From NCBI GenBank assembly GCA_030737835.1, contig CM060854.1, positions 15,701,213-15,765,212 of the forward strand: a stretch of 64,000 nucleotides of DNA. The letters run 5' to 3'. This DNA is from Acorus gramineus (lineage: Eukaryota; Streptophyta; Magnoliopsida; Acorales; Acoraceae). Shown piece after piece: positions 1 through 64,000 of this stretch. The notes under the pieces were generated by a model. The model was not told where the DNA came from. It made no database searches and saw only the letters and a program-made list of their open reading frames with translations. The position numbers and the translations under genes were made by a program. Positions within the stretch are counted from its first letter, which is position 1. The number at the start of each line of letters is the position of its first letter.

Positions 1-147
1 TGTGAAGTACAGGACAATCAATTTGTGCTGCATAGGGTAACATATGCATGCAAGTATGTCACAGAAGTGATTTGACATGGCTAAAAAACCTTTAAATGTC
101 ATAACTTAAAAGGTGTTTGGTTGAGGTGAGAATGTTTAAATATTTCA

Positions 148-460
148 TAACAACAACAAAGCCTTTTATCTCAAAAAATTGGGGTCAGCTACATGTATCA
201 TTTTTGCCCTTCAACTCCATCAAGTGCCACCAGTCAACATATCTTTTCTTATTATCGTTATCCAAGTTTATTTTGGTCTAACGCCTATCCTAAAAATCCA
301 TTCAACAATTTTTCCTCCTAATCAGAGCACCTATTGGTGTCCATCACGCATGTTCCAACAATCTCAAACAACTTTTCCTCATCTAAAGACCACTCTCTAC
401 GAATATACTCATATCTTACAAAATTTGTGGGAACAAATGGAAGAATTAAGTAAAATCGAA
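148..460 (-). mobile_element. RTE-type LINE 3' end, reverse orientation
   Basis: Seen: a CAA-rich tract (about 148-163) runs into the motif AAAAAATTGGGGTCAGCTACATG. Known: the widespread plant repeat reading 'CAACAACAAAGCC...TTGGGGTCGGCTACATG' is usually the 3' end of RTE-clade LINEs, which end in trinucleotide repeats rather than poly(A). Inference: a 5'-truncated copy inserted on the minus strand inside or just downstream of the NOL9 gene. The right edge is a guess; no target duplication was found. Confidence 0.4.
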
Positions 461-737
461 GAGAAGATATTAGAAGTTTCAGAATATCTGCTAATTGGGG
501 GAAAACACATTTGAACGAGAGATTTCCTTGATATCATAGCACGCATTTTGATACATCAACACATGCATAAAATCCATCTTATGGGGCCAAGTGAAAAGAA
601 ATTCCATGGATCAGCACAGAAAAAAATAAACTATTTCAAGAATATGTATGCATCAATATTACAAAAATGAAGCATGAAAAGAATTTAGAAATGTAAATGT
701 AGTATTGAAATAAATAGCAGTATTAAGGAATGCTTAC

Positions 738-3700
738 CTGTAACAAACACGTAGGGATTTCAATGAACCCCTGCAAAAGAAGGTCAACCTTTTCCAAGTT
801 GCAGTGAGGAACAGGAGTGATGATATAAAGTAGACCATTTGAAACATCAATGCTTCTCACTATCCCTGATTCATAATGCAACACAAGATATTCAGCATTC
901 AGGTAGCTCATTGAGATTTACACTCATCCAAAAGATAAGCTTACAAACTCCTTATGACTAATGGATACTGCACATAAGTCTCTATCAAAATTCTTTGAAA
1001 AGTGATATAATTTCCTGTAGTTTGGTATCAGATTACATCAGATCAACAACTGCTTCATAGAATTATTGATGTTGTTCAGCAGAGTTTACTAGTTGCATCA
1101 GATAAGTACTTTATATCAGCAGGGAGATTAATCAAGTAAGGAGCTGACATCACCACCAAAAATTTAGTGATAAGCTTGAGACAAAATTAATCAAATTATT
1201 TTTACGTGTGAGGCTGAAAGCAATGAACTAAAGCTTTCCAGAATCAAACTTCCCCGAATCATTGATGATCAAAAGAGGGTATAACTTACAGATTTTCAAT
1301 AAATCATTAAAATCAAGGGCCTGTTTTATTGTAACAGGTTTAAGTATGTAATATACTATTACATTTGTGGTCTGCTTCTGACAATATATCTATATATAAG
1401 GTAACAGAAAGTAATAAAAGTCTAAAATTATCTAATTTTCCAACATAAAATCATATCCATATTGGTCCAGACAACCTCCTATGATAAAAAGAACAATGTA
1501 AATATTGCATTCATTTCACACTATTATTCATATAAGCAGCAAAATCTCCAATATGTAATATTAAATGAATGTGCAGATATATTCCACCTTAATATTAGCA
1601 TCAGTGTAGCATCAAATTAACAGATTCTAATTCCCAAAGGAGCAAAAGTTATTTCACTGTAAATTTCCATTCCCATCATGAAGTCAGTGACAAATACTGA
1701 AATACATGCTAATTATGATTCTAGATCAGCAAGCCTGCCAATTTAAAACAATCATAATCTCTAAAGCCAATGCAAAGCTGCATCCAGCAGATCCACCATA
1801 ATTTCCAGACGAAAAAAAATGGTCCAGTATTTCATTCATATAATGACTAGAATATACTAAGAAATTTAAAATTAGGCAAGTGCAGAACCATAGTTAACTG
1901 AACAAAAGAGTTAGCTAAACAAACACATTTTCTTCTAATGACTGTTATCCTAGGAAGCACGAACACTCTAATGGATATCTTGTGTTTGTGTCTGACTCAT
2001 TTCAGGCATGCGAAAAACCTGTCCAAATTTCAAACATATATATATTTTTTAAATTTCAGAAACATGTTGGACGCAGTGTAGACACAGTTCGGAGGCACGA
2101 CCTTGTGACCTTTCTTCTAAATTTGATTTATTTATATCATAAGCGTATGACCTATGGGGCTATATGATGTTAAAATCTTCATAAAGTTGATAGTTGACAC
2201 ACTACTATAGTTACTTCTTTTAAAAGTTTAATGGATTTGTGTGTGTCCTAGTTTTTTAAAATTTGCCATGTTTGGCATCTGTGTCAATATCTCGTGTCTC
2301 TATGGCTATTATCTACTTTATAAATCTTCAAAAGATTATTTCCGTAAATGCAAATTAAATTAAAGAAGAATATAATTGTGTATCTAGTGGGAAAAACATT
2401 ATGGCATATGAAACAACTCAAAAGTTAATGAATACATGGTCTATCTAATTCGATTCCTGGGCTAAATATTGTAACATAAACCAATAAAAAAGTATATTTG
2501 TTTTTGTATGGAAGAGAAGAAAAATCAAAAAGTTTTTCATGAGCCTTCTTAACACCGACCTAAGCCTAGACACTGGAACGTGCAAGGGAGGTCTATTGAG
2601 GACCATGGCCCTTATTAAGCCCAGTTCAAACCCTAAAAAACTCTCCTCAATGCAAAATTGACACCCCTCCATATTACAGAATGGCCTTGTCAGTGGTATC
2701 TCCTAATCAATGCCACAATTTACAGTTCAGGTAATACAACCAGCGATTGGGTTTTCATGTCAGTAGGCTTCCTGGTTTTGATGATGCATGCACGTTAAGG
2801 GTGGAGTTTGGGCTATTTATTAGAACCGATAAAAATAGGATAAAAATATCTGTGATGTTTGAATGCATATAATAAACCATAAAAGAAACCAGTAAGACTA
2901 TAAAATATTACAGATATAACAAAAAACCAAATAAGTATTACATATGATGGAAATAATGGTATTTATATACATAAAAATGCAACATACCAAGGCCAAAGCA
3001 CCAAGGTACACAAGGTTCAGAATCTGCTGACTTTCCATAGTTCATTGCCAATCCAACAATTGTTGCATTCAGACTATGGAAATTTTCATTGTTTGGAACC
3101 TGCAAAATCTCGATAAAATGAAAAATAAATAGAGATTGATTGCAATATAAACTGAAATCAGTATCATAACAAAGTATTCTCTAAATTTAAAAATTCATGT
3201 AACAGTAGAATACCAACCTTCAGTACTGAAATGAATCAAATGAATATAAAACTCAGTATAACATCTAATGCTATGGAAAAAACTGTCATCACCAAGTGGT
3301 CTGGAAATGAATGAGGTGCAAACAACAAGACCAATTGATCATTTGGTAACCCCAATCCTAATCTCACATAAATTCTCAAATAATGTATACTGAAAAGAAA
3401 TGCCAAGCGCATAATCATTTTTAAAAAAATATCGTTATAAAGCCTTCACTAGACTAAAAACAATAATATGACAAAGATTTTTTAATTGCCCAAAGTTCAG
3501 ATCATATTTGGTGGCCTGATACAGTGAGAAGAAATTTCAAGGAAGTCCTACTTTGATCTGAATTCACAGATTTCTGGAAAATGTATAGAGGTTATAAGGA
3601 AAGAAGACAATAATTTTCAGGAAGCCTTGTAAGCCATGCTATAGAATTTGATTAGAAAACCTAGAAAAAGAAGGTTTACTTATTATCAAGTCAATTGTTG

Positions 3701-6700
3701 TATCATATAATGTTCAGATAATTTAGTAGATTTATTGATGAAAAATGATAATGAAACACTTACAAAAGCTCTGCTTTACGTTTGAAAGCATCATGTAATC
3801 CACATGAAAACGGTGAAGAGAAAAGATCGGATTTCCAATATGGTGAAATAATTTCCGTTGATGCGAGTGAGAGTACTTTTAAAAAAAATAAGGAAAACTT
3901 TTCTAAGTTTCTAAAGATCTCAATTTAAATAAAAAAAAAATGCTTTTGTAGTATATAGAGTTCCTACTTCCTAGTAACCAAATGTTGTTTTCCATTCCAT
4001 TCATAAATCATCAAATTTAATAAGAACTGAAAAAAATTTAAATCTAATAGTAAAAAAGATGATCTCATATCATAGGTTAAAAAAAAAGAAAAAAAAATTA
4101 TATCCAAATAAAAACTACAAAATGCATTGTTAAAGATCCCTTAGTAAATATAACCAACCTTGCAATGGAGATGCATAACTTTAACAGCAGAAATTGGAAC
4201 TTGATAAGGAGGAAGAGAAGCCAAGGCATGGGCAAGTTCTTTGTATGTCATAATATTCATGTCACTAGGAAAACACTGCCTAATGTAAGCAATCAATCGA
4301 AGATCTCGCATTAGACGTGCATCTTTTCGTACTAAAACCCTGTAAAACACAACCACAATTTTCTGATATGGTTACCATAAAATAGCTTCTGAGTGGCAAG
4401 AATTCCATTTTTTCTTAGAAATAATGAAGTTTTTCATGCATACTTTTGTGTGTGTGAGAGAGAGAAGGGAGGGAGGGTTTTTTATTATAAACAACCGCAA
4501 AGAACTAGAAATCGCTTAGACTTGGAAAAGTACAAAGATGCAACACATGCAGCTTCTAAGGATTTATACAATATGTAAATGTCAATGGAAGTTTAAAAGG
4601 ATATTTATAATCAGCAAAAATTAAGGAGAAGAGACAGATCAGGTTAGACATTTTCTTTATTTCTTCTTCTTTTTATTTTATTCATTTTATTTTATTGTTT
4701 TTTTTTTTTTGGGGGGGGGGGGGATTAAATGGTAGACATCCTAGCCCAATTTTATTAAAATGAAGTGAAAATCAGTTTAGACATGAATAGTAATGATTAA
4801 AGGGTCTTGGCAAATGAAATGATTGTTGGCAAGGCTATTGTAATAGAATAATGAATGAGAAATGGGAATATAACTTTGGATTCAGATGAAGTCTCATACA
4901 TAGGGTAATAGAAAAGGTCACCTATAGTTGGATGGTTACAATTGTAGAAGTAGAAAAGGCATTTTGGAAAATGGATAAAGCAAAGGCATCGGGACACTAT
5001 GATAAGCACCAAAAGAAGAGTGGAAAATTATTGGAAAAGGTGAAAATGGTTAACAAGTTTGTTTACTGGGATACTCTCAACAAAAATGGATACCAACCCA
5101 ACCAGGGTGGTTCAACTAGGTATAGCTAGAACTGATTCATGTCCTTTAAGTAAGTTTAAAGTTTTCTTCAACATTAGGCAAATTCTTCTAATTTATTACC
5201 TAAATGTTTCCTTTATTAATCATCAATTTCTTTGTAAATTTAATGATTCAACGAATAGTCAACTAAATCTTATCCACCCTAGTTACATTGTCACGGGAAT
5301 GGATATAGTTTAAAGTAAGGGCAAATACACCTCTGCAATTATCTCAAAAAAAGAAGGGTATATGAATAACCATTCCATTAAAAATGTTCCAACCAATGTG
5401 CAAGAAATAGCATATAAAGAACCGAACAACACATAGCACACCTATAGTTTTTCTCCTTGTTATAGAAGATCAAATGATAAATGGAAACAAAACAGACCCT
5501 TAAATAATCAATCAATGGCAAATATGTAGCAATTTATATTAAATATCCTATCACACTATTGCTAGAGTCAATTTTGTTGTCCCAGACAATAGGTGGATTG
5601 TTCAAACTTACGATCTATTAGAAGAGTCTTGGCGTGCCGCATCAATATCAATCACATTAACTTGCACCTCTTCGTTCTCGTCTAACCAGAATGCACCAGG
5701 TGGAAGATTTTTACTATCAACAGTAATGCGTATCTTCACCACATGGGTGGGAACAAAATATCTCAACATCTCCACCAGCATATCATAACCAGTACCTTGG
5801 ATATAAAAAAAAAGGTCAACAATGCGGCATGGCTATTTAGATGTATTTGTCACAGTTGTTTATGAATGCCAAGACTACAAGGAGCTATGAAATTGTTACT
5901 ATATGCTCCCAGTATCTGTAGCTATCATAAAAAAATGAAAAATGTTCCAGAACATACCTTTGATCCATCCAGGTGTATTTATAACAAGAGGCAACATAGC
6001 CTTTCTAGATATTTCAGATCGAGAAGAACGATACTGCATACGGAAGTAATCATACAAACTGAAGATATTGTTTAAATAAGTTTTTGGATCCCTTTTTGAA
6101 GACACATCACCATAGAAGATGCACCTGACAGTAACATAAAGACCATCTCAGAGACAATGGAATTGAAAGATGATTGAATCAAGAGGTGAAAGCATAAAGA
6201 ACATCTGGAATGAACAAAAAAAAATTATTTTTGCTCCTATAAAAATGCCACAACAAGGTAATGTGTCACGACTGAAGGGAAGCATCCAGTCAGTATTTGT
6301 ACTGTATCCTGTTCTTAAATGGAGAGGACATAACCCGCTTCTGTGTTGGCCATAATTGACCTTTCTGTTAGCTTCATTGTCTCCATGGAATGGTAATGTA
6401 AATTAAAAAAAAGGATGGTGTTTTTTGAGATTAGGGCTGTCAATATACAAATCATGAATTCTAAACATCAGTATTAAATGTCACAGGAAAATATCAAGGA
6501 GCACATAATAACAACCTAACTTGCACCGAACCTCCTCTTGATAGGATGTGAGAGGTACCCCCTCTCTAGGGGACTTGAGTACGAGTCTTGCCGCCTTGAC
6601 CAAGGAAAAAAAATTACCAATAAAAAAAAAATCTAACTTGGCTAAACTGATTATCAATAATCATTCAAACTCCACACAAGGTCGACTTTTGTGCAAATTC

Positions 6701-7785
6701 TTGTGCGTTGGAAGTCGTATGCAAAAGGAAACAGTGTGGAATGGGGTTGCTTAATATGAACAGGGCCTTGCTGTGTACATGGCACTGGAAATGGCTGATG
6801 GTTCGCAGCATGTTGTGGACTAATATAGTAGGATTGCAGCTTGCCAGTTCAGATTCTTCTGGCATCCAGCTTCCCTATCGCATCTTACAAATCCTCCAAG
6901 CAGGTGAAGATGATTATTATAGTAAGAATATCCACTTCACACAATATGAACCTTTTAATTTCAAATGTAGGACAAGCAATTAATTTGTTTCTAACTGAAA
7001 GCAGAAAAACGTTGATAAAACAGAGATGAAAGATAAAGGACTTCATGCCACAACAACATGGTTTCCATATTTAATCTAGAGACTCACATCTCTGAAGTAA
7101 GAATAAATTCATAACCACCAATGAGAGAATCGACCCCACAGCTCTACCATCAGCAACTAACTACCATGTGTAATGATGTGCAAAAATGCAGAACAAAATG
7201 AACATTTGCATGGAACCATTGAAAAAACGGCTAAAATATGCAGCTAAACTACCCTCATTCGGTTTCATAATCTCATGATGATCATCTTATTTATCAGATT
7301 TTGGGTTGGTTGCCAAATCATATATGGTATGTCAAAACACATTCATTTTCAAATGAATCTTTTTTCAATATCCAAAACCACACGAGCATGTTGGGACTCG
7401 GGCATAGAAGTTCCTCCTTGCCCTTATTTAAATCTAAATCACATACACATGTTCCAATAGAGTTCATTGTGTCGTAGAACTAGAATCCACAGACAGAAAA
7501 ACCTCTCAGTGATACAAAATAAGTGAACCACAATTAAATGATTATTAAGATATAAAAGCCAATTCATATAGCAAGTTCAGCTATCAATAAACAATCAAAC
7601 AACACATGAGCCCAAGAATGGCATACCTCTCTGGGGTTTTCACACATAGAATTGTCAAATCTGCAAACATGAACACACCAACTCAAAATATTACCAATGC
7701 AACAAAACCACCCATTGAAGACATAATGTTTCTCTAAAACTTACAGCCAAACGAATTTAAGCATAACAAAACCACCCCTCTATTA

Positions 7786-7855
<70 letters not shown>

Positions 7856-8304
7856 CAAACCTGGAGTGGGTTTGTCAATGACATGAAGGGAGAGACAACC
7901 AGGAGCAGTGAATTCAGGCTGCCCCAAATCCGTTTCAAAGTAAGCCACCCTCTTATACCTACCACCCCCATAAAAATAAGAACACACATCAACACCCCTC
8001 AATAATACAGACCAAAACTAGTCCAATCCGATTCAAAGGAAAATTATCAGATGAAAATCAAATTACCCACTCTGCCGAATCCAAAACAGGACTTATTACC
8101 TGGTGAGGAGGGTGTTGAGGAGGTGGCGGGAGAATGTTGACTTGCCGGTGTTCTTGGCGCCGCATATGAGGGTGACGGGCGGCGGAGAGGTCTCACAGTG
8201 GTAGGCTATGGCGTCAGCCTTCTCCGCCCACGCGTCCGGTATGAACACCGTTGGACGCTCGATCGACGGTGATGAAGGGCCAACACCCCTCGTCGTGTCG
8301 GCCA

Positions 8305-8305
<1 letters not shown>
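738..8305 (-). CDS. NOL9: NOL9/GRC3-type polynucleotide 5'-hydroxyl kinase, 8 exons seen, last exon off the left edge
   Basis: Family role: Grc3/NOL9 kinases phosphorylate the 5'-OH end made when pre-rRNA is cut in ITS2, in the nucleolus. Coding exons on the minus strand: 8305-8100, 7958-7861, 7660-7627, 6124-5958, 5795-5612, 4339-4159, 3099-2988, 865-738. All have AG/GT borders and matching phases, giving 370 codons. Residues 49-56 are a Walker A loop (GAKNTGKS); residues 79-84 (DLGQPE) are the acidic motif typical of Clp1/Grc3 kinases. VSSKRDP and a C-terminal segment ending IPTCLLQ also fit plant homologues. The start was chosen because the methionine opens the exon just downstream of a CT-rich leader. 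The frame meets a stop four codons past the last donor, and the expected short C-terminal exon (SPY-type motif) is not in 1-737, so the gene most likely continues outside. Introns hold a MITE, a SINE and a (TA)n tract; otherwise they are AT-rich and featureless. Confidence 0.9.
1950..2305. mobile_element. hAT-like MITE, 356 bp, in NOL9 intron 7
   Basis: Seen: termini CTAGGAAGCACGAACAC and, on the other strand, CCATAGAGACACGAG are imperfect inverted repeats. They are flanked by near-identical 8-bp duplications, CTGTTATC (1942-1949) and CTATTATC (2306-2313). Known: 8-bp duplications mark hAT elements. The ends resemble the element at 52379-52898, which begins CTACAAAGCACG and ends in CTATGAAGCATGG on the opposite strand. 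No coding capacity. Old, judging by one changed base in the duplication and the weak repeats. Confidence 0.55.
4711..4723. repeat. poly(T)/poly(G) run in NOL9 intron 5
   Basis: A run of T (about 4698-4710) is followed directly by 13 G. It is a simple repeat with no sign of function, and run length in such tracts is easily misread. Confidence 0.8.
6524..6632 (+). mobile_element. tRNA-type SINE, about 109 bp, in NOL9 intron 3
   Basis: Seen: a short insert with GAGTACGAGTCTTG, close to a pol III box B (GGTTCGANNCC), an A-rich 3' tail (6606-6632) and 8-bp direct repeats CTAACTTG on both sides (6516-6523 and 6633-6640). Known: plant SINEs show this size, an internal box B and target duplications. 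Box A is not clear, so the copy may be 5'-truncated or belong to an unfamiliar family. Confidence 0.5.
7791..7850. repeat. (TA)30 microsatellite in NOL9 intron 2
   Basis: Sixty bases of uninterrupted TA repeat lie just past the donor site of exon 2 (7860-7859). They produce spurious Tyr-Ile open frames on the minus strand. Such tracts are highly variable in length. Confidence 0.95.

Positions 8306-8306
<1 letters not shown>

Positions 8307-8337
<31 letters not shown>
8307..8337 (-). promoter_or_regulatory. (GA)n leader tract directly upstream of the NOL9 start codon
   Basis: On the coding strand a GA repeat ends one or two bases before the ATG at 8305. CT/GA-rich leaders are common in plant 5' UTRs and core promoters. 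Whether this tract influences NOL9 expression is inference; no TATA box is evident in the next 100 bp. Confidence 0.5.
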
Positions 8338-8896
8338 GTTGAGTCTGTGCTTTTCGCATGTAACGTGGGTTCATATGTTCGGGGAGGAGGCGTGTGCGCA
8401 TACGGGAGGGGATGCTTTTCTCGTGATCGATCGAATAATTTTTTAACAACGCCCTGATATGTTCAGGGTGCGGTTACTCTCACCACCTTATTTACTATGA
8501 TCATCCCTTCTTAAACACCCTACCTCACATTTTTTCTTTATACTAAACCCACTTTCAAACATACACAGTACTTAAACCTAACCCCAACCCCACCACCCTT
8601 CCCATTTGAGATTTCAACCCGAATCTTTCCTCTCTCTCCACTTTTTTTCCCATCTCTCCATCCAGTTTGCAACCCAGCCGGCATAAGCTCCCATCGACAA
8701 GCCATGAGCGCCTACCGCCGTTCATCGTCATCGCTTACAACACCCCGCGCTTTCGGCCCCTCACAATGCCCCCAAAATGAAAGAAACGGATAAATGTTTG
8801 TGATTTTTCAAATATCATTTACATCATATGGTTTTTGTGGGATTCATGAGTTTTATTGGTTGTTCCTTTCCTATTGTACATCTATTTTGGGTTGTT

Positions 8897-9650
8897 ATAG
8901 AAAGCTAGGGTTTTGATAGGGTATTTTTTGATAAATGTATGGGTTAAGCTGAATTTTTTCTTTCTTTATGTAAGCTATGATTTTAATTTCTTTTGTTTGT
9001 TTTAAACCCTATATTATAAGTATTGAGGATTTGTGATTGAAATTTAGGGTTTTGATAGGAAGTTTAGGTATTTTTAGATAAATGTATGATTAAGGCTCAA
9101 TTTTATTTTTCATATTGTAAGATATGATTTTAATTGAATTTATTTGATTTAAATCCTATATTACAAGTGAGAATGGATTGTGATTGAAATTTAGGGTTTT
9201 GATTGGAAGTTAGGGTATTGTTAGACAAATGTATGGTTTATACTCTATTTATTTATTTATTTATTTTAATTGAAAGCTATGATTGTGATTGTTTTTGTTT
9301 AGTTTAAATCATATATTGCAAGTGAGATTGGTTTGTGATTCATATCTCGGGTTTTGATAGGAAATTAGAATTTTTTTAGTGAAATGAATGGTTTAGGTTC
9401 TATGAATTTTTTCTAATTGGAAGCTATGATTGTAATTACATTTATTTGGTTTAAACTTTATATTACAAGGGAAATTGGTTTTTTCATTGAAATTTAGGAT
9501 TTTTATAGGAGATTAGGGTATTGTGATACAAATGTATAGATCATACTCTATTATTTTTGTTTTTTTTATGAACTGAAAGCTATGATTTAAAGCTATGAAC
9601 TGAAAGCTATGATTGTGATTGTAGTTGTTTGGTTTAAAACCTATATTATA
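8897..9650. repeat. tandem array, five degenerate copies of a roughly 145-bp unit
   Basis: Seen: the order 'AGGGTTTTGATAGGA - AAATGTATGG - AAGCTATGATTGTAATT - TTTAAACCCTATATTACAAGTG' recurs with starts near 8904, 9048, 9192, 9349 and 9492. The units are AT-rich, diverged and stop-filled. The last copy has a small internal duplication of AAGCTATGA near 9580-9615. Confidence 0.75.
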
Positions 9651-10349
9651 TCATCATTATTAACTCTATAATGGTTTGGGATGTTGATAACTACTGTTGG
9701 TATATTAAACATTCATCGATGATTATTAATTTTCTAGGATTGATTTGAGTGCCCACAAATTGAATCAATGTAGACTGTTTGAATGTATATTCTAGTTTTT
9801 CACGAAGAATGATGAAATGTGTATGACATATGTCTTTATCAAATTTGTGTATCCATTAATATATAAATTGAACAAATTAAATTACAAGATGGCTCCCAAA
9901 AAATACGTTCCACGGACCGCATCTCTTCGGAGATGCCAATCAAAAAGACTGACAAAAAGATGGACTTTCAGCATTGATTGTCCCATATGCCCAAGAAGAT
10001 ATAGTTTGGAGACGTCAATGGGTCAGAAGAAGAGGGGGAGATATCATAGCAATGCAAGAGACAGAGCATGTAGATTTCGATATAGACCGTGGTAGTCTGA
10101 AAGAACCCGAGACATGCTCAAATAGGGATGACCCATGTGCTCTGTGTGTTTAGGCCTCTTTTGTTTGGACCAAGTTGTTTAGGCCTTTTTTTTTTAAGAT
10201 TTCGAATTACTACAAGATGTGTTGTAGTAATGTTTGTGGATAATGCATGGATATGTCAATGTGGTACAGTTTAGTCATGCATGAAAAATTGATTACTTTA
10301 TTGTACAGAACAAGAAGATGTAACCAATTTGAATTGGTTTTGTTGAAAA

Positions 10350-11290
10350 TATGAACCCAGTTCGACATGAATATGCCCAATTTCTATAGGTTATGTCAAC
10401 ATGTACTAATCAAATATTTCTTCAAAAATACTCTTTGAACCTAGTTCGACAAGGTATTCTCAAAATATAGACCCAATTCGACGGATGCTTGTCAAGCAGA
10501 TCGACTTCCGTTGACTATGCACCGTCAACTCTCCACTATATATTTCAATAGAAGTGTGTGAAGCAAGATGTTTGAGATTACAAAAGCCCAATTCGACTGA
10601 AGAGTGTCAAGCAGATAGGCTTTGTATGACTATACACTGTCGAATCACCACTATATATTTCGATTGAAGTGTGTCAAGCAGGATTTCTGAGTTAACAGAA
10701 GCCCAGTTCGATATAGGTGTGTTAGACAGATGGACTCCAAATGACCAAAATGTGTGACATATGTTCGTCGAACCTGCGTGGATATATAGAGGATGCCATA
10801 TTTTCACTTTGTTTGATTGTTTACACAAAAGTAGTATTTATTTTAGTTACCAATGAAATAAATATCATTTCATTCATCCCTAGTTGCTTTGTTGTTAAAA
10901 TCAATCAATCAATGAAATTATTTGTTTTTAGATTCTTAGGTGGAATAATTTGAATATCTGGTAAACTTATTGTGAAACTTATGCCTTTTTTTGTCAATGC
11001 TTTAGGGGACATTGTGTTCCAATGTCATGTTCGGTAAGAAAAAAAACTATAAAAATTCTTTTTGACATATTCACTGTTAAAACTAGTCCCAAGTTCAACA
11101 TGAACTAGTTGAATTATTTCTTCATGATCTCTTTGAATCCAGTTCGACGAAAGTGTGTTAACTTGATAACATTTTCTCAACGGGCCACAGTCAACTTGAT
11201 AGATTTTTTTTACGGCACCTCTGTCAACCCGATGACATTTTCTTGACAGCCCTCTATCAACCTAATGGATTTAGCTCGACTACACCCTGT
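10350..11290. repeat. array of 'CCAGTTCGAC' units, about 120 bp period in the best part
   Basis: Seen: AACCCAGTTCGAC-like cores recur near 10357, 10440, 10469, 10588, 10707 and 11137. Between 10469 and 10730 each core is followed by GTGTCAAGCAGAT, TGACTATACACTGTCGA and CACTATATATTTCGAT. The later part (11150-11300) keeps only fragments (GTCAACTTGATAGATTTT, CGACTACACCCTGTC). It lies inside the TIR element and has no coding sense. Confidence 0.65.
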
Positions 11291-11407
11291 CAAATAACCA
11301 TGCATAGGTGGTGAGATTAATGTTGTTTTATGAAAATGGAAAATGAGGTTTCTTGGTACAGTTGCATGGTGGGATTGACAACTATGGTGGTGGGAATAAC
11401 CGCACCC

Positions 11408-12411
11408 CCATGAAATTTATATGGATTTTTATTAAATTTTATTTATGAGTAAAGGAATCAATGCCCTCGTGATTCATTCTTTTAAGAAAAAGATTACCTA
11501 ATAAATGATTGTATGATTAGGTTTTACAAAAAAAAAAATGATTGTACAATTAGTCAGTGTTTTAAAACTCAATCTGACTGGTTGAATAAGTTACATGAGC
11601 ATCACCTAAATAAGATACATATATATTAATCAACACTATTTTGATATATAATCATATTTATGTATCTTATGAACCTATTTTTATAAGATATATACTACTC
11701 AAAATCAATTCAACGGTTTATAATTTCTCTATTGAAATATTTAAAAAATATGAAGCTAGCATTAGATGAATTAAATGCATATTTTTCATATTTTTTTTAA
11801 GCATATTCTCGATTGAAATAACAAAAATGAGCACTCATATACGATTTCTCATTTTTGTTATGAACTGAGTATATGAGCATATTATTTTGAGTATAAGCAT
11901 TTTTTTTTAACATGAACCGAGCATATTTTTTTTTAGTATGAAATAAGTATATGAGCACTCATAGCAAAAATATAGTAAAAAAATGATTATCATAAACCCA
12001 ACGCCGTCATCGATGCATTAAAGTCACTTCAATTGAAAGGCAATTTCCCTTGGAGGACTCGATTTTAACTGTCAACACATATGTATAGCCTTCTAACGAA
12101 TCGAGCTTTAGTTAAATCAGCAAACACCTTCTACCTCTGTTAAAAATATCAAAGGATCAAATCTTTGGAAGCACTATTTCTTCAAAAAAAAAAATTGTAT
12201 AGCCTTCTAGACTGATTTTGTGGACTTTTACTTTATTATTTTATTCCATATCCATGATGACCCAAAATTATATTGTGCTACAATGCCAATGGAATGAAAT
12301 GGAATCGAGTCTTATTGAGTTGCAGCTTCTAGAGTTGAATGAACGATTTCTCTTTTTTGGGTTTAAACCCTAAACCCTTTTCGTTTTAGTATAACATATC
12401 TATTATACTCT
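11408..12411. other. AT-rich intergenic stretch, nothing recognised
   Basis: About 1 kb of A/T runs with repeated GAGCATA/GAGTATA motifs near 11810-11960. No open frame, RNA gene or repeat border was found. Confidence 0.7.
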
Positions 12412-12420
12412 TATATTAAA

Positions 12421-12862
12421 CAGTCGTCATACCCAGGCCCCAAAATATAAGCCTCATTCACAAGCCCCATGAAGTGTCATCATCTCATTGGTTGGCTTGT
12501 TAACTTTTTAAAAAGGGTAAAATGGTAAAATAAAAATCTGCCATTCATTAAAAATATGTCCCATTAATCCAAATCCCCCCATTTTCTCTATTCAATTATG
12601 AATCTTCCATGTGAATCTTGAAATCTATTTACCCATTTAGATAAAAAAAAATCCTCATTTATTTAGTCGAAAATCCACTTTCGTTCTGTTTCGTCAATCC
12701 TTCGTGGCTGGCTCGACCTTCTTCCACCACGAACAGATCGATCGAGCATTGAACAACAGTCTTGGAGTGACTGCTCCCCTTCGGATCGCCATCATGGAAG
12801 CCATGGAAGCTTTGCTTCGATTTCGATTATGGTTTTTCTCTGTATTAAAAAAATGTTATTTA

Positions 12863-12936
<74 letters not shown>

Positions 12937-13947
12937 TAAAATGATTATGTAACATTTATGTGATTATAACTGTAACAGAATGTAACAGTATTGCATAAAT
13001 GTAACAGAAATATGTGAATATAACAGTCTTATGACATTCATGTTAAAAAATGTTGTAGAAACAAAAAAGAAGAAGAAGAAATGTAGCAAAATCCCCTTCA
13101 AAAGTAATTCAAATATTTGCTCTTAATAACTAGTTACATTGTAATGTACCATATTGCGTAAATGTATCTATTTCGCAGCAATAGACACGTATAATTGACT
13201 GTTAATTCTTGTGAATATAACAAATATAAATCAAAACACTCATACGATTGACTGTTACATTTACGAGTGTAATAAAAATAACACAAATATGAAAAATGAA
13301 TATTTACATTATCAATAATGTAACAGTAACATCATATAACCTATCCATATATAAAATGTAACAGTATCGAGTGTTATATTAAAGATATAAGAGCAAAAAC
13401 AAATCAAACTGTGAAAAATGACATTCAATACATAAAAAATTTGTGTTTAAAACAAATCAGTGATTGAAAATCCTTCAAAACAAACTTGCGATATGCTTCT
13501 ATTTGTTCTTCAAAAAAATAATAATGTTAAAAAAAAATGATATTCGATCCCCTCTCTAGTTGTATGGATATTTTCAGAAGCAAAAAACAAACAAAAAAGG
13601 ATCCATCGATTCAAAACATTGTTAGCCTTTTTGGAGAAGGTTTTTGGGAGATTCAAACATAAAAAAATAAAAAACCAACTCTATCTTCATCTCCATTGAT
13701 GGATGATCCATCGATGATCACTATTGAAGATCAAACATAAAAAAATTCAATTGTGATAATTAAAAAAAAACTGCATTTGAAAATTCATTAATTGCATCAT
13801 TCCATATGATCAGGAAATCATAATCATCCCATAATTGTGGTGAGTAGTTACCAAAAATGACTTGAAGGACATATTAAGCATTACATCTATGCCACATCAT
13901 GAGGCCTATAATGAGGCCTATAAGATGGGGCTTGAAAATTATTATTG
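12421..13947. mobile_element. Mutator-like non-autonomous element with 9-bp target duplication
   Basis: Seen: TATATTAAA occurs at 12412-12420 and 13948-13956. Between them the two ends form an imperfect inverted repeat of about 60 bp: CAGTCGTCATACCCAGGCCCC at left against CAATAATAATTTTCAAGCCCC at right, both continuing to a GCCTCATT block and then ATG(A/T)AGTG(T/G)CAT-like sequence. Known: 9-bp duplications mark Mutator-like elements. The interior has no transposase and holds the microsatellite at 12866-12932. The duplication is AT-rich, which weakens the case somewhat. Confidence 0.55.
12866..12932. repeat. compound (TA)n(GA)n microsatellite
   Basis: About 30 bases of TA repeat pass directly into about 36 bases of GA repeat inside the Mutator-like element. 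Downstream (12940-13400) TGTAACAG recurs many times without fixed spacing. Confidence 0.9.
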
Positions 13948-14039
13948 TATATTAAAAGAATGACATCCATATAAGCCAAAATATTGTACCATATAAGACA
14001 AAATAGTGTAACCATTTGTGACAAATCCTGTGGGATAGC

Positions 14040-14260
14040 AGACGCCCCCCGCTTTCTACCAATTTAACAACCAGGTCCCTAGCTAAGATTCACCCAATTT
14101 TTATCTCCTCTGGGCTATTTGCAAATGGACTCCCAAGTTATACCAGTTTATAATCAGGCCCTTGTTAAAACCGGCAAATTTCGTCTTTTTTATGGGCTTC
14201 TTGCACATCAGTCTTCAGGTTCTACCAGTTTCACGACCAGACACTATCTGTGTTACAAAC
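14040..14260. repeat. three imperfect copies of an 83-bp unit
   Basis: Seen: TACCAATTTAACAACCAGGTCCCTA, TACCAGTTTATAATCAGGCCCTTG and TACCAGTTTCACGACCAGACACTA-like cores lie near 14057, 14140 and 14223, about 83 bp apart. Between them are AAATTTTTATCTCCTCTGGGC and ATTTCGTCTTTTTTATGGGC. A short tandem repeat of unknown origin. Confidence 0.6.
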
Positions 14261-15332
14261 ATGTTCCTCATCCAGATTTTTAAATTTATAACCTGATCAA
14301 TCATCTCAAAACATCATTTCTCAAAATTCTAATTTATGAAATTCCATGCAATAGTTTCTCACTATGATATCCATAAAATTATAAAATATAAATATTTTAA
14401 TATATATATATATAGCAATTTTTTATAAATTTTTTTATAAATATTTAACGAATTCAAATAAATAAAACAATTGATTGTTGAATGAAAATAAATAAAAAGA
14501 GAAGGCGGTGGGTAAAAAAAAAAAGAGAATGGGCTATTTATTTTAGAAGAGATATAGATAATAATTTAATTAATTTATAAATGATAAGATAATAATCTAA
14601 TTTAAGATTCCCAGTGGAATTTGAGATTACCACAAAAAATGGTGGGAGTATGATTCCACCCTATTTTTCCATATGCCTTGATTCTAATTCTAGTGGGGCT
14701 CCACAATTACCATCAGCATCACCACTAACCAAACATGAAGTATATGCTCTAACGAATTCTATTATCAAATTGATTTTTGTTCTTTTTTATGATGACATGG
14801 GTTTCAAATAGAAAATGTATCACTTTCATGGATCAAATTGGTTTTTGTTCTTTTTTTTCATTGAATGGCTCGTTTATTAATTATTTAATTTTACTATCAT
14901 TATCTTAATATCATATCATGTGCCTTGGCATGTGCATAAAAACTAGCATAATTTATTCATCTATTGATAATTATAACACTCTAATAATACAAATATAAAC
15001 ACAAAAAGTTATCAATACAAACTCTAAATTATCAATACAGGTTTTGTGAAAAAAATTAAAATAAAACCAAGCACAAAATTATAGAATTCCTATTTATTTC
15101 ATATAGCTATTTTTTTGTGCTCCAATAAATTATTCATGCATATATGTCAAATCCCTCAAAATCCTAAAAAAAACTTTACAAATCTAAACACTATACAAAC
15201 AAATATGAATACAAACTCTAGATTAACTTTGTACTTTTTTATTTGGTGAAGAATAAGCCATGCCAGGCTACAATGTAAGAAAATATCTCCTTCTTGTCTT
15301 CTTTTCGGCGTAAAGAAGAATATATATATTTA
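14261..15332. other. AT-rich intergenic stretch, nothing recognised
   Basis: About 1.1 kb with many TAAT and AAATA runs. The 65-codon frame at 14614 shows no domain or codon signal that I would trust. It ends at the target-site duplication of the PIF/Harbinger element. Confidence 0.6.
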
Positions 15333-15715
15333 CCCCCCGTTTGCCAACTAACATAAATAGTGAATAGGGGAGAATAACAACAGAATAACCCTTATTCGCT
15401 GTTTGTTTGGTGCGGATAAACTCCGATAGCTATGTCAGGATAAACTAAGATAAGGCCTGATAACAATTCTAATAAAATGGAGAATAGCTTATCAGGGCTT
15501 ATCTATTCATGAGAATAAGAATACCCCTCACTATCATTACAAAAAATTTCTCTCACTTACTTTAACAAACCCGAATCATACACCCATCTTATATTTCCAC
15601 CATTTGATTAGTGGACCAGTCATCCAGAATAGATCACGACCGTCCAAAATGTTATTAAAAAACCCAGTTCATCTTGAACCGTCCTAAATCCCCACTCAAA
15701 TTTATCGGATGATGC

Positions 15716-15729
15716 CACGTGTACACGTG
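15716..15729. promoter_or_regulatory. palindromic double G-box CACGTGTACACGTG
   Basis: A perfect 14-bp palindrome containing two CACGTG hexamers, 380 bp inside the left end of the PIF/Harbinger element. CACGTG is the binding core of plant bZIP and bHLH factors. It precedes pyrimidine-rich sequence (15750-15800) and a CAAACCCTAG leader-like motif (15819-15828), so it may belong to the transposon promoter. A donor-like GAGGTAAAT near 15984 would suit a leader intron. Function is inferred. Confidence 0.5.
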
Positions 15730-17865
15730 TAGTCCCATCGAATGAAACACCCCACCCACTTTTCATTTTCTTCCCTATCGACTTCATCTCCTTCACTACT
15801 TCTCCTCTGAAAAACGCAAACCCTAGCGACTGTGTTTTCGGCGATCTTCACCATGTCTGTCCTGTGAAGGGCGGCGTCCGGTTTTACGACGATCAAGCCT
15901 ACGGCGATCTTGCTTTGCGTGGCAGTGGGGGAAAGCAGCGAAGCATTCGGACAACTGCATCCACCTCATCGTAGAACCAAACTGAGGTAAATAATCTCAT
16001 TTGCGACCCTACCGTATGGTCTGTGCAATGATTTTATGCTTAACTTGTTATTTGATTTGAGACTCTCATGTTTATTTTGGGGATTCATATGGTTAATGAG
16101 ATATGTGGTGTAGGGTTAAAATTCTTTTCATATCTAACCTACTATTAAAGTTGATCAACCTTCAATAGTATTTCATTAATTAGGTAACATGAAATTTTTG
16201 GTTTATAGATGACTGAGGTATATAATGTAAGTTGAGCAATACTAACTAATTGTTTGGTTTTAGTTCGTTACTTTTTTTTATTTAAATTTCTTATTTAGAA
16301 TGTGAATGCCATGGTGGTTCTCATGATCTATTTATGTAGGCGTGTCATTGTTATACGTATTTTTGTTGGGTGTTTAAACAAGGTAGACATGCATTAGGCT
16401 TTTAAATCCTTAGATGTAAACACATAATATGAAATCCATGTGAGATAACCAATTATATAAGGGTGAGAATCGTAGAGGAAAACTGATGTTTGAATAATAT
16501 ATTTATATGAAAATTTTCATTAAACAAATCGATTTTTTCATCATGTTCTATTGCATGATTTTGCTATGTAATGTCTGGTATGAATGAGTAGTTCACATTG
16601 AGTGCAGTGACTTCTCTGATCCATGCCCAACTCTATGGGTGGTCTTTGGGACAAAGTGTAATGCACTCACACTAGCCATCATAGATTATGTTTGTCCTCA
16701 TAAGAATAATAAAGAGCATTATATTTTTACAGAATCTACAAACATCAATAGTCACTACACAAGCCACTTGTTTACCTTTTTGGATACTTTAATGTGAGTT
16801 TAAACCCACTTAAAAATATATTGTCCATTAAAATAATTTGATCTATAAATCCTAATTCAACTACATACTAATTAAAACCACTAACTATACATTCACAATA
16901 TGGCATCATAGAACCTTCATGTTACAAGAGTATATGTAGCTCTCACCACATTGTAACCCAGTCAATCACAGAAAAATAATAGAATCATCGAACAAATGAT
17001 TTGTGTGGGTAGATATGAAACTTAAGGGTGAGAACCAGAGGAATATTGGGCTTTCATATATAATAATATATTTATATATGAAAATTGACATACAAAAAAA
17101 TGGCATTTTCATCATGTTCCATTGTCTGATTTTCCTATGTAATATTTCATATGAATGAGTAGTTATATGGGAATTTAACAATCTGATTCTGGGCTTACCG
17201 TAAACGAATGACATGGTATATATAAATTGTTAGCATATTTCATATGTGAATGATATGTGGGGCATGCTTTCATATATGATTTAGATTCGAAACTGGAGGA
17301 TCATATTTGTATTAGATATGCTATAGTTAAATTAATAGGTTATCAATGTGTTGTGCCTGTGTCATTTGGAGCACTCTGATCGAAAATTTGGTTACATAAT
17401 TTTTTTCCTCGAAGTTATGTATTTCCAATTTGGTATTTGGATTTGATTTTGTTAAAATCCAAGATGAAGAGGTTTAAATATGATTTTATTATGAGATGTC
17501 CAGTTTTGAGTTAGCTTTCGTACAGAAGTGGAATTAGGTCAACTGGATTCTTGTAGTAAAAGTTATGGGTATTTTTCCAAGTATACCCCGGGGAGGGAAA
17601 TTCTGGCAGCATCCCTGTTCAATGTTTAGCTCAGATTTCGGAATAGCTGGAGAGATTATTTGATCTTGGCATGAACATGAAAGTTGTAGATAATCTTCTT
17701 GGCTTTCCAACGGAATTGAAATTGTGTAATTCAGAGCTATATTGAGGAAGTTATGGCTGTTCCAGTGAAGCATGCGCAGAATTTCTAGTCAAAGGATGAT
17801 TTGGTCATTTCCATCCCTCTTTAGATATTTATGTGCAAACAAATATCTTCTTCTCTCTCTCTCTC

Positions 17866-20175
17866 TGTCACGCCCCGGGCGTCCCCGAGACGCGGCAAGT
17901 GTATATAAAATATCAGAATCTACACAGGAGGTCAATAATATCATACAAATGACACACAGACAACAAAAGCAGGGCTGACATGATATATACACCAAATGCG
18001 GATAACTAAAGACTGAATCTGTAATCAAAACACACTACAGACTCCATACATAATCACATGTCCTGTGAGAGCCAATATACATACAAGACATCCAAATACA
18101 ACCAAACGCGTGCCCAAGCACGGAAAATGATACATACAAACACAAGGGATGCTGATAGCCTCTACAACTCGCGGGACGTGGCGCTACTCCGCTACTGATG
18201 AAATCCCTCGGGGAGCTCCTCCTCCAGATCCGACTCAGATGACACTGAAGAAAATATTATGCGAGGGGTGAGCCACACGCTCAGTGAACGGCACAACCCA
18301 TGCATCACAGACAATATTGACCACAACCAGATATCCTTATAATCCACAATTCGGGTCACTTCCGCCAACCCGCCACACCCTCACCCTCACCCTTCAATGG
18401 GTGACATAGGATATTGGGACTAACTGCACCAAAAACCAACGGGTCGCTTCCGCCAACCCGCTACACCCTCACCCTCACCCTTCAATGGGTGACATAGGAA
18501 ACCCACTACACCCTCACCCTCACCCTTCAATGGGTGACATAGGATTTTGGGACTGACTAGGCTGTTGGTCACCCTTGGTCCACCGATAGTCTCTCCTCCA
18601 CTCCGTAGGCCGCCTGGTCTACTCCCACATTCAGCACAGTCCGTCCTAAATCAGGAGGTGCCTACTGATGGGAGCCCTCTGTCAGGAAGGCCTGTCTAAC
18701 GCTGGGGTAGTCTCTACCGGATCCAACGAAGGGAACAGAACAGCCTACCCATCGCATATGATCCACTTGGATCCGCAGACGGCACATTATAACAACACTA
18801 ATGTTCTGAATTCCTCAGAACCCACCAAAGAAACTCGGGAGGGCAGCGTGAGTCCCCGTTATAGGACACCCCGACAACCAAACAAGGAACACGGTGTACC
18901 CTAACCCGGGTCTCACCGCTGTCCTCGCAAGGCCCCTCCCCTATAATATTCACTATAACATGCAATGTAAACAAATACTAGCATTTAATTTAATAAATAA
19001 ACTAGTAGGGCACATGCATCGGTCGGGCTTCCTAGCATGGAAACAGGGGACATGCTGCATGGCTCATACACATCCTAAGGGTGCAAGTCCCTAACATGCA
19101 AAGTCTAGGGTAACATGCATTCTACATTTAAATCATGCTCGCATGAATTACATATTATTGCAGGTTAATATACATCCATGGCGCCCCAGGAGAGGTCGGT
19201 ATACGCCCAAGTGCGTATAACACCTCTCTACTGGGTTGGATTGTCCCACTCACCAGAGATCGGGGTCGTCGCGCGACCGTCCGTCTAGATCTGCAAGACA
19301 GACATTCAATATGGTGAGAAACCACACAATTTATACGTAGAAATGCCTAGAAATACCCAAAACTCGGATGAGCATGCATACGGGCCCGAACCCTCGGGCA
19401 GCCATTCGCATGGCCCCCTGCATGCGCACGCACGAATGCGCACGCACGCACACACCCCGGCACCATCGGCGCACTGCCGCGCGCTTGCCCGCGGAGCGCC
19501 CCTGCCCTGCTCGCCTGCGCGCCCAGCCTGCCGGCCCGGCCTGCCAGCGCGCACAGCCCAGCCAACCTGCTCCGCACGCCTCCCCCTGCACCCCCCGAGC
19601 GCACGCCCGCGCGCACGCCCACGCGCACGCGCTCGCGCGCCCAGCAAAACGCCCCGATCTACCTCCACCGCCGAGATGGCTTAAATCAGGGACGAAAAGA
19701 GGGCGGACGGACGGGCAAAACTCGCTGGAATTGGGATTTGAAAACACCGGAGTGTAGATCGGGACCCGATCTACACTTCCTAGGTTTTGGGTTTTTGGGT
19801 TTGAGGGGTCTAAGGGCTTCAAAAGCAAGAAAAATGGGTAAGGGGAGAGAGGGAGACCATTGGGGGAGAAGATGAATAGTGCCCAAAGATATTTTCTCAC
19901 CCACTTATATAGCCGGGTCACTTAAAAACCCAGATACGCCCCGAAACTGTGAAATTTCGGAAACGTTACCGGAATTCAACGAAATTTTCGTGAGAGGTCT
20001 AAAATGACACCAGGACACCAAATATGCAGTTAGATTTTCAATCGGAGTCCTCTAGCTCAGGACGATAGCTAACAGTCCAAAAATTAGCGGTACCGATCGA
20101 AAAACCGAAAAAAATGAAAAACTGCCAGAACGCTCCAACGGTTACCAGCAGGTTAAAAGTGACACATATATAACA
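17866..20175 (-). mobile_element. long LTR unit A (solo LTR), sense orientation minus, nested in unit B
   Basis: Seen: starts TGTCACGCCCC, ends ATATAACA, 2,310 bp, flanked by CTCTC (17861-17865 and 20176-20180). The duplication lies in a CT microsatellite, so alone it is weak evidence, but both ends match units D and E. On the minus strand a TATATAAG box lies at 19903-19912, 265 bp from the sense end. It is followed by a CpG-rich island (19385-19645), a conserved block with splice-like borders (19254-19290) and three copies of a CCCTCACCCTTCAATGGG subrepeat (18360-18540). It is shorter than its relatives. Non-coding. As it sits inside B it is the younger of the two. Confidence 0.8.
19385..19645. 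other. CpG-rich alternating purine-pyrimidine island of unit A
   Basis: Dense CGCGCACGCACGC-type sequence, in sharp contrast to the AT-rich surroundings. It creates overlapping Arg/Ala/His-rich open frames on both strands, which I do not take as genes. Alternating purine-pyrimidine stretches of this kind can adopt Z-form DNA in general; that is not shown here. Confidence 0.75.
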
Positions 20176-20604
20176 CTCTCTCTCTCCCTCTCACTTCCAC
20201 GCCTACATCTTGAGCTCTCTCTTCCTCTCTCTCAAGGCCCCCAAGTGTTTGTGTTTATTCCCCATAGAGAAAGAGATGGTGAAGGAAGAAGAGAAGGTTT
20301 GTGTGGGTGTGTTGTGTTGTTGATCCTCCTTTCTTAAGTCCCTTTTCATGATCCTTCCCCCCCGTGATTGCAGCCAAGAAGGAGGCTGAGGGTGGTGGTG
20401 TTGGTGGTGGCAGTTGAGGTGGTCGTCGGTGCGTCGAGGGCCCCCGAACCTCCCCCTTCCTTTTCCCCTCCCAAGGTGAGCCTTTCCCCTTCTTTTCTTG
20501 ATTTTTATGGCTTAGGGTTGGTTGGGAGGGTCATGCATGCTATGCATAGGGGTTAGAGTGTGTGTGAGGGGTTGGGGAGGGTTAAAAAAGGGTAAGGGTT
20601 GGCT

Positions 20605-21050
20605 GGGCGCGCGTTTGGGGTTGTCTGCGCACGTGCGCGCGCAGGCGGGCGGTGGCAGGCGCTGGTGGGCACGCAGACGCGCGCGAAGTGGTCGCGCGGG
20701 TGCGCGCGGGTGCTGGAGCGAGCGGGGGTGCGCGCGGGAGCGCGCGCGCGCGGAGCAGTGCGCCTGGGCGCGGGGCTGGGGACCAGTGCGCGCGTGCGTG
20801 CGTGCGCGCAGGGTGCTGCGCGGGGGCGCAGTGCGCGCGGGTACGCGTTGGGCTGGACACGCGGTGTGCACGGGCGCGCGCGGCAGCGCGTCTGGGCGCG
20901 CGGCAGTGCGTCGAGGGTTTGTGCGTGCGTGCGCATTCGTGCGTGCGCGTGCGGGGGGCCATGCGTGTGGCTGCCCGAGGGTTCGGGTAGGTGTCGGGGC
21001 ACTCGGACTCGCGTGCGTACGTGCGTGCTCGCATGCGTGCGAGTCCGTAT
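20605..21050. other. CpG-rich alternating purine-pyrimidine island of unit B
   Basis: About 450 bp of GCGCGCGTGCG-type sequence between a donor-like site (about 20474) and the acceptor-like TTGCAG at 21134-21139. Open frames of up to 201 codons occur on both strands and in several frames at once, as expected from low-complexity GC-rich DNA that rarely forms stops. Confidence 0.75.
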
Positions 21051-21139
21051 GCATGCTTGTCCGAGTATTTGGTATTTCTAATGGTTTCTTTGTGTAAATT
21101 GTGTTGCTACTCACCAAGTTGGATGCCCCTACCTTGCAG

Positions 21140-21178
21140 ATCTCGTCGGATGGGATGCGCGAGGTCCTGGGTCGTATG
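21140..21178 (+). other. conserved 39-nt block with splice-site-like borders, unit B
   Basis: CTTGCAG stands directly before it and GTGAGTGG directly after. The same arrangement is found in all five LTR units: 19254-19290 (A, minus), 27772-27808 (C, minus), 35523-35558 (D, minus) and 37225-37260 (E, minus). Each block begins ATCT and contains CGG(A/T)(C/T)GG and GCGCG. It could be a mini-exon of an LTR-driven leader RNA, or a conserved protein- or RNA-binding segment. Splicing is inferred from sequence only. Confidence 0.5.
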
Positions 21179-24163
21179 GTGAGTGGTTCGATTCCAATCT
21201 CCCCCCCCCCCTCTCTAGGGATGCGCTCGACCCGCGTAGACGCGCGTTGCGCATTGATGGGGCCCCCTAGCTATAATATGTGGATACTATGTAATGCATG
21301 ATTAATATGATGTAACCACGCCATATTAGACCTGGCATGTTAGGGATATACATCCATATATCATGTATAGAGGCCCATACATGCCTAGACACCATGTCCC
21401 TTGATTGGAAAGCCCCGACCTACGCATGTTTCCCATTTAGTTTAATTTATTTAAATCAAATGTGAGCATATTGTTATAAGCATGCCTTAGATAATATTAT
21501 AACCTTGTTGTTATAATATATGTTTTTCCGCATCTTAGTTATGCGCCCTGGAGGAATTCTTGAGAATTCATGACATTAGTAGTGTTACAAATCGTTGTCG
21601 ACGGATCCAAGAGGATCATATCCGCGTGAGTAGGCTGTCTTCCCCTTTTGGTTGGATCCGATGTAGGGACTCCCCGGCGTTGGAAAGCTGACCTAACAGA
21701 GGGCTCCCATCTGTAGGTACCTCCGATGCGTCAGACAGTGCTGATCGTGGGAGTATACCAGGTAGAGGCTACGGAGTGTGGGAGAGGCTACCGGGTGGAC
21801 CAGGGGTGGAGAGCGGTCTAGTTGAAAAGGCCCATGACACCCCTTTAAAGGGTGAGGGTGGGGTGGGTCGGCGATGTTACGACCCTCTAACTTGTGTAGT
21901 TACTCCCGTATAGGGACTATGACTACTTTAAGGTTAATATGAGTGTGTTGATTGTTGTTATGCCCGTGTTTTGATATCTCGATAAGTGAGTATCGAGAGT
22001 AGTTGTTTTCCATTGGGTTTGCCTTGCGAACATGGGATCGTTCTCCCCTTCGTTGGATCTGACGTAGGAACTTCTCGGGTTTAGTTGTCCTGACAGAGGG
22101 CTCCCATCCATAAGTACCACCGATGCATTCGGATGAGTACTGATCGTGGGAGTATACCAGGTAGAGGCTACCCGAGGAAAGGGCTACTGACGGACCAAGG
22201 GCGTAGAGCGGTGAGTTGACGAGATCGGGTTGTAGATACTACCCGGGAGAGGGTTAACGAATGATGTTGCGGGCGTGGGAATCGTTCTCCCCTTCGTTGG
22301 ATCCGAGTAGGGACTTCTCGGCAATTACAGCTGTCCTGACAGAGGGCTCCCGTCCGTAGGTACCACCGACGCGTTCGGAAGGGTATTTATAGTGGGAGTA
22401 TACCAGGTAGAGGCTACGCGGGAGAGGCTACCGGTGGACCAAGGGTGTAGAGCAGTCTAAGCCTCTTCCAAAAGTCCCAATAGTCTCCCTCCTGGAGTGA
22501 GGGTAAGGATGAGGTGAAGACACATCGCCGTGTGACCCATTCGTTGTTCGACCGTTCCCATAGTTGTTGGGTCCGGTCTTGTATCAATGTTTAAAGGCAT
22601 CGTTTGAGCAATTATCTAGATGTAGATGATCTAGTAGTGTTGTGTAGACTAGTAAATCCGGGTCTCTTTGACCGACGGTATGGTCTCTCCCCAAAAGTCC
22701 CAAAAGACTCCCTCCGGGAGTGAGGGTGGGGGTGAGGTTGGTCGCGCCGCTGCGTGACCCTGTTATCCATTGGGTTTCTACCCATGTTCTCCTTGAAAAA
22801 GGAAATTGATTATGTATTGAACTGTAGTATGGTGATTGGTTTCCAGCCACTCACTGAGCTTGTAGCTTACCCCTCGCATACTGTTTCTTTTCAGGGGCAG
22901 TGTTGGGCGTGGAGCTAGAGCTTTCCTGTGGCGTGGTCTTATGGGCGTGGAGCGTTCTGCCGGCGGGTGGCGAGTGCGAGGCTGTCAGCATTCCTAGAGT
23001 CATTTTATGCTTTGTAAATCGTGCATGTGGCACAGGTTGTATTTTCTTTGGTCTAGACTTGGCTCTCACAGGACAGTGATTGTGTATTCGAGTCTGTAAT
23101 AATGTTTTTGATTTACAGACATTGTTTATATATTATGCTTCTGCTTTTCAGTTAGTTATCATTATCTTGCTTTGCCGCCTTGTGTATTGTTGTTGGAGTC
23201 TTTATTGACCTCAGGTATTGATAGCTGATATTTCATCTTTGCCACGTCTCGGGGACGCCTGGGGCGTGACACAATGAACATTGGGTCGGTGTGTTATTTG
23301 CTCTCTTTCTTCTTACATTACAGTCGATAACTTCTCCAATTGATTGTTCATATTTAACTCTTGCTGTATATGTCAACAATAAAGTAGTTGAATGACAAAT
23401 AAAAACATATATGTATTTGTTCTCCTTTGTGAGTGTTATTAGCATTCGTTTAATTTTAGGCATGGCTCTTAAGTATATCCAGGTTGGTTTACATTTTCTT
23501 TTGCATCTCTTGGACCCATCTATTATTATTCCTAAATGAATGATTGTTTGGTTACATGTTCTACTCATTCATATCCCATCCAACACCAATCTATATGCAA
23601 GCATACATTGATTTTAGGCATAATTTGCATATGTGAATACACACATAGAGTAGTTGAATGACGAATAAGTTACATATATGTTTACTTCTCCATCTAAAAC
23701 CCCCTAAAACATCCCTCGGATTGTTGCATGTGTATAATCAACCCCCACTGAAATTGAATCATATAATAATATATATGATAATTGGTTTATGTTAATGGTG
23801 AAATCTGATGTCAATGACCAATTAATATATTTTATGTTCTATGATATTTTTTAGTGTTATTATGTGTTCATTTTTTAGCATAATAGCCCTTAACTCAACC
23901 TTCATGCTTTAGATTATTTTTCGCATCTTTTGAAACTATGTCATGATAAATGAATGATTTATAGAAACCTTCTACATCCATCGGTGCATCCCATGCTTGT
24001 GTATAACCAACCCTAACATATAACCGAGTATATATTGATGTTTACACATCAGTTGTTAATTCATGTACCTGAGGTCAATGGCCAAAGAATATATTTATGT
24101 GCTTATGTGAGTTAGTCTTATTCGCAATCATATAGATGTGAATGACCATTGAATATATATATA

Positions 24164-24193
24164 CCTGTGTGTGTGTGTGTGTGTGTGTGTGTT
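24164..24193. repeat. (TG)n microsatellite in the PIF/Harbinger element
   Basis: A TG repeat of about 26 bases lies between two copies of a roughly 80-bp segment (GTGAGTTAGTC...CATATAGATGTGAATGACCAATGAATATATATA) at 24107-24160 and 24196-24252, so the microsatellite sits within a short duplication just upstream of ORF1. Confidence 0.8.
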
Positions 24194-24296
24194 CATGTGA
24201 GTTAGTCATTTTTGCATTCATATAGATGTGAATGACCAATGAATATATATATGTTGTTGGTATCTTAATCCATTCCATGATGTCCAATGTGTCTAG

Positions 24297-27200
24297 ATGT
24301 CAAAGATGAGCCAGCCTCGCCTACGCATGGCATCCAATAAGAATCGGATTGGAAACTGGACCAACCCGATGGATGCTTGTTTGGTGGGGTTACTTGTAAA
24401 TCAATTTCAACAGGGTAATTGCGTGAAGGGAGTCTTTCAAAACAGTTCTTGGAAGACTATCACCACAACCTTGAACTATCGAATTGCTATGACTTTAGAA
24501 ATGAGTCATTGCAAGAATCGTTGGAAAGTGTTGAAGCAAACCTATCACCTATACCAAGAACTTAGCAACAAAACAGGATGGGGTTGGGATGATGCGAGGA
24601 AAATGCCTATACTGGGAGATGCACAAGACTGGGATAGGGTCATATCGGTATGTACAGTTGATGATAGTTTTGTTTTGTCATGGTCTCCTAATATTAGATG
24701 TCAAATTAAAGTCGTTGTCTGCTTATCCTGTGCAGAACAATACCAAGTTTGGGTTTTGTTGGGACAAGCTATTTATATGGTTCAAGAAATTCTCTATGAT
24801 ATGTGGGAACTCCACATCCAAGGGATTCCATGCCCATGCTTCCCTCATCAATGAGGATGAAGATGACAATGACAATGAAGGAGACTCAACCCACAAAAAT
24901 AGGTTCGATTCACTGCATATAGAGAGACCATCGGTGGAGGATTACTTCACTCGAAGGAATTCATGTGAGAACAGGTGGGGGACCGGCACACCAATAGAGA
25001 TACCTGATGAAGGTGAACCAACCTTTAGGAGAAAGGGTAAACGTTCCATAGCGTCTACTGCTTCTGACATAGGGGAGGATGATTTACAGATTAAAAAAAA
25101 AACGATCATCTGGGTCTAGTAAGAAGGTGAAGAACTCAATTGCTATTGAACGATACATGGCTGAGTTCATTAAAATTGGAAGGCGAAGGGTGGACGTTGC
25201 AAAAGAGTACTTGGAGAAGGATTATTGTCATGCCCCATGGCGGCCGTCCCCGAGACGTGGCAATAATGAAGTATCAGCTATCAATACCTGAGGTCAACAA
25301 AGACTCCAACAACAACACACAAGGTGGCAAAGCAAAGATGAATGATAACTGACTGAAAAGCGGAAGCATAAGATATCAACAATGTCTGTAAACCAAAAAC
25401 ATTATTACAGACTCGAATACCCAATCACTGTCCTGTGAGAGCCAAGTCTAGTCCAAATAAAATACAACCTGTGCCATATGCACGATTTACAATACATAAA
25501 ATTACTCTAGGACTGCTGACAGCCTCGCACTCGCCACCCGCCGGAAGAACACTCCACGCACATAAGACCACGCCACAGGGAAGTTCCAGCTCCATGAACA
25601 ACACTGCCCCTGAAAAGAAACAGTATGCGAGGGGTGAGCTACAAGCTCAGTGAGTGACTGGAAACCAATTACCATTACAACAGTTCAATGTTAAGGCAAT
25701 TTTCTTTCAAGGAAAAACATGGGTGGAAACCCAATGGATAACAAGGTCACGCGGCGGCGCGACCAACCTCACCCTCACCCTCACTCCCGGAGGAAGACTC
25801 TTGGGACTTTTGGGGAGAGACCATACCGTTGGTGGAAGAGACGCGGAATTACTGGTCTACACAACACTACTGGATCATCTACATCGAGATAACTGCCCAA
25901 CGATGTCTTTGAACATCGCTACACAACCGAACCCAACAACTATGGGAACGGACGAACAACGAATGGGTCACGCGGCGATGTGTCTTCACCTCATCCTCAC
26001 CCTCACCCTTTAGAGGTGACATAGGACTTTTGGAAGAGACTTAGACTGCTCTACACCCTTGGTCCACCGGTAGCCCTTTCCCCGGGTAGCCTCTATCTGG
26101 TATACTCCCACGATAAGTATGCTCCCGAACGCATCTGTGGTACCTACAAATGGGAGCCCTCTGTCAGGACAGCTTTTCCAACGTCGGGAAGTTCCTACAT
26201 CGGATCCAACATAGGGGAGAACGCTTTCACGCTCACAATATCATTCGTTATCCCTCTCCCGGGTAGCCTCTACCTGGTATACCGCTCTACACCCTAACGG
26301 ACGAACAACGAATGGGTCACGCAGCGATGTGTCTTCACCTCATCCTCACCCTCACCCTTTAGAGGTGACATAGGACTTTTAGAAGAGACTTAGACTGCTC
26401 TACACCCTTGGTCCACCGGTAGCCCTTTCCTCGGGTAGCCTCTACCTGGTATACTCCCACGATCAGTACGCTTCCGAATGCATCGGTGGTACCTACGAAT
26501 GGGAGCCCTCTGTCAGGACAGCTTTTTCAACGCCGAGGAGTTCCTACATCGGATCCAACGAAGGGGAGAACGATTTCACGCTCGCAATATCATTCGTTAG
26601 CCCTCTCCCGGGTAGCCTCTACCTGGTATACCCCCATGATCAGTACATCTTGCCGCATGCATCGATAGTACCTACAGGTGGGGGCCCTCTGTCAGGACAG
26701 CTACAACCCGGGCCGCTTCAACACAGACAACATTGGGAGGAAACACTCCATGTTCGCAAAGCGAACCCAATGGAAAAACAACTACTCTCGATAATCACCT
26801 AACTTAATGCCAAAGCTACCGGTTTAACAAAACCGATACAACAAATGAATTCTCCTGAATTCCATTCAAGTGCATCACACGGATGCAAGGGCGATTACAT
26901 CGCTCGCACACTAACTAATGAGGTACATCCCAACGACGGGTCGTACCCACGCCTATTTCAGATAGGCCTAATTAGTTTTAACATGTGCGAATATATAACA
27001 GGAGAATCATATCATAGCTATGTGCATGAACCATATGCATGATCATCTAACAATTGACTATAAGGGTAACCCCTAACATGGATTTACATCATAAACAACA
27101 AATCATACAACATGCATACAAGGTATGGCCCACTTAAACATGCATACATGGCCATTAATCATATAAGCACACAAGGCATAACTTAAGCATGCATTGGATA

Positions 27201-29342
27201 TCACCAACTTAAAAGGGAAGGGTCAAGCGCGATCTCGCGCACTAACAGGTGCATGCCAATATTCCAAATGAACCTGAGTCGAGTAGGAAATCGCATCTAC
27301 TTACTCAGTTCGTGCAGAGGGAGAGGGCGAGAGAGATCATCATCTCGTGAAGTTGGTCATAGCTTTGCTCCATTAGCATGGGCGCAACAACTACACCACG
27401 CCCTCGAGTCTTATCGCAAGGGAATATTAGGCAGGTGCCCGTTATTAACCCAGACTTAATCATGCTGGATATTCCAATTAATATGGTGGGAGTAGTATTA
27501 CAATACTACCTAAGGCATGCCCTATTCTATACATCCATACACATTACAGAAATACATGCCCATACTAGAGGGGCGCATGCGATATAGTCATTCATACATG
27601 GATACAATACATGCAATATAAGCCTAGCATGCAAGATATCTAACATATTATAGTTTAAGCATGGCTATACTACTTATCTACACAAGTAGTATAGCTAGGG
27701 TGCCCCATCGATGCGCGACGCACGACTACGCGCGTCGAGCGCATCTCGAGGGGTTGGATCAAACCACTCACTGCAACCCGGGACCTCGCGCATCCCATCC
27801 GATGAGATCTGCAAGGTAAGAGCATCAAATTTGGTGAGTAACATCACATTAAAACACTTAGAATTTACTAGAAATGCCAAAGACTTAGACATGCATGCAT
27901 ACGGGCTCGCACGCATGCGAGCACGCGCGTACGCATGCATGCCCGAGTGCCCCAGCACCTACCCGAGCCCCTGGGCAGCCCCGCGCATGCCCCTGCACGC
28001 ACGCGTGCGCGCGCGCGCACTGGCGCCCTGCCGCATGCCCAGGCGCGCCCAGACACGCTGCCCCGCGCGTGCGCTCACCGCGCACGCTACTAGCGCCCAC
28101 GCGAACCTGCGCTCCCGCTCTGCGCGAACTTGCGCGCCCGCTCCGCGGGCACGCGCCCGCCTGCGCCCTTCTATGCACGCGTCTGCGCGCGCACGCACGT
28201 GGACAGACCCGCGCGCGCGCCCAGCACTCTTTAACCCCTTTAACCCCTCCCCCACACTCCTCACTCACCCTAAACCATTCACCTAACATGCATGACTCCC
28301 CTAACAGCCCCTACAACCATAAAAATAAAAAAGAATGGGAAAATGACTTATCAAAAGAGGGGAAGGGAAAGGGGGAGATGCGGGGCTCTCTACGCACCCA
28401 CGGCCACCTCAACCACCACCACCACTACACCTCCTCTTCAGCCTCTCCTCAAGTTTTCTTGGCTGAAAATCAGGGGGGGGGGGGAAGGGCATGAGAGGGA
28501 GCTTGAGAGAAGAGAATCAACAACTACTTGCACAAACACCTTCTTGTGCTTCCTTCTTCACCTTCTCCTTCATTTGCTTCTTCCTCCTCCTTCTCCACAC
28601 ACAAAAAGGGAAAAAAAAGAGACCAAGAGAGGGAGAGAAAGTGTTCCACGAAATGGGAGAGAGGGGGAGAGAGAGAGAGGGCAAAAATGTCTTTTTCAAG
28701 CCCAAATAGTGTCTAGGGGTGACCATAAGGGGGTGGTGAGGTTAGGGTTAGGCTCACCCACTCACATACCAAAAGACCAATGGTTTCTTCATCACTAAGC
28801 AAGGTGGGGGTAAGGTTACCAAAGGTCACCACATCCTCAAAATATCTCACACTATTCGACCAACCAGGAACTCTCAAAACCCGGATACGGTTCAGAACTG
28901 CATATTTTTTAAAATGTTACTGGAATTCGATGAAATTTTTATGGGTAGTACAAAACGGTACCAGAACCCATAATATGTAGTTAGATTTTCAATCAGAGTA
29001 CTCCAACTCCCGCAGGTGGCTAAAAGCTAAAATTTTAGCGACTCTGATCGAAAAACAAAAAGGCCCTAAATGACCCAGATGTGACCAAGACTTAACCGAA
29101 ATGGCTCCAAATGACACAGGTATAACAATTATGAGGGGAAGTACACTTTGGAGCATGCAATTAAGTGTCTTGCGATGTTTAAGCAACTCAGTTCACCTAG
29201 TAAGTTGGCTGCAGCTGAGGCTCTGAAGGATGAGGCGAACTGCACTATTTTCATGGCATTCTCGGATGACTTAAAGGTAGATTGGATTGAGAGACAGGGG
29301 ATGAATTATCAACCACCTCCCTCCGTTCCACTTGCACCATAG
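24297..29342 (+). CDS. PIF/Harbinger ORF1, Myb/SANT-like DNA-binding protein, split by unit C
   Basis: Role in the family: the Myb-like ORF1 protein helps the transposase reach the nucleus and bind transposon ends. Exon 1 is 24297-24647 (117 codons), followed by a GT...AG intron; exon 2 begins at 24736. The N-terminal 100 residues (NWTNPMDACLVGLL..., HCKNRWKVLK...YHLYQEL, GWGWDD) fit a Myb/SANT-like domain. An acidic stretch (NEDEDDNDNEGD) and a basic RRKGKR cluster follow. Exon 2 is cut by unit C at 25226-29127; the reading sense resumes past the duplication with HAIKCLAMFKQL and ends at 29342. One apparent frame change sits in a ten-A run at 25093-25102, possibly a sequencing artefact. The start is the first ATG of the open frame. 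Confidence 0.75.
25951..26660. repeat. direct duplication with period of about 349 bp inside unit C
   Basis: The segment beginning GACGAACAACGAATGGGTCACGC at about 25951 recurs near 26300. Both copies continue through CACCTCATCCTCACCC, GGGTAGCCTCTA(T/C)CTGGTAT, GGGAGCCCTCTGTCAGGACAG and CCTACATCGGATCCAAC. Related single modules occur in units A, B, D and E, so this is an expanded family module. Confidence 0.75.
27890..28220. other. CpG-rich alternating purine-pyrimidine island of unit C
   Basis: GCGCGCGCACTGG/CGCACGCACG-type sequence about 330 bp long, at the same place relative to the conserved block as in the other LTR units. Overlapping low-complexity frames occur on both strands; none is a convincing gene. 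Confidence 0.7.
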
Positions 29343-29725
29343 GAAGGACCCAAACAGCTACCTTTATGTTTTCCTAACATAATCTTATTTTTTGAGCCAC
29401 CTACAGTAGGAAGGCTGGTAACATGTTATTAATATGATATGTAACCTAAGAAGGCATTCTCATCTTTTGATGTAAAAAATAGAATGATGTGGAATTAGGG
29501 TTATCTATGGAAACACTCATAGTTTTGTTAGTATTTGTAGCACATGGATGCTTTATGATAATCCACATGTATATATTGGTGATGGTGATGTTATGTCTGA
29601 ATGCTTGAAACCTTCAAGTGATATGAACTCATGCATCATCCATCAAATGGCAATTCGAAATCCATTTGTATCCCTCTTCCATTGTGTATGTGTATATTCA
29701 ATGCTCTCTTATTTGCCCAATGCAG

Positions 29726-30968
29726 TCTATGGATTCCTCGACAAGGAAAAGACTTCGGTCTGAATTTTTTAGACAATTTTTTGAAGAGGATGAGGAATCA
29801 ATGTTCTTGGAGATGGCCTATGTACTCGACCATTTCAGGTATAGGGTTGAACGTCAATCATTGATAAGGAGACCGATGAGAACTGGACCCTTGTCAGGCC
29901 ATACATTTGTACATGAGTTGCTCCAAGGACTTGAGGCTAGGGCATATGAGAGTCTGCATGAGTCCTCCAATGTTCTTAAAATTGAGGGATGTCTTGATCA
30001 ACAAGGGTCTCCTAAAAGACACTACCAACCTCACTTGTACCGAACAGCTTGCAATCTTTCTTCATGCGCTTGGCCATGGTGTGTCTAATAGGGTATTATC
30101 GGAACACTTTCACTATTCAGGGGAGACAATAAGTAGACACTTCAATGTTGTCCTCAAAGCAGTGGTGTCCCTAAAACGAGAGTACATCAACCTTTCACAA
30201 AATGATGTGCAAGTCCATCCTTATGTGAGGCATAACAAAATCTTTGACCCATATTTTAAGGTGAGTTCATACTACCCATAACATGTTCTATTCTTATTCT
30301 TTCTCATATATGTTATATCAATCTTATGTAAATACATGTGTTCTTCAACTATAGAATGCAGTGGGGGCAATTGATGGGACGCACATCCCTGCACTTGTCA
30401 GAAAAAAGAAGGGATGGATATCACAGAACGTGATGGCCGCTTGCTCGTTTGACTTGCAATTCCAATACGTCGCCGTTGGTTGGAAAGGTTCAACGGCCGA
30501 CATGAAAGTCCTTAGATGGGCATTGGAGAGGGGGGGTTTTAGTGTCCCAGAAGGTATATTCATCCATATCATTGTCAACCAGTTTTTTTAACTTGTGCTA
30601 CATCATTAATTTGCATTGAACTAGTAAAAATCCTTTCTACCAGAAAAATATTATTTGATTGACTCTGGATACACGAACATTGATAAGTTTCTTGCACCCT
30701 ACCGTTCTCATAGATATCATTTGCTGAGTTTTTGAATCGCAGATGTAATAGATATAGCGGTCCAAATGAACTCTTCAACCATAGGCATGCACAATTGAGG
30801 AATGTCATTGAGCGTGCATTTGGAGTTCTAAAAATGCACTTCAAACGTCTTAGATGCACTCCATATTATTCATTCAGAACCCATACTAGAATTGCACTTG
30901 CATGTTGCATACTCCATAACTTCATTCGTAGGGAGGAAGGGTCAGATATTTTATTTAATATGAGTTAA
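29726..30968 (+). CDS. PIF/Harbinger DDE transposase (HARBI1-like), three exons, apparently disrupted
   Basis: Role: cuts and joins the transposon at TWA targets. Exons: 29726-30260 (ATG at 29729 just after a TGCAG acceptor), 30355-30553, 30644-30968, with matching phases. The DDE triad is visible: Asp in GAIDGTH (30373-30375), Asp in YLIDSGY (30661-30663), Glu in NVIERAFG (30810-30812). ELFNHRHAQLRNVIERAFGVLK is the family signature, and an N-terminal HTH-like part (GETISRHF) precedes it. Two single-base frame slips are apparent, one near 29955-29965 and one in a T run near 30729-30733; either decay or sequence errors could explain them. It lies downstream of ORF1 in the same orientation, as usual for two-gene PIF elements. 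Confidence 0.85.
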
Positions 30969-31075
30969 GATGAAATGGATGGAGTTGGGGATGTCAGAGA
31001 TGAAGGAAATACTGACGTGGCAAACAAGGATAATGTTGGAGGGGCTCAACTGCAAACAATGATTACTGGTCAATT

Positions 31076-31087
31076 GGGGGGGGGGGG
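31076..31087. repeat. poly(G) run of 12
   Basis: A simple G tract about 110 bp past the transposase stop codon. No function seen; run length may be uncertain. Confidence 0.8.
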
Positions 31088-31373
31088 TAGGAATGTAAGT
31101 GAAGGTTGAATTGGAGTCCTTAAATTACATAAAATTTGAATTTAACAATCCTTGATGTGTTATTCATCTAAATATGGGTTTTCTAATTGTAGAGGCAGTG
31201 AGGTGGTGGCGTTTTTGGTAGTTTGGTTTGTCAATGTATTGAACTCCTGTTGCCTTTTGCATTCTATGATATTTGTTTAGTTATATACAACATTCATTTG
31301 GTTGATTGTGTGATTTGAAATAATATTACTCATTATATTTTCTATTTATGTAACAAGCACTTGTTTCCATTGG

Positions 31374-31685
31374 ATGGGAAATTATCCATATTACACGGTT
31401 GCAAAGGGAAGGAGGCTTGGAGTGTACGATAATTGGGCAGCCTGTCACGCGCAGGTGCATCGCTTCAGAGGAGCTACATTCATGGGTGTGAACGACATCG
31501 ACTAGGGGTTCGCATTCATAAACTCCATGAATGCAAGCCTACAGTCGAATGCACCTATCGTCGTGTCGGATACCACACCCCCTCCATCAGATGAGACCAA
31601 TGGCATGAACAGACCACTGCTATCAGACACTCCTCTAGCTACTGCAGACCTTCCAGATCTTACACCAACCGAGATACTGCCATAG
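31374..31685 (+). pseudogene. viroplasmin / RNase H1 N-terminal-like frame inside the PIF element
   Basis: Seen: the frame reads NYPYYTVAKGRRLGVYDNWA and then CHAQVHRFRGATFMGVND...FAFI, ending near 31685 after a Ser/Thr/Pro-rich tail. Known: the small domain shared by eukaryotic RNase H1 N-termini and caulimovirus P6 has the pattern YY.V..GR..GIY..W..C..QV..F.GA.Y..F. It binds RNA:DNA hybrids or double-stranded RNA in RNase H1. It lies about 400 bp past the transposase, in the same orientation and inside the transposon's inverted repeats. The frame is interrupted once, so it is probably not functional as it stands. It could be a third transposon gene, a captured host RNase H1 piece, or an exon of the transposase transcript. 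Confidence 0.55.
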
Positions 31686-31699
31686 TCCTCACAGCCAGT

Positions 31700-33096
31700 G
31701 TACCACTAGTTGTCGTATCGTGTAGAACAGTCACGTCCCATTTCAGGTGAGGTTCGAGCCACTATTTCCTTATATGAGGTGACTGTTCATGGGATTCTAG
31801 TTATGCCACTCTTTTTGGGTTTGTTTGCATCACTTATGGTGCTTGTTGGATTTATTTTTGTTCTATTGTTTATTTTGTTCCTGCGTCATTGATAGTATGT
31901 AGGGTTTGGGATGGTCTTACAAACTCAAAACTTTTATTTTGTGATGCCCACTAGTTTATGGGCTAATTTTGTGGATTATTCAGTTTGTATAGATGTTTAA
32001 ACACCACATTCTGTTTATCCAATATGCTAATTTTGATTTAACCTTGACAATACAAGAGGTTAATGTGAATATGAACTTATGAATGTATGTTTGTGATGAT
32101 GTCTTTCATGTCTAATATTATATAATTTAGCCTTCTTATAACATGCCATATGTATGCGTTTGGATATGTGTGTGATCATGAAATTTATATATATGTTAAC
32201 CTTTGATAGCATGGATGTCATAGTTCCAATTAATATATTGTGTCAATGACCAACCTTCATGTTCACCATGGTTTCCCAGATAAGAAGGGATTTTGGATCA
32301 ATGTGAAGTGGTTGTTTCATGTGAGTGATGTGTTTTGCTAACTTCAATTTCCTAATATCAAATATACAGTATATTTGCAATTATTACTACTTAGGTTATT
32401 TCTGTATATATCGTTATTTATATATTTACTTGGTTTATACAAAAAAAAAAAAACACAATATAGGTGTATAAATAGCTTAGTGGACCCTATTGTAAGTTAC
32501 TTGAAAATTGACATATAACATATATAAGCAAATTAAATGAAGCAATATATAAGATGACTAGGGCTATTAGATACAACAAAATTAAGATTGGCAATGAAAT
32601 TTGTTAATAATTCTCATTCATTTAATTAGACAAAAATAAAAACATTTTTATTTATTACTATTTATGACCAATCGATTGAGTAAATTTAATTAACACATAA
32701 CCCATAATTGGAATCATTACAAAGTAATTGGAATCAACACTAAGCATACATAAAGTTAATTGTAAAAAATATTTGAAGGTCCACTATAAAATATTACATA
32801 AGATGGACGATTCAGATTTAATTTCATTAATCATGGATTGATATATATCTATCAACTAAACCAAAACACAACTTATATTTCAGGGGCAAAATTGACATTT
32901 TAAAAATAATAACTCCTTATCCATCCCTTATCAACCATTTATTCACAGTTTATTCTGGGTTAACCAAACACCAAAAATCTGAATTTTACGTTTCCCAATA
33001 AGAATAACAAAAAATACAACCAAACATGGATATGCTTATTCTACCAAACACTGTTATCTATCCCAGTATAACTATTAAGACTGAATAAGGCAATTC
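31700..33096. other. 3' part of the PIF/Harbinger element, non-coding
   Basis: AT-rich sequence between the viroplasmin-like frame and the right inverted repeat. Near the end (32900-33100) CTTATTCTACCAAACACTGTTATC and related motifs mirror the left subterminal region (15350-15530: GAATAACCCTTATTCGCTGTTTG, GCTTATCAGGGCTTATC). These are likely subterminal binding sites for the transposition proteins. No further gene seen. Confidence 0.6.
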
Positions 33097-33117
33097 CACT
33101 TCCCAAACGGGGGGTTA

Positions 33118-33599
33118 TATTATATGAGATAGGTGGATGCATAAATTAAAAAAATGTTAATAAAGATTTTTTTAGAAAAAATATTGGGTGTCTAAACCAG
33201 AGAACATACAAATCAAACAGATTTAAACTAGTCTTTATCTACACACGACGTGCGTGTAAATAAAAAATATTTGGAAAAGATTGCTCTAAACCAACACCCT
33301 CAATTTTTGTCAACCAATTTATATGTTATATAATATATCATGTTATATGTGCATAAATGATTTAATGAAAATTTATAATGAAGTTATACATAAAAGAGAT
33401 GTAACAATTGAAAATAAATTTTATACATATATATCCCCCAACCAAACATATAATGTTAAAATCTCCCATTTGAAACTCTAAAATCAGCAATATCCCTTGA
33501 TTAAGAAAAAAATGGTATTTATGTACAATTTACACTCTTTTGAAGGGTGAGGAGGATATTTTCCCCTTCAGTTAAACTATCAGTTTTCGAAGCCTTTCT
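33118..33599. other. AT-rich stretch between transposons, nothing recognised
   Basis: No frame, repeat border or RNA gene was found. ATATAT tracts are frequent. Confidence 0.6.
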
Positions 33600-35784
33600 T
33601 CATGAACCTGGACCCGATTATAAATGGATCCTGCACTCATAAAGAAATTAGGAGGACACCAGTGTGGTGCTAGCCAAAGGGCCTCCGAAAAGATGTATTG
33701 GTCGGGGGTTCAAAACAAAACTCACTTAAATTTTGGTGGCTTGAAAGAAGGAAATCAGATTTGATTCGATACCTTAGCCTTTTGAATTACTTCTCTTTTT
33801 ATAGGGTCACCTTAGCTAGATTGCCGCTTCCACTATCCTTTGGCTGTTATAGTCGTTTCTCCATTAATCACTTAGTGGACGACTTTGGTGGAAACTGTCA
33901 CGCCCCACGGCGGCCGTCCCCGGGACGCGGCAAGTGTATATAAAATATCAGAATCTACACAGGAGGTCAATAATATATCATACACAAACAACAAAGAGGC
34001 TGACATGATATATACACCAAATGCGGAAGCAAAAGACTGAATCTGCAAATAAACATACTACAGACTCGATACTCAATCATCTGTCCTGTGAGAGCCAATA
34101 TACACAAATACAACTGAACATATACAAACACGTGCCAAGCACGGAAATCAAATACATACAGTCAAGAAGGGATGCTGATAACCTCTGGTACTCGCGGAAC
34201 GTGGCGCTGCTCCGCTACTGAAGGAATCCCTCGGAAAGCTCCAACTGCTGCTCCGGCTCTAGCTCAGGCTCAGTGACCACTTGGGAGAAACATATGTGAG
34301 GGGTGAGCCACACGCTCAGTGAACAGCACAACCCATGCATCACAGACAATATTTACCATAATTCCATTATTTATCCAGCCTCTAAGACATAACAACATAA
34401 TCCAGTGGTTCGTACCTCGCCGAACCACCACACCCTCACCCTCACCCATCAATGGGTGACATAGGCTATTGGGACTGATAATCATCCATTCACAAATCCA
34501 GTAGGTCGCTCATCGCCAACCCACTACACCCTCACACTCACCCTACCACGGGTGACATAGGATTTTGGGACTGACTAGGCTGTTGGTCACCCTTGGTCCA
34601 CCGATAGTCTCTCCTCCACTCCGTAGGCCGCTTGGTCTCCACCCACAACTTCAGCACAGTCCGTCACAAAAATCGGGAGGCGCCTAGTGATGTGGGTCCT
34701 CCGAAGGACGGCCTTTCTAACGCTGGGGCAGTCTCTACCGGATCCAACGAAGATGACAGAACAGCCTATCCATACGCATATGATCCACTCGGATCCGCCG
34801 ACAACACATCTCTACTACTCAAATGTCATGAACTCTTCAGAGTTCCTCCAGGGCGCATAACCAAGATGGGGGGCACACGTACAATAAACGCAAGGGTGTA
34901 ATATCGTTGGGGGAAATAACTCGGGAGGGCGGCGTGAGTTCCCGATATAGGATACCCCGACAACCAAACAAGGAACACGGAGTACCCTAACCCGGGTCTC
35001 ACCGCTGTCCTCGCAAGGCCCCTCCCCTATAATATTCACTAAATATGCAATAATCATACCAGTTATATAACATTACTTATAATATTAATGGGACTAGAAA
35101 CCTTGGGAGGGCAGCATGAGGTCCCGATACAGGACATCCCGACAACCAAACAAGGAACACGGAGCACCCTAACACGGGTCTCAATGTTGACCTCGCAAGG
35201 CTCCTCCCTATAATATTATCTAAGGCATGCGATTTAACATACACTAGCATTTAATTTAATAAATAAACTAGTAGGACGCATGCATAGGCCGAGGTTTCCT
35301 AGCATGGAAACAGGGGACATGGTGCATGGCTCATACACATATCCTAAGGGTGCAAGTCCCTAACATACAAAGACTAGGGTAGCATGCATTCTACATGTAA
35401 ATCATACAAGCATGGATTACATATTACTGCAGGTTAATATACATCCATGGTGCCCCAGGAGAGGTCGGTATACGCCCAAATGCGTATGACCCCTCTCTAC
35501 TGGGTTGGATTGTCCCACTCACCGGCATCTAGGTCGTCGCGCGACCGTCCGTCTAGATCTGCAAGACAGACATTCAATATAGTGAGTTAAAATCCACAAC
35601 TACTACTAAAGACATCAAAGATACCTAAACCCACAACAAACACCCAACACTCGGGCAAACGTGCATACGACCCGCACGCACGCTAGCCCGAGCACCCCGG
35701 CTCACTCCCGCACCCCCGGCAACCACTCACACGGCCACCCGCCCCCGGATGCGCCGCCGCGCTACCGCCCGCGCGCCCCGACGC

Positions 35785-38700
35785 TGTCACGCCCCAGGGC
35801 GGCCGTCCCCGGGACGCGGCAAGTGTATATGTGATATCAGTGACAGGAAATCAATAATAAACCAGAAACAATCACTAAAATGACACACAGATAAAAGCAG
35901 GGCTGACATAATATATACACCGAATGCGGAAGCTAAAAGACTGAGTCTGTAGTCAAAAACATACTACAGACTCGATACATAATCATAAGTCCTGTGAGAG
36001 CCAACATGCCCATATATATACACAACAAAATCCAAATACAATCCAACTAAGTGCCCAAGCACAGAACATATACGTACAACAGAAAGAAGGGTGCTGATGG
36101 CCTCAAAACTCGTGGGACGCGGCGCTGCCCTCTGCCGGTGTAGTCGCTCGGGAAGCTCCTCCCTCAGAGATCACTGAAAAGGCAATATGCGAGGGGTGAG
36201 CCACACGCTCAGTGAATAGCACAACCCATGCATACAGTTCATATTAACCACATTTAATCAATTCATAAGCCACAAGTGGCATAATATCACCATCCGGGGG
36301 TTCGTTCATCGCCGAACTCCATACCCTCGCCCTCACCCTCACCCTCAACAGGTGACCTAGGATGTTGGGACTTAGCGGGTTGATAATCATCCATTCATAA
36401 ACCTGTGGGTCGTCGCATCGCCGGCCCACCATACCCTCACCCTCACCTCTCAACAGGTGACCTAGGCTCTTGGGACTGACTAGGCTGTTGGTTACCCTTG
36501 GTCCACCGATAGTCTCTCCTCACTCCGCGGTTGTTTGGCCACTCCCATGTTCAGCGCAGTCCTTCCAAGTCAGGAGGCGCCTACTAGTGGGAGCCCCTGC
36601 ACGGGACAACCTGTCTAACGCCGAGGTAGTCTCTACACGGATCCGACGAGTGGAACAGAACAGCCTATCCATCGCATATGATCCAATCGGATCCGCTGAC
36701 AGCACATCTCTAAGACTCTAATGTCTCGAATTCCTCAGAATTCCACCAGCGCGCATAACCAAGATGCGGGGAACATGCATTTAGTAATCATAATACAAGG
36801 GAAAATAGAGACCTTGGGAGGGTAACCTGAGATCCCGATGTAGGACATCCGACAACCAAACGAGGAACACGGAGTACCCTAACCCGGGTCTCAATGTTAA
36901 CCTCGCAAGGCCCCCCTTATATTCCCTAAGCATGCTATCTATTATTACAGTTCGCATTTAATTAAATAAACCAAACTAATAGGACGCATGCACAGGTCGG
37001 GCTTTCCTAGCATGATAGCGAGGAGGCAGGATGCATGGCTCATGCACAATCCTAAGGGTGCAAGTCCCTATCACACAATCTAGGGTGGCATGCAATTCTA
37101 CACACACATCATGCTTACATGGATTATAAAATAACAGTTAATACAAGCTATACGCCCCAGGGGAGAGCGGTACACGCCCAAAGCATGTAACGCCTCCCAA
37201 ACTGGGTTGGGTTGTCCCACTCACTGGAAATCGGGTCGACGCGCGACCGTCCGTCGAGATCTGCAAGACAAGGTATTAACTGGTTAGAATAAATCCACAA
37301 TTATCCCAAAAATACATAACACACAAACAAACATCCAACACCCCCCCCGGCAACCACCGCACGGCCGGCCACCACCCGCACGGCCACCCGACCGCCCGGA
37401 CGCGCCGCCGCGCCTCAGCCCGTGCACTCCGTGCACCGCCCGGGGCCCCGCGCGTCCACCGAGCCCAGCCGCGGCAGCCCGCACGCGCCCCGCACGCCGT
37501 GCGCATGCTCCACGCCCCGCGCGCGCCCCGCGCGCACCTCCGCCGCTCCGCCGCGCCCCGCGCACGCCTCGCGCACGGCTCCTCGCCCCGCGCCTCCTCC
37601 GTGCGCGCCCCAGCACCCGAGCGCTCCGCTCAGCACCTCCGCCAGCACCTCTGCGCGCACCTCGCGCGTCCAGCACCTCCGCCAGCACCTCCGCGCGCAC
37701 CTCGCGCGTCCAGCACCTCGGCCAGCACCTCCGCGCGCGCCCAGACCAGCTCGCCATCAGCCCCTCGCGCACAGCACCACCCGAGCAGCTCGCACGCCTC
37801 GCACCGCCGCGACCAGCTCCCCCGAGCGCACGCCCGCGCGCACGCTCGCGCGCACGCCCAGCCGGCTCTTGTGCTCGTTGCCTGTGCTGCCTGAGGCCCC
37901 CAGCTCGAGCACGCCAGCCCAGCCCGTCCCGCGCGCCCAGCACGACCAGCCCCACGCACCAGACCCGCGCACACCCACGCATACGCCGCGCGCACGCACA
38001 CCCGCGCACGCACGCGCGCATGCCCGCGCGCGCCCGGCCTGCGCGCTGCCTGGCCGCTGCCGCTGCTCCCTGCTGCCCGGGACAGTCCCCCAGCCTGCCG
38101 AGCGCCTCCAACCACCTCTCCCACTGCCCCGACCACCTCCAACCACCTCCGACCACCCTCCGACGCCCCCCACCGCCACCAACCACCTCCCAAACACAAA
38201 ACCCTCCCCTAGCAATCATCTAGACAAGAAATAAGAGGGAAAAGAGGCTTACCGAGGGGAGGAAGAGGCGTCCGGTGGATCTCCACGCGCCGAAACCTTT
38301 CCCACAAGCCTTCTCACGCCCCGATCTATCACGGCCCTTGATTTGGCTCGAAACAGAGGAGAGAGAGGGGAGGTCGGGGAGGCTAGGATCGTCGGAATTC
38401 GAATTTGAAGACACCGGAGCGTAGATCGGGACCCGATCTACACTTCCCGTGCTTTAGGTTTTTGGTTTTGAGGGGTGTAGGGGGCTCGAACGGAAGAAAA
38501 ATGGAGGAGAGGAGAGAGAGAGTTCTAGTCGGGATGATGATGAATAGTGACGAGATATTTTTGATTCCTTTTAAGTAGAGCGCGACTTAAAAACCCGGAT
38601 ACGGCCCGGAACTGCGAAATTTTTGCAAACCATGCCAGAATTCGATGAAATTTTCATGAGTGGCTTAAAATGGCACCAGGACACATAATATGCAGTTAGA

Positions 38701-38841
38701 TTTTCAATCGAAGTCCTCTAGCTCAGACGATAGCTAACAGTCTGAAATTACGCGGTTCCGATCGAAAACCCTAAAATTTTTAAAACTGCTAAAAATGCTC
38801 CAAAGATTGCCAATAGGCCAAAAAGTGACACATATATAACA
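35785..38841 (-). mobile_element. long LTR unit E (solo LTR), sense orientation minus, nested in unit D
   Basis: Seen: TGTCACGCCCC to CATATATAACA, 3,057 bp, flanked by GACGC (35780-35784 and 38842-38846), inserted exactly within the CpG-rich island of unit D. On the minus strand: donor-like CTCGGTAAGCC (about 38250), CpG-rich island (37340-38200), conserved block (37225-37260), and two CCCTCACCCTCA subrepeats (36320-36470). The TATA motif present in A and D is not evident here. No second LTR or coding region. Younger than D. Confidence 0.85.
37340..38200. other. CpG-rich island of unit E, the longest of the five
   Basis: About 860 bp, strongly GC-rich, with an internal short repeat (CAGCACCTCCGCCAGCACCTC and CGCGCACCTCGCGCGTC) at 37630-37740. 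Open frames of 311 codons (minus) and 270 codons (plus) overlap almost fully and consist of Arg/Ala/Gly or Pro/Ala/His repeats; I treat them as by-products of composition. Confidence 0.75.
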
Positions 38842-38846
38842 GACGC

Positions 38847-39330
38847 ACTGCCGCACGCACGCGCACGCTCGAGCGCGCCCGCGCGCACCGCGCGTTCAGC
38901 CCAGCGTGCCCCCGCGCGCACTGCACGCACGCCCCAGCACGCGCGCGCACTGGTCCCCAGCACCGCGCACACTGGTCCCCAGCACCGCGCCCAGGCGCAT
39001 GCCCAGGCGCCCTGCCCAGCACCCAGGTGCCCAGCCCGCGCGAGCGCACGCCTGCGCGCGCCCGCGCTCACTCCCGCGCACACCCCCGCTCGCGCCAGCA
39101 CCCGCGCGCACCCGCGCGCTCACTCCCGCGCACACCCCCGCTCGCGCCAGCACCCGCGCGCACCCGCGCGCCCGCTCCGCGCGAACCCGCGCACCCGCGC
39201 GCACGCTCCCGCGCGCGACTGCCTGCCCGACTGCGCCTGCCAGCGCCCAGCTCCACCCGCGCGCACGCCCGCGCGCACGCGCGCGCGCCCCTGCCAGCTG
39301 CTGCGCTTGTGCTGCTGCCACCAGCGACCC
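38847..39330. other. CpG-rich island of unit D, larger half
   Basis: GCGCGCACCCGCGCGCTC-type sequence with a short tandem duplication of CTCACTCCCGCGCACACCCC at about 39067 and 39119. The smaller half (35640-35784) lies on the far side of unit E. Confidence 0.7.
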
Positions 39331-40510
39331 TGCCCGAGCACCTCAACCACCACCCACCGGCCACCCCAAGGCCTCCGACCACCCCCCACAGCCCTCCGAC
39401 GGCCACCCACCGCCGCCGATCGCCTCCCAACCTCATTTCCACCCTCCTAACATACATCTAAGCATGAAAAAGAGAGAAAAGAGGCTTACCAAGGGGAGAA
39501 AGGGAAGTCCGGTTGCTCTCCGCGCACCGAAACCTCTCCCAAAAGGCTTCCAATGCCCGGATCTACTCCCACCTCCAAGACAGCCCAAAACAGAGGAGAA
39601 GAGAGGGGGGACGGAGGGGCAAATCTCGCCGGAATCTGGATTTGAAGACACCGGGACCCGATCTACACTTCCTAGGTTTTGGGTTTTAAGCTTTGAGGGC
39701 TCTAGGGGGGTCAAAAGTGAGAAAAAGAGAGAGGGGAGAGAGAAAATGAAATTGGTAGGGATGATGAATAGTGTTTTCGAAATTTGATCCCACCTTTATA
39801 TAGTGTGCAACTTAAAAACCCAGATACACCCCGGAACTGCGAAATTTTGGGAACGTTACCGGAATTCGATGAAATTTTCGTGAGAGGCCTAAAATGGCAC
39901 CAGGACACCAAATATGCAGTTAGATTTCCAATCGGAGTCCTCTAGCTCAGGACGATAGCTAACAGTCCAAAAATTAGCGGTTCCGATCGAAAACCGAAAA
40001 AAAACGAAAAACTGCCAGAACGCTCTAACGGTTACCAGCAGGTTAAAAGTGACACATATATAACAGAAACCCCCACGTGTTAATGAGGCATGTCGTGCCC
40101 AATAATTACCAACATCGAGTAATCAGTGGGCTTTAACTGTCCGCCTGGCAGTTATAGGCGTTTATGGCCCTCTGACCATTTCTTTGGCTCTGCTCGTAGC
40201 TCTTTGGCCTGCTTGTTCGTCTATTATGTCTTTGAGTGTGTCTGTGAGGTGAAAGATCGCCTGACTAGACCTCTTGTCTGGTTGTGTCTCTTCTACTCGT
40301 TTGCGAGGAGTAAAGTCGTCTGACCAGATCTCTAATCTGATCGTGCCTTAACTGCTCGAGGTGACATTTGCCTATGAGATGTCTGACTGTCTGACTAAAC
40401 CCTTGATCTAGTCGTGCCAATGTGATCGGGAGTGTCATCATGATATCTTGGATTCGGATCCGGGTTTGCGGGCTTTGGTTTTGACGGTCCATATCCGTTT
40501 TATCTTAACA

Positions 40511-41150
40511 CGTGTCATGCGTTTAACATGGTGCATCCTTTTACCTTCACAAAGGGTATTAGAACAAATCATCAGAGATATTTTGTCAAAATGTAATTTT
40601 TTAATGGTATATATACAAAAAAAAAAAAATTAAAAATTTGGTGGATATGGATATGATATACACATATATAGATAGATTATTTGTTTTATCTTTATCTCAA
40701 TATAAAAAGAAAATAATGATGTGATATGATCACTACCATTCACAAATGGATTGCAATAAATTTGTTAGAGAGTAAATATGTAAGATTATATTACATATAC
40801 TTGAAACCTTTTTTTTATTATTATAATAGATAAGTGCTATTACATTCAGTTTTTTTTATAGGCCAAAATATAATCCTATATACCTCGTTAAAAATCCAGT
40901 GAAATATAGATGATGTATATATCTCGTTAAACTTTTTTCTTGCACTTATTAAAAATGAGTTCATTCAACTCAAAAATAGAGCGATGTGCACTTTTTTTTT
41001 TATCAAAGCATATGATGATGTTTATGTTATTTTTTAAAAGAAAAAAAATTTGAGTTTTGAGTTTTGATATGTAAATATGATCGAGTCTAAAATTTTCCAT
41101 AATAGAGAGACAGATGGATCTTTTGTATAACAATCATAGGTATAGATCTG
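40511..41150. other. AT-rich intergenic stretch upstream of NSUN5, nothing recognised
   Basis: Runs of A and T with no credible frame or repeat border. Any distal NSUN5 regulatory sequence here cannot be picked out by eye. Confidence 0.6.
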
Positions 41151-41640
41151 AGGTGGCAAATAGAGGTAGGGGGTGCAACTTGGAAAGATTGAATCTCACC
41201 TAACCCGACATTTGGGTAGGATTGGGTTGACGTTTTAACGTTCGGGTTCAAACTGAAGCTGAAGTGGGGAGTGATAATTTAAATATTCTAGCTTATATTT
41301 TAATTTTTTAGTTTACCAAGAAATAAATTTTGAATTGTTCAATTTATTTTTACTTAAAATATATCACTTCTATAATTTATTTTTATATTTTAAATAAAAA
41401 CATTCCTTAATTTCATCTTTCTTATTTTTTATGTGGAGCATTTGACTTTTATAAAATTCTAATTCTAATAGTTAAAATGACATATAATATAATCAAACTC
41501 AAACTGACCCAAACCCAATCAGAACCTCACCCAACTCTAATCAAACCTTAACTCAATCCGAATCTTAGCCAAATCTGATGGGGTGGGTTGGGCTCCGGTT
41601 GAGCTTTAATCCGACCCAACCCACCCAACTTTGCATAGGC
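41150..41640. mobile_element. degenerate hAT-like MITE near the NSUN5 promoter
   Basis: Seen: GAGGTGGCAAATAGAGG at the left, and ACCCAACCCACCCAACTTTGC, AACTCAATCCGAATCTTAG and GGGTGGGTTGGGC motifs towards the right. Known: a common plant hAT-type MITE has ends like GGTGGCAAA...CGGGTTGGGT. Ends and target duplication could not be defined, so this is only a resemblance. Confidence 0.3.
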
Positions 41641-41727
41641 ACCCAAAATCCTAACCCGCTGTCGGGGTAAAACCTCTTCGTCCGTGCAGCCGCCTAACTC
41701 TTAAGGACATTTGATCGGGAGCCCACG

Positions 41728-44700
41728 ATGAAAAGGGGCAAGGGTAAGAAGGAGACGGAGAAGTCTGCGTCAATGATCGATAGGAGGGAGAGGTCGGCGT
41801 ACTTCGCGCGGAGGGAGGCGGCGAGGGTTCTGAGGACGGTCCTCCGCGGCGACGCGCGGCGGAGGGCCGTCGGCTCCATAAAGTCGCTCGTCTACTCTCC
41901 CTCCGTCCGCAACAAGAAGGGAACATTCGCTCTCGTCTGCCAAACCCTCAAGCGTAACCACACCCCCCCCTCTCTCTCTGTCTATGTGAATCCCTGCTTT
42001 TCTTTCTTGAACATTTGCAAGTTTTGAATTAATGATGTTGCTCGGTCCGTAGATTTTAGAGAAACACGAATGCAGACTAACCGGTTATTCTTTTGTTTGG
42101 GTGCGTTAACTATGCTCGAACAACCAATTAAGGACATGTGATGGACCTACCTAGCTTGTTGACAAAAGTAGCTCTTGGGAGTGATTAGGACCAATGATTG
42201 AACTATTTTGTTTCTGCAAAGAAATTTTTTTTCTAATTAGTGGGGAGATCATGAACTTTTTTTGGGCTTTGTCTTTTTTGTGTAAGAAGGTGTCAAAATA
42301 GTTTTTTTCATGAAAAATCTGATTAAGTGAGCTTTTCTATATATATTAAAAAAGATTTTTAAGTGATTTTTTAAATAATGGCTTTGTGGTATTTGGTCAA
42401 AATGCAAATTGATTGAAACATGATAACTAGTTTAACAAAAATCAATTGAAAAATTCAATTTTTTTACGGCTTTTTACACTCAAAAGTCGAAACCCAAACT
42501 ATAAGACCAAAATGCCAAAGCATTATTTCGAACAAGGAAGAAATAAATGAACAAAAATAGTTTGTCAAAACCCAAACTATAAGCCCAAAACGCCAAAGCA
42601 TTATTTCGAACAAGGGAGAAATTATTGAACAAAAAATGTTTGTCAAAACCCAAACTATAGCCCAAAACGCCAAAGCATTATTTGAACAAGGAAGAAATAA
42701 TTGAACAAAAAATGTTTGTCAAAACCCAAACTATAAGCCCAAAACGCCAAAGCACTATTTCGAACAAGGGAGAAATTATTGAACAAAAAATGTCTGTCAA
42801 AACCCAAACTATAGCCCAAAACGCCAAAGCATTATTTTGAACAAGGAAGAAATAATTGAACAAAAAATGTTTGTCAAAACCCAAACTATAGCCCAAAACG
42901 CCAAAGCATTATTTCGAACAAGGAAGAAATAATTGAACAAAAAATGTTTTTCAAAACAACTATAAACCCAAAATGCCAAAGCATCTTTTCGAACAAGGAA
43001 GGAATGATTGAACGAAAAATGTTCGTACAATAATCAGGCCTAAAGAAGGAAGAAATAATTGAACAAAAAATGTTTGGGGAACATGATGGAATCGTAGTAC
43101 AAATAGATCCATGTTACTTTGTCCATCTTGTCTATGGAGTTTCTTCATGGATGTGGGTGCATTTAATGATGTCCTTGATCAGACCAGATGTGGTTTTTAG
43201 TAGGAAGAGGTGATGATTTTCATTTGATTAAATGGTATGGCTTGGCTTGTGGACCGTGGGATGATCTGGGAATCAGTATTGATTGCATTTACGAGTTACC
43301 ATGCAAGATATGAATTTTTTTGTAGGTTCCATCTCTCTTGATTATCTTGAGTGCTCCTGAATCTTCTGATTTACATTTTTTTTTGCAACTTCAAAGTACA
43401 GGTCAGATTATATGCCCTAGTTGGTTGCAGCAAATATAATGGCTAAGCAAAGTTTAATTAAATGCTGAAGCTCGACTTTAAACTGCATTCTAGATATCAA
43501 TATTCCACAGTGAATTCACCTTTGGCTGACTCTTCCAAGTTAATCTTTTGTATCTCGTCCATTGCATTGGATAGCAAGTTCACCCACCGATTTCCAAGTA
43601 TTCATCTCTCATGATTTGAGTTCTCTTTTGAGAATTCATGGATGTGGGGACATTTTTTTTCCTCCTGACCTATTTACCTGGTAGGAATCCGCCCATTGAG
43701 ATTTAATTATATAAATGAATTGTTGATTCTTCATCCAAGCCTTCTTGGATTTGAATTATCCCTTCCCCATTGAATGAAATTGTGTCGAGAGTCAGGGAGA
43801 TGAATATGATCAAACACAAGCTTTAAGAGGGTTTTGAATTTTGTGATACATCTGTTATGCCTGTCAAATCTGCATGGACTGCAAAATGTAGTGGATTCTA
43901 AACTAACACCTCAATAATAATTTCTATAATATACTGTACTTAAAGTATTTGATGAAGTTCTTTAGGTTATGATATTCAAAATATGTTCACTTCCAAAATA
44001 GGAGATTTTCTTTTGGAGTCCAAAATTTACATTGGTGTTTCTGAGGAATTTAGGATCCAAATGGACTCTTGATATACTTGTGTTTCCATTTTCTATTTCT
44101 TCAATAGATCTTCCACTTCTGAAGGATTTGTTAAAGAAAACTGACATACTGAAGGGCAAGTGGAAGGTAAACATGCTAAGTTATCTTTTTCTGCATCCAT
44201 TTTGCAGTTATATTTAATTGATGATTCCGTATTATAACCTTTATATGCTTTTTAATGAAAGTTCATCCATTTTCCCCCTCACAACTTGCAATTTTTTGTT
44301 ATCTGCTGATGTTCATATGTGAGTGACGCTCTATTATTTCTTATCTCAGAGGCAAGAGGAATTGATATTTGTAGTTACGTATGATATTCTGTTTGGGCAG
44401 GTTAGTCAATCACAAATTAAGGCATGAAGTTTCTTGCCATTTCTTCTTTTCCTTATTCGTATTGGATATGTTACCTTGTCAGTGTCTAGACAATGACATT
44501 GAATTCACAGTTCATATTAGTTTTTTGGGCTTACCAGAGTGGCCCATATCTTGCATATCATTCCCATGCATGAGTAGACAAACAAACAATTATTCACACA
44601 GCTTAATTTAACCACGTCTGTTGAAGTAAAATGCTGTTAAATACATGCAAGAGAACCCATTTTATATGCATGTTATTGAATCTATGTTTGAAGAGAGACA

Positions 44701-47700
44701 CTGACTTTGCCCTTTGGCCTTATTTTCAGCTCCTGTTCCCCATCATACTTCATGCAACTAAATTGTAAATATATAATCACCTTCCTGTACACTGTGTGTG
44801 GTTTTTTTTGTATTTGAAAATGAGAAAATTGCATATTTTATGAAGAAACGATAGACAAATGCTGCCTCTATTTATATATAAGGAAAAAACTGAAGTACAC
44901 AGGTTTGAATAAGATAGAAAAACATGGGACGAAGCAAGAAAAAAACAGAAACAAAAACAAAAGACATAGCCCCACTGCACCGAGTTGCATGCAGCAACCA
45001 TCCCCTCAACATCTCAGTAGAGGAGAGATCTAATTAGGAGCACGTGGCCAGACAGTTGCGCTACACCTCAACTTGCAACGTGCCCCTATATATATCAATC
45101 CTCTTCCCCCCCGCAGTGTGTTGAACCCAATCTATGATAAGGGTCATAGTTAACTCCCATTGATTCTCGAAGTAGAAACATTGCCCCTTCAAAATCAGTC
45201 GATTTCGCGTGATCCATAATACCTCCACACCTGCTGGGATCAATGATAGACTCTCTGATGTTGCGAGCACTGTTCGTCCTTTAGCGGGAGAGGAAGAAAC
45301 CAGATAGATTTCCCTTCTATAAGCCATAAAAGAAAAACATGCCGTTGAATTTGATTTTATCGTTCGGGCACTGAACGTCAGCTCCGCTCACCCTTAGCGG
45401 CAGGTTGGGAAGCCTATTTATAAAGCATTAAGTGATAGTTTTCTATAGGCGAGAAGCGGTGAGAAACCAGATTTTACTTAGTAGATCCAAGATTTCTTTC
45501 AACAATAAAAAGTGGCCCGTGGCAACCGGGATGTGTGAAAAGTCCTAGTTGAACATAGAAGATTGCCCCCGCGTCGGTTAGTGTCGATCGACGGCCACTT
45601 GTGAAATGACCTCGTCCCCTGTTGAAAGCAAAAAGTTGGGGATTCAAGAGATTCTGGTATTTTAGAATTCGATGACAAGGTTGAGCATGATTACTATTCC
45701 CCGTATCTCCTAGAACTACTATTTTTCTATTATCTCTATACCATGTATGTAGGGCCTGGGGCGACTCGGCAAATAAAGGAGTCTATCTTGATGCAAGAAG
45801 GTATGGGAAGCAAGGTGACCATGTTGTTAGTCAGCGTCCTTCCTATACTTTCAGGTGCATTCGTGTGATTGTGCGTGACTAGCTATAGAGCCATAGTAAC
45901 TCGTGCCATAGCTAACAGCAGTGCTCAGCATCCCTGACTATCATTGGGTCCAGGCCATATGTTCTCGATGAATGGTCACAGTCTGATTCTCTTATTTTTT
46001 CATTTCAGAGTTGTACCCCGTCACTTAGAATTGTAACATCGTTCCCACCCACTATCTAATCGCCTCTACTTACACCGACCGCCAGGTACTCGATGGAATG
46101 AGACTGAAAGCGAAGGGCATACGTGGGCCACACAAGAAGGAATAAGTAAAGTGACGACATTTGATGGATATGAATCAATTTGAGAAAGGTGGGCTTCTTC
46201 ACCTTCTTACCGAAAGATAACAAATAATCCATCTTCCTCCGTCTTTGTCTTGGGGTGACAGACCTTCTTCATATGTAGTGATTGAAGAACAACTCCTACT
46301 TTGTAATATGTCCGGGCTTGAGAAGCAGGCATAGTTACGGGTTACCAAGCAGGCATAGTTATGTCGAAGAATACGCTATGTAGTGATTTGATCATTGTTC
46401 AATTCATATCGGAGAATAAGCTTATATGTGGACCTATATAAAATGCAAATTTCTCATTTCAATCGTGAAAGAAGGTTATGGACATTTGGGCCTATCGATT
46501 TCACGAAGCAGTCCATTGCTCTCAAAAGAAGGTTAAACAGATTGTTTTTAGTTTATAACGTCGCCTGTCAGGTGCTAAGTGCTTAAAATACGGAGTTTAG
46601 TGGTCACTTTGTCTTTTATTTAACCAAAGACACAAGCTCATCATTTCATTTTTCAACTGGAATCCGGGTTTCCGCAACGCAAAACTAAGACAAAGAACAA
46701 GTCGACCTCTGCTTCGCACCTACTTCCTTTCCTTCTCAAGTTTCACTTTTGCTAATTATTCATTACTATAAGTGGAGCAGTAGATTGATCCTAAGAAGGA
46801 AGACTGACCATTTTCACTAAATTACCTAAACCCGTCTAAAAAGTCAGATAGTTCCATTGTCTAAACAACGAGACTTAATACCTGGTCTACTCTTGTTTGG
46901 GGCGGCAAAGAAGCGACGTCTGTCTATTCAACACCTTGCCCTCTTCCCAAAGTTTTGGGAACCCTCCCTCAACAGAGACACATCTGCTAGTGCTGCCCAC
47001 AAACTCCCTGCCAATGGACATTGACACATCAGGTGGTCCACAATCTTTGAGGCCATCTCGCAGAACACAGGCTGATGATTCATGCGATCTCCATTTAGCT
47101 CTATATACCTTCGTGAGAATGTGCCGCTGGTAAACCAACCACATGAAGCCCTTTACTTTGATGGGAATTTTAGTGCCTCGGATTTTCCTTGCCTTTTCAG
47201 CTATACCTTGATTCCCCAAAGGCTTGATCGACCACACTGCCATGTCTGTGCAATCCCTATAGATCTGTTTCTTCTTGAGCACCTCTAACATCTCCGCTAA
47301 TTGCTCGATCTCGTCCACTTGGAGATTCCTTTGGAGTATGAGATCCCATTCTCCCAAGCTGTCATTTTCCATCCAAAGTTGCTGACCATACCCTCCTTGT
47401 TCTCCACTATATGATTTAGATTTAGGAAATGATCCCACAATGCACGCTCACCACACTACCTATTTGATCCGAATTTGATCGATTTTCCATTGCTATGCGT
47501 TATCTCAGCTGCAATTTTTCATTTTTTGAAAATGGGTGCTCCTTTCATGGAGAGGGGAGGTGCTAGCTAACTAATTAAAAAAAGAAAGTCAAAGCCAAAG
47601 TCAAACCTGCTGCTGGGTCAGAATGGCCCTGCTGAGCCACAATGGCCTTGCTGAGCCACAATGCCCCTGTAAACTAGAACAACCTTGTTGAGCCAGAATG

Positions 47701-50700
47701 GCCCTGCTGAGCCAGAATGGTCCCGGTGATCCAGAACGGCCATGTAAACCCGAATAGTCTTGCCGAGCCAGAACGGCCCTGTTGGGTCAAAATTGAATTA
47801 AATTAAATTAAATTAAGATAAATTAAATCAAATCAAGTCAAATCAAATTAAGTTAAACCAAAGATCAAGTCAAAACAATCTTGGAGAAGGGGTTTATACT
47901 TCAAAATAACCACCCACTCCTCTATAACTACCCACTCTCTCATAACCACTCACTCTCTTATAACCACCCACACTCTTATAACCACCCCACTCCCTCATTC
48001 TTTCCTTTATAAATAGGAAGGAGGAGGAGCAGACAAAGAGAACAAGGGAGGAGAGAGAAGTTCACTCACCAAAGAAATAAAAGGGAGAGAGACGTTCACT
48101 CACACTCAAAGAAAAAAAGAAGAAAAATAAGTGGAGAAAATCCAAGTGGGAGAAATACAAACTCTCCAAGGATTCCCCATTCTTTTTGAAGAACATCTTC
48201 ACTACTCTGTTCACGGAGGAAAAAGTCTAGAGAAGAAGATCAAGAAAAGCGATTTCAAATCAAATCCCTAAGTCGAGAAATTTGAAAAGGGTGAAGAGCA
48301 AAGCACCACTGGTCTTAAACAACAAGGCTCAAAAAACCCGAAGGATCACGCACCGTAAGCCTCTTCTTCCTTTTAGATTCCAAACTTGTAAAATCTCTAA
48401 AGTTGCAATTCTTGAGAAGTTCTTAAAAAGGAGATCGAGGATCAGAGGATTAAACAGATCGAGTTGTACCCATATTTTCTTCTCTTCGAGAATATCATTT
48501 AAAATTTGTAAGGAACATTTTGTTCAAGACAGCTGTCTCATCCGCAAAATTGAAATATCCCTTACACAAGAAGGATGTTCTACGCAAACTACGTGGAAGG
48601 TGATCCTCTGCCTCTCGATTGAAACTATACATCCCCTTCATGATCCACACTCAAATAGTCTCTGAATTTGCGAACCACATCCAAATCCATCTGGTGAGCA
48701 ACCACATGAACCACCTCCACCATCATTTGGAAAAAATTACATATTGAAAGAGTGGTCACTTTTTTTTTTTTTTTTTTGGGTACACAAGGCTCGGACAGGG
48801 TGACACTTTAGAGACCTGGGTCATTAAAGACCCAGATGAGATAGTGGACCAAGCCCACAACATAAACAGCCTAATTGCTGTTAACACCTTTTTTCTCCCT
48901 CTTGTCACCACAACATATCGAAAAAGTAGTCACTTGAGTTATAAACCAAGAGAATGGATTAGAAAATCAATTACATGAATAACAGTTTTAGCTCCAGCTT
49001 TAGGTAGCACGTCTGCAACTTTATATGCTTCTCTTTACTTATGATTCATGTAGTATCCATCTTCTTCCTGTCTATCTAGAGACTCGGTGCCACTCATCTA
49101 GCTGTGAGAGTAGGACATGATGTTCTGCATTTTTGGAGTAAGTGTTTCAATCTTAAGTGTCACAGATTGTATCCTTTTATGTCAGATGATAAACCAATAA
49201 TGAACAAGAATGATATGGTAAAATACCCGCCTTAGCACAGTAATGTGTTGTACTAATTCTTGTAAGTTTTTGAGATGAGTAGAGATCTAAATGGGTCTTT
49301 TGAAAATCCTAAAGGCAATGTGAGAACAACCAATTAAAGTAGACTCCTAATTCCCTACCTGCTGCTTTATTGCACCTTGGAATGTTGGTGGTTCTGAAAT
49401 TTGAATTTCTTTAAGGCATTCAGAACTAGATGTGCAACAAATGAGGAAGTAAAAAATACCTAACATCACATGGGCTTCATGGTTAAATCTTTTATTGATG
49501 TTTGGGTGATGTGATGGTTAGGAACCATGTATTAACTTTTATAATTCATTTAACAGCGGTGAATTATGTTTTAATTTTTGTATATGTTATCTTGAGACAT
49601 TTTGACTTGAGCTATCTCTACCAGGCCAGTGTAACTATAGGTGCCTCAGAAAAGTTCGTACTACATCAAAAAAATGCCTTAGGGTCTGCTTTAGCTCGTC
49701 TGTGTGCTAAAAAAAATGTGAAACACGCGGAGGACTTGTTGCTCCTTAATAACACTCCTAGTAAGTTTTCCAGCTATTTCTTGCAAGCTTGTTCTGTTCG
49801 TCCTATGGGCATGTTTTGTTTTGATTGTATGTAGAAATATGTTGAAACATTTGATATAGAAACATGTGAAAAGACTGATTGTTTTACTTGCAAGTGTTAT
49901 TTTACTTCCTTACCAAACTTTTGAGTCTCCTCAACACCACTCATGATGACGATGGAATGAGCATATAGTTTTTTTTTTATGGAAAATATTGGAGCGATTT
50001 GATTAAGAAAATGCCCCCGAACAAGATTGAGATGAGGGATCTCCTAACATAAGTAAATTAATATCAAGAATAGAAAACAATCAAAAGGACCCCTCTCAAC
50101 GTGGGTCATCCCTCAACAAATAACACAAACTTCTCACTCTTCAGACTAATTGTTTCCCATGATGGTGGAAGATGTCTCCTCTTCTAAAATCATGATGACT
50201 TAACTTCGAAGGAGAGAAGAATCGTCCTCCAAGTATTCTTAACGTAGAAACTCGTGTTGGAAGACACATTCATTACATATGAGCCATATGCCCCAACAAA
50301 ACACATGAGGGAATGAGCATATAGATTGGACACACATGATTACATGTTAATTGTTCTACCTACTCAAAAGTCATATATCAGTTTTCTCTGTGAATAGTGG
50401 AGTTCTTTTTCTTCAACTGAATTCTCATAATCGATCGTTCGTCCACGTACATCATTTATTAACATTCACATGCCCTAATGGTTACGTGTAGGTAGTTAAA
50501 TTGATAAAGTTACCTGGGGGATACATCTGTGAGATCTAGTGAAGTAAATCAATGGTATAATCATATTGAATTTTTTGGTCTTCCGATAGTTTTGGTTGTG
50601 CAGTTTATCTCTATGATGGAAGGATGCTATTTTTTTTTAAAACCATTATGTATGTTTATAAGGATCAAGAAAAGATGTTCTTTTCTTCACTAATCATGAA

Positions 50701-53700
50701 GTATGTTTGGATTTGACATTATCTTCTTACCAATTTCCTACTTACAATTTTTAATGTAACTATACAACCTTTATTAGTTGTTAGCATTTCTAATTGATGT
50801 TTGATAATAATAAAAATTAAGGAATGGAGGTCTCTCTACATGATGCTTTTCTAACTAACTTTTTGAAAATTTTCTTGTTCAACTTTATAAGTCAATTTTG
50901 AAAATAATTAGCTAAATGTATCTTGAGCCATCCTAGAAAGGTAACATGCAATGGGTTTAATTATTGAATTTTGGGCATGGGAACTTGCGTATGATAGATC
51001 TCCCATATAATACAAGACAACTTTTTCTCTCTCATTGTTATGAATGTATTTTACTTAAATGTTTATTTCTTTTCCTTTCTTATCTTGATTTCTGTAGAAC
51101 TTATATCCCAATCATGAAATTTTGCATTGCAGATGTTTCCAAACCTCGGTATGTCCGAGTGAACACCCTAAAATTGGACGTAGAGTTGGCCTTGCAGCAA
51201 TTAAAAGTAGCATACAAGGTAGTCATTTCGAAGCCTCAACAGTGAGCTTATCATCCATAATTTTCTTCGACTCTAATGTGCAGTATAGGCCTATACTTTA
51301 AGCATTCTTATTATTATTATTTTTAATATGTGTTTTTAGTAAATATATCATTAGAGTTGATGGAAATATTATTTTTATTAGCGCTACATATTCTTTGTTT
51401 AAAAGTTTTTTTGTATGTGTATATAAGATTGATTCTGAGACCAATTACCTCACTTGAATAGGTAAAAAAAGATGACATGGTTCCAGACTTGTTGGTGCTT
51501 CCTCCAGGAACGGACTTGCACAATCATCCATTAGTTATGAATGGGAGTCTATTTTTGCAAGTATATTTCTTTGTTTATTAAATTTGTTTTTGTGAAAATT
51601 TCATATCCATTTTTTGTGATCTATCTTGTGCATTATCTGAATATTGGCGTCATTATTATCTGGATTGAAGAAAACTGGTTTTTCACAACTTTGATCCTTT
51701 CTAGAACTTTTCATTTGGTAAATAAAACCAAAAAAATACAAGGTTGTCTATTATATTGTGTCCGGATTCTCAATGCAAATACAAGCAGCTTTTAAATTAC
51801 TTTTTAACTTAACATGTTACTAGGATAGTAGGATGTCATAATCATTGTTTTGTTGTCTTGTCTTGGTGATTCCTTGATTCATATTGTTTCTTCTGCCTGC
51901 TTGCTTTCACAGGGAAAGGCTAGTTCTATGGTGGCAGTTGCATTAATGCCTGAACCAGAATGGGAGGTATGTTATTTCCTATTTCTAAGTATGGATTGCT
52001 TATATTGATCAAGTCTATAATGTACCTATATTTTGCGATTCCTGAATTGCATGCTAAATAATATCTAGTTGGGGGGGGGGGGGGGGGGGGGGGGGTGTGG
52101 GATAGGTCAATTTATTATTATTTGTCAATCAATCTAATCATTATTCAATTTACAATTTTGCAAAAACAATTAAATTTAGGTTGGAATTACTCAATTTGAC
52201 TTAATTTTCCCTAGATCTAAATTTGAGTTTGCAATTAGCACTAGTTCAAAATCTATCTGATCCAGTAGAATCCTTTTCTATTGGGTCCTTCCTTTTATGT
52301 TCCCTTTCTTTTGTTTTTCCATTGGCTCAGCAACCCTGATTTGTTTTTAACGAATTTTGGTAGTAGATAGCCTACCTGCTACAAAGCACGAACACTTCCC
52401 CGGAGGTCTAGTACCCGTGTCGGACATGTGGCAGACACGGACACGGCTCCAGCCGTGTTTGCCTTCATTTTGTCTTGGACACGGCCTAGTAAGTTTCAGC
52501 CCAAAAGTAAAAAAGAAAAAGAAAAAGAAGGCCCAAACATAGCCCACAAGTATTCAACTCATTTAAACAAAATCTCTTTCTTAAGGTTAAAAAAAATAAT
52601 GATTTATTAGTTTAAAATAGTGATTTATAAAAACAGTGATTTATTGGTTTAAAACAATGATTTATAAAAACAGTGGTTTATTATTTAAAACAATGATTTA
52701 TAAAAATAATAATTTATTAGTTTATACAATTGGTTATAAATAGAGAATTAAATGAAATGTGTTTGTTTATATAAAATAGTGATACATATTTATTTATTAT
52801 ATTAATTTATTTGTTGCCGTGTCCTAGCCGTACCCGTGTTCAATTTTTTCAAAAATTGCCGTGTCACCATGTCCCGTGTCCATCTCCATGCTTCATAGCC
52901 TACCCGTTAACTTCAGAAAAAAGTCTATCCTCCAACTTAATTTGATTTATCTTTCAATAGGCATGGAAACATGCAAATTGATAAAAAAAAAAAAGGACAA
53001 GAACATAAGTTTTTGCACTTGAATTTGAATCAAGGGATATATTTAAAGTTTAACATAAGAGGAAGGGCAAGAGATCTAATCCCTAAATACGTGAATGAGT
53101 TTTTGTGGGATTTAATCTGGACAATTTTTCTTTTGATGATCAGGACCTAATTAAATCACATTTTTTATAAATAATTTTTTTTTAATTTTTAATGTTTATC
53201 TTGTGGCCATTCGAATGTTTTGGCCATTCGAACATTTACAGTCTTGTTGTCATTTTAAACTACTCTCTGGCTACTTAAATTGACATAACCACTATATCTA
53301 TTTGAAGCTTGGTCATTTAAACGAGGCTTCAAATCGTTCCAAATGTCAGAGCATTCTTTCTGGCACTACAAGACCATTCGAGCTGTCACAGAAAACACAA
53401 TTCCCTTAAACTTGAAAACCGGTCGAATGGTGCTTCCAACTGTTTCGAATTTCCTGAGCAAGTTTTTTTTGTTGTCATCATTTATCAAGCTTTTCAAATA
53501 GTTTTCATCATTGATTCTTATACAGAACACATTTCTGCTATTTAGGCACATGGTGTTTGAAAAGAAATCTCAGTGCTGTTTGAACAGAAATCCCATCCCA
53601 GTTTCAAGAGACAATGCTAAAAATGAAACCTTTTTAATAAAAGCTTTGCATGATCTCAAAAGTGGTCTTACCCAAGGTTCTAATGCTAAAAAAATGTGTT

Positions 53701-56700
53701 ATAGGTCCTTACTAGTCTATATGAGCAGGATCCAGACTGTCTTCAAGTTTTCTAGTTGAACTTTATATATGACGTATTCTTCAACGAATGAACTTAACAC
53801 TCACAAACCTCAACTGATCCCTCCTCTTCCTGGCCACATATGATTTGACACCTGGTGCTTCTGCCATTCATGCACCGCATAGGTAGTATGCGCGGTGGAC
53901 ATGCTGCACAACCGAGAGAGACATTGTAGGACTGCATACACTTTTTAGAGGTGGACTGCACATGCAATCTCTACACTTATAAAACTGTGGTAACTTACAC
54001 TTTTGTTCATAGAATTAGGACGTACTTAAAACATATGAAGTAACATATTTATTCATTGTTGAAAGCCCTGACTTTAATATTTATTAAAAGGACAATGTCA
54101 TTGGTTGTTTGTGAAGGTGTCTAATGGTATTTTTATGATATTGTTGCTTATCCCGTAAGAATTGTTTTTGCCTATTCTGTATTTTGAGCAAGGTTCTTGT
54201 GTACTACTTACTCTTATGTATTGCATAGTTTAAACTTTCATTCATAAGAAAGCCACATAGTCAAAATGTTGACATGATACTATTCCATAGCGGAATGCAT
54301 TTGTGATGCATACGACCACAAAGTATGTTGAACCATACAATAAATATATTTTTCCAGGGGCTAAATAAACTTTCCCATAATAAAGTCTAGGTAGGCTGGG
54401 TTCTTATGCAAATATTACTTTTTATAGGGGTCAAATTGTAATTTACTAAGTTGTAAGCATTGACAGGATTCTTTCGGTAAAATCCCCAGGATTTGAACAA
54501 TTTTCCGTGAGCTTAAAAATGGCATATGTAGTGAGAATCTTTTTTACAATTCTCATTGTTTGTTTAAGTTTTTTTCATCTTTGCATGTGCATAAAGGTCA
54601 TATGCCATTTTTGTCAGTTATTCTCTCACAATAGACCTTATCGAAAGTTTATTGATTTCCCTTTAGATGCTTCCACATTTGTTGATTTAGGACTAAAAAC
54701 ATATCGATCGGATTTTGGACTTTGGTTGGAGGTTTTTTTTTTAATCGAACTGACAATGTGGGACTCACACACTCATCCATGGATTTCCAGTTATAGTAGT
54801 GGAGATATGCAAACCTGATCAATATCATGTTTCACGCTGTTTGTCTTGCCCACAAATTGAGCAAAGAAATAAACTTGAAAATAGTAGCCATTCAGGCAAT
54901 CGCCTAGCTCTAGGCCATATGAAAAAGTAGTGATCCATCATTTCGTTTAGCTATTCCTCAATAAATCTGCATTCTAAAATTGCTCTATATCCCAAAGCCA
55001 CCAAATAGTGGAAGGTTCCATTGTGAGCAAGTTTTTATTTTTTATTTTTTATTTTGAAAGTATGGAGCCATCTTATTAAAATAAGGTGGCCCCAAATGCT
55101 TTTAATATAGACTAGCATGGGAGCCCTTGTCACCTGTACGGAATTCTAGAATAATGTGGTAGAGGCAATAATTCTCAATACGGTAAAATTTGGGAAAAAA
55201 TCGGGAAAAATTCGAAACAATAAAAAATAAAATTAAAATAGAAAATCAGCAATCCTTAAATGTTTAAGACTTGAAACATAGTACTTTAGACCAAGCAAAT
55301 TAATCAAAATATAACATTGTCATCTACTAGTTTATAGTTCAAACTTCAAATGCATCAAAATATTACAAAAAGTCCAAATGTATTTAATATGGGTTTAATA
55401 CGCGTAATATGCATTTAATTCGGTAAAACACATACTTTTCCTTTAAGCCGCAATCAATACGGGATTAAACTTTTTTTGTTTAATGCACGTTTAATACGCG
55501 GATTATTTTTTTTTTCTTTTTTTTGAAATGACATAGGAGTCTTATTGAAAAGAAACCTTTGAATAGAAGGAGATGAGGGATCTCTTTATATTAGTAAAAG
55601 AGAAAAGAAGAAGAAAAGATACGAAAGGAAAGGAAAAATAAAATAAAAAAAACGTGAATTATTCATTAATTTGGCGTTATCGGTAACAAGGATGGGAGCC
55701 ACTGCCAGTCCAATGGACACACGCGGATTTCTATGAACATGCCACCCGTCTGTCAAGTATCAGCAAATTCTTCATAGCCACCTCCATTTGTTCGTTCTCC
55801 AAATGGGAAGTTGGTTGACCGATTGACCTCATTGCCATCTATCCTATACAATTAGCTGCCCTGCTTACTCTACCATTGCATTAACATGTGATTAGGAAAC
55901 TGGAAATTCCCCATCAATTGCTGACTCTCTTGGTCGCACCTCCCCTTCAACACCTATAGATATTTCATCCCCATGACAGTCTGCACCCTCACCGGCTGTG
56001 CGAAGAGGGCCCGAAGACCCTATTGTCCGAATTATGAAACCCCCGCCCCATCTTCCTCTCATATCCACCATCTTTGCAACTTTGAGATTCATACCACCCG
56101 GCCACCTCATGGCCATCACGCAACACCCCATCCATGCTTCTCCTTTCAATTCCCATTGACCAGGGTATATTGACGACACCCTGGGCTCGATCTCCTCCGC
56201 ACTCCTCCCCCTTCTCAACTGGCACTCTTTCTGGTACCAATTCTGCTCTCCCTGACCTGCTCCCCTCTTGTTCTATCCCCTTACATTGCGGATTCCTATG
56301 CCCGAAACAACGGCACACCCAACAACTTGGGGGCCCTCTACAGCTCGCCGCCCGGTGACAGATTCCCAAAATCTGAGACACCTTTTAACCCTGACCGCAT
56401 CCCCTCCCTTGTCGGAAACCTCCCTCTCGTGTGATAAATCTGAAATTTCCAGAACCAAGGAAGCCGTAGTAATGCCATTGAAAGTTGAGAGAACCACTAC
56501 AAATTGAATGAAGAATTCCAAATTCTGCTAATTATGTTGGAAAAAACAAGGTAAAAGAAAATAAAAGCATGAAATTTTTTTTTTTCATGGAAGATTAGTT
56601 GATGAAGTCAGTGGCTTTTGTTAGGCTCTTAGACAATTCATTACATTTTGATAGATTCTTAAAAGACAAGGTTAGGAGCTTAATAGGATTGTAGCTCTCT

Positions 56701-59700
56701 ATTCTTCTAATACCTTTCATATGGATGTAGGGAGAGACAGTTGAGCTTAATGAGCAATTATCATGCGTATGATTATCTCTTGGACCATTAACTGCATTTT
56801 ATGGGTTCCATAGTTGTCTGGGCGGCTAGGCGAGCCTAGGCGGTGGCCAACCGCCTAGGCGTGCCTAAGCGCGCCTAGGCGGCGCTTAATCAAGATTTTA
56901 TTATTTAAATTGGTAATTATATTAAAGTTATTTATCTGCTTATCTATTCTTTAATTTTTCCAGGAATACTACTTAAAATGAAGAATGCTATTTATAAATA
57001 AAGAACACGTGGATGTAATCTAACCCTAGTTGCATTAAAGAAGGAGAAAAGGGGGAAGAGATTGAGGGAAAACGAGATAAGAGTTTAGAAATTTTGAGAG
57101 ATAGGAGGTTGAGACAAAAAATCAATAAAGACTCACTTGGGACCGGAAGAATCTGCTGCACCGTTGGCCGGCAGGGTAGGTGATGTTTCAATCTTTCGAT
57201 CGTGTTTTTTTTTTGTCTTTTTATTTTTGAGGTTAGGTGAGGGATTGGGCGGGTTAGGCGTGATTAAGGCGGGCTAGGCGTGATTTAGGGGAGTGGGTGG
57301 GCCCAGGCGCTCGCTTAATTAACATGCTATTAGGCGGGCGGTCGCCTAGGTCCATTTGGACCGCCTAGTCGCCTAGGCGTCGCCCAGACAACTATGATGG
57401 GTTCTCAGGTTTTGTTACCCCCAACTCGCTTTTCTTTTACTTTCTTCATGTTTTTTCAACTTCTGTTCTGGATAAACAGGGTGTCCCATCTCATCCATAA
57501 GATGCCGCAATTCGGATTGGTCTTAGATTCTGGAATGATTAATGCAAGTGCTTTTGTTTCCACAGCCATGTTTATCCTATGCTTTCATGAATTTATTCAT
57601 ATGGCAACAATTTTAATCCTCATATTTATCTCTATTTATTGTTTATGTGGTGTCACATTCATATACTACATAAATTGAAGTGACTTTATCCCTTTTGTCC
57701 CTAATATTTCTGATTCAGATTTTCTGGATATCATTTCCCATGTCTAATTTGATTGTTTGTAAAGGTTCTTGATGCTTGCTCAGCTCCAGGAAACAAAACT
57801 GTTCATCTTGCTGCACTGATATCAGGAAAGGGAAAAATTATTGCATATGAACTTGACAAAAAGAGAGTGAAGTATTTAGAAGACACTGTCCGAAAATCTG
57901 GTGCTAATAGTATCCTTTGAATGATTTAAATACTGCAACATTACAACTCATCATTACAATCATAATCGTTGTTGTTGACAAAGCATTTACCGCTTATTTT
58001 TGTCTGACAGTTGACAGTTTAGTCTCTCTGGGCAAGGCACTTGTCACTGTTGTGCTGTCATTAAGCAATACATCATAACATTCCCATTGAAAAGTTTTGT
58101 CGTTAAACAAACAGAAAATTTGGTATTAAAATAAACACTAAAAAAAGATCCTTTTGATCATTGTTTTCCCCTTATAGTGTCAATTATGTGATTGTTGGTA
58201 TCAGATATATTACCATGAAAAACAATTGCATTATAGACTGTACATTGTTTTGGATCTCTCATTTTTTTTAACATTAAAAACCATGTATCCTACGTGATTG
58301 ATTGTTTACAAAATGTTGTCACTGGGAAAATATTCATTACCTTGGGCTTCTATTACTACCTTTACTTATACCACAACTAGGCATATTTCTTATCTTTCCT
58401 GCAAAGAATAAAAATGTATGTTCCCCATCTGATAAGCATGACCAAAATTTGCTTGTAATGTGCTGGATCTATTATATGTTAGTTTTCTGTTTTAAAATTT
58501 TGCTGCTGAAAGTTTTTATGTTGCTTTATGGATTAAAAAATGCTGAACACTTTTTTAAGTAACACTGTACTAAACACTTGAGTACTGCAGTGCCTGAAAT
58601 TCATTGGTTAGAGAATAACTTCACACCAGCGTATGCTAAACTAATAATTTTTTTAAAAAAACACTGCCAAGAAAGAGCATAGCTTTATACTTTAGCTTAT
58701 TTTAGGCATGACCATATGATGGATACGAGTCAGGGGTAACGTCTTACCAATCTGGTGCACAGGAAAATTCTGTGTATATAATTTTTTCAACATTTTTGTT
58801 GTGCTTGTGCTCGAATCTTTATTACAATCATTGTTCAAAACCATGTGCGGTGGGGTCTGCACCGAACATGCGGTCGCACATACGGTAAGGCAGCCGTTCG
58901 AACTGCTTTCGAACGGCATGTTGCGAACGGCAATTTGAACCCAGAGGTAGATTTTATTGTTCACTTCGAACGCCCTCATACTATTCGAAATCAGTTTGGT
59001 AAGAGACCGCTCAAATTTAGCTTGAACTTGGTGCCCGAGCACACATCAATATGTACGTGTGACCGCACTTCAAACTATGATTACATTTATGTTATCCCTT
59101 ATATGTAATGATATTGTTTTGAAAGGAATAGAATTTTTATTGCAGTAAGCCATTAATTAAAAAAATCCCTCAAATAATGGAAATTAGAGATCTCCAACAA
59201 AAGGATTAAGAACATGTGACTGAGTCCATCCCCAAAAGGAATTTCTCCCATTCTTGAAGAGAATGCATGATATTTGCCCAATATTTTCAACGTAGGTTGC
59301 CTTTCCTTTTAAAAAATCTCTCATTTTGCATTTGCCTGATGCACCAAGACTCTGGCTTCACTGTATGCTTCTGTGTCATTTTTTCCTCTTTTGCAATCAA
59401 TCCCATAATTCAACTCTCTCTCTCTACACACACACACATGTGCATGCATGCATGCATGCATACATAGATACATACATGTGTGTGTGTATGTGTATGTATA
59501 GTGAAATGATAAAAGGCGAACACCATCATTCCCCCTGCACTTACATTCGGTCACCCTCTCATCACTGTCTAATTAAATAAATTTTCATTAGTGGTTAAAC
59601 AAAAATCACCCAGTGAACCACATCTCTTCCATGAATCGTGATCCCTCCTTTTTCTCCCCACAATCCCCTTCTCTCCCCCAAAAAACCTGGGTGCTTTTTA

Positions 59701-62700
59701 TGGGTTTTCATCAGACGGTGATTTGATGGTGATCAAATGTAAAGTGGGAGGTATGATGTCCACATTATATCATTCCTTGTATACACACACACACACACAC
59801 ACACCCACACACATTTACATACATACATACATATATATAGTGAAAGATGTTGGTCAAAACCCATACAAGGTTGGCTCTTTGGTTAAAGCCATAGGTTTGC
59901 TCCCCATAAATCTCAAGATCAAACCCCACCAGTTTACCTGATGCAAAGGGTTTATGGGCTTTTGTATTATTATGTGCATCAGAGTTTTCCCAACTAATGT
60001 TGGATTTCCTCATCATCAAAAAAACGATGTTGGTCAAAACCAATAACACAAGCAAGGGACGGTGATATTTGTCCTTCATATTCCATTAACAAAAATTAAA
60101 ATGTTTTCAATAACATTTGAGTTCTAGGAGGAAGGCTTGATTCATATAATTGGAGATGGTGAATGTTGGATTTTCATTTTTTTCTATTATAGTAGCATTT
60201 CCTTTAAGCCAATTGCCTTGGTTATTGATATCTTTAAGTTTCCACATAATTTCAGTTGAATCTTTTCTACTTTACATGTTGCATGCTGCTTATATTTATG
60301 TTCTTGACTTCTAAACGTAACTTTATAATCAAAATCTATAATGTGTTCTCTTTTTTTTTTTATTCATCTCATATCCGAACTCTAGTTACCTTAACTTTAT
60401 TTGAGATGTGGATGTAATTCATGGTGATTTTCTGGAGACAAACACAGAAGATCCTTTATACTCAAATGTACGTATTTTCTCATGATACTCGTCCTAGAAG
60501 TAGCTGTAAAGCTTGTTACGTTAAGGGATGTTCAGTGCATCTGTATCAGAATCTGAATTCAATTTACTTGAACCTGAATTTCATTTCAAGTTCTTTAAAC
60601 TTGTCCTTGTTATATATTTACATGTATCCATTCTCATCCTAGAAAATAATTGTTGGATTAGGGGTAAATAGCTGTTCCAAGGGGAAGTTAAAGGCTTATT
60701 CAGATTTCCTAAGTCACTAGAATAAAAATTAATGTCAAACAAATAAAAAAGTAAAACAACATAAATAGGTTGAATATCAATGTTATTTCACCTTAATTTA
60801 TTATGTTACAAACATTTACCTACCAAAAAAGGGAGTAAAGATCCAGAAAATGTAAAAAAAAGGGAAAAAAGCCCCCTAAAATAGAATAGTAAAAAATCTA
60901 AATTCTGCTGTTTGTTGTTCATTTTTCTGTTGTGCTGTAATCATTCGAAAAAATTCCTCAATGATCCTCATTGTTTTTAACAACCTAGTCATTGGTAGCA
61001 ACTGAGGATTAGCAAGTGGACTCCTAGTGTAAGATGAGTACAGGCAATAATCTTCTATGCATTCTGTTACATTCAATTATGAAATGATGAATGTTTATGC
61101 AGATACGTGCTGTTCTAGTAGATCCGTCCTGTTCTGGTTCTGGAACTATAGCAGAGAGGTTAGACCATCTGCTGCCATCTTATATCAAAGGTGATTGATC
61201 TTTATCCAACTTTTGCATGCTTTTATAATATGATGATTTCAAATTACAATTTACTGTAACAGCCGATAGTTTAATAAAGATCAACCATTTAATTATTTTT
61301 ACCAATTATTTTATATTAGGAGTGGGGTAGGAAAACAACAACTGCATCTGAAACGACTGTTAGGCATCTCATAGGAGCAAGCTTGTGGACTTGCAAAGCC
61401 CTGAAGCTTTAATCACTCTTATGTGCAACATTAATTTTTATTGATCAGTTCTTCAGATTCAATAAAGATCCATTATATTCAAAAAATAAAATTAAAATTC
61501 ATTTATGGAAAATAAGTCATCACTTATTACTCTTTACTGTAAGTAGTTGTGACAAGCTTTTCCAAAACTGTATGTTAAAGATAATTTGAACTAGGATTGA
61601 GTGTATACATGGGCTCTTCCCTTGTGACTGTCATATTTTTCATGGAGATATAAAGGTTTATTTATAGTATTTCTGGATAAAAACTTCATATTTATATTGA
61701 GTGACATAAAAATCTTCAGATTTATGCAGATTATGGAATTTTCAAATTATTACCTTATATACGGGTGCCTATTCATGTTCACATATTTCTAATGTGATCA
61801 TACAATTACTTCTGCTTTCATCCTACATATTATTTGTGTTGGACTGATATCACTAGTTCCATTGTTACATAGGTCATACTTCTGATGTTGATGCGGAGAG
61901 AGTAAAAAAGCTTGCTGCTTTTCAACGAAAAGCCCTTGCACATGCATTATCATGTATGTACTTAATTATGTTTTTGTATCCTTTACTGTTCAGAGCTCCC
62001 ATTTAAATATGATATATGAATATGCATTATCATGTATGTGCTTAATTATGTTTTTGCTAAAGGATGGCTGATAAAGAGATTGGTAGACCTCATTTTACAT
62101 GTCAATTAGCTGGTGTAGGTTGGTGCACTCTTTGTTTGACGTGCACCATGTATCTTCTTAAAAATCTCTTTGTTTGACTTCTGTTCATATTTGTGTTAGA
62201 CTTCTGTTCATTTTCTTATAATTAGCATTTGAAGAATGAGCAAGAAGTTGGAAGAAATAATGCAGAGGTCGTTATAATCTTAACATCATCCTGTATTCTT
62301 CTAAATTATTCTCTTTGCCCAGCAAATTCTAAATTAACTATTTTACTTGAGAATTTTTTTCACAAAACTGGATTACTTTGTATTATTGTTACATAGCGGT
62401 AAATTAGTTTGTCAATAGTACTACTGGTGCCATGTCATTTTTTTTCTTATCATTAATTTATCACTGATTCCAGCCCTTATCAAATGTATTTTGGATCATA
62501 ATATCCATTACATTTATGGTTTTCCTATTCAAATTCAGCTTGTTGAACAAGATAGTAATTAGAAAACCAACCAAAAAGATACAACTCCCTTATTAGCAAT
62601 TATTTTGTTTTTATAAACAACTATCAAAATTATGGTTTGAATTTCTTCACCGAGAAGGTCATTGATATGGATGATTTCCCTCTTCGTAGACACTGCCCCA

Positions 62701-63782
62701 TTCTAATTTCTCTTCGTGTAAAATATTATATTTATATTTATAATCCCTGTCCATGTAACACAGATGATGTGTAATCGTTTCGATATGAGGTGCCATTCTT
62801 TTTACAATATTGATGATTATTTGAAGATGGAAATTCTCTCCATCAACAATTTGTCCAGGTGCCTATGCAAAATCTGACTGGTGGTGTTTACATATCTAGT
62901 GTGGCAGTAGGAAGCTTTTAGAGAGATGGATAACCTCGCAAACCAAGATGCGGCATTTTAAATATCTTTTCATGCTCACAGAATATTTTGTTTACCTAAT
63001 ATACTGGGCTGCTCACATCTGACAGATTCTCATTACTTCAACCTGATTTTTGTTGTTGCTAATACTGTATAAATACCTTTCCAGTTTTCATCATCATAAA
63101 TGTGAAGTTCTGTCCTTTTATGCTTTTCTGAGGTTGAGGGGCTTTAATTGCCAGGGGAAGAATGATTTTTACCTTTACATCAAACAAAAAAAAGTCATCT
63201 GTGGATGATATGTTTATAGACTTCAGAACAACATGATTTATGCTTTTCAATATTGCAGTTCCCGCAGTTGAAAGGGTTGTCTACAGCACATGCTCCGTCT
63301 TCAAAGAAGAAAATGAGGATGTCATCAAGTCCGTGCTTCCACTTGCCCATTTTCTCAATTTTGAACTGGGAACTCCTTTTCCGCGATGGCCTCGGCGTGG
63401 TCTCCCAGTCTTCGACGGTGGTAAATGCTCTTATTTAGGACCAACGATTAGTTCTTCTACGAATTGTCAACTATTTTTTCACACCATTTTTAAGAATCGG
63501 TGTTGCTGTTACCTTCCAGCGGAACATTTGCTTAGGATGGATCCAAAGGAAGACAAAGAAGGTTTTTTCATTGCACTATTTGTACGCAAAAGCATTCCAA
63601 GTAAATCGGAGAAGTTGAGTGGCCGTCGCCAAAATCCTTCCCCTCATTTATTGGGACAACGCCCAAAATTGAAGAGAGTTAAAAGGAAAAGGCACTGCCT
63701 CTTTTTGAAGATATCCCAGATGCTTTTGTATAATGAAATGAACAGACTGAGATATCTCAAGCCGAGCATGAAAAATTTATGA
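41728..63782 (+). CDS. NSUN5: NSUN5/RCM1-type 25S rRNA cytosine-5 methyltransferase, 13 exons
   Basis: Role: plant NSUN5 and yeast Rcm1 place one m5C in large-subunit rRNA using S-adenosylmethionine. Coding exons: 41728-41953, 44108-44166, 44350-44400, 49625-49760, 51133-51218, 51462-51560, 51913-51966, 57765-57909, 60406-60467, 61103-61190, 61873-61953, 63259-63420, 63520-63782. All have GT/AG borders and matching phases, totalling 1,512 nt (503 codons plus stop). Residues 1-75 include YFARREAARVLRTVLRGDAR and SIKSLVYSPSVRNKKGTFAL; RYVRVNTLK begins the catalytic fold; 238-249 VLDACSAPGNKT is the SAM motif; 313-316 DPSC (motif IV) and Cys374 in YSTCS (motif VI) are the two catalytic cysteines. 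The C-terminus is basic (RVKRKRH). The first ATG at a GC-rich exon start was chosen. Introns 1, 3, 7, 8 and 11 are large and repeat-filled. An AG at 63899-63900 might mark a 3' UTR intron. Confidence 0.93.
42487..43070. repeat. 77-bp tandem repeat array, about seven to eight copies, in NSUN5 intron 1
   Basis: Seen: CAAAACCCAAACTATAGCCC, AACGCCAAAGCATTATTTCG, AACAAGGAAGAAATAATTG and AACAAAAAATGTTTGT follow one another with starts near 42487, 42563, 42641, 42718, 42797, 42875 and 42952, then a last partial copy to 43070. Copies differ by few bases except the edge ones. The minus-strand frames in it (LFEIMLWRFGLIVWVLTN-like) are repeats of the unit, not genes. Confidence 0.9.
44802..47440 (-). 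mobile_element. LINE 3' portion (zf-RVT region and C-terminus), minus strand, in NSUN5 intron 3
   Basis: Seen: a minus-strand frame at 47438-46887 reads GEWDLILQRNLQVDEIEQLA, then KVKGFMWLVYQRHILTKVYR, matching the order of the zinc-binding reverse transcriptase region (zf-RVT) at the end of plant L1-type ORF2. A second minus-strand frame at 45327-45061 reads EVLWITRNRLILKGQ, like the LW.IW..RN..IF motif that normally follows. A T run near 44802-44811 may be the poly(A) end. The two parts are separated by about 1.5 kb of different character (next entry). There is no reverse transcriptase core, so the copy is 5'-truncated. Some in-frame shifts are likely. Confidence 0.6.
45345..46870. other. 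possible organelle-derived DNA (NUMT-like) inside the LINE
   Basis: Seen: a 1.5-kb segment with balanced base composition, without long A/T runs, e.g. CAGCTCCGCTCACCCTTAGC, GTGGCCCGTGGCAACCGGGA and GTCGATCGACGGCCACTTG, differing from both the AT-rich intron and the LINE. Its texture resembles plant mitochondrial intergenic DNA. This is an impression from style only; no mitochondrial gene was recognised. It could instead be another unrecognised repeat. Edges are approximate. Confidence 0.35.
47540..48730 (+). mobile_element. LTR-like or promoter-bearing repeat segment in NSUN5 intron 3
   Basis: Seen: minisatellites at 47600-47998, then CCTTTATAAATAGGAAGGAGG (a good TATA box at about 48008-48015), a purine-rich leader with GGGAGAGAG repeats and GAAGAACATCTTCAC. 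Such an order (repeats, TATA, purine-rich leader) is typical of plant LTRs. I found neither clear TG...CA ends nor a target duplication, so the identification is tentative. A 127-codon frame at 48282-48665 has no recognised domain. Confidence 0.35.
47600..47800. repeat. minisatellite of about 20-bp GAGCCAGAATGGCCCTGCT units
   Basis: About nine to ten imperfect units (e.g. TGCTGAGCCACAATGGCCT, TTGTTGAGCCAGAATGGCCC, TGCCGAGCCAGAACGGCCCTG), followed by an AATTAAATTAAATCAAATC run to about 47880 and a second short repeat of TCTTATAACCACCCACAC units at 47905-47998. Part of the LTR-like segment described next. Confidence 0.75.
48757..48900 (-). mobile_element. poly(T)-headed retroposon 3' end
   Basis: A run of about 20 T (48758-48777) followed by GGGTACACAAGGCTCGGACAG; on the minus strand this reads as a unique sequence ending in poly(A). 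It suits the 3' end of a LINE or SINE. No target duplication was fixed. Confidence 0.4.
49966..50310 (-). mobile_element. probable LINE 3' end fragment
   Basis: A T run (about 49970-49979), then TTGATTAAGAAAATGCCCCC and AGATTGAGATGAGGGATCTCC. A related GGAGATGAGGGATCTC stretch with TCTTATTGAAAAGAAA occurs after another T run at 55508-55600, and a shorter one at 55030-55110. Known: plant L1-type LINE 3' ends are often annotated near such TTATT(A/G)A-AGAAA tails. Minus-strand orientation is inferred from the T run. Confidence 0.4.
52071..52095. repeat. poly(G) run of 25 in NSUN5 intron 7
   Basis: Twenty-five uninterrupted G. It could in principle form G-quadruplexes in the transcript, but homopolymer length at such a site is unreliable and no flanking structure supports a role. 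Confidence 0.85.
52379..52898. mobile_element. hAT-like MITE, 520 bp, 'GACACGG' family, in NSUN5 intron 7
   Basis: Seen: ends CTACAAAGCACGAACACTT and, on the other strand, CTATGAAGCATGGAGATGG, both followed by repeated (A)GACACGG motifs (ACACGGACACGGC; GTGACACGGCAA; GGACACGGCAAC). Flanking 8-mers CCTACCTG (52371-52378) and CCTACCCG (52899-52906) differ by one base, as in an aged hAT target duplication. Interior is AT-rich and non-coding. Related to the element at 1950-2305. Confidence 0.7.
55508..56520 (-). mobile_element. LINE ORF1-type fragment with CCHC zinc knuckle, NSUN5 intron 7
   Basis: Seen: a minus-strand frame (56381-55989) contains CWVCRCFGHRNPQC, a C-X2-C-X4-H-X4-C zinc knuckle preceded by GPPS, as in ORF1 proteins of plant L1-type LINEs. 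The neighbouring upstream frame (56521-56273) overlaps it in another phase, so the gene is decayed. Towards 55508 lies a 3'-end-like tail with a T run; ORF2 is missing, so either ORF2 was deleted or two LINE pieces lie side by side. Confidence 0.55.
56809..57396. mobile_element. hAT-type MITE, 588 bp, with CCTAGGCG subterminal repeats
   Basis: Seen: the 16-bp inverted ends CATAGTTGTCTGGGCG are identical, flanked by perfect 8-bp duplications ATGGGTTC (56801-56808 and 57397-57404). Both subterminal regions carry many copies of GCCTAGGCG or GGCGGGCTAGGCG in both orientations, a pattern suited to clustered transposase-binding sites. Interior is AT-rich and non-coding. It sits 369 bp before NSUN5 exon 8. 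The perfect ends suggest a comparatively recent insertion. Confidence 0.85.
58829..59079. mobile_element. hAT-like MITE, 251 bp, in NSUN5 intron 8
   Basis: Seen: left end CATTGTTCAAAACCATGTGCGGT and right end on the other strand CATAGTTTGAAGTGCGGTC are imperfect inverted repeats; flanks ATTACAAT (58821-58828) and ATTACATT (59080-59087) match at 7 of 8. Inside, TTCGAACGGC motifs and CG dinucleotides are frequent. The open frames across it (87 and 116 codons) reflect the element, not a gene. Confidence 0.6.
59424..59500. repeat. CT/CA/CATG/TG compound microsatellite
   Basis: Successive CT, ACAC, CATGCATG, ATAC and TGTG tracts in NSUN5 intron 8. Another (CA)n-(CATA)n tract lies at 59783-59832, directly before the SINE. 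Confidence 0.85.
59862..60025 (+). mobile_element. tRNA-derived SINE, 164 bp, with perfect 16-bp target duplication
   Basis: Seen: GATGTTGGTCAAAACC stands on both sides (59846-59861 and 60026-60041). The insert begins CATACAAGG, has a box A-like TGGCTCTTTGGTTAAAG (about 59871-59887), a box B-like AGATCAAACCCC about 35 bp on, and ends CATCATCAAAAAAAC. Known: pol III SINEs of plants have this size and layout. The perfect long duplication suggests recent insertion. Orientation is plus, same as NSUN5. Confidence 0.8.
63421..63519 (+). other. NSUN5 intron 12, 99 nt, stop-free and divisible by three
   Basis: GTAAAT at the donor and TTCCAG at the acceptor. Removing it joins GLPVFDG to AEHLLRMDPKEDKEGFF, the order found in plant NSUN5 proteins. 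If left in, the frame stays open and adds 33 residues (KCSYLGPTISSS...). By far the shortest NSUN5 intron here. Confidence 0.75.
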
Positions 63783-64000
63783 AATGTAATTTTTTTCTGA
63801 ATTAATAATTATGGAGCATTTCTTCCTTTGATCACTGTACTAATATATTATCTTTATGTCTGAAAACATGATGTAATGATCCAACATTTTCTGTCTGCAG
63901 TCATGGTTTGCGTTAAGCAACCAATTCCTGGAGTCTTACAAAGATCGTTTGATGAGCTATTAGTCCAATGGAACCCACTCCTTTGTATTTTCTCTTATTT
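63783..64000 (+). other. NSUN5 3' untranslated region
   Basis: Follows the TGA stop. AATTAATAATTATGG and AATATATTATC may serve as AT-rich near-upstream elements for polyadenylation, but no canonical AATAAA is seen. TTTCTGTCTGCAG at 63888-63900 looks like a splice acceptor, suggesting a possible 3' UTR intron. The end of the transcript may lie beyond the window. Confidence 0.5.

Follow-up and report, generated by a model that had tools for sequence, protein, structure and literature searches.

Solo LTRs of Acorus gramineus share a conserved splice-like block and may form three-exon, two-intron units

Five solo long terminal repeats (LTRs) in the window, the 64,000-nt stretch of Acorus gramineus DNA analysed here, share a block of 36-39 nt whose two borders, one acceptor-like and one donor-like, are invariant in all copies. 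Based on the order of the signals around this block, the LTR itself is predicted to be a transcription unit with three exons and two introns, a reading to which we give slightly better than even chances, and the sequence suggests that each solo LTR could make spliced RNA. Transcription, its start site, splicing and a division of labour between two RNAs we infer as follows. Downstream of a TATA box, some 292 nt inside the LTR, transcription would begin; the leader formed by exon 1 would be C-rich and about 290 nt long, intron 1 would contain a GC-rich island, exon 2 would be the 36-39 nt block, and intron 2 would be an ATG-dense stretch of 1.0-2.2 kb. Exon 3 would start 377-389 nt before the LTR end and, in a full-length copy, would continue into the element body. 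The spliced RNA would serve as message and the unspliced RNA as template for new DNA copies.

Five solo LTRs and their conserved block

Read directly from the DNA were the units with their ends and target duplications, how the motifs are ordered and how well they are conserved, the spacing of the TATA words and the ATG counts. The initial annotation had spoken of five long LTR units; all five are LTRs, and the description was refined in that they are solo, with A interrupting B and E interrupting D. Each has TG...CA ends and a perfect 5-bp target duplication, that of A being less telling since it sits in a CT-rich stretch.

17866-20175, minus strand: unit A, solo LTR, 2310 nt, inserted in B, target duplication CTCTC
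17349-23271 (17349-17865 and 20181-23271), plus strand: unit B, solo LTR, 3608 nt without A, target duplication CAATG
25226-29127, minus strand: unit C, solo LTR, 3902 nt, target duplication ATTAT
33896-40065 (33896-35784 and 38847-40065), minus strand: unit D, solo LTR, 3108 nt without E, target duplication GAAAC
35785-38841, minus strand: unit E, solo LTR, 3057 nt, inserted in D, target duplication GACGC

The LTR ends are presumably like those of Tekay-type Ty3/gypsy elements (chromovirus). Exact-pattern scans of viral and prokaryote contigs for further copies gave 0 matches, as expected for a plant repeat, and no Rfam family matched across the window at gathering thresholds.

The block was found in every unit just as first described, preceded by CTTGCAG and followed by GTGAGTGG, always in one orientation with respect to its unit. 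It is the predicted exon 2:

19254-19290, minus strand: block of A, 37 nt
21140-21178, plus strand: block of B, 39 nt
27772-27808, minus strand: block of C, 37 nt
35523-35558, minus strand: block of D, 36 nt
37225-37260, minus strand: block of E, 36 nt

The pattern CTTGCAG-N30-45-GTGAGTGG had five matches in the window, one in each unit and none elsewhere, and 0 in 100 dinucleotide shuffles. The five matches are homologous copies; they count as a single origin followed by conservation and not as independent hits. That the borders should be better conserved than their neighbours had been set beforehand as a check, and this was found on the five copies in the window. In a local five-way alignment of A-E (246 columns, the borders being 7+8 of them), 15/15 border columns were invariant against 46/192 in the flanks (upstream 17/74, downstream 29/118) and 19/39 in the block; with columns treated as independent, Fisher's test gave p = 2.8e-9 against the flanks and 2.1e-4 against the block. 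The difference from the flanks also holds within A/D/E (15/15 vs 86/174) and within B/C (15/15 vs 119/188). Read in the splice sense, the aligned part contains the block donor as its sole donor-like column conserved in 5/5 and CTTGCAG as its sole acceptor-like column. The GT after the block (donor 2) is present in all five units. By U1 pairing, the block donor ranks 13 in E, where it is weak, and below the 14 listed sites in C, and both results count against the model.

The block with its borders could instead be a conserved DNA or RNA element, such as a protein-binding site or a packaging or dimerisation signal, whose ends merely look like splice sites. Conservation does continue past the acceptor into the block (CTTGCAGATCT), and a palindromic core, GTCGCGCGAC, was noticed by eye in A and D; this core is, however, missing from E. 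The borders are also not the sole conserved spots, because five other words of at least 9 nt are common to all units. These words lie outside the GC island, two of them (15 and 16 nt) are longer than CTTGCAGATCT, and such other conserved words are not splice-like (for example CGGTGGACCAAGGGT), which speaks for this alternative and was counted against the exon-intron model. On the other side, the block is invariant in just 19/39 columns whereas both borders are fully so, and a same-sense donor upstream and acceptor downstream complete an intron-exon order. We consider this explanation unlikely.

Promoter-like signals and predicted exons and introns

A TATA word followed at a spacing of 29-31 nt by the initiator-like word CACTATTCATC was found in A, D and E, in the sense of the splice motifs, with the TATA at LTR position 262-263 and the initiator-like word at 292-294. 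No TATA is present at the corresponding place in B or C, which counts against the model. A bacterial promoter scan of E was set aside as uninformative for a plant.

19904-19912, minus strand: TATA box of A, CTATATAAG; CACTATTCATC starts 31 nt further on
39794-39803, minus strand: TATA box of D, CTATATAAAG; CACTATTCATC starts 30 nt further on
38569-38578, minus strand: weaker TATA-like word of E, CTACTTAAAA; CACTATTCATC starts 29 nt further on
38253-38549, minus strand: predicted exon 1 of E, 297 nt, 0 ATG, donor GTAAGCC next
39490-39773, minus strand: predicted exon 1 of D, 284 nt, 0 ATG, donor GTAAGCC next
20181-20475, plus strand: predicted exon 1 of B, donor GTGAGCC next; start nominal only, with A inserted just upstream
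37261-38252, minus strand: predicted intron 1 of E, 992 nt, 73% G+C, T-rich ends
20476-21139, plus strand: predicted intron 1 of B, 664 nt, 67% G+C, T-rich ends

The predicted exon 1 has no ATG in D and E, against 3.2 and 2.9 expected, and 2 in B against 3.7. The latter was counted against the model, as was the finding that U3 is also ATG-poor (1 in A and 1 in D, 5.5 and 5.1 expected), so that ATG scarcity is not confined to exon 1.

Donor 1, GGTRAGCC followed by T-rich sequence, is kept in B (CAAGGTGAGCC), D (CTTGGTAAGCC) and E (CTCGGTAAGCC). The consensus proposed at first, (C)(A/T)(A/C)GGT(A/G)AGCC, was right in placing a donor in these three units; the third letter (A/C) does not fit D. 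The donor is mutated in C and deleted in A, a loss that counts against the model. Clean intron loss in A was ruled out, because the deletion removes part of exon 1 together with part of intron 1. The model places the GC island of B, D and E inside intron 1. Plant introns are described as having more U and less GC than exons, which the cited passages use as a criterion (PMC3735527). No such difference was found here: intron 1 has 67-73% G+C in B and E, the T fraction is 0.18-0.22 in intron 1, 0.28-0.29 in intron 2, 0.25-0.30 in exon 1 and 0.35-0.37 in exon 3, and the intron ends alone are T-rich, which was also counted against the model.

Downstream of the block, the predicted features are:

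18245-19253, minus strand: intron 2 of A, 1009 nt
21179-22894, plus strand: intron 2 of B, 1716 nt
25610-27771, minus strand: intron 2 of C, 2162 nt
34280-35522, minus strand: intron 2 of D, 1243 nt, acceptor AAG not CAG
36174-37224, minus strand: intron 2 of E, 1051 nt
17866-18244, minus strand: exon 3 of A, to LTR end
22895-23271, plus strand: exon 3 of B, to LTR end
25226-25609, minus strand: exon 3 of C, to LTR end
33896-34279, minus strand: exon 3 of D, to LTR end
35785-36173, minus strand: exon 3 of E, to LTR end

Acceptor 3 lies at a near-constant 377-389 nt from the LTR end in all five units and reads CAG in four; the AAG of D was counted against the model. The word TTTCTTTTCAG, noted earlier near the far end of B, is indeed there, but not in B alone: C has it too, and the corresponding position in A, D and E holds an AG. 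Every unit has a branch-like YTNAY word at both acceptors, 23-29 nt upstream of acceptor 2 and 23-25 nt upstream of acceptor 3. The acceptor rule (a branch-like YTNAY 18-45 nt before AG) was set after the fact; over the five pieces, 39 sites comply with it in the splice sense against 19 in the opposite one, and since so many other sites pass, passing is weak evidence by itself. The word TTGGCTCTCACAGGAC, common to all five units, was ruled out as the last acceptor, because it passed the rule in C alone. Intron 2 contains 27-72 ATG, above expectation in each unit. It is kept in all five copies, as would also be expected if nothing were spliced, and this counts against the model.

The joined predicted exons of B and E contain no long frame (from ATG, at most 43 aa in B and 40 aa in E), and from these frames a protein-coding role of the predicted exons was rejected. 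The same result weakens the idea that the LTR acquired a host gene's 5' end, first introns included, now a decaying structure without present use. The order of promoter, leader, intron and small exon is that of a plant gene, and donor 1 is already gone in A and C; on the other hand, the borders are kept in both subfamilies despite diverged flanks. This origin is very unlikely in our judgement. For the splice-flanked multi-intron leader of the initial annotation, the border conservation, the same-sense promoter-like signals, the branch-like words, the second acceptor and the T-rich intron ends are favourable; splicing itself we infer.

Orientation of the LTR

Another reading is that the LTR runs in the opposite sense, so that the splice-like words would be antisense and due to chance or serving antisense transcripts. 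One unit end reads TGTCACGCCCC or TGTCATGCCCC, the opposite end TGTTATA or TGTTGTG, and the alternative sense is the one in which TGTCACGCCCC comes first. Because a TG start and a CA end exist both ways and there is no internal region carrying a primer site, the orientation is assigned tentatively. The LTR end, alone or joined to a primer site, was sought as printed letters in the open-access literature and gave nothing relevant. In the opposite sense one donor-like word is conserved in 5/5 units, and a TATA-like word stands close to the LTR start in A and D; E has a broken form of this word, B and C lack it, and no acceptor-like column is conserved in 4/5 in the aligned part. The TATA-initiator-like spacing favours the splice sense, and the opposite orientation seems quite improbable to us.

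Known systems and meaning of the predicted unit

We know of no sequence relation between the units and the R-U5 intron of SIV/HIV-2. The likeness is one of layout: according to the cited passages, which report RNA evidence, SIV/HIV-2 has a functional intron in the R-U5 region, hence inside an LTR-derived leader, but it is a single intron in a lentivirus, whereas two introns and a very small exon are predicted here in a plant element (PMC1766366). Functional introns that divide RNA between roles are described for BARE1, EVADE, Ogre and the sunflower elements Tyran and Varan. In BARE1 the intron is part of gag, in EVADE the protease domain is spliced out, and sunflower isoforms have truncated GAG frames; unlike the introns predicted here, none is described inside an LTR in the cited passages (PMC3735527, PMC12786077, PMC7730604).

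Among LTR-internal or leader introns of plant retrotransposons, the open-access passages found contained no case closer than Revolver, a dispersed repeat of about 3 kb in rye and other Triticeae with three exons and two introns proven by cDNA (PMC2851119). Judged by description and not by sequence, the multi-intron layout has a precedent in this repeat, which is related to LARD LTRs and partly similar to the solo LTRs of LARD elements (PMC2851119). Revolver has its TATA at base 221 and its cap at 261 (262-263 and, for the initiator-like word, 292-294 here), exons of 342/88/292 bp (about 290/36-39 predicted here, similar in order and size) and introns of 750/1237 bp (664-992/1009-2162 predicted), and in both cases variation lies mainly in exon 1 and intron 1. 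Its exons and introns are cDNA-proven, whereas those of the units are predicted and only the signal order matches. Revolver encodes 139 aa, while the units lack such a frame (B and E checked); it is filed as class II, with no target duplication mentioned in the cited passages, whereas the units have 5-bp duplications; and TGTNAYGCCC stands at both its ends but at one end only in the units (PMC2851119). Because both Revolver ends carry this motif, it was dropped as orientation evidence. The LARD LTRs of barley, likewise judged by description, resemble the units in being long (3130-4960 bp), solo and noncoding; they share stretches with the introns and exon 3 of Revolver and lack its exon 1 and part of intron 1 (PMC2851119).

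These comparisons suggest that Revolver, filed as a class II element, is worth re-examining as a possible solo LTR. A wider proposal, which we put forward tentatively and hold to be rather doubtful, is a class of plant retroelements whose LTRs are complete, portable, TATA-driven genes of three exons and two introns, each solo LTR potentially being a spliced noncoding unit, with Revolver as the expressed Triticeae branch. In the literature cited, known introns of plant LTR retrotransposons sit in or between coding parts, and LTR-borne introns would differ from them. If the prediction is true, an intron-bearing LTR must retain unspliced RNA for reverse transcription, so that the choice between message and genome RNA becomes testable, and solo LTRs could supply neighbouring genes with ready-made promoters, leaders and splice donors.

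Solo LTRs and neighbouring sequence

The window resembles nuclear DNA of a plant: outside the repeats, G+C content was mostly 27-45% in 1-kb windows, and a decayed PIF/Harbinger-like element is present. The five repeat units (A-E) are solo LTRs, each between 5-bp direct duplications:

17866-20175, minus strand: unit A, 2310 nt, duplication CTCTC, within CT-rich sequence
17349-23271, plus strand: unit B, 3608 nt without nested insert, duplication CAATG
25226-29127, minus strand: unit C, 3902 nt, duplication ATTAT
33896-40065, minus strand: unit D, 3108 nt without nested insert, duplication GAAAC
35785-38841, minus strand: unit E, 3057 nt, duplication GACGC

B holds A and D holds E; by similarity, two subfamilies were distinguished, A/D/E versus B/C. 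In the splice sense (the direction in which CTTGCAG, a short block and GTGAGTGG follow one another), the LTRs start with TGTTATATATG in A, D and E, TGTTATACCTG in C and TGTTGTGCCTG in B, and finish with GGGGCGTGACA in A, B, D and E and GGGGCATGACA in C. The LTR end presumably resembles that of Tekay-type LTRs.

Unit C was probably inserted into the PIF/Harbinger-like element (about 24.3-31 kb), pieces of which flank it at 24297-24854 and 29880-31502. They include one Myb/SANT-like frame (PF12776, 7.6e-17), DDE_Tnp_4 in broken pieces (PF13359; 1.5e-10 at 30714-30965) and, after these, a frame for the N-terminal domain of RNase H1 (PF01693; 31314-31502, 8.1e-12). About seven 77-bp units form a tandem array at 42486-43076. 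Below Pfam's cut-off were CLP1_P-like (8.2e-4) and Methyltr_RsmB-F-like (1.4e-4) frames at 8096-8473 and 63237-63782, which are possible host-gene pieces, and a zf-RVT-like frame (8.7e-5; 46887-47447, minus strand), perhaps a decayed LINE-type reverse transcriptase.

Conservation of the block borders

The initial annotation had reported the block, with CTTGCAG before and GTGAGTGG after it, in all units, and the search bore this out: CTTGCAG-N30-45-GTGAGTGG had five matches in the 64 kb, one in each unit and none elsewhere, and no match in 100 shuffles. Since the copies are homologous, conservation rather than match count is the test of the motif. In a five-way local alignment of A-E (246 columns), the borders were invariant in 15/15 columns (7+8), against 17/74 upstream and 29/118 downstream, so that the comparison with neighbouring sequence proposed in the initial annotation favoured the borders in these five copies (Fisher p = 2.8e-9 for borders versus flanks, with columns and copies not independent). 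The block itself was invariant in 19/39 columns, and the flanks in 39/160 after removal of CpG columns. The two longest invariant runs in this local alignment were CTTGCAGATCT and GTGAGTGG. Within subfamilies, the borders again had 15/15 invariant columns, versus 86/174 flank columns in A/D/E alone and 119/188 in B/C alone. Across the whole LTR, however, CGGTGGACCAAGGGT, AGGGTGAGGGTG, TTGGCTCTCACAGGAC, TCACTGAGC, GAGTCTGTA and GC-island words are also common to all five units; border conservation is therefore high, but not unique. TTGGCTCTCACAGGAC (16 nt; 18060-18075 in A) lies near the LTR end and CGGTGGACCAAGGGT (15 nt; 18571-18585 in A) within predicted intron 2, both exact in all five units.

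The 3324-column alignment, which starts no more than 250 nt upstream of the block acceptor and runs to the end of the LTR, was scanned for splice sites. Four donor-like columns were present in at least 4/5 units in the splice sense, only the block donor reaching 5/5, together with one acceptor-like column, CTTGCAG (4/5); in the opposite sense there was one donor-like column (5/5) and no acceptor-like column. By U1 pairing, the block donor ranked first in A, second in the block-holding pieces of B and D and 13th in E; in C it was not among the 14 sites listed.

Predicted exons and introns of the LTR

The most likely reading of these sequence features, held with moderate confidence, is that the LTR is a transcription unit with a predicted three exons and two introns. 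RNA would start behind a TATA box; exon 1 would be followed by intron 1 containing the GC island, exon 2 would be the 36-39 nt block, and after the long intron 2, exon 3 would run on into the element. The spliced form would serve as message, and the unspliced form as template for further copies.

TATA words in the splice sense (CTATATAAG in A, CTATATAAAG in D, a weaker CTACTTAAAA in E) lie 262-263 nt from the LTR start, with the initiator-like CACTATTCATC 29-31 nt further on and CT-rich sequence next. Plant core promoters are arranged in this way. No TATA was found at the matching place of B and C, where the sequence has diverged. The donor-like word with T-rich sequence after it, noticed previously in B, D and E, was recovered as putative donor 1: CAAG|GTGAGCC in B, and CTTG|GTAAGCC in D and CTCG|GTAAGCC in E, about 285-297 nt past the initiator-like word. 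Compared with mononucleotide shuffles, predicted exon 1 contained no ATG in E (2.9 expected, P 0.052) and D (3.2 expected, P 0.026) and two in B (3.7 expected).

Downstream of donor 1 is the GC-rich island, T-rich on its far side; in 5/5 units a YTNAY word precedes the AG of CTTGCAG by 23-29 nt. Read in the splice sense, the island is rich in G (50% in E, 37261-38252; 44% in B, 20476-21139), and its CpG observed/expected ratio was 1.21 in E and 1.31 in B, versus 0.57-0.82 in predicted intron 2. B has kept this high CpG although it is old enough to hold A; the island may have been spared methylation decay or maintained by another process.

Predicted intron 2 measures 1009 (A), 1716 (B), 2162 (C), 1243 (D) and 1051 nt (E), the length in C being partly explained by a tandem duplication of a 349-nt unit (25947-26632, 94% alike). 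It has more ATG than expected in 5/5 units (27, 38, 72, 41 and 34 in A-E). In predicted exon 3 the count of 5-8 is close to expectation, so that splicing would not yield a leader free of ATG. The far-end acceptor described for B was found there, but is not peculiar to B: acceptor 3 is TTTTCTTCAG in A, TTTCTTTTCAG in B and C, GCCTTTTCAG in E and TTTCTCCCAAG in D. It lies 377-389 nt from the LTR end, and a YTNAY word precedes its AG by 23-25 nt. The column scan missed it, probably because gaps displace the site between rows; copy by copy, it passed the acceptor rule in 4/5 units, D failing because of its AAG. The rule passed 39 splice-sense versus 19 opposite-sense sites in the five pieces and is thus weak on its own.

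Several observations speak against the transcription unit: predicted intron 1 has 67-73% G+C (B, E), predicted introns are not richer in T than exons, donor 1 is lost in A (deleted) and C (GATAAGTC at the matching place), and D has AAG at acceptor 3. Confidence was further reduced because U3 is ATG-poor too (one in A, 5.5 expected; one in D, 5.1 expected) and because the end motif shared with Revolver has no bearing on orientation. Intron 2 is retained in 5/5 copies and the intron 1 region in B, C, D and E; therefore none of the five was copied from fully spliced RNA, which fits the proposed unit and equally an LTR that is not spliced at all.

Comparison with known systems

In the plant elements BARE1, EVADE and sunflower Tyran and Varan, splicing is described within or between coding parts (PMC3735527, PMC12786077, PMC7730604), and a functional intron in R-U5 is reported for SIV/HIV-2 (PMC1766366). 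The closest known system in the literature searched is Revolver, a repeat of the Triticeae measuring 2929-3041 bp, whose TATA lies at 221 and cap at 261. Its cDNA shows exons of 342, 88 and 292 bp and introns of 750 and 1237 bp, and its variants diverge chiefly in the first exon and first intron (PMC2851119). Units A-E share with it one end motif and the layout, which is predicted here and cDNA-derived in Revolver. Unlike Revolver (PMC2851119), they lack the second end motif, and the 139-aa frame is absent in both copies checked (B, E); they were therefore not classed as Revolver.

The layout is real, well conserved and was rightly noticed in the initial annotation, whose spliced-LTR interpretation, with this partial precedent, is plausible and unproved. 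The units may work like Revolver.
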